Assembly: GCA_017506865.1 (NCBI GenBank)
Contig: JAFCMP010000555.1
Location: 124,001 to 188,000 of the forward strand
DNA length: 64,000 bases
From: Tribonema minus
Lineage: Eukaryota; Sar; Xanthophyceae; Tribonematales; Tribonemataceae
Direction: 5' to 3'
Positions 1-64,000 of this stretch are shown piece by piece. The stretch's first letter is position 1. Each line of letters begins with the position of its first letter. Position numbers and translations under genes: made by a program. The notes beneath the pieces are model-generated. The model saw only the letters and a program-made list of their open reading frames with translations, was not told the origin of the DNA and searched no databases.

Positions 1-424
1 CGCCGCGCATTCGTCAGCAGCCGCTCGCCTGGCTGGATGAGACGAGCGCCGCTGTGCGCGTGTGGAGCGCTGACACAGCGCGCGTGCACCTGGCAGCGGA
101 CAGTGCATGCTGCACCGCCAAGACATAACTGGAGTGGTGTGAGGGATACGCACAAATAGTAGCGCTCTCACGACGCCTTGTTGCACGCGCGGGCGGCGAC
201 TGATGCGCGGCCTCGATGAGCACCACGCAAGTTAGTGCTGATGCCAGCACCTGACAACTCGCCCAACATGTGCTGCACGCTCCGGAGCAGATATGCGCCA
301 ACGCTCTGGTGGAACTGCGCCGTACTCCATGGCAGCGCAGCTACGGTCGTCAGACCTGACATGCTGCTGTGCTTTTGTGCCTCATCCGCTCCACCCATAA
401 CCACACAAAGCCCTGGCTGACGCA

Positions 425-640
425 TTCCTCCGTGGAGCTAACAAATGCGGGCAGCAGCAGGCACCTGCTAGTACAGGCAACAAACATCTCTGCGGTTTTG
501 GGTCTGTCCGCTATTGTGACTGCAGCTACGCCGCACCTGGCAACCTAGTGATGCCGCGCCCTGCCGCGGCGGCGATCACCTCCGCGCGCGCCTCAGTGGA
601 GCTGACGAAGTGCGCGCCAGCGGCACGCGCCATCTAGCAC
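425..640 (-). repeat. Echoes of the aldolase exon 3' edge and donor
   Basis: The sequence at 541-640 repeats the last part of the aldolase exon and the first part of its intron (compare 702-790 and 640-715) with scattered changes, including the shared line ctccgtggagctgacgaag. A third, more decayed copy lies at about 425-500, where cctccgtggagctaacaaa and ctctgcggttttgggt recur. The copies lie downstream of the real exon in gene direction and have stops or indels, so they are not read as coding. Confidence 0.75.
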
Positions 641-701
641 AGGTACTAAGCAACTCTACGGTTTTGGGTTTGCTGTATTTGTAACCGCACCCGCAACGCA
701 C

Positions 702-972
702 CTGGCAAACTGGTGATGCCGAGCGCTGCCGCGGCGGCGACGACCTCCGCGCGCGCCTCCGTGGAGCTGACGAAGCGCGCCCCTGCAGCGGCCGCAGCGC
801 GCACCGCGTCCGGCGACGAAACGCTCGAGGCGCCCACCGTAAGGAGTTGTTGCTGCCCAAAGGTTGAGGCGAGCGTCGCGATGGAGCGCGCGAACAGCGG
901 CGTGTCGGCGGTCACGGACACGGCGTTGAAGCCCGCGGCCGCGAGCGCGTGCGCTATCGCTGCCACCTGGCG
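702..972 (-). CDS. KDPG/KHG-aldolase-like protein, one internal exon of a partial gene
   Basis: This exon lies on the minus strand between a good acceptor (ctcgccag, ending at 973) and a good donor (CCAG/gtgcgt). It encodes about 90 residues starting VAAIAHALAAAGFNAVSV and ending LGITSLPG. The order of parts matches class I KDPG/KHG aldolases (eda family): an ALAAAG-xxx-V-V helix-strand, a T-x-TP stretch, a VGASSV-SSPDAV segment (usual form VGAGTV), AAAGARFVSS, and a final LPG. These enzymes split 2-keto-3-deoxy-6-phosphogluconate to pyruvate and glyceraldehyde-3-phosphate, or act on 4-hydroxy-2-oxoglutarate. The catalytic Lys region would lie in a later exon beyond the left end, so activity cannot be judged. 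The first exon was not found with confidence; a frame ending LLAAGLNV at about 1200-1260 is only a possibility. The family call rests on residue pattern alone. Confidence 0.55.
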
Positions 973-1216
973 AGGAGCGCGTAGATGCGTGTGTGGGTGG
1001 GGTGATGTGGAGCGCATGTAAGGGTCGAGCGCTGGTGCCTGGCGCGGGGTGCTGTGCCAGTCCGCACGGTGTGTGATGATGAGGCGCGGCGCGCTGCGCA
1101 TGATAGAGGGGTGTGCATGCAGTCGACGAGAGGCTATGCCATGCATGTACACGGAGCGGTATAGTTTAGAGGAGCGTTTAGCGGCACCGCCTGCGGACAT
1201 TGAGGCCCGCAGCCAA

Positions 1217-1384
1217 CAGTGAGTCTACCATGGCCGTTGCCTGTTGAGTTGTAAGGTATGAGCGTCGTACATCAGACAACGCCAGGTTGGGTGTGATATA
1301 CAGTGAGTCTACCATGGCCGTTGCCTGTTGAGTTGTAAGGTATGAGTGTCGTACATCAGACAACGCCAGGTGGGGTGTGATATA
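1217..1384. repeat. 84-bp tandem duplication
   Basis: Two adjacent copies, 1217-1300 and 1301-1384, both start cagtgagtctaccatggcc and end gtgtgatata. I see two mismatches in 84 positions, so the duplication is recent or kept similar. It sits in the putative shared 5' region of the aldolase and gluconolactonase genes. The minus strand stays open through both copies, giving a repeated YLTTQQATAMVDSL peptide, which may be chance. Confidence 0.9.
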
Positions 1385-1428
1385 GTTACCCCCAGTAATT
1401 TATTGAAATACTGGGGGTAATTATATCA
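1378..1428. repeat. Hairpin: 23-bp inverted repeat with 5-base loop
   Basis: The left arm 1378-1400 and right arm 1406-1428 pair at 21 of 23 positions around the loop tattg. The core TTACCCCCAGTA / TACTGGGGGTAA is perfect. It overlaps the end of the second 84-bp copy. It could be a cruciform or RNA hairpin, or a tiny remnant of a foldback element. No target duplication is obvious. Confidence 0.85.
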
Positions 1429-1966
1429 GGGTGTATCATGCTTGAGTATATACCAGCCTTTCGCATCAAAAAAGCAGGCACAAGGTGTCGGGGAGCATAT
1501 ACGGGCCTGAGGCCGGGGGATGCACTTCGTGATCACGTGCACTTCATTCTCACCTCATGAGGCTGCACGCCCCTGAGCACAGCCAGCAAGGGCCTGGGCG
1601 GCAGATAGCATTGCACGCCGTAAACTCCCAGCACCAATAGCAGAGCAACAAGTCGCACCGCTCGCATAATCCAGAGACAAAGATCTCCAGCTCCACCAAC
1701 CCAGTTCGCAAGCGTCCAAGCGCAACTTCACGATTAGGAGGCTCCGATTCGTGACAGCTGAGGCGATTTGTTGTGCCTTGTGTGGATCTTCAGATGAATA
1801 AACTTCAAGATCAAGTTGCACTTGTGAAGATCTCGTGCTCTGAGCGTGCTGACCGTGCCTGTTTTTAATTGGCGAAGGAACAACTCACGTGGTTGAGAAG
1901 ACGACAGATTGTCGCTATCGCCATGCGCTGGTGAATGCCGCCTAGTGCATATCATCTACGGCAGGA

Positions 1967-4900
1967 ATGCGCCAATATGGCAACGACACGACGCCGACAC
2001 ACGGACAGCCGGATTGGATGCAAGAGCACAGTCGCATGAGCAGATGGACACGCTGGCTGCCCCGGCTGACGGCCGATAGGGCCTGGCTGGTGTTCTTCCT
2101 GCCCGCGCTTTTCAGCTATCTATACATGCTGCGCAGTCAGCTCAACACGAAGCAGACCCTGGGCAGCGTGGAGAGGCTGTCCCCTCTGCTGGACGAGCTG
2201 ATTGATCCTGCAACACGAATAGAGGTCAGCAAGTGTCACGCAAACATTGGTTCGCCAAGTGCTTGCTAGCAAACGTTACCGCCGGCTTGACTTCTGCCGC
2301 TGCGCACAGTAAAAGCTGAATTCAGTGATGATGTTTTGCCAATTTGATGCACTGAAGACCCCAGCGCCTTCTCTGCCGTGAGACTGCCGCCCCCTCTGTT
2401 GACTTCCACATCTTTTGTACACATGCTGTACCGGCTGAACCGTGTGGTCAGAAAGAAATGCCTTGTTGCACACGAAAGAGTTTTGTCATGCGTGCTGTCC
2501 CCAGTTGTGTGTCTGCCCGCATGCAACATTGAAATCCTTACCACCGCACTCACTGCCTACACCTTTCCACCCACGCCTCAGGTCGTCGCGGAAGGGTTCG
2601 GATGGGCGGAGGGGCCGGTGTGGGTATCAGACAAGGAGCAGGGCCGCGAGTACCTGCTCTTCAGCGACGTCGTGAACAACAGAGTATGGAAGTGGGAGGA
2701 GGGAGGGGGGCTGTTCACGCTGGGCAAGACGGTGTTTCTGGAGCGCAGCGGCTGCAGGTACGGTGAAGCTCTACATAATAGGCTTGGGTGAGGTGCACGT
2801 CGTCTGTGATGGCAGACTTTTCAGGCATGCTGGTTGGAACTGGCGCAGCGGATGTATGCTCTGATGGCAGACGCAGGCGCTCACTGTGACTGCGCGGAGC
2901 ATTGTCCTGCAATCACTGCCAGACTGTGCAAGTAAAAGCGAAGCTGAGAGCTGTGGACTGCAGGCTATTCACCAGTGGCGCTAGCAGAGTGCAAGACTCG
3001 CGTTGGACCGCTGCCCATCCTGAGCCAGTCTGCAATGTAGTGTGAGTACTGTATGACCCTACAAGCTCATGTACATGGCATGGTGTGGCGCAGCGCAAAC
3101 TAGCCTGTTGTACATGCATGCACCACTGTCCACCTCAGCATGCACGCTTGAAGTGCGTGGGTCTACAGTGCGTGGGCTCTTGTGCATATGTACACCACCG
3201 AGCACTGCTGCAGACAACACAATTCGAGCCTACATCAACCTATCTCTTCATTCAAGTCGAGTGTTGATGATGCGACTCTGCCGCGTATGTGTTGCATCTG
3301 CAATCAGGACTGATGCTGAGCGCTGCGCGCAGCTGAAGGAGCCCGGCGCGAATGGGCTCGCACGCGTACCCGCTTCCCTCGTCGGGAATGACAATGACGT
3401 CGTGCTGGCAATGTGCGAACATGGCGAGGTAATTGCCAGCTGATAATCATGAAAGACTGCTGCGCTTCATGAGCGAATACTGCCAGGTAACTGCCGACTG
3501 CTCATCGTTACCACCCTCACCATCATCAGCAGCAGCAGCAGCAGCAGCAGCATCACACTGGCATGCTTGATAAACACGGCAGTAATGCAGCGGCATGATG
3601 CGTGATCGCCAACTTTCGATGTGGCGAGGTGTCGCTGTACCGCCTTTGACACCTCTTGCTTGAGGTGTCTCAGACTTCTTTTTTTTTTGGCTTCACTCAA
3701 CACCGCTCTCCCCATGCTTGTGCTACGCAGCTGCGCGCTTCTGTGCCTCTAGTAATGACCATATGCGAGTGCAAGAAGGCGTGTGCACCGCAGCAGCTGC
3801 GATGACGCAGCTCACAACCACTGCTGGCTGCACGCTATGCAACGCCGTGGAGCATCAACACTCAGCACACTGACGCATCAGCACTGCAAGCTCTGCCGTC
3901 GCCAGCCCCCATGCCATGAAGATGGCCTGTAACCGTGCACACATAAGTCCGCGGGGAAGCTGGGAGCTTCATGTGTCTCCCTTGCGCTGAGGCGTGCCCT
4001 TGTGACTGAGCACTGTGCGAATAGCACTCAGTGTGCCCTCATGTGGGCCTCCATGTACATCGTTAACTGCCTCTGACATGCATTCATGAGTGCCTTTAGT
4101 GCAGTTGGCAGCCGACCATCGAGCGCGTTTCGCCCCGTGCGACCGCGCCACAGCGGCGCACGTGCAAGCACTATGAAGATGTCACTTTTGAGCAACTCCT
4201 CCCTCACGCGCTTGCACGCGGCCTCCTTATATACGTCGCCAATGGCGGCTGACCTTCGAGCTCACGCGTCCGTGTGCCTTAAGTGCTGTCATCGGCTGGC
4301 AGTCGAGCGCGCGTTGCGCCCCGCGCGACCGCGCCACGGAGGCGCGCGCGTGAGCACCATGCGGCTGTCGCTTTCCCCCACTTGTACAAGCTGTGTCGGC
4401 TGCGATGCGCGCTGCTAGCGTAGGCTGACCGTCGAGCGCGTTCGCCCGTGTGCCCGTGTGCCGCAGCGGCGCGTGTCCCTGATGCGGCCCGACGGGACCA
4501 AGGTGGCGCTGGCCACGCACCACGACGGCAGGCGCCTCAACAGCCCCAACGACCTGGCCTTCGGCAAGAACGGTGAGCGCTGCTGCAACGCGCTGCTCAT
4601 CCGCTTAGGGTCAGGGTTAGCGCACGTGACGTACGCTCGCTGCAGCGTTTGTGCTGCACCTAGACCCGCAAGGCCTCGCAGCGGTAGGCAACAACGGCGC
4701 AGGCATGGGGTATGCTGGTCATGCGAGGCGCGCGCAACCGCAGCAGCAGGCGGGGCTGCCAGGCGCGGCTGGCCACCGCAAAAGGCGGTTGACACGTGAA
4801 CTGCGATGCACGCCATGCGGCAGTGCTCAAACAGTCGACCGCCGCGGGCGACCATGCAGCTGCGTCGGCTGTGTGTATGTATGCGCGTAGATGATGCAGA

Positions 4901-7900
4901 CAAGTTCATCGGCGCTCACGCCTGCGCGCAAGCGCTGTACTTCAAAGTATAAGTTCCACCTTTCTGCGTATAACTTCCACCTCTCTGCATTTTGTCGCAC
5001 GTGTGAAAGACGCTGAGCATTGTCTCACGCCTAATGACCATACATCGGCAGCCTGTTTACACCAGGTTTCTGGGTTCCATGAGAGTTTAGAGTGTGTGCT
5101 GGGTTTGTTCCACGACGTGGCGCTGGCAGCTGCATCCGCAGCGTCCTCCATACACTCCTTTGCAGTGCCAGGCATCTGGCAGCCTCTGGCACTCAACTTT
5201 CAAAAGCCAGTTGCGAGTGCTGCTCGATGTCACTGGCGCGGCCACTTGCAATGGCTGTGCTACAGCAACAGGAAGAACATTCCCCTGCATCAACTACACA
5301 TGGTGACGTGCCACTCTGCATCGACCCGCCCCCTCGATGTCACTGCCGCGGCCACTCGTAATGTCTGTGCCGCAGCAACAGGAGTCACACTCTTTTCCCT
5401 GCTTCAACTTCACATGGTGACGTGCCGCTCTCCATACGACCACCGCGGGGGGTGCCTCCTCCAGGCAACCTGTACTTCACGGACTCGTCGTACTGGCTAC
5501 ACTACACCCCCTTTATTCAAGCACACATGGTGACGTGCCAGCCTATGTATCCCCCCCCCGGTGCCCCCAGGCGACCTGTACTTCACGGACCCGTCCTACG
5601 GCCTGAACGAGCTGGAGGCGTCGCCGGAGCGCGAACTCGACGTCAACGGCGTGTACAGGATCCGCGCCGCGCACGTCAAGAAGACGCTGCTCCTGCGGCA
5701 CGACGGGCCGGCGCTGGCGACGGACGGCCTTAAGAAGCAGCAGCAGCAGCAGCAGCGGGACCTGCAGCAGGGTGATGCTCAGCAGCAGCAGGGGGCGGTG
5801 GAGCTGCTGGAGGGGGACATGTCTCGCCCGAACGGCATCGCGTTCTCGCCGGATTTTGACGGGTATGTAGGCTGCGACGCGTACGCCTGTAGCGACGGCG
5901 GCGCATTGCCGCATGCATCTGTGAGACAGCGGCTGCGGGCTGCGACCGCAGTGTGTGCATCTCTTGCTGAGCGTATCGCCGCGTGGTCAGCAGCATGCCG
6001 CAGTGTTCCTCGCTCGAGGGAGACTGGGACGCGACCATTGTGTGGGTTCTGCAGCCTCCACCCTTGCAGCAGTGCCGCTGAACCACGGCACGCGCTTCAT
6101 CGGCTTTGTGCACTAAAGATCACACTATGCTCATCCAATTGGCCGGTGTTTTGCTGTGTCTGATGCCGGTACGTGTCCCTTTTTTTGGCACTCAGGACGC
6201 AGGCCACCCCTGCACTACTGCCATGCTCTGTACATTCGGTGGTGGCCGTGTGTCGCGGCTGCGCGCTCTCGCGGCGCCGGCCGCTTCATGTTCAGCTTTG
6301 AAGTACGCCGCTAACCGGCCCCTGGAGAGTCACTCCCTCGCTGTCTGCGCTCAACGCATTGCGTACTGGCAATGAGCGCAGTGAACTTCTGTAAAAGTCA
6401 CCGAGGCTTGGCATCTTCAACTAGAGATGACTCATAGCTATTGAGATGGCTAAGACTATGAAAACAAATCAAAACATCGTAGAGCTCCCAGTGACAAGGT
6501 GCGGTTGGCCGTCATATTGATTGCCTTCCACCAAGAACCGTGGTCGCCGCTGCTGCGGCAATTGGCCACCACGAGTCAAACAGCATTGTACGCGTCCCCG
6601 GCTCGCTCGCCGCAGGCTGTACGTCGCCAACTCGGACAGGGCGCGGCCGCACGTGCGCGCGTACAAGGTCTCTAAGAGCGGGCGCCTGAGCGAGGGGCGC
6701 GTGTTCTTCGACGCGACCCCCCTCGCCGCCGGCCGCGTCGGCAACCCCGACGGCCTCAAGGTGGACGCCAAGGTACCTACTCCCGCTGCAGAAGTACGTG
6801 ATTCGCCCTTGTTGTGTGTGCAAGGTTTGGTGGCCGAGCCATGGCACCGCATGCGGCGCGACTGATTTTGCTTCAGTGATGAGTTTGACACGTGGTATTT
6901 GATGCGGCCCCCCTAGCCGCCCGCGGCATCGGCAGCCCCGACGGCCTCAAAGTGGACGCCAAGGTACGTGACGCAGCAACGCGCATGAGCGCTCCTTTTG
7001 CGTTTGGGGCTCGATGATCGAGCCATGACGCCGCATGCGGCGCGACTGATTTGCTTCAGTGATGAGTTTGACATGTGATATTTGATGCGACCCCGCTCGC
7101 CGCCGGCTGCGTCGGCAACCCCAACGGCCTCAAAGCGGATGCCAAGGTACATCGCGCAGCAGCAGTGCGCAACGTGCAATGTGCTTGCTTTGGAGCACGC
7201 AGACTTCCTGGTGTACAGATGATGCTCGCAAACGACGGCGGCACCATGCTAGTAACGCTCACCCTAACCCTAACCTGGCACTTTCAACAGGTGGCCTGAA
7301 GGTAAGACTCAAACTTAAACCCTCACACCAAACTCGCACTTCACATGATGCAGTGCTATGTAGAAGTTGCGCTGCGTCGGTGCCACGGCTTCAAGGCATG
7401 CATGCGCGCTCTTCGCAGCGCTGCTTGTGTCTCCAGAACGCAGCACACCTGATGGTACAATGGCGGGGTACGGACGCGTGTTTGTCAAGCCTTGAAGTGC
7501 TGACTTGGTGGCATTGCGTGCCCCTTGTACTTTTTATTGATTCTGGCTCAGGGCGCGAAAAAGCCCAGATGAACGGCATCTAAACTTGCTGCACGGAATC
7601 TACACGTCATGTGACAGTCTGAAAGTGTCTCAATGATAGCCACTCAAACGACGCCCCTTGTACTTTTTATGCCCCTTGTACTTCTATCGAGTGCCCTTGC
7701 AGCTGAAACCAGGTGTTTGTTGGCTTTGCTGTTTGTTGCACAGCGCACTGTGGCCTGCGAGGTGGCCTGTATCACTTGCCGTGGTCCACGGCGCGCTGGC
7801 AATACGACGCAACCTGGTAGAGCGTGCATAATTGCCGGGGCCGGGGTGGTTGAGCCACAACACCCCATGGCCCAGTGCGAACTTGTTTACCAAGGTACTG

Positions 7901-8154
7901 AAACAGAGACTACTATGATCATTTGCCAAATGTCAAGCGCACTATTAACGCCACGTTTTCTGATGTATTCTGCATCACAGGGGAACGTCTTTGCCACCGG
8001 GCCGGGGGGCGTGCTCATTCTTTCCCCCAAGGGAGAGCATCTCGGTACTGTTTTGACGGGCGTCAAGACGGGGAATGTCGCGTTCGGCAGCGACGGTTAT
8101 CTGTACATTACGGCCAATGACATGTTACAAAGAGTCAAATTACGACGATCATGA
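1967..8154 (+). CDS. SMP-30/gluconolactonase-family protein with N-terminal membrane anchor
   Basis: Seven exons join in phase: 1967-2224, 2582-2757, 3308-3428, 4467-4572, 5571-5862, 6616-6772 and 7981-8154, giving 428 codons including TGA. Family signatures appear in order: EGPVWV and LLFSDVVNNRVWKW near residues 90-125, EPGANGL and CEHGERRV, RLNSPNDL, DLYFTDPSYGL, RPNGIAFSPD, LYVANSD, GNPDGLKVDAKGNVFATGPGG, and DGYLYITA at the end. The fold is a six-bladed calcium-binding propeller; members hydrolyse lactones such as gluconolactone, so the exact substrate is inferred. Residues about 40-56 (AWLVFFLPALFSYLYML) form a likely signal anchor, so the enzyme may be lumenal or secreted. A Gln-rich insert (5734-5800) interrupts one blade. 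Met 18 and Met 24 are alternative starts. Exons 4, 5 and 6 have echoes in adjoining introns. Confidence 0.88.
4101..4375 (+). repeat. Two upstream echoes of gluconolactonase exon 4 acceptor edge
   Basis: Copies at about 4101-4190 and 4282-4375 resemble the real acceptor region at 4425-4500. All three share a core like ccgtgcgaccgcgccacrg followed by ggcgcgcgtg; the real one reads gccgcag/CGGCGCGTGTCCCTGATG. The copies carry the first bases of the exon and then diverge into intron-like sequence. Confidence 0.7.
5280..5520 (+). repeat. Upstream echoes of gluconolactonase exon 5 acceptor edge
   Basis: The string cacatggtgacgtgcca or a close variant recurs at about 5297, 5410 and 5524, once per unit. 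At 5440-5500 the sequence ctccaggcaacctgtacttcacggactcgtcgtactggc is an echo of the real edge cccag/GCGACCTGTACTTCACGGAC at 5566. It ends in a different frame and runs back into intron sequence. Confidence 0.75.
6890..7160 (+). repeat. Two downstream echoes of gluconolactonase exon 6 donor edge
   Basis: Copies at about 6895-6975 and 7077-7160 repeat the end of exon 6 (TTCGACGCGACCCCCCTCGCC to GACGCCAAG/gtacct). Both keep the coding sense of the VGNPDGLK region and an intact GT donor (gacgccaag/gtacgtg and gatgccaag/gtacatc). Each is preceded by the same intron sequence, gcgcgactgattttgcttcagtg. Confidence 0.85.
7531..7655. repeat. Dispersed repeat, member 1
   Basis: This roughly 125-bp segment in the last gluconolactonase intron closely matches 57264-57393 on the same strand and the reverse complement of about 48556-48700. 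Shared landmarks are ttttattgattct, gctcagggc, aaagcccagatgaa, acggaatctac and gtgtctcaatg. A small hairpin (gggc-gcgaaaaa-gccc) sits inside. I see no coding capacity. Confidence 0.75.
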
Positions 8155-8920
8155 AACTTCATGACCCCTGCCCCTATCGCTCGCTCTTGCTGCATCACTC
8201 TTTGCCTTTGCATTTGGTATTGTGCGAAGGGCATCAGCGCATGATGGATGATGCAACTTGACGACGACAATGTGCATGCGTTTTGAGTGCGAGCGTGCTG
8301 TTTATTGCGCGGGCAGTCGTTGATGGTAGCAGTAGTGTTTGCACAGGTAGTGCGGCCTCTTCAATGATGATCAACATTAATGCTGTAGTTGGATTGCATT
8401 GTATATGCCTGCGCTTGTCCACACAGCGTGTACCAGCAGTCAGTGTCATGCGTTGCGCTTAGCATGCGCTACCTGTGAATATGAAAGGCCATGCAACTGT
8501 TTCAAGTGACAGCTGCTCAGGCGAAGATGTATGAGAAGTGTGCACTGTCTGCACAGGCCGTCTACCATATGGCGCCGGCGCGTGGCACAAAGCTGGGTTG
8601 GCCCGCTGTGTATCACGCTGAGTACCTAAGGCACACACGTTGCTTGTGCTGACGGAACAGTTCTGCGTCACCTACCACAACATCTGGTTGCGCGGTTGCT
8701 TGCAGCAGTGGGCATGCCTCAGCTGGCTACCTACTGTAGTATGTAGGTAAAGCTTGGCCTTTCAGGGGACAAGGCTCAGGGTGGGGGGGGGGGGGCAGTA
8801 GATTAGGGCTAACCCTAACCCTACATATCTCCTTTCAGAGAAGTTCACTTTGCAGATCATGAACTTTTTTTTTTCACTGAGAGGAAGACGCACCACTCTG
8901 TCCAAGCCACGACATCTGTG
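8155..8920. other. Intergenic region between gluconolactonase and malate dehydrogenase
   Basis: No gene is seen. The stretch includes a G run (8785-8797) and a TTAGGG/CCCTAA-like patch at 8804-8824. The malate dehydrogenase promoter should lie in the right half. Confidence 0.5.
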
Positions 8921-11900
8921 ATGCTTTCCGCCATGAAACCAGCGCTGAGGGTGGCCTCCCCCCTCGCCACCAGGGCTCTGGGCCTGGAGGCTGCACGATC
9001 TTTCTCCAGCTCCAGATCTGCCCAGGCGAAGGTGCGTATTTGCTGCACTTGCTGATGAGATAGCATTAATGTATTGCTTTTGCATGTAACCACCTGATGC
9101 ATAGCTAAGAGATGAGTATGCTGGTGCCATGTGGGCTCTCTTGGCCGGCTGCGGGAGTCAGGCGCGAACTTCTTCGCTTTTTCCGTGCCGCTGCGAGCCC
9201 GACGAGATCCACTCATGTTGCCCTGTCCTCTGCCCTTGTGCCTTCCAAAATAAAAGTCGAAGGCTTTCGTTGGCACTCCTACACGCTTGCATTGAGCTTC
9301 AGACCCATGGACTAGCAAATGTGTAGTGTTCTGTTCAAGTGGGTTTGCTGAAGCTCCGCCACCACAACTGTCGGCCGCTCTTTGGTACGCCTCAGCCTGG
9401 GGCTGCCTAGCTCAAACTCTCAAAGGAAGCTGGACACACTTCAAATGCAAGAGGTTGCTTCTGCTGACATCACATTACGATTCTCTGACGTTTGTTGCAA
9501 CTTACACCAAGCATGGACAACATCAACTGCGTTGCCTCCGTGCGTGCTGTGAATGTCTGCACAGGTGACCGTGGTGGGAGCTGCTGGCGGCATTGGACAG
9601 CCCTTGTCTCTGCTGCTGAAGCTCAGTGGCAAGGTGCGCACTCGAAGTCTTGCTTCTTCTCAGCTCCTCGGTTCTGTAAAGCAAATGAATTTATGTAGTG
9701 AGCTGATGTACACAGCCCCGCAATGGAGAACATAAACTTGACAGGATACTCATGAAATTCAACAGCAGGGCATACAAATTCATCAAGATGGTAAGCTGCT
9801 GAGCATTACGTTCCCTGAGTGGGCCAAGCAGCTTTGCTGACTATATTGCCCAGCAGCTTGTGATATAGTTCAAGTGCCGCATTTCGACGGAGCTGGTCCA
9901 ATGCCTGTAGTGCAAGCACAGAACTCAACTACTACCTGTCGTCAGGACAAGATCCACAGATCTCACTGGCATATGATGGTCAGGGTGTGCGCTTGTATTG
10001 ACAGTTGAGTGCAGCATTATTGTTGACTGCATCGCACTTGATTTCTGCACGCAACAGCCAAACAACACAGGTGCTGCTGCAGCATTGGTGTTGCGGCATG
10101 TAGGCTGGGATGTTACTGTTCAAGGTTGCTGGTCGATCAATGTCACGCTGCTCTTCACATACGAGTTGAAGTTGCCAGTCACGACAGTGGCGCAGTGCTA
10201 CTCCGATTAATTATGCTTACACCAGTGCGCAAAGCATGACATCGTAGTCGTAGTTGAAGTGAGAGGGCGTTTGAGAGGCCACTTGCACCTCACAGTCAGC
10301 AAATATAATAATGGTGGCACTCTTCGACTCGTAGCCAATTGCTGCAGCTGCGGAGACCACGGTTATTTGTGGAAGGCACTCGTGGCTAGCCACACCTTGT
10401 CACCTGGAGGTATGAACTTGAATTTCTTTCCGTAATTGCTGCAGAACACTGAACCAGAAAACAGCACATGCGGGTTCTGGTCCCTGCCACACTCGCCGTC
10501 TCGTCCAATGCGGAAATCTCATCGTCACCAGTGCTACGACACATTGACCAGCATGCTGATGGGGATGCCCGCATTGCAACAAGCATGCTGAAAGTTACCA
10601 ATGTAGCAACAACTTTTTTTTGCCCCAACTAAAGATGGAGGGCATCACTGGCAATGCGCTGGAGGGTCATTCTGATTCTGGAAGACACCTACGGATGTAT
10701 GTGTTGCCAGGATCAAGCCACCCTTGTTTGGCTTCCAACAGCACGAGAGAACTGTTTAAGGCCTCATCAACCGCGGCACGCATCCCACTCGCATGACTCC
10801 CTTCACAGGTGGACCACCTCTCTCTATATGACCTGGTGGGAACGCCCGGTGTGGCAGCGGACCTGAGCCACTGCAACACCAACGGGAAGGTGACGGGGCA
10901 CAAGGGGGCCAGCGAACTCAAGGCGGCGCTGCAGGTAAGCGCTGTACTTCAAGTGTGAAGTTTGTGACCACGCTATCATGATGTGATGCTGGCAGCGGAT
11001 TTGAGCCACTGCAACATTAGCGGGCAGGTGACTGGGCAAAGGATCCCAACTGGAGGCAGCGCGCAGGTCTGTATGTACTTCAAGAGTGAAGTATGTGTAT
11101 GTAGGCAGTGAATCATGACGCGATGTCGTCGTTGATCTGTTTGAGATGGCGTCGCATCATGTGCGTGTTGTGGTACCTGAGCCACTGCAACACCAGCGGG
11201 AAGGTGACAGGGCATGAGCGGCCCCAGCGATAAGAAGACGCTGCAGCTATGCATATGTGATGAGTCGCAACGGTATTGTACCGTTGGGTTGGGTGACATG
11301 CGCGTCAGCTCATGTATGCGCCATACTAACAGACCGGCGGTGCTTCAGTCTGGATGTGAACGACCTGGGCGCGAGGAGCTTGCATAGTGAGGCGAACGCG
11401 GTGCTGTAGGTGCAGTGCGCAGTGCGGTCACATTGCGTACGAGAGACCGACTTAGCAGCCTCAGGTCATGCAGAGACTATACCAGTGAGTACCAGCGATC
11501 ACAGTACCCCGACGCCAGATGCGCTTTCATTGGCCTGCGGACGCAGGAGCAGGTGCTTGTGGTACGTCTGCTGATACTTGCTGTAGAGCCTGCTGTAGCA
11601 GCCGCTTACACAATTTGGTGGACACAGAGCGCACCGGGCGCGCTGACACTGTCAAGGTGACCTCAGGCATACGGCAGTAGTATATGTGGGACGCCCGTTA
11701 AAGCTGATGTGACTGATGTGACTGATGTCGATCACGTACTACGAGTATCGTTTTGCACTCGTCTGTTCACTGTACATGGTTTCTCTATGTGCATGTGCAT
11801 CACATGTATACCTTGGATGTGTATGATGTTGATCTGTGCTGTTCAAGTCTGGCGATTAAAGTCTGGCTCCAAGTCAGCGCTCACCCATATCGCGCTCGCG

Positions 11901-14900
11901 CCGTTAGTGCTGCTAGATGCGCATATACGCATCATACGCACTCTGAAGCATGATGTTGAAGTCTGGCTGTTAAAGTCTGGCTCCGAGTCAGTGCTCACCC
12001 ATATCGCCCTCGCGCCATTGCTGCTGCTTGATGCACATATGTCATATCTGCATCATATGTACTTGCGGTATGATATTGATATCTGCTGTTGATGTCTGGC
12101 TCCAAGTCAGTGCTCTCCCATATCGCCCTCGCGCCGTTGCTGCTACAGGGCGCAGGACGCCGATGTGGTGGTCATACCCATCACATACTTCAAGTATCAT
12201 ATTTGCACTGCTTGTCTACTGTCCATCGTTACTCAATGTGCATATGCATCACGTGTATACCTCGGATGATGTACTTAAAGTATGATGTTGATCTGTGCTG
12301 TTGAGGTTTGGCGTCGAGTCAGTGCTCACCCACATTCCCCCGCGCTGTTGCTGCTGCGGGGCGCAGGACGCGGACGTGGTGGTGATACCAGCGGGAGTGC
12401 CGCGCAAACCGGTGAGCGATGATGCTCAGCTGATGCTGCTGCTGCTGCTGCTGCTGCGTTTCTTTCTCATGGACTCCGGTTCGCGCTGGGGCTGCACGAT
12501 CATTTTTAGCCGCTGGTCAAAGATTGTTTTGAAGTACACTTTGCCATGTGTTTCACATGGGAACTGGTGTGCACTGCGTTCGCACGGTCGCCGCTGGTCT
12601 AAGGTATACTTCTTGAGGAATGTGCGCTCCCATCGTACGGCATACGCGATTGGCACCGATGACTGTACATTGTGTCGTCATTGCTCGCGCTGTCTCGCCT
12701 TAGCTGCTGCGTGTACACACGAGAAGTCTCCGCACTGTAGCGAGCGAGAGATTATTCTTTATTCTTTTAAGTCCAGTATTTACATGTTTTGTGTCTCAAC
12801 AAATTCCTCTGCCCCCCCCCCCCCCCCTCTTGCTAATGCCAAGGCATCAGTATCTACATGCTCTTGTGTTTCAACAAAGCCCTCTACCCCCCCCCCTCTT
12901 AAAATGCGGTTTGACCAAGTACATGCGTGTGCCACAGCATTGACATGTTTGTGTCCCAACAAACCCCTCTGCCCCCCCCCCCCCCCCCCTCTTGCTGACG
13001 GTATTTTGACTGAGTGTATATACCGTCCACATGCTTCATGTCTCAACAATACACCCCCCCCCCCTCTCGCTGACGCCAGGGCATGCCAATCTCTTCAACA
13101 CCAACGCAGCGTTTGCTGCCCGACTAAATGAGCATGCTGCTGCATCTGTAGACATGCTGTGTGTCACCACCCCCCACCCCACCCCCCCTCGTGCTGACGC
13201 ACATGCTTTGTGTCTCAACAACCCCCCCCCCCCCCCCCCTTCCCCCTTTCTTGCTTATGCCAGGGCATGACCCGCGACGACCTCTTCAACACCAACGCGG
13301 GCATCGTCAAGGGCATTGCGGAGGCGTGCGCGGAGGCGTGCCCCAAGGCGCGCTTCCTCATCATCTCCAACCCCGTAAACAGCACCGTGCCCATCTTCGC
13401 AGAAGTGAGTCGCCTGTGGCAGCCTGAAGGTCGATATTTAGTGGCAGCATGCTAAGCCGTGTGGGTGGCAATTAGGGTCAGGGTGCCCATCTTTGTAGAG
13501 GTGAGTCAGTGTGGCAGCCTGAACGCGCATATTAGTGGCAGCGTGCTGTTCGATGTGGGCGGTATTTAGGGTTAGGGTTAGATTGGGTGTGCCCCAGAGC
13601 GCGCTTCCTCATCATCTCCAATCCCGTCAACAGCACTGTGCCCATCTTCGCGGAGGTGAGCCGCTGCTCGTATGCGCAGGTGGTGTCGATGCAACGTATC
13701 TTGGCACTCGATACACTGCAGCTCGGTGCCCGCACGCGCGTCGTCGTCACAACGCATCTCGGTACCTGTACGAGTGTCAACCCATCCCGGTACCGAGATG
13801 CGTGACCGAGATGCGTTGTTTGTTTGGACACCACCTGGTCGCACGCTGTGGCAGCCTAATGGCACATATTAGTTGCAGCGTGCTGAGCGATGTTGGCGGT
13901 GTTTAGGGTTGAAGTTAGGTGAGGCGTGCCCCAAGACGCGCTTCCTCATCATCTCCAACCCCGTCAACAGCACGGTGCCCATCTTTGCAGAGGTGAGTCC
14001 TTCTGGCAACCTAAAGGTCAATATTAGTGGCAAGGTGCCAAGCGGCGTGGGTGGCAATTTGGGTTAGGGTGCCCATCTGTGTGGGGGCGAGTCACTGTGG
14101 CAGCCTAAAAGCGCATGTTAGTAGCACCCCCTCTCCGCCGCCCGCGGTCCCTTCGCATCGTTGCCCCTGACCTTTCCAAACGCTCGTCAAGGCTGCCCCC
14201 ACAGCCCCCTTTCGAAGCCTCTGCCGTCAGTAACTGCCGTGCTGACCCTCCACCTCCCCCCCTCTCCCGCTCTCCTCTCATCGTCGCCGCTGACCCTCCA
14301 AACTCCCTTCAAGCGCACCCCCCCTCAGCCCCCTTCTTTAAAGCCACCAAGTCATGCTGCCCCCCCCCCCCCCCCCCCCCTGCCGCCCCCCTCCCCTCCT
14401 CTCGCCGTTGCCACGGACCCTCTACGCTCCCTTCGAGCACGCCCCCTCAGCCGAGCCACTAAGTCGTGCTGACCCCCCCTCCGCCCCGCCTCGGCCCCTC
14501 TTCTCGTTGCCTCCGCAGGTTCTCAAGGGCAGGGGCGTGTACGACAAGAAGAAGCTGATGGGCGTGACGACGCTGGACGTGTGCCGCGCGCAGACGTTCG
14601 TCGCCGAGAACCTCGGCCAGAGCGTCAACGACACGGCCGTCGACGTCATCGGCGGCCACGCCGGCACGACCATCCTGCCGCTGCTGTCGCAGGTGCGCAC
14701 CATTTCTGAGTTTACGAAGGATTTAACGCGGCGTACTCATTGATGTGTATGCGCGTGTTGTTGGCTATTGTTGAACGCTGCCATGTTCAACGACACGGCC
14801 ATCGACGTCATCAGTGGCCACAGCGAGGATGAGCCACATGTGGGCATGATCATCGTGCTGTTGCTCTCCCAGCTGCGCGCCGTCACCATCGCTGCTCAGC

Positions 14901-17900
14901 AAAGCAACACTTCCTTTACCCCCAACACTCCTTTCACCCCCCAGCGCACTTCGGTGCACGCATGTGCTGCATGTGCTGCACCACCTCTTACCCCCCAGCG
15001 CGCTGCTACAGAGAACGCATGTGCCGGGTGCGCCGCGCCAGTCGTGAGCTGAGACACCTACCCTACCCCCTTGTCTCACTGTGCATTGCGGTTGGCATTC
15101 CGCAGGTTGAGGGCGCCAAGTTCTCCGACAAGGACCTGGAGGCGCTCACCCACAGGTGCGTACGTGTGCGCATACCTACGGCATGTAGCAAGGCGACAGC
15201 GCGCAGGCTGCTTGTGGCAGCGCTCAGGTTCGCCGGGTTGATGTCATCCCCATGCGTAGCAACAGCGGGCGCCGCGAGGCCCCAAAATGGGGGTTTTGAG
15301 GAAAAAGGGGGGGGGGGGAGGGGGCTGGGCAATCGTGCCGCAAAGTCAGCACACACGCAACCCCCTCCACCCCCCCCCCCACACATACACGCACAAACAC
15401 ACATGTTCGCAGACCGGGTTGTGTGCACCCAAATCTGTGCTCTTTTTCATGCGCGCGTGTTGTTGGCACAGCGTATGCAGGGCAGCCTGTGTTGTGGTTT
15501 GCATTTGCAGTTCAGCTGCGTGACCGCAGATGCTGCAAGGCCTGCCATGTGGAGACCCAAATACCCAAACCTGCATCCGAGGGTATGCGTCTAGGTCATC
15601 GTGAGTGGGTAGGTTTGGGTATCCCGCTCATACACTAGAAGACCTCACCTGCGGTGATGGGCTGAGGTGGAATGTGCAGGATTTTGCTCGGACAACAGTT
15701 ATGTACAGGTATCAGTAAGGGATCCGAGCATTGAATCTGCAACCAATCAACACACCTTCCATGCGCCGTGTCCTGATCGCTCCTACCACACCGTATGTAC
15801 ATGAATCAACAAGGGACCTAAGCATTTGAATTTGCAATCAGTTTTTAAGCCACATCTCTTGTGCGCTTCGTACCGTATGTATCACGCCACGCGCGCAGGA
15901 TCCAGTTTGGCGGCGACGAGGTGGTCAAGGCCAAGGACGGCGCGGGGTCTGCCACCCTGTCCATGGTGAGCATCCATGACAGTTACGAGCGATGTAACTG
16001 CCGTTGCCGCTGCCGGCTCTTATCATGTGTGCCCGGCTGTGCGCGCATCTGCAGCGGCGCTCAGGCGCCAAAGATGAAGCGGCGTTGCCAACTGCAGTGG
16101 TTTGATTACACTACTAGCTTGGCACGTTCAGGCCCCCTAAACATCAGTGATCCTTTGCACACGTCAAGAACGCAGTGGCTCATAGCAGCGCTTCACTCTC
16201 AGGGACGCACACTTCATCAGGCATTGGGGAGATCCGTCCGGTCTCGTAGCAAGCACACGGTGCCTGTGCGGCTTGCGCATTCTGGAATCATGCAGTGACG
16301 AAAGTCAACCGATCACCCCCCGCGGCTGTGCGCACGTGGCACCTGTGCCGCATACGTGTATGGTGTGCCGGCGTGCTCAAGTGCAGCAACACCACGAGCA
16401 CCTTGGCACACACGGCCCCTCTTGACTCATTTACTCGACTCAGTCACTTGAATCACCCACTCGACTCGTCCCTCGGAAGCCGCAACACAGCACGCGGCCT
16501 TGATTTGTCGTCGGCTGACGGTTGCACACTTGCACAGGCTGCGCACGGCACCTTCAGGACCTGCTTGACTGACCATCGTTGTCATTATGCCCCCCCCCCC
16601 CCCCTTTCTGGCCACAGGCACACGCTGGCGCGTACTTTGCTATCCGCGTGCTGGCAGCGATGGAGGGCGAGGCCGACATTCGCGAGTGCACATTCGTCGA
16701 GAACGACCTCACCGCCGCGCCGTACTTTGCGACGCCCGTCATCCTCGGCAAGGACGGCGTTGAGAAGGTGCGTTGCGCACACATACTTGAAGTATTCCAC
16801 TAGTCGCGGAATTGTCGGTCGGTCTAGTTGCGTCTTGATTGCATGCGGCAGGTGACGCATTGCGACACAGACATCACCACCGCGCCGAACTTTGCCACTC
16901 CCGTCATCATCGGCAAGGACGGCGTTGAGAAGGTACGTTGCGCGCACATTATGTGCGCTTTGAGGTCTTTGAAACTTTCCACGTGTAGCACAATCTGCTG
17001 GTTGGTTCAGCGGCTTGTCGATTGCCTAAAGCGGGTGATGTGTTGCGAGAACGATATCACCGCCGCGACGCGCCTTGCGGCGCCCGTCATTCTCGGCAAG
17101 GACGGCGTCGAGAAGGTGCGTTGCGCGCATATGCTGTGTACTTTGAGGTGTTTCAAAGTTTTCACTTGTGGTGCAGTTGCTCGTTGGTCCAGTCGCGTCC
17201 CGATTGCATGCGGCAGGTGATGCGTTGTGCGAACGACCTCACCGCACGCGCCGTACTTTGCCACTCCTGTCATCCTTGGCAAGGACGGCATGGAGAAGGC
17301 GCGCTGTGTGGCGCTAAGATCTTTTGATTCGTCCCCATGAAAGTGTGTAGAATGTTGTTTTGTGCATTGGCCCCTGTTGGCGCACGGGCACGCGCGTCGC
17401 GTCTGCAGGCTGCCTGTACAGACACAAGTGTTGTCAGGCACGCTCTGGGCAGTCACCCAAACGTTGGCGTGGCTTGCCACTCGCGGAGCTGGTTCAAGCG
17501 CCGCGTGTAGTACGGGTTAAGGTGAGGTTCTTGTTGCATGTGGCATCGATGTCGAGCAGGCGTGCTAGACACACGCAGACTGCGCGGGGGATGAACGCGG
17601 AGGTGAAGTCAGTGAAAGACATGTGCGCTGATTGCTGACAGTAAGGCACCCATACTAGCGCCCGGCGTGCCACTGCTTTGTGTGCGCTGGCGCTCTGCGC
17701 ACCCCGGGGCGTGGCGACTCGCGCACGCACACGCACAGCAGATGCTGCAGGCCCGAAATGTCTTCTTGAATTTCTCATTTTTTTGCGGTCGTTCGTTGCT
17801 GTGCAAGCGTCATCGCTGACAGCGCGCCTGCGCGACAACAATGCCTCCGCTGCCGTTTTGCGCAGGTCCTGGGCTTCGGCAAGCTGAGCGCATTTGAGCA

Positions 17901-17976
17901 GAAGATTCTCGACGAGAACGTTCCCGCGCTCCAGGCGCAGGCCAAGAAGGGCGTCGACTTTGTTCACAAGGCATAG
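8921..17976 (+). CDS. Malate dehydrogenase, NAD-dependent, mitochondrial type
   Basis: Ten exons join in phase: 8921-9031, 9565-9633, 10809-10934, 12367-12411, 13264-13404, 14519-14692, 15106-15155, 15899-15965, 16618-16767 and 17866-17976, giving 347 residues plus TAG. Malate dehydrogenase interconverts malate and oxaloacetate with NAD. Seen motifs: GAAGGIGQP (nucleotide-binding loop, about 42-50), [11 protein letters not shown] variant, [19 protein letters not shown] with substrate Arg near 115 and 121, NPVNST near 154, LDVCRAQTF with Asp 184 and Arg 187, and IGGHAGTT with the catalytic His near 211. Residues 1-37, beginning [14 protein letters not shown] and ending [11 protein letters not shown], look like a mitochondrial presequence rich in Arg and Ser with no acids before residue 23. 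Length and motif order are normal for the mitochondrial/bacterial clade. Exons 3, 4, 5, 6 and 9 have echoes in the adjoining introns. Confidence 0.95.
10985..11240 (+). repeat. Two downstream echoes of MDH exon 3
   Basis: Copies at about 10988-11070 and 11170-11235 repeat the exon segment coding [14 protein letters not shown] (gagccactgcaacaccarcggg and kgtgacrgggca) and continue to gcgctgcag-like ends. Both contain stops or indels in the original frame. Confidence 0.8.
11835..12185 (+). repeat. Three upstream echoes of MDH exon 4 acceptor edge
   Basis: Units at about 11845-11930, 11960-12045 and 12090-12175 share gtctggctccaagtcagtgctcacccatatcgcc with the sequence just before real exon 4 (12305-12366). 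The nearest copy also carries the acceptor and exon start (gcaggacgccgatgtggtggtcatacc), mirroring the real gcgcag/GACGCGGACGTGGTGGTG. Confidence 0.85.
12780..13260 (+). repeat. C-rich intron 4 of MDH with repeated polyC units
   Basis: Five or more units combine a phrase like catgctttgtgtctcaacaa with a run of 9-18 C bases and cttgctgaygcca. The unit at 13070-13110 carries an echo of the exon 5 edge (cagggcatgcc, then ctcttcaacaccaacgcagc). The real exon 5 follows a C run ending cttgcttatgccag/GGCATGACC. The open frame across this stretch on the plus strand is a low-complexity artefact. Confidence 0.75.
13470..14110 (+). repeat. Downstream echoes of MDH exon 5 donor edge
   Basis: Two good copies, about 13588-13656 and 13921-13993, encode [22 protein letters not shown] and [22 protein letters not shown] and end at intact donors (gaggtgag). 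Shorter scraps at 13480-13505 and 14068-14095 keep only gtgcccatct and gaggtgagtca or gggcgagtcac. The intron phrase tggcagcctgaa/gcgcatattagtggca recurs after each copy. TTAGGG-like hexamers sit between units. Confidence 0.88.
14770..14885 (+). repeat. Downstream echo of MDH exon 6 donor edge
   Basis: One copy of the exon stretch coding [13 protein letters not shown] to LLSQ recurs as aacgacacggccatcgacgtcatcagtggccacagc and then tgctgttgctctcccagctgcgc. It has an insertion, and the donor GT has become ct. Confidence 0.8.
16830..17300 (+). repeat. Three downstream echoes of MDH exon 9, the first an intact in-frame cassette
   Basis: Units of about 165-183 bp repeat the last third of exon 9. 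Copy 1 has an acceptor-like gcatgcggcag ending at 16851, 27 open codons in the exon's own phase ending GKDGVEK, and donor gtacgt at 16933. Copy 2 ends GKDGVEK with donor gtgcgt at 17116 but its acceptor-like site is spoiled. Copy 3 has a frameshift and the donor has changed to gcgcgc near 17299. The copies could be silent, or copy 1 could serve as an alternative exon. Confidence 0.88.
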
Positions 17977-18608
17977 GACCATGCACGATGGCGCCCACTT
18001 GAGCATCCGCAGTGTCCCCCCCCCAGGGGGAGAGCCGTGTTGAGCGCTGATGCAGTCGCCGCGCATACATGCCGCCGCTCCGACACACCCTGTACCAAGT
18101 ACTTCTCTCTCTTGAGGGAGTACTTCTCTCTCTTGAGGGAGTGATCTGGTGGGGACGGCTGCGGCGGCGGGAGGGACGCACGCGCAGCTGAAAGTTTTGA
18201 CAGGCACCGCCGTAGTGGCGCGTCGATTGCAGCAGCGCCCGATTGGGCCAGTGCCTGCACTGCTGTTGGCAAAGCAGTGGGTCAGTGACTGCGTGGGGGG
18301 GGTCTAGACGGTGGTTGGGATGAGGGGGGGGGGGGGGGTCACATAGGTGCGAGATGCATCATTGTCCGGAGGGAGCTTCGGTGTAGTAGTCGTCGAGCTC
18401 GTTTTTGATGAATGTTGAGTTCACATGCAGAAGTCCGTTGGACGTGGCCCCCTTTTTTGTGCCCCTTGCCTTTTGTAAGCACAGCATTTTCCCTTGCCTA
18501 TGTTGTCATCTACCATAATGGTGTCAACGACAGGCGTTGCCATCCGGGGACCTCTTGTAGCGTGCAATGCAGCTGCGCCAGTCATGCGCATGACATGCGG
18601 AGGCTAAC
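17977..18608. other. MDH 3' flank with a perfect 21-bp direct repeat
   Basis: No gene is seen. A perfect tandem pair of tacttctctctcttgagggag lies at 18100-18120 and 18121-18141. G runs occur at 18296-18302 and 18325-18338. The antisense open frame covering this stretch and the last MDH exon is judged a shadow. Confidence 0.6.
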
Positions 18609-19150
18609 ACACCTTAGACGACGGTCCGTCGTGACGGAGTCGAGCAGCACGACGGCTGATGTGACCGAGATGTGATGACGGAGTCGTGCATAACGACGGA
18701 CTCTGGTGTGGCCGTGTGCGACAGTGCTGACGACGGCAACAGTATTATCCAGCAGCAGCAGTCGACGGTGTCGTGCAGACACGACGGAGAACCGGACAGT
18801 TGACGGAGCTGAAGTTATGTTTTGACGACGTTTGACAATGATATGAGCACCCACACGCACGCAAAGGCGGTGATACGTCTATACGCTGCCAGCCCGCTAT
18901 GCAACGATGCCGCAATCACTCAAATAAGCGTTATTTTTGGTCCGACGGAATGGAACGGAGCTTGCGACAACCATGCGCAACAGACGTCGTGCAGACGACG
19001 GAAAGTGCAGCAGCCTTGTGCGACGGTGTCGTGCAGACGACAGCAAGTGGGGCACTCGCATGCGACAGTGTCACAACAGAGTTTTCACTAGCGCTGTCGC
19101 GACGGACCGTCGCGACTCCGTCGTCTACGTTGCTCCGTCGTCTAAGGTGT
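18609..19150. mobile_element. 542-bp non-autonomous DNA transposon (MITE) with 10-bp target duplication
   Basis: The ends are perfect 16-bp inverted repeats: 18609-18624 ACACCTTAGACGACGG and 19135-19150 CCGTCGTCTAAGGTGT. They are bracketed by a perfect direct repeat GGAGGCTAAC at 18599-18608 and 19151-19160. Inside, CGACGG/CCGTCG words recur many times and are concentrated near both ends, for instance gacggtccgtcgtgacggagtcg on the left and its counterpart on the right. No transposase frame is present. A 10-bp duplication fits Mutator-like elements (usually 9-11 bp). The short clustered words could be transposase binding sites. Confidence 0.88.
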
Positions 19151-19520
19151 GGAGGCTAACAACGCGCGTGAGTATTCGAAGCTGATGAAGTCGCTTCACG
19201 CAGAATGTACGTGTTGAAAAAGCAGTACAGAGACTGAGGAGAAACTCTACTTTGGGGGGGGACGGCAATCCATATGGGACTATGTAGTATGTCGAGGAGG
19301 TGGCAAAGGGGGATCAAGGGGGGTTGGAGCCTAGGGGGACCAACTTCAACTTGAACATGATACATCATTGAAGCTGTAAGACACACACATCCTCACTCTG
19401 TAGTGCATCCCCACAGTGGCCTATCCGTGCACCACTGCTCGATCGACAGTCCGTGACGAAACTCACCCTGTTTGAGCGCTGAGCGAGCCTGGGAGGCGCG
19501 GAGAAAGAAAAGCAGCAAAG

Positions 19521-22500
19521 ATGCGTGCTGGCATTATCATCGCTGCGCTGCTGGCGCAGGCGCTGGGCGTGGCTGCTTTCTTTGGAGCCGCTCTCACAGG
19601 TCAGTGAAACTTCCTGCATTGTTTCGCATTGCATGCTGAAATGGCATGCAGCTCATTAGTTTTGGCAGGTGAACCCGGATCAAAATCCACCTCTTTCTGG
19701 AACTTTGGCTACATTGCGTAAGATCTCGTTGTCTCTGGCCTGTGGCCGCTCCCTGACTGACTGTTGTCTTCAAGGGCTCGTAGGGCTTTATGCTTGTGGA
19801 CTTGGTGAAGAGGCCTATTGGCACAAAGGATCAATGCCAGTATTCCGAACTTCGCGCACAACGCCAACGAATTTTTGACGACGCGGCTGCACCAGCAGCA
19901 GCAGTCACAATGGTGGGCTATTACACATACGCCGTGATTTTAGACAGCTTGGTAGCTACCAAACGCATCATTCTCATCAACTTTCACGGCTTTATAATGA
20001 CGCCGTTCGCTGCTACAGTAACTTCATGCTGGCAACGCAGATCCTCTGCACCAGTGCAGTGCACTGAGTGCACAGCATCATCACAGCAATATTCAGCATC
20101 ATCCAGAAAAATCATTGAAGCTTTGCATGCATGTTAAGCACGGAGCGATTGGCACAATTGCCATTCAAGCGAGTAGCATGCTGTTAGAAGGTAGGACGCG
20201 ATGCAGCCCTGCTGTCGCCATGTCTCTTTCAGATCAAAAGCGCAGTCTTGCCCAACGATGCCGCCGGCAGTCTTCGAACTCACAGCGAACGAGGTGTGAG
20301 CCTGACAAGACTTCCAGACGATGGCGGACGATGCCCTCATTTTCTTGAGTGCAGCGCACTGGCATAAGGGTTGTTGCCGGTGGCGTGCAGGCTCTTGCCC
20401 TAGAGCTTGCACTGAGGCCGAATATAGAGCTCACTAATGTAACACATCAGACGTGTACTCGCAAGGGCAGCGGGCTCAGGCAGAATGCACCCGCCTTCCG
20501 AGCGCATCAGTGACGACACCGCAGGCACAAACGACCTCTGTTGCACGTTAACGCATGTGCCACGGAACACTCTGAATAGTCTGTGTGAGCTAGTCGCTGC
20601 GTGTGTTCAGTGCTTTTTTCAGTCCTTAAGACTGGCAACAGGGCCGCCTGGTGAGCATTTTGATGTCACTGAACACAATTTTACATTAAGTCTAGGTATA
20701 TAACTTCTACTTATACTTGATAGACATTTGAGCACCAAAACCGGTGGCGGGTGCCTGCTGATGCCAGGGACTCTGTCAAAAGACGCGTGACAGCGCGCTG
20801 TCACTCTGTAAGACTTACTCGCGGCGTTTACGGCTACGCCAAACTTCAAGCGACTATAGTTGAAGTTCAACGCGGCCAGGCGTCAGCCGGCACATTTTGT
20901 GTGTGGTCTGTGCGACCTTCTAGAACACTACGAGGGTCGTGGAACGCGCACTCCTGTGCGCGCAAGGAGCGCCCCTGACAGCGGCCGCTGCTCCGTCTGT
21001 GACAGGCGCGATTCGCTCAATATGAATCTGTTGTGTACAGGTTCAACTTGAGTATTCCAGATCGCCAATCATTAATGTTTGGACACACTTCTTCTCTTTG
21101 CTGACCATGTGAGTTGCGCTCCTTGGCATGTGCGCATGTAGCGCTTTATATGCCGGAACAGTCTGCCAGAGTGTCCTGTGCGTCTCACGGCGGATGTTGG
21201 CTTCATCAACTGCCAGAAGCATTGACTGTAATCAACATCAACTGACATAAGCATTTGACTATGTTAACAATAGCAAGTCTAGAGGCCAAAATGATGACTT
21301 TACCCATGCCTCTGACATGAGCCATCATGGAATCACAAACGAGTCTGTATCAGATGCATGCATGTAAGTAGTGGTAGACCGCTCCTGCTGTGACGCAATG
21401 AGCCTGTATGATTCACTACGACGTAGAACTCTTCAGTGACCCGCCTCACAAAACCTCAATGATGAGCGGAGATGGTGTTGCGTTGTTGTCGTGGCTCAAG
21501 TTGCAGCAACAAACTCCCCAACAATATATGCAGCAGTTCAAGGTTTCTTTACACCTACTCCAGTCATGCTGGGCTGGGCATGCTGATGATGGTTGTCTTG
21601 ATAGCACGGCACTTATTGGAATAACTTCAACTCTCAAAAGCCCACGCAGCCTGCGCTCCGTCTTGGCGCGCTGCGCAAGACCGTACACACAAACTTCAAC
21701 AACTACTTCAAGTACTACTCGTACGGCACCATGTACGTACTCACGTGCGCTTCATATCCGCACGTAACGCTCAAGCTGCCGCGCGCCTCGCCCCCCACCG
21801 CAGCCCCCGCGCGCGTGCGGAGAGTCAAGCGCTGCGCGTGACCGTACACACAACTTCAACAACTACTTCAAGCATCACTCTATACCAGCACGTGAAGTCA
21901 CGTGCACGCGCGTGCGCACTGCATGGCCGCACGTAACGCTCAAGCTGCCCCACGCCTTGCCCCCACCGCAGCCCCCGCGCACTGCCTCGGCGCTGCGCAT
22001 ATGACCGTCTCCAACGACTCGAAGGGCACCTTACTTCAATTCATGCCATGCGTTTCAATCATGCCATTACATGTATAAACTCCAAATAAGTACTACTCAT
22101 ATACAATGTACATGCGTGTGAGCACGCATTGCATGGCCGCACGTAGCGCTTATGCTGCCCCCTAAGTACTACCCTTACAGCACGCATGCGCGATTCATGT
22201 CCCTTTGTAGCGCTCACGTTGCCCTGCGCCTCGCCCCCACTGCAGCCCCGGCACGCCATATGCGCACCGCCTCGGCGCTGGACGCATGATGACGTTTCCA
22301 TTGACTTGAAGGGCTGCTTCAAGTAATACTCATACAGCACCAATGCACATGCTCACGTGTGCGTAGCGCTGACGCTTCCCCGCGCCTCGCCCCCCCCGCC
22401 GCAGCCCCCTCACGCCACTTGCGCGCCGCCTCGGCGCTGCGCATGATGACCGTCTCCATCGACCTGAAGGGCAAGGAGCGCCTGCAGAAGTACCTCAAGG

Positions 22501-24684
22501 ACTGCGAGCTGCTGGGCCCTGTGCGCTTCGTGTCCATGAACGACGGCGCCATTTTGGAGGCGGTGGGCAGTTTTGGTGAGTCGAGTCGTTGAACACGTGA
22601 GTCGAGTCGTTGAACACGCGCTATGGACCGCGGTTATTGGTGGAAGGCACTTGCGGCTAACCACTCCTTGTCACCTACATAGAGCTCCACGACATTTTGA
22701 TTCGCTTTGATGACTTGGCATGGTGTGCCTAAAGTCTGACGTGGAGCGTCTCTCGTGGAAGTGCACGTTGAAGAAGAGTGCCGACAGTAAGCAGCTTTGG
22801 TGAGTCCGCTGGACACGCATCACCTGGCATGGTGTGTCTGAGGCCTGACGTGGAGCGTCTCTTGTGGAAGTGCATGTTGAAGAAGAGCGCCGACTGTTTT
22901 GAGGTCCCAGTCGCTGAGCGCGCCCCTCATGCCGGCCTTGCGTGTCTCAAGGTGATTCAACAACCTGGAGAAGGGCACATGCTCAAATGATGTTCAGCGC
23001 AACTGAGACCTGTGCATCACGTCATTTGCGTGACAAACTATCGATCCCTCCAGAACTGGTTTGGTCATCAAGGCCACTGAACACCGCATGCAAAAACGAG
23101 CGTTTCAACGTTCATCATCGCCCTTCATGTGAGAACTCAATGTTTCGACGTTCATCATCGCGGTTCATGTGAGAGCTCGTTGCCTTTTGCGCGAGGACTA
23201 ACAGAATGTGCACTCGCGCCCCCGCGCGCCGCCAGAGAACCTGCGCTTCAACGACCTCGAATAGGGCACGAACGAGAACGACGTGTAGCGTGGTTGAGCA
23301 CTGTGCATCACGTCAGCACACGACAAGACATCATTCCCTTCAGAACTATTTCAGTCATCTAGGCTGCTCAACACCTCATGTAAGGGCTCACCACACAACA
23401 CATTGTTGCCACCTGTGCGAGAACTAATGTATGCTCGCCGTGCGTGCGTTGCCAGAGAACCTGCGCTTCAACGACCTGGAGAAGGGCACATACGCGACGC
23501 TGTCGGGCGACGACGAGGGCTTTGAGTGCCACCTCAACATCGACCGCGTCAACGGCATCACCATGCTCACCAAGCCCGCCAAGGACGCCTCGCACGACCT
23601 GTACATCACGCGCTTCGTTGACGCCGAGGTGAGCGGCGGCGGCAGGCAGCGCTCTGTTGCTTTGGATGCCTAACCTCAACATTAACCCTAAACCCTATCC
23701 CTGATCCTAAGCCCGCCAAGGACGCCTCGCACGAGCTGTACATCACGCGGTTCGTCGACGCTGAGTCGAGCGGTGGTGGCAGCGCACTGTGGCAGTGCTC
23801 CGTTGCTTTTGGATGCATAATTCCAACTCTGATCCTAACTTTACAACGTAACCCCAGTTCGCCAAGGACGCCTAGCACGACCTGTACATCACGCGGTTCA
23901 TGGATGCCGAGGTCAGCTGCGGTGACAGCGCTCAGTTGCTCTTGGGCCTAACTTCAAACCGTGACCCTGATCCTAACCCTACACTATGCTCACCAAGCCT
24001 GCCAAGGACGCCTCGCACAAGCTGTACATCATGCAGGTCGTTTACGTCGAGGTGAGTGATGGCAGTGCTATGGTGCTTTTGAATGACGTATGCAGAAAGA
24101 ACCAGTGCTGATGGGCCGCCTGTAAGCTGCACTAGCGGCGTGTCACCCTTTCGTGCTGAGCGCTGCTGATGCTGCGGCGTGGCACGGCACGCGTCAGTCG
24201 GCGACGTCCGCCGTCGTCAGTAAACTTCAGCATGCTGTACGATTATGAGATGGTGGTCATCCTCGCTGCAAGCAGTGCTCTCGGCGTGATGCAAGAGCGC
24301 ATGGGCAACGCTTCGCTGTCGCGGTGTACTTTTGTCAGCGCTCTCTGCATCACACATGCCAGCAGGACGTTTCGTGCCTCGTTCTTATGATTCGCTTTAT
24401 TCCATTGGAGTTTCACAAGCGCATGATTACACGCCGGTCTGAGGCGGCAACAGGTGGCAGCAGCCCTTGCGGATTCTGTGCAAAGCGCACAAGATGATTG
24501 CACTCGTCCTAGCGCCAACGCTCCCATGGGTGTGCTCAATTCGTTGCCGCCGCCGCCGCATGCGCAGGGCAAGACCGTGCTGTCAGCGATGCTGCAGGCG
24601 GAGGGCGGGCAGTACGAGGAGGGCGCCGTGGCGTACTGGACCAAGCTGCGCGAAGCGTTCGGCGCAGAGCAGAAGCTGCAATGA
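19521..24684 (+). CDS. Plastid-targeted ChuX/HutX-like heme-utilisation-domain protein
   Basis: Four exons join in phase: 19521-19599, 22405-22575, 23456-23628 and 24568-24684, giving 179 residues plus TGA. Residues 1-22 form a signal peptide (MRAGIIIAALLAQALGVAA), followed by FFGAALTAPSRHLRAASALR, a transit-like stretch with Phe next to the expected cut and no acids. This is the two-part presequence of secondary red plastids. The mature part has LGPVRFVSMNDGAILEAVG, ECHLNIDRVNGITMLTKP, LYITRFVDAEGKTVL and WTKLREAFG. These match, in order, the VRFIxPSPGAVLEAxG, GHLxxDRCxxIxFVExP and FFNxDG blocks of the bacterial HutX/ChuX heme-trafficking family. The similarity is by eye and moderate, so heme binding is inferred. 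Exons 2 and 3 have echoes in the adjoining introns. Confidence 0.72.
21735..22300 (+). repeat. Upstream echoes of HutX-like exon 2 acceptor edge
   Basis: Three or four units before the real edge (22360-22450) share cgcacgtaacgctcaagctgcc, gcgcctcgccccccaccgcagccccc and cgctgcgc-tgaccgtc. The copies at about 21745-21845, 21905-22015 and 22135-22295 carry acceptor-like ccgcagcccc plus degraded exon starts. Each begins with a phrase like acttcaactacttcaagtactac. Confidence 0.85.
22626..22720. repeat. Dispersed repeat shared with 10355-10405 and 57160-57250
   Basis: The line ggttattggtggaaggcacttgcggctaaccactccttgtcaccta recurs with changes at 10362-10405 and 57171-57215. Here and at 57215 it is followed by a similar gctcyacgaywttttgattcg. 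No coding function is seen. It is followed by a local tandem duplication (about 22715-22780 and 22825-22890, tggcatggtgtgcctaaag and gacgtggagcgtctct). Confidence 0.65.
23195..24070 (+). repeat. Echoes on both sides of HutX-like exon 3
   Basis: An upstream echo at 23215-23275 repeats the acceptor edge (gccagagaacctgcgcttcaacgacctcga, then a stop). Three downstream echoes at about 23708-23775, 23860-23920 and 23988-24055 repeat the exon end GCCAAGGACGCCTCGCACGACCTGTACATCACGCG with one to several changes. The last two end at GAG/gtcagc and GAG/gtgagt. CCCTAA-like words lie between them. Confidence 0.88.
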
Positions 24685-26484
24685 TGGCGCGTGTGCGCAC
24701 GCGGCTCGAACCGCGCCGACACAGGTGTCCCCCCCCATAATCCAGGGGGTGAAAAGGGAGGGGGAGGGGGCTCAGGGGACACCGCTGGCGGGCACCCATG
24801 GATGGGTGGGTGGTGCCTCGCACGCTTCATACTCTTGAGGAAGCATAGGCGGGACACCGGGGCGAGGGGAGGGGGGGGGGGGGGGCTGTTGTTCATTGGG
24901 CAAAATAAGCCACAGGGGGTGCGCGCTTGAGTCAAAGCTGCAGCGGCGGTGCGCATTCCGTGCTCTGACGCGGGCAGCATCCACTGCGCGGTCACGCATC
25001 GCAGCGAGAGCTAAACGGTTATAGTTGAAGTTGACTTGACGGCTGCACACACATTTGTGGGGGCGACTACTGTAGGGTTACAGACTGCACATCACACAGA
25101 CGAGTAATGGACACATGATTCTATTGTATTTCAGGAGAAAAACTATGAATTTGGCGTTCATGTCCATGGAGCTTCCAGCCATGCTGCCCCTCTGCGTTGG
25201 CATTTGGTGCGGTGTACCATGCGCGCCTTGCCGTGCCAAAGTTCATCAGAGATGCAGGTGCCGCAGAGGGGTGTTGGGCATGCACAGCATAGCGTAAGGG
25301 TAAAATCTTGTAGTTCAGGTGGTGCCAAGGCCACAACAACAGCAGTGCTTCCCGTCACTGGGACTGAGAGTGACTCGTGTATTGTGCGCATTGTGCTTGC
25401 TCATATTTCGTGCCTTGGGCCTGTCCTGAGGCAGTGGCGTTGACGCTCGATTGCACTTTGAAGTAATGGCGCCAGCCTGCATCGCAGGCAGTGCAGCATT
25501 GGGGGGTGCTCACCATTGTCAGACCGGCGTCTGCACGCCAGCTCACATGCTGTGCCGTCTGCGCCTTTGAAGATCTGTATGGCCTGTCTTTGAATACGGA
25601 GGATGTGATGTTTATCGCCAGTGTTTGCAGCCATGTCATCAAGGAGCCACTGCAGCCGTGCAAGCAAGACCCATACGACGGTGTCACATGTAACAGCAAC
25701 ATTATAATTGAATCTTGTGCGCAGAAACGGTGCCGACCACGTAGACGATCACTCTGAAGACATCAAATATCAGCGTCAGACCATGCTTGTAGACAAAGGA
25801 GCAAATGCGTCAACACGTCTACCACAAGCCACGACCAGCGATAAACATGCATGTTTTCGAGGGTGGTGCTCGATGCAGGATGCTATTGCGGAGCGACTGG
25901 GCTGGGAGTGGTGGGTTTGGTGGGAATTGTGGGTCGTTGGGGTGGGTGGGTGTGACAAAGCGAACAAGCGTGGCCAGAGGGCGATGTCCTAGGATTGTCT
26001 ATCAAGTCTACTCGAACTGCGAGTAAGCGAGGGCCGCCTGCACAGATTTCACCAACGCACACTGTCGCCAGTTTATTCCGGTCCCAGCTCCGACAGCCGT
26101 CTACGACGAGGTCGGAGCCGCCCTTCCGGCGCTCGGGAAAGCGCTGTGCTGGTAGAGACACCTCATCTAATACTGACAGTTCAGATGTGTACAGTTGACA
26201 GGTGTTAGCCCGCACCTCTGTACACGCTTGTCCACCACAGTCGCACAGTGTCAAATCACGCGGAGGGTGGGTCTCCAGAGCATCACCACTCGCAAAAAGA
26301 GAGAGAGATGTTTTTGCTGCGAATAAAAAAGTCGTTACACCCGAACTTGAAGTCCCAACTTCCAGTGGTGGCAAAAAGGTTTCAGTGGATCCAGAGCACA
26401 AAGCGCCTTTACCTTCACTTGAAATCGAAGCGCCGCTCCCTGGGACCATACGCTGAGCTTGCAACTCCTACAACTCCCGGAACC
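24685..26484. other. Intergenic region before the nucleoplasmin-like gene
   Basis: No supported gene is seen in about 1.8 kb. Just after the HutX-like stop is a foldable G/C stretch with ggtgtcccc (24724) and ggggacacc (24774), a possible hairpin or 3' end signal. A minus-strand open frame at 25883-26464 lacks recognisable domains and is not called. A TG-rich stretch lies at 25905-25955. Confidence 0.5.
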
Positions 26485-29400
26485 ATGGCGACTTGTCCCT
26501 GGGGTAAGTCAAGGCTCTCGACACAGCGTGCCTCGCCCCGCCCCCTCTTGGCTAGATGTGCTGATCTCTCAATCGTTTCCTTCCGTGCCGGTTGTCCTTG
26601 ACCGCAGCGTGTCAAGTGCAGGCAGGCAAGACCCTGTCCACCGATGTCCGCGAGGAGCTGGTGCTGAACGTCACGCAGGTGCGCGACAAATCTTGTTTCA
26701 CTGTCTATCAGCAAGCTGAATGCAGTGTTGTCGCCAGGCGTGTGCAAAGCCGTGCAGTCTTGGGAGCACCTAGATGAATGCTGCATCATTCAATTGCCAA
26801 CTGAGCTTGTCGTTTGACTGTCACCATTTACAGCCACTGATCAGGGTGGGGCGGCACAAATCCCGCGCCTCGGACGGTCGACGGTGTGCTGCTCTTCAGT
26901 AGCAAGCTTGAAACCTCGCCCAATTTTGTTTCAAGTGCTTTCCAAAAGTGCGCCACTTACCAGTGTAGAAGGCCACGATGGTGCTGTCCAATGCTGAGTT
27001 GCACAGGTCGGCCAGCAAAAGCTGGAGAAGTGTGTTCTGAGTTCTTGCCAGCGTTTATCTTGCCATTTTTCAGCGTGTAGAGCTGACCACACTTTGCGAG
27101 CACTGATTGTGTGCCGCCCAAGAGTACCAAAATTTACGATAAAAAAAACAATTACCCTGATCATTTGCAGTTCTGAGCCAGCCAGTCTCATTGGCCTGCT
27201 GGTTGGTGATCAGGTGCCTCACGGGACGGCTTTACCAACTGCGATGACCCCGACAGTAACCAAAACCCATCTTCACTGGGTACTCTGGTGGCACTTGAGC
27301 TGCGTGAGCTTCCGTCCCCTGGATCTGTGACTGCAGCAGCAGCGGGGATGGCGGTGTGCCCTCGTCCACCATCTGAAAGGCTGCGCGCCGTCAGCACCTC
27401 ACCTCCCATGCCTCATCATTGAATCTCACTCGCCTGCTACGCTGTCTGCCATGCCTGCAGCGAGTGCTGCTCGTGCGCATGCTCGTGGCCAGTAGCACTG
27501 GTCAGAAAAACGCTTTTAAGCCGCACCCCTCACCGGCTGTTGTGATGCGCCGATCAGCTCAGTCATATCTGGTCGGCTGAGCCGGTTGCAGTTCAACAGA
27601 CTATAGGTGCTGCTGGCGGCAATGCAAGTCGGCGTTCGCGAACTCTCTGGCAGAGACACTGTCTGCACAGAACACCACGGGTTGACGACGTCAGACCCGG
27701 CGCAGTGATGCTCAGCAACGGAGCTAGCAGCTTGTTGAAGTTTCATGATGAGCATGAGCCATATGCTCCGGCGGTGCGGCGGGGACCGCACATGGCCGCA
27801 GCAGTGCTCATGAAAACTTCAACAATGCTCATGCAAACCTCAAGAACGCCCCTTGCGCCCCGCTCCCATCTGCAGGCGGTGCTCCTGCTTCCCTCGGACG
27901 CGAAGGCGGATGAAGGCAAGGCGTGCACGCTGTGGGCGGAGACCATGGACATTGAGGAGAAGGACATCAAGTACGCCGTGTGCGTGCTGAGGCCCAAGGT
28001 GAGCGCGACCCCCCATACCTCAACTTCAAGTTGCAAGTCTTCAGGCAGTTTTGACAAGAGAGATATTTGTAGCGCCTGTGCATCATCACACGAGCGTCCC
28101 TCTGCTGACCGTCATCTGCTGCGCCTGGGGGGTAGGGTCAGGGTTAGGGCGAGGCCCAAGGGGAGCGACCCTTACGCCTCAACTTGACTTTTGACTTCTA
28201 GTCTGCAGGCACTTGCGACAAGAGATCTTGTAACGCCTGTACATCGCCACCTGCACATCGTCAGCGTGCGACTACTGACGGTTTGTGTGGCCGAGTCGCG
28301 CTCGTCACCGCGACGCGAATGGCAGCAGCCACTGCATCTGCCCGCTGTTCCGGCATTGCGCATTGTTTTCGCCTGCCCCTCTGCACGCTGGGACTCTCGC
28401 AGAACAGCTCCCTGGACTTGAAGTACAACTAAGCTGCTCACATCATGTGGCGCCGCAATTGTGGTTTGGCCTGATAGCATTTTCTGGCTTGCCATCCAAG
28501 TAAGTGTTCAAGAGCCCTCATCGCGGCCCTCATTAATTCAAATAAGCTGTGTGTGATGCCGGTGACTGGTCGCTCCTGTCCAAAAGGAACATCCCTTGGT
28601 GCTCTGTGAACAACGGGCTTCAAATGGGGAAATGGGCCGCAAGAGGTGCCAGCTGATGCCCGGCTACGGCAACATAAAATCGCAACAGGGAGCGTCACTG
28701 TGACAAAAGTTGAAGTTATCACCAGCTGCCAGAGCAGAAGTGCTGTTCCAGCAACTGATGCAATTGACCCCCCCCCCCCCCCTTCCAGGCCTGCGAGAAT
28801 GCAACGCTGATCATGGTAGTCTTACCATGTCGGATTTCGTCATTACTGATGCCCCGCCCCCCCCCATTATCATGCCGGTGACACCCCCCCCCCCCCCCCC
28901 CCCCCCCAGGCCTGTGAGAACGCAACCCTGACCATGGTCATCTCCAGCGTGGCGCCCGTCCTGTTCACGGTGACGGGGGGACCCGCCGGCGCGACCGTGC
29001 ACGTGTCGGGCTACTACCAGCCGGCGCCCAACTTTGAGGAGGACAGCGATGATGACGAGGAGGACAGCGAGGAGGGGGAGCTCGACATGAAGATGGCGCT
29101 GGCACGGCGCATGGCGCAGATGCAGGTGAGCGCATGTATGTATGTATATATAGAGAGATGTACACCTTCAGTACAAGCAGAGTACAAGTAGAGTACTTTG
29201 AGGAGGACAGCGACAATGACGAGGAGGACAGCGCGGAGGGGAAGCTCGACATGAAGATGGCGCTGGCGCGGCGCATGGCGCAGATACAGGTGGGCGTCTA
29301 AGAAAGGGGGGGGGGGGGGGGATATGTATGTATGTAGATGTACACCTTCAGTACGAGTAGACTGCAGTGTGGGCCTCGTCACTGCGATTCTGTACTTCAA

Positions 29401-31964
29401 ACTCAAGTACACCAGTGAGGGGAGCTGGACCTGGACCTGAAGATGGCTCACGCTGCTGCGCGCGCGCTCCTGGCTCTGCAGAACGGACAGGGCAGCGACG
29501 ACAACGATGAAGACGACGATGGGGAGGTTTGTGTAGGTAGGTATGCAGTCATCCAGTATCCTGGAACGTCACTGTGAGTCTTATAGGTGAAGTACATCCT
29601 TTGAAGTGCACTTTTGGAGGCTCACGCTGCTGCGTGCGCGTCCGGCGCTGCAGAACGGACAGGGCAGCGACGACGACGAAGACGATGAAGACGATGAGGA
29701 GGAGGCGGCTGCGATGAAGGCGGCGGTCGCTGACATGGAGGATGATGATGAGGAGTCGGACGAGGAGGAGGCGCCGCAGCTGCAGCCGGTCAAGGCGGCG
29801 GCGCCGGCCAAGAAGCAGCAGCAGCAGAAGGGGGGCAAGGTGAGGTTGGGGTGTGTGGCGGGCCCGGCAGCAACTGCCAGTAGGTAACTTCAGTGTTGAA
29901 GTGGACCAGGACGAGTGATTATTGTTGTTGAAGTGGCGCCTGCGGCAGCTGTGGAAGGGCAGACGTACATTTTGGAGTTCACCAAGAGTAGAGAGGGTGG
30001 CTTGCAGGCGTCACACAAACAATGACGCGTCACTGTTGGAGTTTTTCAGTGCACGAGGAGGAGGTGCCTCAGTGGCGGTTGGTCAGGGCAGCACAAGAAG
30101 TGAAGCGGCAGCAGAGGGGCGGGGAGGGCAAGGGTAGTTGTTAGGTTGCGGAGAGAAGAGAGGGTGGTGCTGGGCATGAAACTTTGGTGCGGCTTCATGT
30201 TCACTTTGAAGTTCGCAAGCGCTGCGCGCAGCCGCAGCTGAGGTTTTCATGAAACTCACCGGTAGCCCGTCGTAACGCGGCATACAGTGGGGAGGCGGTC
30301 ACGACGGAATAGTTTAACCTGCAAGCGGTGCGCGACGCCGTGAGCACTGCTTTACACCATGCGACAGCGCTCCACGATCAAGGTCGGTGTTTGGCGCAGC
30401 TGGTCAAGGCAGTGCGCGCAGCGATCAACAACTCGGACCAGGGCTGGGCAAAGTTGAAGCCGCTGTTGAAGTCACTGCGAGTAGGTGAATCAGTAATAGG
30501 GTATATATCAGTTGCGTCAAAAGACCACAGGCCAGACAGCAGTGCTCGCTGTATGCTGGTGGACCTTTGAATGCGCCGGCTGGCGTCAGCTCCCACATAG
30601 GTCCTGTTTTGAGACCAGGTCCTGATTCTCTTGCAGTACCAAGCACTCAGTGAAAGCCACCATCACTGATTACTTGCTTGCCGAACACTCATCAGAGGCG
30701 ACAATCAGTAATCACTCACTTGCCTCATCGCCTGCCCGCACCTTGATGGCCCGGAGCACTGCAGCCTGTCTACTTGCGACGCGGTGTGCGCGCACCCCAT
30801 AGCGCTGTGTTGCAAGCCCCTAATCGTTTCAGTAGTTTCAGAGTAGTGTCAGAGACTGCCCTCTGTTCTGCTCCGACAGGCCTGTTGTCATCCGAGTCCT
30901 GTAGCTAGTTGCCTTCTCAATGTGTGTGTGCGTGTTTTGTTTGCTGTTTGTGGTTCGGCCCAGGGCCAGGCCGCGAAGCCCGCACCCGCGGCCAAGGCGC
31001 CTGCGGCTAAGGCACCTGCTGCGAAGCCTGCACCCGCCGCCAAGCCTGCTGCCAAGGTCAGCGCTGAGCATGCGCCACGTACTCTGTTGCTGTCCATTCA
31101 GTTAATTCACGTACTTGCTGTGTGCGGAGCTGCATGCGAGTGCCTCTGAGGTTGTGCGATGCGTCAAGTCGAGGCGACTCGGGCATAACTCACGTAACGG
31201 TCACACGTTGGGTGCACTCAACGGAACCAACGGACTCCGTACATCCCAAGTACTTTGATATGGTTGCCGTCGATGCTGCCGCTGGCAACAGTACTGTCAA
31301 CGCTTCATTATACTTCTTCTGCACATGATGTAGTCCAGACCCGGCCAGTCAGAGGCTGTGCAACCCAACGTCTCTTTCAGTACGACTTGGTTGTCGTTGA
31401 TGCACCTCTGTCAGGCGTGGGGCGGGGGGAAGCGGGCGCGCAGACCGACCCTGAAAGCACACACCAGGTAATCCTCGTTCCCCTCGCCTTGACGGTCCTG
31501 CTGGTCGCACGTGCAAGGAGCGTACGCCCTGCTGCTACAAAACGGCTGCTGTTGCATCCGGCAACGGAACCACAGGCACACAGCGCAGACAGCCGGTGGA
31601 GTGCGCATCAGCACATTCCCGGAAGGAAGTGAGTCATTTCTCGCAGCTGCATCGCATGGCGACGGAATCACTGGCTAACAGCGCAGATGACCGGTGGGGG
31701 TGTGTTTTGCGCAACCCCGGGAAAAGCGAGTCGTTGCGTCGCTGGTTTGTCACATGAACCGCCACGTGCAGACGGCTCGACAGAAAGTGTTCATTTTCAC
31801 TGCAGCTCACAATCAACTGCGCGCGTGACCCGCAGCAGGCGGAGGCAAAGGCGCCCGCGCCCGCAGCCGCTAAGCCCGCGGACGGCGAGAGCGGCTCAAA
31901 AAAGAAGAAGTCCAAAAACAAGAAGCGCAAGCACAACGACGGCAGCGCCGTGGAGGCGGCATAG
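26485..31964 (+). CDS. Nucleoplasmin-like (HD2 / FKBP-NPL type) acidic nuclear histone-chaperone-like protein
   Basis: Seven exons join in phase: 26485-26503, 26608-26678, 27876-27998, 28910-29125, 29654-29839, 30964-31056 and 31836-31964, giving 278 residues plus TAG. The first 110 residues fit the nucleoplasmin-like fold of plant HD2 proteins and nucleolar FKBPs: CPWACQVQAGK (compare FWGVEVKPGK), LVLNVTQAVL (compare LHLSQASL), YAVCVLRPK and the closing strand VHVSGYYQP (compare VYFCGYQ). Then come acidic tracts (EEDSDDDEEDSEEGE; DDDEDDEDDEEE; MEDDDEESDEEE), a Lys/Ala/Pro-rich linker with PAAKAPAAK repeats resembling a linker-histone tail, and a basic end (KKKKSKNKKRK), probably nuclear or nucleolar targeting. 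No FKBP isomerase domain or zinc finger is visible. Binding histones is inferred from the family. Exons 4 and 5 have echoes in nearby introns. Confidence 0.82.
28770..29535 (+). repeat. Echoes around nucleoplasmin-like exons 4 and 5
   Basis: Upstream of exon 4, 28770-28815 repeats a C run plus aggcctgcgagaatgcaacg (real: agGCCTGTGAGAACGCAACC). Downstream, 29198-29292 repeats the exon end coding the acidic tract and MKMALARRMAQ with donor caggtggg, and 29410-29450 is a further scrap. Before exon 5, 29460-29530 repeats ctgcagaacggacagggcagcgacgac. These units overlap real exon coding, so gene prediction programs could be misled. Confidence 0.85.
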
Positions 31965-32735
31965 AGCTGAGCGCTGACGTTGCGAGCGCCGCGCCTTTGC
32001 AGCGGCGGCGCCGTGTGGTGGCAGCAGCTGAAGCCCCGGCTGGAAAGTATACCTTGCCAAGAGGGAGAGGGGTTGGGGGATGGGGGTACGGTGGGGGGTT
32101 TTGGGGGGGCAAGTCATGGACAGTGCTCGGCATGCTGTGTGAGTCTTGTGCGCTGCCGTGCACGCAGCGATAGGCCTCGGCATATCTGATGGGACAAGCG
32201 AGAGGATCACACAACCTGGACAATTTATCACAGCAGGACAGCTACAGTAGTGAGGTACTGGCAGCCATGCATGCAGATGCTAGCCTGCATAGCTGCAGCA
32301 CTGCGTAGAGCGGGCCAGAACTGCCCCCGCGTGTAGCGTAGAACCGTCACCGGGCTTGAGAACGTCGAGCGGTGCCATGGCATTTTGTGGCGGTAATGAC
32401 AGGCACCCTTGGCTGCGTGCGTATTCGTGCTGCCTTTCAACCTGTGCTTGAAGCACGGTGGACATGCTTGCAGGTGCTTGTTCTGCTCATGGCCTCGTGT
32501 GTACTTGAAGGTGAAGCAGTTGCAAAGCACGTGTGCAAATCTTCTCTCGTTTGTGTAGCTTTGGTGGTCCTTGCGCATACCTGTTCGTTGCGCCCTGTGG
32601 TATTTGACTCAGCTCTGTCGAGTTGCAGTTTTTCCTCGTATGGCTGTCTGGTATCACCGCTCGTCGTCTAAGGGTTTGGGTTAGGGTTTGCTGAGCAAGG
32701 ACTGCTGGTCGGTTGGCTGTGTGCTGAAGGTTTGA
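31965..32735. other. 3' flank of the nucleoplasmin-like gene, G-rich
   Basis: No gene is seen. The stretch 32058-32112 has many G runs (gggagaggggttgggggatggggg), a possible G-quadruplex near the 3' end of the transcript. A TTAGGG-like patch lies at 32668-32690. Confidence 0.5.
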
Positions 32736-34082
32736 TGTTTTTAACACCACTCTTATCTGTGAAGCTGTAGCCCCCGCTAGGCAGGAAAGGCACACAAACA
32801 TTAGAGGCCAAAGGAATTGGTCTCCAGGGGCAAATTGCCGAAACTCCCAGGAGTACTTGCTGAGGACTCCGCAATCATGCTGGCTTCAACATAACTTGAA
32901 ATGCACAACGGGACACCGTCGAACCAGACCCAAGCAGAGACAACGCTGGGGCGCATGCTCATCACTTTTCATGCTGTATGTACGAAGTTCTACAGACAAA
33001 ATGAAGCATCCACGGTGTGGGTACCACATGGGGCGAGGTGTGGCGTGCAAGCTTTTGCATGCTACATGCAAAAGTGAGAACCACGGCAGCAACAACTGGC
33101 ATACAGCAAGGCATTTGCACAGCCCCAGGTGAAAATCACTGAGTGAACCACAAGAACGCATCAGGTGTTATCGTCTAGCTGTGCAGACCATGTACAGTCA
33201 TGGAAGGCAAAGTCAACTTGCAAGCGACTGACAGGAGCCTCAGACCTCGCACTGGCGTGCAGCGGGCGGGTATACATGGCGATTTACAAAGCGCGTTGAG
33301 ACTTTTGAAGGTGTTCAAAGGATGCATGTAGATTCTGGTTGTAAGCTGGACATCCGCCATCTGGTTTTTTTTGCCGCAAGCGAGAAATGACAAGAAGCGC
33401 AGATGGCGAATGGCAATTCTGCGCTGCAGCTGATGGTGTTGCGGGTGCACACGCCCTTTCGACGGCATCGAAACACTCCTGTGCCACAGCATGTTACATG
33501 GCCTTTTTGCGAAGCCCTGCTCAGGCGTGGCCAGACCGCCACCCGCTGTCTCAATGCCATATACATCATTGTAAATGCATGGAAGAAAGCGAACATGGCT
33601 TCGTCAAGTCCAGGGCACCAGACGTACAGAGCGCAGCACACATTGCATGTGCAACATCATCATTCTGCGAGCATTGTGGACTTTGGTGCGCAGTGCCCAT
33701 CCCCCCCCCCCCCCCCCCCCCCCTGTTGGCTCACCTTGACACCTTGAAATGCCTACATGATGCGTACGCCGCAAACTACAGCACCTGAAACGTTCCGTGT
33801 GTCCCAGGCTAGATGCAGCCTCTCATTGAAGCAGCAGGCAAAGCGTTTGCCTTGCGAGTTCAGGGGCGGCTCCCATCCCCTACTTCAAGTTTGTGACCAC
33901 TTCGGTTGATCATGCACTGTGCACCACTTGCAAATGAGAGCACTGCTGCAATTTACAACAATCGGGCATTGCCGATTAAGCCTTACCTCTGCCTTTAGAC
34001 CAGGTATGACAGTGGTAATGCAACATTCACGCTGGCACCTGGCAACATCAGGGTTGTCATGTGCCCCCCCCCCCCCCCCCCC

Positions 34083-34270
34083 CGAAGCCCATATTTGGGC
34101 CAGCCTGGCCCAAATATCTCGTGGGCCAGGTAGGCCACGTCATCCGCTGAGAACTGCGCTGCTGTCGCACCCGAAGAGACACTCATTGTGCCCAGCAAAG
34201 CGCCCTGGTGGCGTACGACAGCTACTACACCAGCAGAGCGTTGGCGGATGGGGCGAGGCTTGCAGAGCTT
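34083..34270 (+). repeat. MULE left terminal inverted repeat
   Basis: It pairs with 43001-43201. Positions 34091-34117 form a perfect palindrome with arms ATATTTGGGCCAG / CTGGCCCAAATAT around one C. The matching continues through gtgggccaggtaggccacg to gttggcggatggggcgag. Confidence 0.92.
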
Positions 34271-34552
34271 GATACACTGACAACTTTTGAGGCCTTGGCG
34301 ACCGCCACAGCTCTCCAGGTGCGGCGTCACGCGAAATGCACCTCTCACTGCGCCAACTGTCGTTGCCGCACTACTGCTTGTCTGTGTGTTCACGTTGGAC
34401 AAGTTGCTTGTGCACCATTGAGTGGAGCACACAGCACCAAGCAACGCATCAAGTTACGTACATTTATAAGTATGCGCTTGAACCCTGCGTGAGCACAAAA
34501 CGTATTCGCTTTTGCTGAATTCAGTTCCTGTTGTGGCGCCACAGATCCTGAG

Positions 34553-37500
34553 ATGGAACAGCTCCAGGAGCTGTCAGCGCCTTCGTTACAGACTGCTGCG
34601 GTCCACAACGTGACAGACGCTGAGGTACGTGTCTGGTTCCTCTGTTAAGGAGCGTATATACCTGTCTGTAATGCAATACTTGCCTTGATCTGTACAGCAT
34701 CCCTGCCTGATAGCTTTGCTGTTTTCTGCCTCGCCATTTTCAGGTCTGTGCTGACCTCAACAGCAGGCTGTTTGCAACCCGGCAGCATGCCATCGATGCG
34801 GTGCAGACGTATGCTGCCAGTGCTGGCTTCAAGGTATACTGCAAGAGCAAACAACGCAGCCCTCCTCTGTTCTGGATTATCTGCCATTGTGCTGACAAAC
34901 CACCTCGCAAGCGCTCAGAGACGCACCCAGAAGCGCAGCGTCGTGCAGTCGCAAGCACATGCATCAAGTGCGAGTGCAAGTGGCTTGTAAAGCTCAGACA
35001 ACAGTCAGTGTCAAAGGAGCAGCACATAGCACCAGATGAGAACTCATGCCAGAATGCCAGCCACGAGCCACCATGGGCAATTTCCCAACTCACATCATTC
35101 CACGAGGGCCACAATCACGCGCGGAGTGCCATGACTGAACCGGTGGCGCCACCTGGTAATACAGGTCGCATCATCACCAGGGAAGACCTCACAGATGACA
35201 TCATCCAGAACGTCAGGAACTGGAGTGCCGCACCAACTATGAGTGGCAAGGTGCTTCAGCAGACTGTCGTGACTCATCATTTCGGCGGTGACTTCACAGC
35301 GGTTTTTGATCAATCAGCTCTCGCCCTGCTGAACAACACAAAAGCTGACGTCAGAGCACGCATTGCATTCACCAAGGGTGATAGCAAAGAGTTCATCGCA
35401 GCGCTCTGCGAGGTGAAGGCCAACGGAGGACACGCATCATACGACCTTCAGGAGGACTGCACGTTCAGGCGCGCTTTTTGGGCTACTCAGGAGCAGGTCG
35501 AGCCGCTAAGGACTTTGGCCTAGATGTAGTCCAACAGGTATGCTGCTGTTACTGCACCGGTGATGCTTCCATGGCTGCTGCACTCAACTCATGCAGCATC
35601 ATGACGTACCTAGTCTTAAGGCAGTATACTTTGTCCCTCTTGCCACCCCATGGTCTGAATATTTTGACGATGTACTGTATGTAATTGCCAGTGCGCTGCA
35701 ATTGACTGGTGTCACCGTGTCATTGTCATCGCTTACTACTTGATCAGCAGCTGCCTCTGGAAAACCCAGCACCAATGCGGTCACAGTGTGCATACTGAAA
35801 CTCATATTTGCCCAAATGATTTGGCTCAGCTACATTCGCACACCATGATGGAGGTGGTCATCACCGGCTCATAGGAAATTATCGCTGTATGACGAAATGA
35901 CAACACATCATGTTCCGCTCAACTTCTATGCTTTTGTGCCGCCTGTGCAGGACTGCACTTTTGGCACCACCAAGTATGGCCTGCCACTGAGCGTGATCGT
36001 TGGAGTGAACGGCGAGAGCAAGTGAGCAGTATGTAATAATGCTGAATGCATGCCGTCACCAAACTGCAGTGATTGACATGGCAGTCAGCGATACTGTATA
36101 GCTGCCAAATGCTGATGGACTACACTGCTTTTTCACTGTTCTTAACAATTGACTGCATGTTGCTGAGCGATGCATTCATTTTCTCACTGCGACTCACTGC
36201 GGCGCTCTTGGTGTACAGGACACGACTCTTCTGCCAGGCAGTCTTGGACAAGGAGGACACAGAGGCATTCATGTGGTTCTTTGACCACTACGTGAAAATG
36301 GTGGACGGCAAGCACCCTCGTGTGTGCTTCACAGACAGGTGTGCGAATTATGGTGGGGATGTCAATGATATCATTGTCAGTGTGCCCAGTAGCCCGCCTT
36401 GCGCACAGCCGTCTCACATGCGCATGCAACATCTGCTTTTCACCTCCATTGCAGGGATTTTGCTGCAGAAGCTGCCATGGGGCTTTCCTGGCGAGGAACA
36501 GTGCACCTCATCTGCGAGTGGCACTTCGTCAAGAATGTGAAGGAGAAGCTCAAGGGGAAGCTGGGCGATTCAACATGGCAGGCAAGTGCAAATTTTGCTT
36601 GCCCGCTTGACTTGATGTTGCATTACTGCATAGCTGGGGCATGATTTTAAGTTCACGTAGGCATTGCAACATGGGCTCATAATATTCATTTTCCCCGTCT
36701 TTGACTGCGTGGGAGGGGTTATTCTTCTACATACTGCTGAAAACCGTGTGACGTATGGCAAATGTTCAACTTGAAGGTGAAGTTGCCGATCCGGAAGTGA
36801 TGCACGCATTGAAGTGTTTCACCTTGGTGAACGTGACGAAAACTACGCTCATGCTATCTGTATGTAAAATTAACATACTCAAATGTATGGCAAATGTTTA
36901 CTCTGAAGTTGCCAATCCGGAATGGTGATGCGCGCATTGAGGTATTTGACCTTGGTGAACGTGGCGTAGAGAATTTTTTTGCAAACTGCGCGCATGCTAT
37001 CTGTATGTAAAATATCATACTCAAATGTTTTAAATGTGATAGCGTGAATGAACCTGACATCCACGGCTCTAAATTGCTGCCAGCGGTAGTACCATCAACA
37101 GCATTGGGTTGGAGCGTGCTGCAAAGCAGAAAGCCATCATGGACACATTGCAATGCTATGGAGGCTCATTCACTCATACATGTTCGGTCCCACCAAGCAG
37201 ACCGCTGCAGCAGCAATTCACAGAACCCAATATGGCAATGGCCATTCAAGTAACACGCATGTTGCGATATTGCCAGCGCAACATCATCGGTCAAATAACA
37301 TGTCACAAAATGAATGTGCGTGTGGCGCCACCATCATGATTGTCCTTTGCTGCTGTGCCACGATAATGTACAAAATAGTATCTTATGCACCCATGCAGGC
37401 CTTATCTTTGCATCTGCCGCACTGGCTGATACAGCTTCAATGCTGCAGTGTTCATCAACTTGAAGTTCACTTACACCTCGATGCCATTGGCAGGTCTTCA

Positions 37501-40364
37501 AGAAGTGTCTGCATCGAGCATCCAGGGCACCCACGGAGGTTTGCTTTGAGCGCGCCTGGACCGCACTTCACCGTGCACTTGCGAGTGCTGGCAAAGCCGA
37601 TGCCGATGTTGTCAAGTACCTGAACACGACCATCTACCCCATACGGCAGCGGTGGGCATTCTACTTCCGCATCGGCGTCCTCACCTTGGGGATCAACTCT
37701 ACCCAGCGGTGTGAGGTATATTTCGCCAAGATCAAATCTGAGCTTCACAAGCTCAGCACCCTCTGCGTCCTTAAGACCACCATTGACCGCATCACCAGCA
37801 GATACAGCGCCGAAGACCAGCTCTACAACAAGGCCACAAATCGGGCATATGGCGTAGCGCTCAAAGGCGTGGATGCAGCGCTTCGCAACATCTATCAGCC
37901 GCTTCTGGACGTCGCTCAGCAGGACGGGACGCTGCACTGCTTCACGTGTCTCGTTCAGGAAGTTGGAGCTGCTGCGCGCTATCATGTTGAGCTGGCGAGG
38001 CAGGATCACTGCGGCACCTCAGGTACATGCAAACAGGAGTTGTACAATTACCAAGAATTGATGTTCAGCAGCTTGTTTTTGCTTCAAAAAGTTCCAATTG
38101 AGTTTCTGTTCAAGTAGGTAACATGAACTCCTAACTTCAACATCAACGGTTCGGGTCATTAGGCTAGCTAGAAAGTTTTTCACTTCAATAGTGGCAGTCT
38201 CGCAACCTCATTGCATACAAGGAGCATCGTGTCCAGAGCGGCTTGAGCGCATATATCGACCCCAGTGATCATCACCACATCAGTGCTCAATTAGATTGCT
38301 ATGCTTTTTGTGTGTGGTCAAACGAAAGGCTGCACAACACAAAATTTGTTGGTGTCAGCGACCAGCTTAGCAACTAGTTTAGGCATGTGTTACATGTGTG
38401 GTCATCTCTGATATCATCACATTTACATTGGCCGTACTTCTGACACTGTCGTTCAAAACTATTGTTACTGGCAGGCAACAGCAGCATCCTTGCTGCTCAA
38501 TAGACACTAAGTGACGACTATCGCGCACCAAGTGGTGAAAGTGGAGCAAGCACAACGGGTTACTGTGTTCCACTTCACACTGACTAAGCATGATGGTGGC
38601 ATGTGCTCTTTGCTTGCAGAGTGGGCCGTGGAGGCTGAGCCCGATGCAGCACTGGACGAGAATGATCATCACAGAGCAAGCATCAGCATGCTGCAAGCCA
38701 TCGCAGACAACTACACAGCGTTTGGCGCACAGGAATGGTTTGCTGTAGCTTCCACTCTTGGCCGCTCGTGCCATTCTGTGGTGATAACTGCCTCAGGAGC
38801 TGCGCTGTGCACTTGCCTGGAGACTATGCGGACAGGCATGCTGTGCCGCCATGTCCTCGCGTGCTTGCCGCGAGTGACAGTTTTGCCTGGTGAAGGGGGC
38901 AACGGAAGTGGTGAGGAGGAGGGGCAGCGCAGCGGCGGCGCGGATGATGGCAGCAGCGGCGGCGAGGAAGATGAGCAATGCAGCAGCGGCGCGGAGGAGC
39001 GGCAGCGCAGCAGCAGCAGCAGCGGCAGCAGAACAGCAGCATCCATTGCAGCGGCAGCCACAGGCGGTGCTACTCAACTTCAAGCGTACACTACGCATGA
39101 TGTATCACTGCGCATGATGGTGGGAGAGAGTCTTGGAGTTGAGCTCGGCTTCACGGACAACACGGTCACAGTGCTCAGCTTCACTCGCAACAAATCAACA
39201 GGGGCTCTGCTGCCAGCGGAGGAGAGCCGGCGCATTCATGTAGGTGACTCTGTCACCGCAATTGATGGGCGCAGGCTTCAAGGGCTCATGGCGGCGGACG
39301 CAAAGCTGGTGCTCAGCAGTGCACGCAAAGCAAGCCCCAGCACAAACATCTTGACTGTGTGCTCGCGACGGACTTCGACGCCGGCGCTGGCGGCATCAGT
39401 GGTGCGAGCTGCTGCGGCGCCGCCTGCCATTGGGCGCACCATGGACGCGGCGCCGGCGACAGCAGCGCTGGCAGTAGCGGCGGCAGCGCCGCTTGTGCGC
39501 AGCATGTACGCAGTGCCGGCGACAGCGGCGGCGGCAGCAGCGGCGGCAGCGCCGGCGACAGCGGCAGCGGCAGCAGCGGCAGCAGCGCCGCTTGTGCGCA
39601 GCTTGGACGCAGCGCCGGCGACAGCGGCGGCAGCAGCAGCGGCGGCAGCGCCGGCGACAGCGGCAGCGGCAGCAGCGCCACTTGTGCGCAGCTTGGACGC
39701 AGCGCCGGCGACAGCAGCGGCGGCAGCGCCGGCGACAGCGGCAGCGGCAGCAGCGGCAGCAGCGCTGCTTGTGCACAGCATGGACGCAGCGCCGGCGACA
39801 GCGGCGCCGCCGACAGCACCAGCGACGGCGGCGGCGGCAGCATCAGCGACTGCGGCAAGCCCAGTGCTGACCACGGCGACTGCCGCACAATGCTCACGCG
39901 TGCAGCGCTCAGCTGCAGAGTGTATCTTCCGCAACACGCACTCGAGGTGGCTCCACCCCTCCCGTGTGAAGGCGGCAGCCTGCATTCTCACTGGTGAAGG
40001 TAAAGAGATAGTACTAGCAAAAGTGGTGGCGCTTGCTGCAAGGCAATTTGCAGCTGCCGCATCTGGTGTGGGGGCTGCAGCATGCGATGACTGGGATGCA
40101 ATGGGGGTGGATGAGCCTCAGCAGCTGAGCGTTGACATAGCGCATGCCCAAATCTGGGGACTTGCCAAGAATCTCATTGCGGATGTTAAGTCATTGCCAC
40201 CTCAGGAGGCGGTGGAACTGATGAAGTACCTTAGCCAAGTAGCACGTGATAGAGTAGCAGGCAATGTCCATGACCCACTCATCAGGCAGAGGCGTACACA
40301 GAAAGTATTGGGGAAACGGGCACGGGGCAGCACAGCTGGCCCCAGTAAGAAGAAGAAAACCTAA
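34553..40364 (+). CDS. MULE/FAR1-type transposase with C-terminal PDZ-like domain
   Basis: Proposed exons: 34553-34624, 34744-35537, 35951-36021, 36219-36338, 36455-36581 (GC donor), 37494-38022 and 38512-40364. They sum to 1188 residues if one missing base in exon 2 is allowed for. Order of parts: FAR1-type WRKY-GCM1 finger with C-C-H-H (YCKSKQ, CKCECKW-like, FHEGHNHA; 34800-35125); DDE core with DCTFGTTKYGLPLSV, FTDRDF and CEWHFVKNVKEKL, then FERAWTAL; SWIM finger CTC-x9-CRH (about 38805-38855); PDZ-like domain (39095-39365); Ala-rich tandem repeat (39400-39880); basic tail GPSKKKKT. The role is cutting and pasting the element through its inverted repeats. The start is uncertain; an upstream coding piece in the left repeat (34208-34318) could add residues. 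The single frameshift near 35500 would disable this copy unless it is a sequence error. Confidence 0.82.
39400..39880 (+). repeat. Ala-rich coding minisatellite in the transposase
   Basis: About four units of roughly 85-115 bp encode APLVRSLDAAPATAAAAA with variants. The phrase PLVRS/LVHS-(M/L)-(Y/D)-A recurs near 39487, 39590, 39685 and 39768. The GC-rich repeat leaves all six frames open, which creates long false frames on the minus strand. Confidence 0.88.
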
Positions 40365-40982
40365 ACGCTTGCATGTGCAATATATTCCTTGCATTGGCAT
40401 TCCATCTCTGATGCATTCATCTTTCTTGCAAGATTGTGTTTTTGCCCTTAAGATGATCATGCATGATCTGAACTGTCTTGCAGACAGCTTTGTCAATGCT
40501 GCGCTCGGCTTTTTCCATCAGATGCATGGGTGTGCATGTGATGCATGTGATAGGAATATGAGCTCGCTCTGCAAATGTGTGCGTGCACACATTTTACACT
40601 CTCATTGGAGACCCTCTGAGGCATTCGTATACATGCATGTAGCATGAAGTGGTTCACGTCAGCTGTTTGGGACATTGCACGCCAAAGCACAGGTGATGAT
40701 TGTGTCAAGATTTAGGGTAAGGTTGTGTGGATGGATGCTGGCGCAACAAGACCACATGTATGCTCAATAATCCAGCAGCCACAATCAAACGGGCAGCAAT
40801 GTGCGATCATTCAATTTGATGCTTGTCCAATGTGCGATGGGAGCACACACACCCGTGTACCAGCACCCGAGTTGGCCATTTGCATTGATTCATGTACATT
40901 GCAAAGCGAAACACGCAAGTTCATGATGTTTGCGTGATACATATATATATCGCCAACCTTTCGAGTTTCAAATGAAGCAACC

Positions 40983-41115
40983 AACAGGAAGGTGTGCAGC
41001 ATGCACAAGAAATCTAATGTGTAAGCATGATGCATCAAGCATCAACAGGGAAGGTATGATCATGCACAAGAAACCTCATGTGTAAGCATCATGATCATGC
41101 ATCAAGCGTCAACAG
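40983..41115. repeat. Tandem repeat of about 60 bp inside the MULE
   Basis: Two copies, each from caacagg-gaaggt through catgcacaagaaa-ct and tgtgtaagcat to atgcatcaagc-tcaacag. The second has an extra atcatg. It lies in the non-coding half of the element. Confidence 0.7.
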
Positions 41116-41332
41116 TCGAAAGAGCCTACAAGACAGAGTCACACGTGGATGACGAAACATGTTGGACAACTATACTTCATAGTATAGCGTAGGTGTTGGT
41201 AGTAAAGCCTCGAACATTCATTAAACGTCGCCACAGCCACAGCTGACGTGCCACCATTTACCAAGGCATGCTCACGATTGTTGAAAGCGTCCAGCATGCT
41301 ACGCGCTTCCATCTGCAACTGACGCAGCTGAG

Positions 41333-41366
41333 GGTGCATCATGAGCCAAGCTGCTCATGATGCACC
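41333..41366. repeat. Perfect 14-bp inverted repeat inside the MULE
   Basis: The arms GGTGCATCATGAGC (41333-41346) and GCTCATGATGCACC (41353-41366) flank caagct. It lies just upstream of the captured GC-rich segment and may mark a join. Confidence 0.85.
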
Positions 41367-41559
41367 TGTCGGACAAAACCTGCTGCAGCATGCCCCTCAT
41401 GCACATTGCTATGTGCTGCACACAGCCAGATCGCTGGTGGGAGTCACAACAGCTGCGCTAGTGTTGCGCAGCTTTGGAACACCTGCTGCTGAAGTGTCTG
41501 GCGGCTGCGTGCCATTGCCACGCCCGTCCGCGCTTGATTACATCAAGTGAGCAGCACCT

Positions 41560-41960
41560 TGTGCCGTGCCAGGCGCTGCTGCTCCTCAGGCGTATGCGCC
41601 CCCGCCTCTTCTGCTGCCGTCGAGAGCACCCGCCCCCCCGGCCCGCCTGCTCGACGCCAGGAGTTCCTGGAGGCGCAGACGCTGACGCCGGCGCAGATGC
41701 GCGAGCCGCGCACGAGCGCCGCCATCGCGCGCAAGGTCGCCGCGCTGCACGGCACTGCGCCCGCCGGGCCTCGACGCCACGCCGCAGCTGTGGCGCATGC
41801 TGCGGCGTTGGCACGCGCTCGCGCGCGGCGGCGGCGGCAGCGCGCCGCACGCCGCCGACGCCGACGCCTTTCAGGCATGGCGCTGCTCGGCGAGTGCGTG
41901 GAGGAGCTGGAGCGACGCACCGCGCTTGCTGCACTGGCGCCGCTGCCTTCTAAGCACGTA
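41560..41960 (+). pseudogene. Captured choline/ethanolamine-kinase-like exon fragment inside the MULE
   Basis: This block is much richer in GC than the element around it. One frame reads EFLEAQTLTPAQMREPRTSA and goes on AIARKVAALHGTA, which closely follows the EEFI-x-R-TLT-xx-MRDP-x-S-xx-IA-xx-LA-x-LH stretch of choline/ethanolamine kinases. The resemblance then continues in a second frame (PPGLDATPQLWRMLRRWHALA, family form LW-x-x-LRRWL) and possibly a third (MALLGECVEELERR), so at least two frameshifts have accumulated. A possible acceptor (cgacgccag) sits before GAG. No start, Brenner motif or choline-binding site is present. This looks like host gene DNA taken up by the transposon, as in Pack-MULEs, and is not functional as a kinase. 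Confidence 0.65.
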
Positions 41961-43000
41961 TCGCCGGTACCGCCATGCGATACAAGTGCCATAAAAGGCA
42001 TTATGCTGTGCACGCGGCTGAACCGCAACGGCTGTTATGCACACTCCCATCGCGTGCGCGCACCGCCGCCACTGCTGGCGCTGAGACCATGAACGTGGTG
42101 TCGCTGCTGCCGACTCATGCGCGCCTGAAAGCGCCGCCACATTAAGCGTTGAGAGCACTGCTGAGCTGCTGCTGTTGTCGCGCACGTCCCTGTCGTCCCT
42201 CTCGCACAGCGCGCTGAAAATGCGGCTGCAGTGCGTCGTTGGCAGGTGCATCGCCGCATGCATGCGTGCATAGAGGCACCGGCGCTGTCAGGGGTTGGTA
42301 TTCAGATGGCTTCAGACATGAAGGCGCCATGCGTTCAGGCGTGGGCAAAGGACACCACTGATTTTTCCAGGCAGTCGTAATCTAACACTGCATGGCACGA
42401 GGAAATTGTTCAACGTCTAGATACTTGAGGCACATCAAACTAGCAGGGGGGGCAGTAGCAAAGTATTTTGGCGGTTTCTTGGTAGTAAGCCCGAACTAGT
42501 TTCTGCACCAGTATACAATGCTGAGTGCTTCACCTTCAACTGCCAACAAGATGCTCAATGAATCACATCACACGCAGGATAAGCGCCATCATGATGCTTA
42601 TGGAAGCGTCCTGCAGCAGTCGCCATTAAGGAATTAGAGGCCCCAAGCCACCCAAAGCCCATACATTTTCGATGATGTAAGAAAAACGAGTGTTAATATA
42701 AGTTAAAACCTCATGGTCATGTAGCAAGAAGACACGCTAAAGGCAGAAACAACATCAGTAGAAACGCGAAAGACCAACGCTTGAAGTTTGTGAAACTCCC
42801 GTGCTGCCCTCGACTCCTCGGCTGCCAGCGAAAGCTGGCGCCCGGCATCTTACTTGCGTCTGAGGCAACTGTGATTAACAAGACTTGCTCCAGGCTCGCA
42901 CAGGCGATACCGACATGCAAGGCAATGCCATGATGCACGGGAAGGATACGCAACTGGAGAGCTGCAGCGACTGCCAGGCATCACCTGATGACTCCAACGT

Positions 43001-43201
43001 GCTCTGTAGGCTTCGCCCCATCCGCCAACGCTCTGCTGGTGCAACAGCTAGTGTAGTAGCTGTCGTACGCCACCAGGGGCGCTTTGCTGGGGCACAATGA
43101 GTGTCTCTTCGGGGTGCGGCAGCAGCGCAGTTCTCAGCGGATGACGTGGCCTACCTGGCCCACGAGATATTTGGGCCAGGCTGGCCCAAATATGGGGTTC
43201 G
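43001..43201 (-). repeat. MULE right terminal inverted repeat
   Basis: This is the reverse complement of 34083-34270 with a few differences, including about 12 extra bases (tagctgttgcac on the reverse strand). The perfect 27-bp palindrome recurs at 43167-43193. The outward-facing frames of both repeats stay open over a short peptide, SADDVAYLAHEIFGPGWPKYG, probably by chance. Confidence 0.92.
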
Positions 43202-43355
43202 CCCCCCCCCCCCCCCCCCGCGCTTTCTTGTGGCCACCGTTGGTCATGTAGTCTGCCACGTGGTACCAAACTGTGCAATTGCTGAGCGCTGGTTGATGAA
43301 AGTTGAACTTCATCAAAGGAGCGTCGCCAGTGACTGGCTACAGGCAGATCAAGAG

Positions 43356-46300
43356 TCACTTGCCGACGACAAATCCTTGCACTTTGTGAATCCACTGCAG
43401 GTCCTTCTGCTGCTCCTTGCTGGCCGCTTTCAGCTCGGCGTAGGTGCGCACGATTTTGATTAGGCCCTTGTTGATGCCCCTGCGGATGGGGATTAGGGGG
43501 ATTTGGGGGGAGGGAAGACATTGTGAGGCACACCTACGTGGTCTGTACATGTCTGCAGTGTCAATTTGAAATACTTTCAAGGTACTAACATAGTTCAAAG
43601 AGAACTCACACGAGTCTCATGTATGAAACCATGCCTGGCACAGATTCGCCCAAGGTGACGCATAGCGGTCTGGTTTGTGTGCTTCGAAGCAGCAGAGGAG
43701 AACGAGCCTGCTGCGTGGCGTGTCCATGCGCGCTGACCTCTCGCGCAGGTACGCCTCAAAACCGTCGCGCAGCCGCGTGTCCATATCGTAGTAGTTGCGC
43801 GAGTTCTCGCGCCCAGAGACCGCCAAGTACAACTCCGACGTGCCCGCGGGCGGGATCGGCGCCGTCACGAGCGCGACTTTGCGCAGCTCGACCTGGGTGC
43901 GACAAAGAGTCAAGAGACCAGAACCAATGGTGGAGGCGTTGTCATCGGGGGCGGAGCGGTGTCACCAGAGGCAGTTCAATGAGAGTACACAGCAGTCACT
44001 CTGAGGTCAGCGGCAGTCCTGAACGTGGTGTTCGCTTTATCAAAGAGGCGCTGCGCTTGAAGCACAGAGCTGGCGCCGGCCGTATCGACGCGCTGCAGCC
44101 GTTGGACGAGCTCATCTGCAGGCCGACCGTGGCTCAGTCAAGGCAGTATGATAAAGTTTAAGTGTGACTAGCAGCCCTGTGAGTGTTCAGCGGCGGGTGC
44201 GACCCTGCTGTGCGTGCTGCCGAGAGGCACTGCTGCTGAAGCACAAGACCGGCCGTCTCGATGCACTGCAGCTTTTGGACGAGCTGATCTGCATGCGTGC
44301 TGCACGGGCGGCAGCTACGGGTTTGCTATAGGGGCTGCGGACGGGCGTGGTTGACCGTGAGCTGAGCACTGTGATGATGGATCGCTGAGCACCGTCAAAA
44401 CTAGCTCATAAGCTTTCGCTATGTTCCATGCACCATACTCCATGAGCACAACGCAAGCAGAGCATTGCTAAAGGTGCGGCTCTCTGCTCTGAAAGTTGAA
44501 GTCATGATTTTGCTGGTGCGCCTCGTTGTGAGTAGCGTTGCTGAGGTTGAAGCCCAGCGCTACTGTGATCACGCATGTGAATCAGTAGTGTTGGCGTGCT
44601 TTCATGCGCGCGTTCATGCGCCCTGGCTTGTCGATACAATATGCAGAATGCATCTCGGCACCTGTGCGACATCGCTGTCGTATGGCACCTGCACGACACT
44701 GTTGTTGTATCGATCCAATGTGCACAGCGCATCTCGGTACCTCTACGCTACCGCTGTTGTACCGACAACATCTGACCCACGCCGGTGCGACAATCACATT
44801 GAGAAAAGCGATGCTCACTTCGTGTTTAGTAGCAGTGAGGTCGAAGCCGAGCGCCTCGGCCCCCTTCTCCACCGTCATCACGATGCTGACGTCTGCGAGC
44901 AAGAGCAGCGAAGTCTGCTCAGGAGTACACTGGGAGCTGTCGCCTCAGGCAAGTGAAAGGTTTGAGCAGGACAGTTGGCATCAGATTTGCCTGAGAGGGG
45001 GCGGGCAAACGAGGCTGTGATAGAGGGCAAGCGTGCGTGAATGCAATTCTCCGCTGACATCACGATGTTGATGTCTGCGCGCAGGTCACCGCCCGCAGGC
45101 AGCAGTTGTGTGCTGACGCTGAAGTACGGAAGGAGAGTCACGGCTGAAAGTTGTGAGCTGAAGTATGGAAGGAGAGTCCCAACTGAAAGGGTATGGAAAC
45201 CTACCTACACTACGTTGCACGTGCTTGCGTGCCTACTCGAGCTCTTGGCATATTGTAAGTTATCATGACTTCTGCACAATTGCAGGTTCTTTATAGCTCA
45301 TCCTATCCTCAACCTGCTCAAGTGCTGTTCTGCAAGTTTTCAGCCATTCCATCTTACATACCCTACTCTGCCAGGGTGATTAGGTACTACTGATAGTTGT
45401 TGCGTCAACTTCCGAGTACTGGGAGGGGGGGGGGGGGGCAGGTGGGTGATGAGCCTGCAGCTGTTGGAAAGTCGCCCTGTGCAAATAGTTTTCATGCACG
45501 ATTGAGCACTGTGCGTCGTACTGCGTCGTTGCGTGACAGCATAACGCCCATTGTGGTTACCATGTGGGCCTTTCCCGCTTTGCCATGAGAGTCGCGTGAG
45601 AGCCGCGCTTCATGTTTTAACTGCCGCAACTGAACCTGTGCTGCACCCCGGAGCCTTGCACAACATTGCGTAGCCATTGATTGTGTCTAACGTCAACCCT
45701 TACGCTTAGTCATGCGCACGTGGCTGTCAAACACTAGCCAGCGCCAGCAACGGCGCGTGCAGTGCAACGCCTCGTGGCTGATGCTCGCAAGAACTTCATA
45801 GGTACAAAGGACATGCATAGGAGTGTATGTGTATGCTTGGCCAGACAGGTAGGAACTTTCTGCAACGCGCCCTTCGAGAATTTGACGTGGTTGTCATTGC
45901 AGTACTGCCGCATGTCTACACGCTGCATGAAAGCGTATCTCACGCTGTCCAGGCCCCAAGTCAGGCCGGGTCATCGGCGTTGCAGGCAGCTACACCTCTG
46001 AGTTATACAAAAAACACCTTAGAAACGATGTTTGAGCAGCATAGCAACCCCCTTGGCCGCGTGTTCTTGAAGACGGCTCACCTGATCTGGCCAAGTCCTG
46101 TTCTTCAATTCACGGGTGCGGAGATGCCACCATTGGCGGAGCATGCGGACAGAGGCAGCATGGGCAAGTTATGAATGGACATAGCACCAGAAGGGACAGC
46201 ACGCACATTGAACACACCAGCAAAGTCAGTTGGATATGTATAAATAAATGTATGCTACTGCACTTGCATGCAACGGCACTTGCTCCACGACGCGCTCCTT

Positions 46301-49300
46301 TGCATTGCACTTGTTTCATGGCGCAGGTCTAAGTGTGCTTCTACTTTTATTGAACTTTCATCATGCGTTGATACATAACTAGCAGTGCTTTAGAAATAAA
46401 AAAGACTCGGCTGCGTCAATCGAGCCCTGGCATAGGATGCTTCACCGCTCAGAACCCTGCATACAGTTGTGAACCAACTTCAACTCTGCTCAGCTAGAGT
46501 CACCTGTAGTGCCATGACAACACCAGCTGCAAGCCCTTGTTGCCATAGAGCGGTCATTTCCTGCCAGCTTGACATACTTCTGCAGGTGACTCTCATTTTC
46601 TGCACAAGCTCGTCCAAGCGCCAAACATGCCAAAATGGCGCAGCCGCCACTGTCGTCCGTGCTTAGTACAAGGCCAGGGCGCAACAAGGACCATCGTGCA
46701 GACTGCTGCTGTTGAAGTTGAAGCTGTGCTCCAGCGCAACGGTGCGAGTAGTGCGCATCATGGCTACATCTCAAAGCAGGCGAGCGCAGGCATGATAGAA
46801 TTGAAGTTGTGTCAGGTGCCTGCACGCACCGCTTTTTCGAATGTGAGCTTCACGTGCTCGCCCGGCATGCCCTTGCCCTCCAGCAGGCTCCTTCGCATTG
46901 CACTTGTTTCATGACGTAGGTGCAAGTGTGCTTCTACTTCTATTGAGCTTTCATGCACTGCAGGCATGTCCATGTTAAAGTTAAAGTTCACGGATCATGC
47001 CCACCCGCGCACCTTGACTTCAAACGTGAGATTCACGTTTTCGCCCGGCATGCCCTTGCCCTCGAGCAGGATGTGCTTGCCGTCGGGCAGTTCCTTCAGC
47101 TCAAAGCCCCTCTCGCGCAGGCGCGTCAGGGGGACCTTCGTGTCTGCAAGTGGGGGCGCCGTAAATGCCGGCCCAGCCGCACAAGACAAGGTAAATCAAG
47201 CAAGCGTGTTAGCAGCCCTCGGCGCGGAGGCACACACGCCGAGGGGGGAGGGGCACAACTATTGCAATGCATGACGTGAAGTCAAGTGTGTCAGCTACGT
47301 TGTTGGACGCTTCTGTCGCGTACCGCGGTACTTTTAATTGATTCTCGCATCAGGGGGACCTTGGTGTTGCGAGCAGGCACCGTAAACGCCGGCCCATTCG
47401 CACACAAAAGGTTAGCAGGCATGAGTTTTAGCAGCCCTTGGAGCCGAGGCACGCGCTGTGGGGTGAGGGGTAGGATCATCACACTGCACGATTTGAAAAA
47501 GTCAAGTCAAGTACCACCTTTGCTGTCGGACATATCTGTTATGTATCATGGGTGGGTATGATTGCCATCATTGTGTGACGCCCTTGCATGCCATAGGGAG
47601 GCCAACATCAGACCGCATTCCTTGGACTTCAGCAGTGAGAAGCTAGCTGCGTGTGAATGTAGCCACTTCCCGTCTGCCAGCGGGCGAGTCACAACTTCAG
47701 CATTATGTATTTTCAACGGAAGTCTGCAACGGCATCTGCGTGAGATGATATTTGAAGTACACTGGACGGGGGTTTTATCTGGTAGCAAGCTTGACATTCA
47801 TCGTATGGGCTTCTCCGCGCCCTAAGCAAGAGTTACTTTGCTAACATACGGGGTTCGTAATGTGACACGTGCAATGGTCCTGCCGATGGTGTACTCATGA
47901 TGTACTCATGATGTGCACATGATGTACTTGCAATGTACTCATGGACTTGTTTTCATACATGTAGGCCTCAGAGGGTGCTGGATGTCCAGACGTGCTCCGA
48001 ATCGGACGGTTCACATCTTGCAACAGCCTAGTCAGCGATAAAGTGTGCGCTTCGTCAACAAAAACGCCAGTTGCTGAGCACTGCACCAGTGGCCTCAGGG
48101 CGCACAGCTGTTACTGCAGAGCTGCGCAGCTCTTCCTGCAGCACACTGTTGCAGTCACAACCTGGTGCAACGCGGACGTACTACTGCCAGAGTCGCTGAT
48201 CATGACTTGCTAGCTGACAACAAGAAACGGCGCATTACTTGACGTTCATGCCATCTCGAACTTCAAGCGATCCACTGACGTGACTTTGAACGGTGCCCCT
48301 GTGGCGCCTGACGCTAACCTAACCCTACCTTTAACCCTAGCCCTGACCCTCAGCACAACGCCGCACCGGTCACTGCAGTAACGAAAGGCATCACTGGTAC
48401 TTCTCTACATGCGCATGAACACGCGCTTTCAAGGTATATTCATTACACACAATAAAGTGTACATGTGACACCCTTTTCTCTGCATGTGCATGCACACGCG
48501 CTTTCGAAGTAAATTCATTACATAGAAGTACAAACAACGAAGTGTACATGTTGGCGGCGGCAGCTTTTGAGTGGTCGTCATCAAGACACCTTCAGACCGT
48601 CACACGCCATGTACAGTGGATTCCGTACGGCAAGCTCAGATACCATTCATCTGCGCTTTTAAAAGCGCCCTGAGCAAGATTTATAAAAATGAAAAGTACG
48701 TGTAGACACTGACCTGCGCGACTCTGGCGCACCATGATCTGTGCGGCCATGTCTACATGGAGGGCGCCTGTGACACGTTCTGCAATTTATATTGCGCGGA
48801 CGCCATGACGCTGCTCGTGCATTCCACCACCGCTGATGCACTACTCCTTGTAGTGACCATGCTCTCTGAACAAACAATGAAGTGTAGGCATCATAAATAC
48901 AAGTCCATACGTACGTGTAGGCACTGACCTACGCGGCTCTGGCGCACCATGATCTGCGCGGCCAGCGCCTTGGGGAGCGAAGCGTTCCAGGATCTCACGC
49001 GCCGAAAGACGGTCGTCATACGCCCCGAAAAGTACGTCGTCAACATGCCGTACACGACCAGACCTGCGAAAAGGGACGAGGGAAAGTCACCGCACGCACA
49101 GGCGTAGTAGTGAAAAAAGTCAATGCGCGATGCAAGAAAGAGCGGATGAGCTTTGATACGCCTGCTTGGGTGCCAGGCATACCTCTGCATGCACATCAAC
49201 CCGCGCCTTTGAACAGGGAGGAAAGAGCAAAGAGGGAGAATCTCGGATCCCTGGAATCACTTGTGTCCTTGGAGGGCGAAACCATGCTGATGCATCAATT

Positions 49301-49631
49301 TTTGACACCAAAAGGAGATGTGTCCAGCAAGCTGCACAAGCACCCATGTGCGTCAGCGACGTTTAAATAAGCATGGACGACGGACTTGTGTAACCACACC
49401 ATCACCTGCACCCATAGCCACTACGGAGTCGAGCAGCACTCGGTTGCAGACGGGCAGATCTCGGTGTTTCTCAGGGTGCTCCTCGCTGGACTTTGGCTCC
49501 TGATTCGGCGCCGCCAAGGCCACGCATGGCGAGCCTGCCAGCACGCAAGCGAACGCGATGCCACCTGCACGTCCCAACCTGTACTGCTTTGCTACGGACC
49601 TGACTCCCATGGCGGCAGCCATGCGCAACAT
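43356..49631 (-). CDS. Unrecognised membrane-anchored protein, copy A
   Basis: Six exons are supported on the minus strand: 49406-49631, 48929-49063, 47013-47143, 44819-44892, 43738-43892 and 43356-43479 (TGA). Phases agree at every join except between the third and fourth, where an exon of length 1 mod 3 is missing; 46504-46579 (76 bp) would fit but is weak. The start was chosen because both copies share ATG TTG CGC ATG. The N-terminus has a basic stretch and a hydrophobic segment (IAFACVLAGSPCVALAA), a charged linker, then a second hydrophobic stretch (LVVYGMLTTYF), so an organelle membrane protein is possible. Later parts include LTRLRERGFELKELPDGKHI, DVSIVMTVEKGAEALGFDL, a segment rich in Arg and Asp, and TYAELKAASKEQQKDLQWIH. 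I do not recognise the family. The MULE lies about 150 bp past the stop. Confidence 0.7.
44505..45075 (-). repeat. Echoes around copy A exon DVSIVMTVEKG
   Basis: A downstream echo of the donor edge lies at about 44510-44570 (gtagcgttgctgaggttgaagcccagcgc) and an upstream echo of the acceptor edge at about 45040-45072 (cacgatgttgatgtctgcgcgcag). Copy B has two donor-edge echoes, about 52780-52830 and 52905-52960. Confidence 0.75.
46815..47410 (-). repeat. Echoes around copy A exon KELPDGKHILLEGKG
   Basis: The real exon is 47013-47143. A donor-edge echo at about 46820-46885 encodes LLEGKGMPGEHVKLTFEKA and ends at an intact gtgcgt. It is closer to copy B's exon end than to copy A's own, suggesting mixing between echo and exon. 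An acceptor-edge echo at about 47345-47400 repeats cagggggaccttggtgttgcgag. Confidence 0.75.
48556..48700 (-). repeat. Dispersed repeat, member 2 (inverted)
   Basis: The reverse complement matches 7531-7655 and 57264-57393. The centre holds a perfect palindrome GCGCTTTTAAAAGCGC at about 48652-48667. It lies next to the exon 2 echo of copy A (about 48706-48760), the same place as in copy B, but in the opposite orientation. Confidence 0.7.
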
Positions 49632-51935
49632 TACACTTCGCAAAGTTTAGTCTAAACCGCGAACTCAAACGTTCGTTCCCTTTACGTGACGCCAATGCAG
49701 AGGGTTCCGACGCCCTCCGTCGCCGTTGATTGCTGCTGCCGTATTTTGAGGTCCACGGCAGCACAGCTGTAGAGCAGAGCCGGCTTGTTAAATGGTTCAG
49801 TTTATTCTGCCTTTTATTCTTGACCGTTCTCGAAGCCAAAACGAGCTTAATACTTCCCAGGCGTGCCCGTACACAGCTCCATATGATGCACAGGCCAAGA
49901 CATACACAGCACTGTTGAGAGGCAGGGCAAAAGCGCTGTGGCAGAGGGTGGGATGCTCTTTTGATCAACATTCATAGACATGTGGCAGCGACTCGAGCAA
50001 GCAATCATAGTCTAGAGGCAACCATGACAGCACGAAGAGAACTTCAGAACACTTGGCAAGCCTGATGGATGTGTGTGAAACCACTGCGGGTCGCATATGA
50101 CACGCGCAACCCGCGATGGCGCCTCCTCATCTCCAGTTTGATCTGCTTTCTGTTGATAACCTCATGAAGGCAACGCCGCCGCAATGCACCAGTATTCTCC
50201 TTGCTTGCCAGTGGACCTCCGGTGTGCCAGAACACCCCGCATTTCAAAACATTTCTGATAGAGCTGTAGCCCACGCATGGGCAGGAAAGGCACGCACAAA
50301 CATTCGAGATCGAAGAAATTCGGTTTCAGAGGCGGATTGCCTCAACTCCAGGGACCACTTGTTCAGATTTCCGCGACCAAGCTGGCTTCAACATGCAATG
50401 CACGACGGTTCACCGGCAAACCAAAACCTGATTAGGCCTAAGCACAGACGAATGCTGGGGCGAATGCTCATCACTTTTTGTGCTGTATGTACGAGGGTTC
50501 CACAGACAAACTGAAGCAGGCACGGTGTTTGGTACAACACGAGGCGGGGTGTGGCGCGCAAGCCTTGCATGCTACATTCAACAAAGAACCAGGTCAACAA
50601 CCATACAGCAGAGCTTTTGCACAGCCCCAAGCGGAACATGACAAAAGCATCACATCAACGCACCAGGTGTTGGTCCTGTAGCTGTGCAGGCAGACAAAGG
50701 CAGGCGATGTCACATTGCAAGCAAGGAGCAACAGACCTCGCACTGACGCGCCGCGCAGTGGGTAGGTAGGTATAGAAGTGATCATCAGTGCGCATTGAGA
50801 CAATTTCAAGGTGTTCACAAAATGCTACTTCGAAGTATGTATTCTGGTAGCTGGACATCCACCATCTGGTCCTGATCGCGAGAATCAGTGAAAGTTAACT
50901 GTGTTCTGTGAGCTACATAGTTGTTGGCGGTGCTCAGCGTCATGTCATCACAGTGCTCAGCTCCCGCTCAACTGCTTTTTTGCGCCCCAAGCGAGAATGA
51001 CAAGAAGCACGGATGGCGAATTCTCCCCTGCAGCTGATGGTGTTACGGGTGCACGCACCCTTTTGACGGCATTTAACATGCCAGCACCACAGCATGTGAC
51101 ATAAACGTATGCTAGCAATAGCGAAGCCCTATCAGGTACATGGCCGGACCAGCACCACTGCTGTTGATGCCAAATCAAAACAGTTGAGATGTGCAGGAAG
51201 CTAAGTAGCTTTCTTAGTCAAATTGCCAGGGTAATAACGCACAGAGCGCAGGACACATTGTATGTGCACCATCATAATCATTGTAGACGCGCTTTCGTGG
51301 CGCAGTGCCCATTCCCCCTCCCGACCCCTTCCTGCTGACTTTCCTTGACACCTTCAAGTGCCTACATGTACTTTTTACATGTACATGATGCGTACGCCGT
51401 CAAACTACAGCACCTGAGGCCTTCCATGCGGCCCAGGCTAGAATGCAGCATATCAACAGAGCATCAAGCAATGCGTTCTCCTTGCGACTTCAGGGGCGGC
51501 TCCCATCCCCTACTTGAAGTACTACTAGTAGGTAGTCACCATTTTGGTCGGTCACTTACATGCGAGCCGCCCCTACTCCAATCTGAAGTGGTGACCACTT
51601 CGGTCAGTCATGCACTGTGCCTCACCACTTGCAAGTGGGAGCACTGCTGCAATTTACGACGATCGGACATTGCCAATTGAAGCCTTAGCTCTGCCTTTAG
51701 ACCAGGCATAACAGTGGTCATGCAACCCTGACGCCTGGCACCTTGCACCATCAGGGTTGTCGTCATGTCCCCCCCCCACCCCAACCCCCAACCCGCTGCG
51801 CTTTTGTGGCCACCTTTGGTCATGGAGTCTGCCATGTACTCTAGTACCAGACAGTACAATGCTGAGCGCTGCTTAATGAAAGTTGAACTTCATCGACGGA
51901 GCGTTACCACTAACTGGCTACAGGCAGATCAAGAG
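49632..51935. other. Stretch between gene copies A and B
   Basis: It holds the 5' flank of copy A (49632-50200) and the 3' flank of copy B (50200-51935), both recognisable by alignment with 58336-58940 and with 32735-34082 plus 43202-43355. No further gene is supported. Confidence 0.55.
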
Positions 51936-54900
51936 TCACTTGCCAATGACAAACCCCTGCACTTTGTGAATCCACTGCAGGTCCTTCTGCTGCTCCTTGC
52001 TGGCCGCTTTTAGCTCGGCGTACGTGCGTACGATTTTGATGAGGCCCTTGTTGATGCCCCTGCGGATGGGGGAGTAGGGGGATTTGTGGGGAGGGGGGCG
52101 ACATTGTGAGGCACTACGCCAGTCCGCATGTGTTTGAAGCGCCAACTTAAATATCAAACATTGTTGAAAAGAACTCGCGGGTCTCATTCATACAAGCATG
52201 CCTGGCACATTTTTGCCCAAGGTGACACATAGCGTCTTGGTTCGGGAACTTGAAAGCAGCAGAGGAGAACGAGCCTGCTGCATTGTGTGTTCAGGCGCGC
52301 TGACCTCTCGCGCAGGTAGGCGTCAAAACCGTCGCACAGCTGCGTGTCCATCCCACGGTAGTAGCGCGAATTCTCGCCCACAGTGACCGCATAGTTCAAG
52401 TCTGACGTGCCCGCGGCGGGGATCGGTGCTGTCAGGAGCGCGACTCTGCGCAGCTCGACCTGGGTGCGGCAAAACAAAGACGCCAGAAGCGACCGTGGAG
52501 CGTTGTCATAGGGGCGGAGCGTTGTCACGAGAAGTAGTTCGGCAAAGAGTACACAGCCGTCTTCTGGGGTGTGACCGTGGTGTTCACCTTTTCAGGCGCT
52601 GCGCTTGAAGCGCAGAGCTGACGCCGGCCGTATCGACGCATCAGAGCTGTCCAGGAGGGTATCTGCTGGTGCGTTGTACGGGCGGTCGCTACATGGTTGC
52701 TCTTGAACCTGCACACGAGCGCCGGGAACCGTCAACCAGTGGCTCACAACGCACAATGTACTTCAAGATTGAAGTGCCTCGTGTGCAGTAGCGTCGAGGT
52801 TGGCGCCCAGCGCCTCGCAGCCGTGCTGACGCATGTGTAGTGCCGACTTGCTTTCATGCGCTCAGGTGATGTCGACGATGTACTTTAAAGTTGAAGTCAT
52901 GATTTTGCTGGTGCCTTGTGTTTAGGGGCGCTGAGGTTGATGCCCAGCGCCTCGCTACTGTGTTCGCCCATGTGTAGTGTTGACGTGCTTGCATGCGCGG
53001 CTATATGCGCTTTGGCATTGTCGATACAACATGCACAGCACATCTCGGCATCTGTGAGGGACTGACATTGTATCGACACCTGTAAGACACTGATGTTGTG
53101 TCAATACAACAAGCGCATCGCATGTTGTTGTTGTTCTCGGTACCTGTACGAATCTGCTATTGTATCGACAACACCGCCGCACCCCGGTCCGGCAATCAAA
53201 TTGATGCAATGGCGACGCTCACCTCGTGTTTAGTAGCGTTGAGGCTGAAGCCGAGCGCCTCGCCCCCCTTCTCCACCGTCATCAAGATGCTGACATCTGC
53301 AAGCACGAGCGGCGAAGCCTGCTCAGCAGTACACCGGGCAGATTGACGAGGACTTCGAGGGGGGGAGACGCCATGTGGCGATATCGTTTAGAAGTGATCG
53401 GCAATGCGCATTGAGGCAAGGTGCTCACAAGGACACAGGTACAGTAGAATCTGTTTTGAAAAACCACGGACATCCACCATCTGGGCGTTTTTGAGCCCTG
53501 AGCAAGAACTAATAAAGAGTTGGCCAAAAACTTTTTAAGAGTTCACTGGCAGCTGTTGCATATGATGCGCCTCTGGCAAGTGAAATGTTTAAGCAGGACA
53601 GTTGGCATCAGATTTGGCTGAGACGTGGGGGGCGAACGAGGCTGTGATAGAGGGCAAACGCTTGTGAATATGATTCTTGGCCGTCATCGCGATGCGGACG
53701 TCTGCGCGCACATTAACGCTCGCAGAAAGAGTTGCGTACTGAGCTGAAGTACGGAAGGAGAGTCACATCTGACAGGGTATGGAAACCTCCTACACTGCAT
53801 TGCACGTGCTTGCGTGCCTACTCAAGCTCTCAGCATATTGTGAGTTGACACGACTTTTGCACAGTGAAAAGGTCTTTTGCAGCTCATCCTGTCCTCAACC
53901 TGCTCGAATGCTGTTCTGTACTTCTGCAGCCATTCCACCTTGCATGCCCTGCTCCAGGGCGATGACGTAGGTAGTTGCACCAACATCCGAGTAATGGAAG
54001 GGGGGGGGGGGGGGGGAGGGGGGGCGACAGGTCAATCTGCAGCTCCTGGAGAGGCGCCCGTGCAGATAATGTTCAACTGCGGTTGAGCACTGTGCATTAT
54101 GCTTACAGTACGTCGTTTTGTGACAACACAACGCCAATTGTGGTGATGATTTGGCCCCTTTTTGCGCTGTGCCCTGCGAGTCGCGCGAGATTCGTGCTTC
54201 GTGCCGCATCTGAACCTGCGCTGCACCCCAGAATCTTGCACACCATTGCATAGCCATCGATTGTGCTGTGCCCAACCCTAACCCTCCCGCTGAGTTACCC
54301 GCATGTGGCTGGTCAAACACCAGCGCAAGCAACGGCACCTTATGCTCGCAGGATTACGCATGTTTGAAGGGTATGTATGCTTGGCCCGGCAGGTGGGCAC
54401 TCCCTGCAACTCGCACTTCAAGAAGCAACAGCTTCAAGAACTTGAATGTGTTGTCATTGCAGTACTGCTGCAGGTCTACAACCCTCATGTACCGGCAACT
54501 CATGCGCTTGAGGCCCCAAGTCAGGCCGGCGTATCTACGCTGCATGCAGCCATGCGCCTCTCAGTCACACCCAAGTACTCTATTTACTTCCGCTTCAGGG
54601 GCGGAAACCCTTGAAGTACCTGAGAAACGACAACGTTCGAGCAGCATAGCAACCCACTCGGCCGTGTGTTCTTGAAGATGGCTTACCTGATCTGGCCAAG
54701 TCCTGTACTTCAATTTGCGGGTGCGGAGACGCCACCATTGGCGGAGTATGCGGACGGAGGCAGCATGGGCACGCGCAATGCAAACATTAGCATGGCTCGT
54801 GTGCTTGCACAGTAATATACATATGAATGAATTTGGACATGGCACCAGAAGGGACAGCACGCACAGTTCAGCAAAACTCATGTGCGTGCATTAGCACAGC

Positions 54901-57900
54901 TCATGAGCTTGCACTGTAGTATTCATGCTCCCTCATGCATGTAAACATAGCACCAGCAGGGATAGCACGCATATTGAACACGTCAGCAAGTTCGTGTGCT
55001 TGCATTTGCAAGGCACCATAAATATACCAAGTGTGCATCTGTACGTGAGCCGCAAGCACGTAAATACGCAACGGTCCTGCTGTGGCTACAAGGGCCAGAT
55101 GTCAGTTGGATACTTCTACGTATGAACAAATTGTTTGCCAGTACTGCATTTGCACGCACGGCAACCGTCCATTCTCCACGACGAGCTCCTCTGCATTGCA
55201 CATGTTTCATGACCTAGGTGTAAGTGGGCTTCTACATTTCATTGGCAGTTCATCATGTGTCAAAAACTAGCAGCGCTTTAGTGGAGAAAAGAAACATTCC
55301 GTTCAGAGCCAGCGCCCGGTATCCAATGAGCCAACCTCAATTCTGGTCAGTTACAGTTGTGTCCTGCAAAGGCCATCAAAACAGTTTTGAACACGCCATC
55401 AGCATATGTGTCCATGGAATAGGCATTAATTGCCAGCTTTGATACCCTCCTGCAGGTGACTCTCCATTCCTGTAGCAGCTCTCGTCAGAGCACCAAACGC
55501 CTATTGAGACGCCGCAATAGCCACTGTCGTGTGTGGCTGGTATACCGCCTTGATTCAACAAAGAGCGTCATGCATTCTGTGCGGCATGATTTGCGCTCAA
55601 GATGCATGGACACAGCGCCAGCCAAGCCGTTGGAGTTGAAGTTGCTCCAGCGAAGGTGTGAAAGCAGTGCGCATCATGGCTTCGTCTCAACGCAGGCAAG
55701 CATGGGCATGTTGAAACTGCAGCTGTGTCGGGTGACTGCGCACCTCCTTCTCGAATGTGAGCTTCATGTGTTCGCCAGGCATGCCCTTGCCCTCTAGCAG
55801 GATGTGCTTGCCATCGGGCAGTTCCTTCAGCTCAAAGCCGCTATCGCGCAGGCGCGTCAGGGAGACCTTCGTGTCTGCGGGTGGGCGCCGTCAATGTTGG
55901 CACAATCGCTTAAGAAAAGGTGATTTAAGCAAGCATGTTGGCAGCATCGGCGCGGAGGCATGTGCTGAGGGGTGTCAGGGGTACATGGCATAATTACAAT
56001 GCATAACGTGAACAAGTCAAGTGTGTCAGCTTTGTTGTCGGATGTTTCTGTCGCGTACGACGGGTGCTGTTAGTAGGTATGATCGCCGTCATTGTGTGAC
56101 GATCTCGCATGCGGTAGGGAGGCCAACATCATACTGCATTCCTCGGACTTGAGCGGGTGAGCAGCCGCATGCGAAATGTAGCTGCTGCCCGTCTGCGAGC
56201 GGGCGCGTCACGCCGCAACTCAATCTTCAGCATTGTGTGCTGTCAACGAAGGCCTGCAACGGCATCTGCGTGAGATGATGCTCGAAGTATACTGGACAGG
56301 GGTTTCAACTCTGGTAGCAAGCTTGACATTCATAGTATGGGCTACTTTGCGCCCTAAACAAGACGTGTTTGAAATATTACAGGGCTCATGACGTGACGCT
56401 AGACGTGCCAACGGTATGCCCATGATGTGCTGATGATATTCGCACGATGCACTCGTGGTGTTCACATGATGTACTCGTGATGTACTCATGGGCTTCTATA
56501 TAGGCACTGAGGTGTGCCGGATGTCCACGTGTGCGCCAAGGATTCACATCTTGCAACAGCCTAGTCAGCGAAAAAGTGTGCACGTCAACAACAAAAACGC
56601 CAATTACTGAGCGCTGCACTGGTGGCCTCAGGGCGCACAGCGGTCACTGCAGAGCTGCGCAGCTCTTCCTGCAGCACACTGCTGCGGGCACGACCTGGTG
56701 CAACGCGGGGGCGATACATGTACTGCTGCCAGAGTCGCTGAACATGACTTGCTAGCTGACAAAAAGAAACGGGGCATTACTTGACGTTCATGCGATCTCC
56801 AACTTCATGTGCTGGGGAAGCTTCCACTGGCGTGACTTTGAACAGTGCCCCTGTGGCGCCCGACGCTAACCTAACCCTAACCCTAGCCCTAGCCCTAACC
56901 CTCAGCACATAGCTGCGCTGGTCACTGCAGTAGCCAGCCGGAAGGCATCACTGCTACTTCTCTACATGCGCATAGACACACGCTGTAAAAGCATGTTTAT
57001 CACAAACAATGAGGTGTGCATAGAAGCGCTACTTCTCTACATGCGCGTGCACAGATGCCTTCGAAGTGTATTCATTGCTAAAACGCTTGCACACAGAAGT
57101 CTTTTGACTACTGCGAATGTGATGGCACTGTTTGATTCGTGGCCAATGACTGCAACAGCGGCGACCAAGGTTATTGGTAGCAGGCACTTGCGGCTAACCG
57201 CTCCTTGTCACCTAGGGCTCTACGATCTTTTGATTCGTTTCCATTGCGAACAATGACGTGTAGGTTTTATTAGTTCTCGCACAGGGCATGAAAAAAGCCC
57301 AGGTGAATGGTATCTAACTTGACGCTTGCTGTACGGAATCTACATGTCGTGTGACAGCCTGAAAGTGTCTCAATGGCAACCACTCAAACGACGTGTACTA
57401 CATGTGGACACTGACCTACAGTACACGACTCTGGCGCACCATTATCTGCGCGGCCATGTCTGCATTGAGGGCGTCCGTGACACGTTCTGCGATTGCGCGG
57501 ACGCCTTGACGCTGCACCTTGAGGCAGGCGGGTTACCTGCTCGTGCATTCCGCCACCGCTTCTGCACTACTCCTCGTAGTGACCACGGTCTCCGAACAAA
57601 CAATCAAGTGTACGTGTAGGCACTGACCTACGCGGCTCTGGCGCACCATTATCTGCGCGGCCAGCGCCTTGGGCAGCGAAGCGTTCCAGGCTCTCGCGCG
57701 CCCAGAGACGGTTCTCATACGCTCCGGAAAGCACATCATCAGCATGCTGTACACGAACAGACCTGCGGAAGGGGCGAGGGAAAGTCACCGCACGAAGCCG
57801 CAGGCGCAGCGCACGTCAACGTCAATACGCGGTGCAGGAAAGGGCGGATGAGCTTTGATACGTACATGCCTGCTTCGGTGCCTGGCACGCCTCTGCATGC

Positions 57901-58335
57901 ATCTCAGCCCGCGCCTGTGAGCAGTGAGGAGAGAGCAAAAAGGGAGAGTCCCAGTTCGCTGGAATCACTCTGTGCCCTTGGGGGCGAAACCATCAAGTTG
58001 TGACACCCAAAAGGAGACGCGTCCAGCAAGCTGCACAAGCACCCATGCATGCGTCAGCGGCATTTAAATAAACATCAGCGCGGGACTTGCGAAACCACAT
58101 CATCACCTGCGCCTATAGCCAGAAGGGGGTCGGCCACAGGGTTGTAGGCGGGCACATGTCGGTGTTTCTCTTTGCGACGCTGCTCCTCGCTGGACTTTGG
58201 CTCCTGTTTCGGCGCCGCCAGGGCCACGCATGGCGAGCCTGCCAGCAAGCAAGCGAACGCTATGCCACCTGCACGTCCCATCCAGTACTGTTTAGCTACG
58301 GACCTGACTCCCATCGGGGCAGCCATGCGCAACAT
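51936..58335 (-). CDS. Unrecognised membrane-anchored protein, copy B
   Basis: This is the paralogue of 43356-49631. Exons: 58107-58335, 57628-57762, 55744-55874, 53223-53296, 52305-52459 and 51936-52059 (TGA). Five exon lengths equal those of copy A; exon 1 is 3 bases longer through two in-frame indels. All six frames are open and residues are largely conserved (for example AWNASLPKALAAQIMVRQSRV, ELPDGKHILLEGKGMPGE, SILMTVEKGGEALGF, TYAELKAASKEQQKDLQWIH). That argues for function after duplication while the introns drifted. The region matching the candidate extra exon of copy A has a stop here, so either that exon is wrong or copy B is impaired. Confidence 0.68.
57264..57393 (+). repeat. Dispersed repeat, member 3
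   Basis: It matches 7531-7655 on the same strand and lies next to the exon 2 echo of copy B (about 57410-57470, cactgacctac and gactctggcgcaccattatctgcgcggccatg). The preceding stretch 57160-57250 matches 22626-22720. Confidence 0.72.
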
Positions 58336-59444
58336 CACACTTAAATTTTTTTAGTGTCGAATAAACCGCGAACTCAAGCGCGTTCGTTGTCCCAAGTGGT
58401 AAGGCTTCCGATGCACTCCCTCGCCGTTGACCACTGCTGCCGTATTTGATGTGCGCGGCAGCACAGCTACACAGTCAGGGAGTGCTGAGATGTGATGAAG
58501 TTGTCAGTTTTTTTTGTTTATTCTGACGACTTTTATTCTTGCCGTTCTCGAAGCCAAAACGAGTTTAGTAATCGCTGAGACCAGAAACAGCGTGCAAATG
58601 CCCAAACACAGTTCCAGATGGCATACGATGCACAGGCCAAGACATACACAGCACTGTTGAGAGGTGAGGCAAAAGCTCTGCGGCAGAGGGTGAGATGCTC
58701 TTTCGATCAACACACATAGACATGTGGCAGCGACTCGAGCAAGCAATCATAGTCTAGAGGCAACCATGACAGCACGAAGAGAACTTCAGAACACTTCGCA
58801 AACCTGATGGATGTGTGTGAAACCAGTGCGGATCGCATATTACACGCGCAACCCGTGATGGCGCCTCTTCATCTCCGGATTTGATTATGCTTTCTGTTGA
58901 TAACTTCATGAAGTCAACGCACGCCGCATGCACCAGTATTGTTCCTGAGTGTGCCCTGCACTCGACCCGCACACACACCCCTCCCCCCCCCCCCCCATGA
59001 ACCCCCTCAGCATATGATTTGTCGCCAGCTGCTGTTGATGAGCGCTGCTACAACCCGCCCTCCTCATGCCCCCCCCCTCTATCACTCCGCTAAAAGAAGA
59101 CATCAATAACTAACAAGCCAGTGCTCCTCCCTCGAATGCATGGGCAACCATGGCACCAATTTGAGCCTCTGGGAGGACCTTCCCCCACCCTCGAGTACTG
59201 GCAAGTGGAATCACAACAAATTCCCTCCCCAACACGACCCTTGCCCTTCAGCTCCGACCGCCAGTCACCCCCCGGCCACTGCCCTGAGGGACACAGGACA
59301 CACCCCCGCCTCCCGCTCTGCCACAACTTCAACTACAACTTCAAAAGTTGCACGCCCTTTCCGCACCAGGTACTATCTGTTGCCACCAGCAGCCCCCCCC
59401 TCCCCACCCCCCTGATGTGTGAGCGCTGCTATCGGCCGAGCCGC
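58336..59444. other. Stretch between copy B and the plastid membrane protein gene
   Basis: The first 600 bases are the end of segmental unit B. The rest has C runs at 58981-58996 and 59068-59078 and no supported gene. It contains the 3' flank of the plastid protein gene on the minus strand. Confidence 0.5.
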
Positions 59445-62400
59445 CTAGTAGGTGTCCGGGGACGGCAGGTTGGCGAGCGTTGCTACAACAGCCGCGGCGG
59501 CGACCGCCAGGATGATGGCGCCGGTGGCGAGCGACGCTCCCTTGTTCTCGCCCTCCTCCACCTTCATCTTGGGCTCGATCGCCCACACGTTGGACTTGCC
59601 TGCCGGGTTCAGAAATAATCGCAGGGTAGACTGAGCGTCAGGGGTCATGCGAAGATGGGTTGTGATGCCGCGGGCGCTACAGAACGTATCCCTATGCAGT
59701 CAGGATTAGTGCCGGTGGCGAGCGACGCTCCCTTGTTCTCGCCCTCGATCGCCCGCACGTTGGACTTGCCTGCCGAGTGCAAAAGCAAGTGAGCACAGTG
59801 ACGACCGGGCGTCAGCATTCATGCGACGACGGAAACGCGATGTACCGCGCACCACACAAAACTTCGCTTCTGGCGTGGATGCATCGGCGCTCAACTGCAG
59901 ATGCAGCAGTGCTCGGCAGGTCGGCAGCGCTCACCATCTCGGGTCCCGCCACGCGCCGTACCGCATGTAGAAACGCAACACTTCACTACCGCATACGGGA
60001 CGCGCCGTGCCGCAGCCTAACAGACCTCACTTGAAGTTTGGATGCTCAACCACTATGCAGCATTGCTCAGCAGGTCTGCGGCAGCGCTCACCGTCCTGGT
60101 CCCGCGACGCCCCGTACCGCGTGTAGAACGACACTTCACTACGGCTTACGAGACGCGCCGTACCGCATGTAACACAAACTTCACCTCAAGTCTGGATGCG
60201 CCAGATGCAACAGCGCTCAACAGGTATGCGGCAGCGCTCACCGTCCCTGAACTCCAACACTCGCCGCACCGCACATAACGTACGAAACGTGCCATACCGC
60301 ATGTAACATATTTCACGGCGGCGCACATGCGCCAGCGCTCAATATAATACTGTATGCAGCAGTGCTCAACAGGTGTGCGGCAGCGCTCACCATCCTGGTC
60401 CCGCGATGCGCCGTACCGCATGTTGGCGTTGGGCTGGAAGAAGCCGCTCTGTCCGAACTGCGGCGCCTCCGCCTCGTCCTCCACAACCTCCTCCTGTCAG
60501 AAGAGTACCCAGAATGGAGGCACTTGTAAGTGAGAAATGGACGATTTACTGCTTTTGAAAGTGTTAATGCGTCACATTTTCTTTGGTGCAGTTAGCACTG
60601 CGGCGTCTCCGCCTCATCCTCCACGACCTCCTCCTGCAACAAGCACAACATGATGCATTTGTGATTGAGCGAGGGACGATTTAGTGCCGAATGTTTCATT
60701 CGTCACGCTTCCTTTTGTTGAACTTGAGCTGCCCTCTTTTCAACTTCATACTGCGGCGTCTCCACCTCTTCCTGCACGCCCTCCTTCTGTCAGGATAGTA
60801 ACCAGAATGGAGGCACTTAAGGTTGAGAAGAGACGGTTGACTGCCCAATGCTTTATGCGTCACGCTTCTTTTTTTGAAGTTAACACTGGAGCGTCTCTGT
60901 GGTCGAAGTTAACACTGCGTCTCCGCGCCTCATCCTCCACAGCCTCCTCTTGTTGCAACACCAACCACAACGTGGAGGCACTTTGTGGTTGAAGTGCATG
61001 CGAACGGACTACTGCCAATTTCTCTGCGTCACATCTCCTTGTTTTGAAGTTACGCTGCATTGTGTTGAAGTTGACGCTGCAGCGTCCTTCCGTCTTATCC
61101 GCCGCTGGCCTCCTGCTGCTGGAGTGGTGACATCGTGGAGGCGCTTCGACACGTTGACAGCGCGCACAGAAAATGGTATTGGCTGATTCACAATTTCGTA
61201 AATTGCGGCTGCAGTTGAGGTTGTGGCTGCTCCGCGGCGGTGTCCCCTGCTGCCTTCTTAGAATAGCACATCATGCAGGTGCTTTTTGTTGAAAGGCGCC
61301 GATGACTGTTGCCTTCTGTCATGACACGTGCACCACACAAAATGACTGCCCTTCGTATACAAGCTGAGGGAGACCCTATCTCTAACCCCACAAATGACGA
61401 GTGTCACAACGCAATATCGCCGCTTGCCGCAAACCCCGTTGACCGCTTCTTGAAAATTAAACGGAACATGAACTTGCACTGGGTTCACCCAACGTAACGA
61501 AGGACACTGGTGAAGTTTTCAAAAACAGTGCTAACGAACAGAAAAAAATAACTTGCTTGTGTTATAACTATCCTTGGTGAATGGCCAGCTGCCCTGCAAA
61601 CTCTGGACGTACCAGCTACAGCCAAGACAGCACCATTCAAGCATGATCACAGAGTATCAATAGCGTAGAATGTTTTCGCTTCCTCCCAGCACGTGTGATG
61701 CATGATATGATCATAACAAACAACCAGTTCATGAAAGGACTACTGCTGCAACAGCTGTGATAGGTGACTGCACGCCGCGGAAGTGAGATGGAACGCACCA
61801 CACAAAAAGAGGCAGCGCTACCGCGCTTGCATGTCGACGCTATTATGCCTATATCCTGCTTCACCGCGTGACACTCATCCATCTCGCGTTGCACAGCCTC
61901 AAAAAGCCGCCTTGACATCCGCGATCAGGAATACAAACACAAACACCACACGTCAATGTGTCATCGCTCTGGATGATGAAACGGTCATCAGCGGCTGTGC
62001 TTCAAGTACTATGGGACACACCTCCTCCACAAAACACAAACCCCAGTTTCTACCCCCCCCCCCTCCCTCTCTCTCTCTGATGTACCCAAGCTTCTGTACT
62101 CTTAAGAACTGCAGGTGACGCGCCGCCTCCAAACACCCCAGTTTATATCCCCCTGTCTCTCTCTGACGTACTCAGACTTATCTACTTTAAGTACCACAGG
62201 TGACGCACCTCCTCCACGATGGCCGCTGCCTGCTCCTCCTCCGTCTCGCTCTCGCTCATGCGCAGCTGCCGCACGGCCCGCCGCGTCGCCACAGCGCTGT
62301 TTGAGCCGCGCCACGAGTACAGCGCGACGGGTCACGGGTGAGTCGAGTCGAGTTGCGAGCTGAATGTTGAACTGGGAAAAGGCGTAATCAATGCGACACA

Positions 62401-63881
62401 TTACCCCGAGTGCAGTGCGACGAGTCACGGGTGAGTGGAGTCGAGTCCAGTCGCGAGCTCAATGTGAGAACTAGAAAAAAGCGATACATCGTCCCGTCTT
62501 TGCGTCGCCACAGCGCTGTCGAGCCGTGCCACGAGTACAGCGCTAGCATCAGCAGCGAAATGATGAAGCAGAATTAGAGCTTCCTGGCGCAATACATGAG
62601 CCCCCCTCTGCAAATCAAATGAGAGAACTGGCCCCCGCACTCCATCGCCAAAAGCGTCCAGACCCTTGCGGAATGACTCATTTGTGAACAGTCAGCACCT
62701 ACGTGCGATGCAGCTAAGCCAAGAGCTGCAACCAGAAGGACTGGTGAGGGTTAGGGTTAGAAATAAGTTCTGTGGCACGTCTGTCCTTCCTAGTCTCGGG
62801 CCGGCGCAGCTACGCACTGGCAAATGCACAATGCAGCGCTCTCCTGCCATGAATCAAGTACAACACTGCACGCATGCCAGTGATGTACGTGTACGCGGTG
62901 TGCTGTGGTCATGTTGCGTTTTGAATGGGCACACCTAGCATTGTGTCCAAGAACACTGTGCTATGCCATGTCAGCAACGCACACTCGGTTCAAATGTCGC
63001 TCTAGCGCAGTTGCCGTTGCGGTGTGGTTACTTCAAGCCTGGCGACTAGGGCCAGCGCTAGTAAGGACGCACTACACAGACTACTGTAGAACTTGTCGAG
63101 CGCAGGCACAATCGTTGTGAAACGTCATTGTTACAGTGACTCCATCGCACTTTGAGAAACTTCATGTAATGGCGGTGTGAACCACACGATTGCCATATGC
63201 GTCTGCTTCTCTGTGTGCACGACCTGTGCAGTGTTGTTGCTGCACAATGGCGGGTTCATGGAATGAATGTTATGGATTTTGTGTGCAGACGCCGATAATG
63301 ATTGCAGCTAGGTGACTGCAGCTGACGATACTGGACAACTTGACTAGGTGTGCTGCAAGATACGCGTATCACCAGTAGCTGGCTAATTCCATCACTTCAA
63401 AGCTGCTAATACTGTTCGCTAACAGCTTTCGAAGGGCCGACGCTGAAACTGCGCCGGCAAAGAGGCGTACATATGTGAATGGGCACCGCGCAACGCATGG
63501 TGATGCACGTCCAGCGAGACAGGGTATGGCAAACTTCACGGTCACATTCTACAGCTGCGCTGACCACTCGATCGCTGACGGCAGATACCCACACCTACTG
63601 GAACGGCTCTGCTGTGGTCACTGTGTTCCACATCAAGCGGTGAGCCGATGTGGCATCGGGTCTAGCAGGTACTTCAGCGCTATGCACTGCTAGCAAAGTT
63701 GCACACAGCAGATGAGCGCTAAACTATGGATGCTTTGCGCGCAGCGCCACAAAAGCCAACAGCAATCGTTTACATGGGCAATTTACCTTCTTGCCAGAGA
63801 GCGGCCCGAGCCAACAGGTGCGAATGCGGACACGCACGCCAGGAGGGCCAGCAGAACCACGCACAGCTTCATGGACATCAT
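59445..63881 (-). CDS. Plastid-targeted single-span membrane protein of unknown function
   Basis: Four exons join in phase on the minus strand: 63787-63881, 62209-62296, 60391-60493 and 59445-59599, giving 146 residues plus TAG. The start MMSMKLCVVLLALLACVSA is a signal peptide, and the next residues FAPVGSGRSLARS form the ASAFAP-like motif (Phe at +1) of secondary red plastids, followed by an Arg-rich transit stretch (ATRRAVRQLRM). The mature part is acidic (SESETEEEQ, EEVVEDEAEAP), then QFGQSGFFQPNANMRYG and SNVWAIEPKMKVEE. One transmembrane helix (ASLATGAIILAVAAAAVVAT) precedes a short tail (LANLPSPDTY). Size and layout suggest a small thylakoid or envelope subunit; I do not recognise the family. 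Exons 2, 3 and 4 have echoes. Confidence 0.82.
59700..60275 (-). repeat. Echoes between plastid protein exons 3 and 4
   Basis: At 59708-59772 an upstream echo of the exon 4 acceptor edge repeats ggtggcgagcgacgctcccttgttctcgccctc and acgttggacttgcctgcc, with an internal deletion. At about 59905-59970, 60055-60130 and 60200-60275 are downstream echoes of the exon 3 donor edge (gcggcagcgctcaccgtcctggtcccgcgacg with changes). The real edge is at 60375-60425. Confidence 0.88.
60590..61150 (-). repeat. Upstream echoes of plastid protein exon 3 acceptor edge
   Basis: Four units at about 60592-60650, 60748-60815, 60905-60970 and 61065-61130 repeat the real edge (ggcgcctccgcctcgtcctccacaacctcctcctgtcag, 60460-60500). 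Each unit is separated by a phrase like ttttgaagttaacactg. Confidence 0.85.
62010..62550 (-). repeat. Echoes around plastid protein exon 2
   Basis: Two donor-edge scraps, about 62005-62030 and 62105-62130 (ggtgacgcgccgcctcc), follow the exon in gene direction. An acceptor-edge echo at about 62490-62550 (cgtcgccacagcgctgtcgagccgtgccacgagtacagcgc) precedes it. The phrase gggtgagtsgagtcgagt recurs at 62335 and 62429. Confidence 0.78.
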
Positions 63882-64000
63882 CGTTGGTAGCTGTGTGTAG
63901 AATGCTCCAAGCGTGTATATGTTGCACGCACACGCCTGCTCTCTGACGTCAACAGGCGTGGAAGTTAGCAAAGTTCAAGCCGGACACGCCCTCTGGCGGC

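What the first reader, a model, noticed from the sequence alone, without database searches (positions are those of the whole stretch)
425..62550. Exon-edge echoes: introns built from tandem copies of neighbouring exon-intron junctions
Seen directly in every host gene of the window. A stretch of 30-100 bp of exon edge, with its splice site and some intron, is repeated one to four times in the adjoining intron. Donor-edge copies lie downstream and acceptor-edge copies upstream. Copies range from near identical with working-looking GT or AG sites (16930, 13990, 23920, 7150) to barely recognisable. This suggests that introns grow by repeated tandem duplication across splice junctions, leaving decoy sites. 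I know of proposals of intron gain by tandem duplication, but not of a genome where nearly every junction is echoed this way. The transposase gene of the MULE does not show it.
Basis: seen in the sequence. Interest (0 to 1): 0.88.

Follow-up and report, generated by a model that had tools for sequence, protein, structure and literature searches.

The report
Introns swollen by copied exon edges
In the yellow-green alga Tribonema minus many introns have grown by short head-to-tail duplications that often copy an exon edge together with its splice site, leaving working-looking decoy splice sites beside the real ones.

Summary
The echoes are real and occur far outside this window, which lies in the Tribonema minus assembly. 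In 13 modelled genes (55 introns), 37 of 110 exon-intron junctions have a direct copy of the exon edge inside the adjoining intron, and 29 introns carry at least one. In these loci plus L017 there are 199 direct and 0 inverted local pairs. Repeats cover 33% of intron bases. "Nearly every junction" is too strong: about one in three, ranging from 9 of 12 to 0 of 10 by gene.

Best explanation: untargeted short tandem duplication, units mostly 60-220 bp. Introns are short, so many units span a junction, and copies anchored on a slowly changing exon stay visible longer. Edge excess beyond this is confined to multi-copy arrays. Echoes keep GT/AG at about the neutral rate (26 of 31). Their nonsynonymous count fits the intron rate, but synonymous changes are in excess, so neutrality is not fully proven.

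Growth is seen in a paralogue pair: five shared introns total 2,434 bp in one gene and 6,098 bp in the other, 2,715 bp of it recognisable extra copy. The signature of intron birth by tandem duplication is absent (0 of 55).

The parts
8921..17976 (+). Mitochondrial-type malate dehydrogenase gene, 10 exons (8921-9031, 9565-9633, 10809-10934, 12367-12411, 13264-13404, 14519-14692, 15106-15155, 15899-15965, 16618-16767, 17866-17973, then a stop codon)
   Evidence: Spliced alignment, all introns GT-AG. Transcript-derived protein P0013 listed at 100% identity (rounded) over 68% of the query; read against the model it differs at two residues, both I/V
10990..11252 (+). Two echoes of the exon 3 donor edge (donor after 10934)
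   Evidence: Pairs 10852-10966/10990-11097 and 10861-10940/11175-11252
11731..12357 (+). Array of repeats upstream of exon 4 (12367); 12057-12178 is a copy of 12269-12389, which spans the acceptor
   Evidence: cluster A; 11700-12420 matches only itself in the genome
13483..14126 (+). Echoes of the exon 5 donor edge (donor after 13404): 13483-13578, 13586-13664 and 13921-14126, all with GT kept
16852..17306 (+). Three echoes of the exon 9 donor edge (donor after 16767); the last has GT changed to GC
   Evidence: 16698-17306 matches only itself in the genome
14787..14821 (+). 35-bp copy of an internal part of exon 6 (14625-14659), not reaching the junction
6891..7169 (+). Two echoes of the donor edge of a predicted exon ending at 6772 (SMP-30/gluconolactonase-like gene; name recalled, no family search was run on it)
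23519..24068 (+). Donor-edge array at a predicted exon 23456-23628 of an unnamed gene
29195..29296 (+). Echo of the donor edge of predicted exon 28910-29125 (93% over 102 bp, offset 164)
48696..48749 (-). 54-bp echo (92.6%) of 48911-48964, the donor edge of a predicted minus-strand exon 48929-49063
1216..1384 (.). Exact tandem duplication, 84 bp twice, 97.6% identical: the highest identity in the window's self-BLAST list of nearby pairs

Best explanation
Short head-to-tail duplications (units mostly 60-220 bp) arise repeatedly along genes of Tribonema minus and are tolerated whenever the coding sequence still splices correctly. A unit lying in an intron, or crossing one junction, leaves the exon intact, because splicing uses the site still joined to the exon body. 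Units inside exons or containing whole exons are removed by selection. Introns therefore ratchet upward in length. The echo drifts while the exon template stays constrained, so exon-anchored copies remain recognisable up to about twice as long as intron-intron copies. Shown here: direct repeats, unit lengths, local uniqueness of four arrays, near-neutral change, absence of whole-exon and exon-exon copies in the sample, and a paralogue pair with grown and ungrown introns. Inferred: the mutational step (replication slippage or repair copying), selection as the filter, and exon-based splice-site recognition as the reason decoys are harmless.
For: 199 direct and 0 inverted local pairs in the gene loci. 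Adjacent-copy offsets mostly 60-220 bp, median 157 over 224 pairs, not independent. Four arrays match only their own locus, or also one paralogous exon. Repeats cover 33% of 42,993 intron bp and 25% is extra copy; covered fraction rises with intron length (rho 0.53, P=3e-5), and 32 introns over 10% covered have median 846 bp against 515 bp for 23 others. Paralogues L018 and L023: five shared introns, 2,434 bp with 63 bp extra copy against 6,098 bp with 2,715 bp. Whole-exon repeats in 0 of 61 exons, 0 exon-exon pairs. Nonsynonymous differences exon-echo 106, against about 113 at the intron rate, interpolated by me from simulated 92 and 125. GT/AG kept in 26 of 31 aligned echoes, about 86% expected at 7.3% change per lineage. 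P0013 and annotated P0121 fit models using the exon-proximal sites.
Against: With a minimum-unit null the excess is larger (20 of 28 against 7.2 or 9.3). The nonsynonymous share of exon-echo differences is 0.47 (bootstrap 0.38-0.55) against 0.58 simulated for a neutral echo; dN/dS is 0.29-0.30 (bootstrap 0.20-0.41), and indels are 0.7-0.9 per 100 bp in exon parts against 4.7-4.9 in intron parts, more than the expected twofold. One echo (L017) has 17 synonymous and 3 nonsynonymous differences. At 11 junctions tested, the rest of the expected unit shows little similarity (2 of 11 above z 2.5). Rates are very uneven: L015 and L016 have no echo.
Confidence: 0.66

Rival explanations
1. Duplication is targeted to exon edges: a process tied to transcription, splicing or nucleosome-bound exons makes breaks or pauses there and copies the junction repeatedly.
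For: Donor-side coverage peaks at the junction (12 of 37, against 6-8 of 37 at 25-75 bp into the intron). Window repeat coverage falls from 34% in predicted exons to 3% beyond 2 kb. Unit sizes include the nucleosome scale.
Against: Single-pair clusters show no clear excess (8 of 15 against 5.1 to 7.3, P 0.09 to 0.46; 7 of 22 against 7.7). The rotation test is not significant. Acceptor-side coverage has no peak at the junction. Random locus L009 is rich in repeats more than 2 kb from predicted exons. Echoes can be called as exons, which inflates exon proximity.
Confidence: 0.2
2. Echoes are functional alternative exon edges kept by selection.
For: dN/dS 0.29-0.30 and few indels in exon parts; nonsynonymous share below the neutral simulation; one echo with 17 synonymous to 3 nonsynonymous changes; 10 of 16 donor echoes with GT score as high as the real site or higher.
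Against: The nonsynonymous count is close to the intron rate. GT/AG is lost at about the neutral rate, and 9 of 10 acceptor echoes with AG score lower than the real site. Using an echo would add intron sequence to the message. P0013 and P0121 fit models using the exon-proximal sites.
Confidence: 0.07
3. New introns are born by tandem duplication of an AGGT-containing exon segment.
For: L023 has one intron (7602-8247) that its predicted paralogue L018 lacks, and it carries echoes of both flanking exons.
Against: The diagnostic register (repeat offset equal to intron length at both junctions) was found in 0 of 55 introns. The fused flanking exons find in that intron only the separate edge echoes.
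Confidence: 0.04
4. Assembly artefact or dispersed transposable element fragments.
For: None found in these calls.
Against: Most copies differ by 5-30% and lie on many contigs. Proteins in public databases are 100% identical to the gamma and theta models. Arrays match only their own locus or also one paralogous exon.
Confidence: 0.03

Closest known systems
Intron gain by tandem genomic duplication (potato RdRp case PMC4974935 and Drosophila cases PMC2891723; search listing and start of abstract only)
   Same: A direct tandem duplication involving exon sequence and splice sites.
   Different: There the duplication creates an intron whose length equals the unit (recalled). Here existing introns grow; the birth signature was found in 0 of 55 introns.
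Intronic tandem repeats or minisatellites (recalled)
   Same: Head-to-tail local copies that change intron length.
   Different: Units are mostly 60-220 bp with few copies, and often contain coding sequence and a splice site from the adjoining exon.
Introner elements (recalled)
   Same: Sequence-driven intron change in algae.
   Different: Introners are dispersed near-identical families; the four arrays searched match only their own locus or a paralogous exon.
Long introns of brown algae (Ectocarpus median 524 bp; PMC12477816, passages read)
   Same: Related ochrophyte with long introns in a compact genome.
   Different: That paper describes intronic TEs and reports tandem repeats as relatively even across site classes; junction echoes are not mentioned in the passages read.

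Membership tests
Intron gain by tandem genomic duplication | Repeat offset equals intron length and the copies lie at both junctions | tested here: not met
   0 of 55 introns; 0 of 37 in the first set
Local tandem duplication in introns | Direct, not inverted, local copies | tested here: met
   199 direct, 0 inverted pairs in the gene loci including L017; in 12 random loci 186 direct and 3 inverted, summed
Local tandem duplication in introns | Copies confined to the locus | tested here: met
   4 arrays searched in the whole genome: 3 match only themselves, 1 also a paralogous exon
Introner elements | Many similar copies in unrelated genes | tested here: not met
   the tool skips very common words, so this is a limited test
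Duplicated or mutually exclusive exons | A whole exon repeated with both splice sites | tested here: not met
   0 of 61 exons lie wholly in a repeat copy
Alternative splice-site use | Echo sites used in mature RNA | not testable with these tools
   Only protein-level evidence: P0013 and P0121 fit models using the exon-proximal sites

The most novel reading that the evidence does not exclude
Exon edges are duplication hotspots in this alga: a process tied to transcription or exon-positioned nucleosomes repeatedly copies about one nucleosome length across the splice junction. Introns thus grow by a ratchet that seeds strong competing splice sites, which exon-defined splicing ignores.
Probability: 0.2. 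Interest if true: 0.75.

Novelty: new variant of a known kind. Interest (0 to 1): 0.55.

Why it matters
It shows a concrete route by which introns lengthen without transposons, readable copy by copy. It also sets up natural tests of splice-site choice: genes in which the true donor is followed by near-identical donors, some scoring higher. A paralogue pair with the same introns grown and ungrown gives a direct comparison. Gene annotation in this genome is at risk, since echo edges look like exons: my own predictor called several.

Tried and rejected
Pfam scans of six-frame translations of five 5-kb window stretches gave no family, probably because exons are short. Rfam and tRNA searches of the window were empty. 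The rotation test showed no enrichment. An echo-echo comparison printed 6.3% change in exon-derived parts against 17.4% in intron-derived parts, but two of its eight rows are self-overlap alignments; without them 34 of 274 exon-derived sites differ (12%), with codon positions 11, 5 and 18. It is too small to use. Coding constraint on echoes looked strong in single examples; pooled, the nonsynonymous count fits the intron rate but its share of differences stays below the neutral simulation. Listed rows of literature searches show no report of junction echoes; lists are capped and only the open library was searched.

Dropped before counts: four echo hits not taken as exons (one in L014, two in L017, one in L020); four poorly scored intron links (L016, L019, L020, L022; the L020 one was replaced); locus L017 (no linked intron) from junction counts; L002 and L004 (GC 0.71 and 0.66, possibly bacterial). 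L001 repeats window sequence.
Full report
What and where. The window is G000:C552:124001-188000 of a 158.2 Mb, 554-contig assembly. My TCP-1 gamma model from contig C5 is 100% identical over its whole length to a protein named Tribonema minus, on a contig of 559,003 bp, the length of C5. The theta model from C135 matches in the same way (1,271,169 bp). The organism is therefore Tribonema minus, a xanthophyte.

Gene models. MDH has 10 exons. A transcript-derived EukProt protein, P0013, is listed at 100% identity over 68% of the query; read against the model it differs at two residues. Its N-terminus reads into sequence like the end of intron 3, so that transcript probably starts in an unspliced intron. 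All ten Cpn60/TCP-1 gene regions hit by a family search, and three proteasome loci out of eleven first asked for, were fetched and modelled from family anchors and splice scores. TCP-1 gamma equals the annotated protein residue for residue. For theta the spliced alignment covered residues 38-556 and was not letter-identical over that span, although the typed 501-residue model is 100% identical. L018 and L023 were completed with my codon-based predictor, so their extra exons rest on that and on their mutual similarity (exons 1-5, 69-81% nucleotide identity).

The observation. In 55 introns of 13 loci, 37 of 110 junctions are echoed and 29 introns carry at least one echo. Direct pairs number 199 and inverted pairs 0, L017 included; in 12 random loci there are 186 direct and 3 inverted pairs (summed). 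On the first 37 introns a sensitive test gives 25 of 74 junctions at p<=0.01, against 2 of 74 for reverse complements. Genes differ greatly: L023 has 9 of 12 junctions echoed, L015 has 0 of 10.

Is it anchored on edges? In the first 37 introns there are 28 repeat clusters, 20 of them touching a junction. With clusters placed at random as blocks, 10.6 are expected (P=0.0002); allowing exon-anchored copies twice the visibility, 14.6 (P=0.02). A minimum-unit null gives larger excesses. A rotation test was not significant. Donor-side coverage does peak at the junction, acceptor-side coverage does not. So much of the apparent anchoring is geometry plus slower decay; the rest lies in multi-copy arrays.

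How the echoes change. Exon parts are 90% and intron parts 84% identical, about what one constrained and one free lineage would give. Nonsynonymous differences number 106, against about 113 expected at the intron rate; synonymous ones number 119, against about 83 (both interpolated by me from the simulations). Against pure neutrality stand a nonsynonymous share of 0.47 (bootstrap 0.38-0.55) where 0.58 is simulated, a dN/dS of 0.29-0.30 and a shortage of indels in exon parts, and one strongly synonymous echo in L017. Alignment ends and the nature of intron sequence may explain the indel difference, but I did not prove that. GT/AG is kept in 26 of 31 aligned echoes, as expected for neutral drift.

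Growth. Repeats cover 33% of intron bases and 25% are extra copies; longer introns are more covered. Paralogues L018 and L023 share five introns: 2,434 bp with 63 bp of extra copy, and 6,098 bp with 2,715 bp. About 72% of the difference is therefore recognisable duplication (my arithmetic). No repeat holds a whole exon (0 of 61) and no pair is exon-exon, as expected if selection removes those. The signature of intron birth by tandem duplication is absent (0 of 55).

Unit size and origin. Adjacent-copy offsets are mostly 60-220 bp, median 157, with the fullest 20-bp bin at 160-179. The nucleosome scale is a suggestion only. Four arrays searched in the whole genome match only themselves or also one paralogous exon, so these are local duplications, not dispersed elements.

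Literature. Ectocarpus, a relative, has long introns (median 524 bp), and its tandem repeats are described as relatively even over site classes (PMC12477816, passages read). Intron gain by tandem duplication is known, but I saw those papers only as listings. No listed row or 73 describes junction echoes.

Limits. The gene sample is small and weighted to chaperonins. There is no RNA, no relative's DNA and no full annotation here. 

Noticed in passing
L018 (G000:C511:164800-169300) and L023 (G000:C516:687600-696400): Paralogous Cpn60 genes with the same five intron positions; L023 has a further intron absent from the predicted L018 gene, so one intron gain or loss.
   Followed up: partly
L002 (G000:C1:1-10000): Contig C1 is 2.45 Mb with 71% GC in the stretch read; it may be a bacterial contaminant of the assembly.
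   Followed up: no
L017:0-854: Acceptor-edge echoes of a TCP-1 exon, one with 17 synonymous and only 3 nonsynonymous differences; not explained by neutral drift.
   Followed up: partly
window 12040-12370: P0013, a transcript-derived MDH protein, starts with residues resembling the intron 3 tail and its echoes, suggesting intron retention or a different start in that strain.
   Followed up: partly
   Followed up: no
L009 (G000:C210:50001-60000): Repeat-rich stretch with few predicted exons, including a 166-bp unit at 97.8% identity: tandem duplication also occurs away from recognisable exons.
   Followed up: no
G000:C434:44617-47137: Proteasome-family matches with several stop codons, probably a pseudogene.
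   Followed up: no
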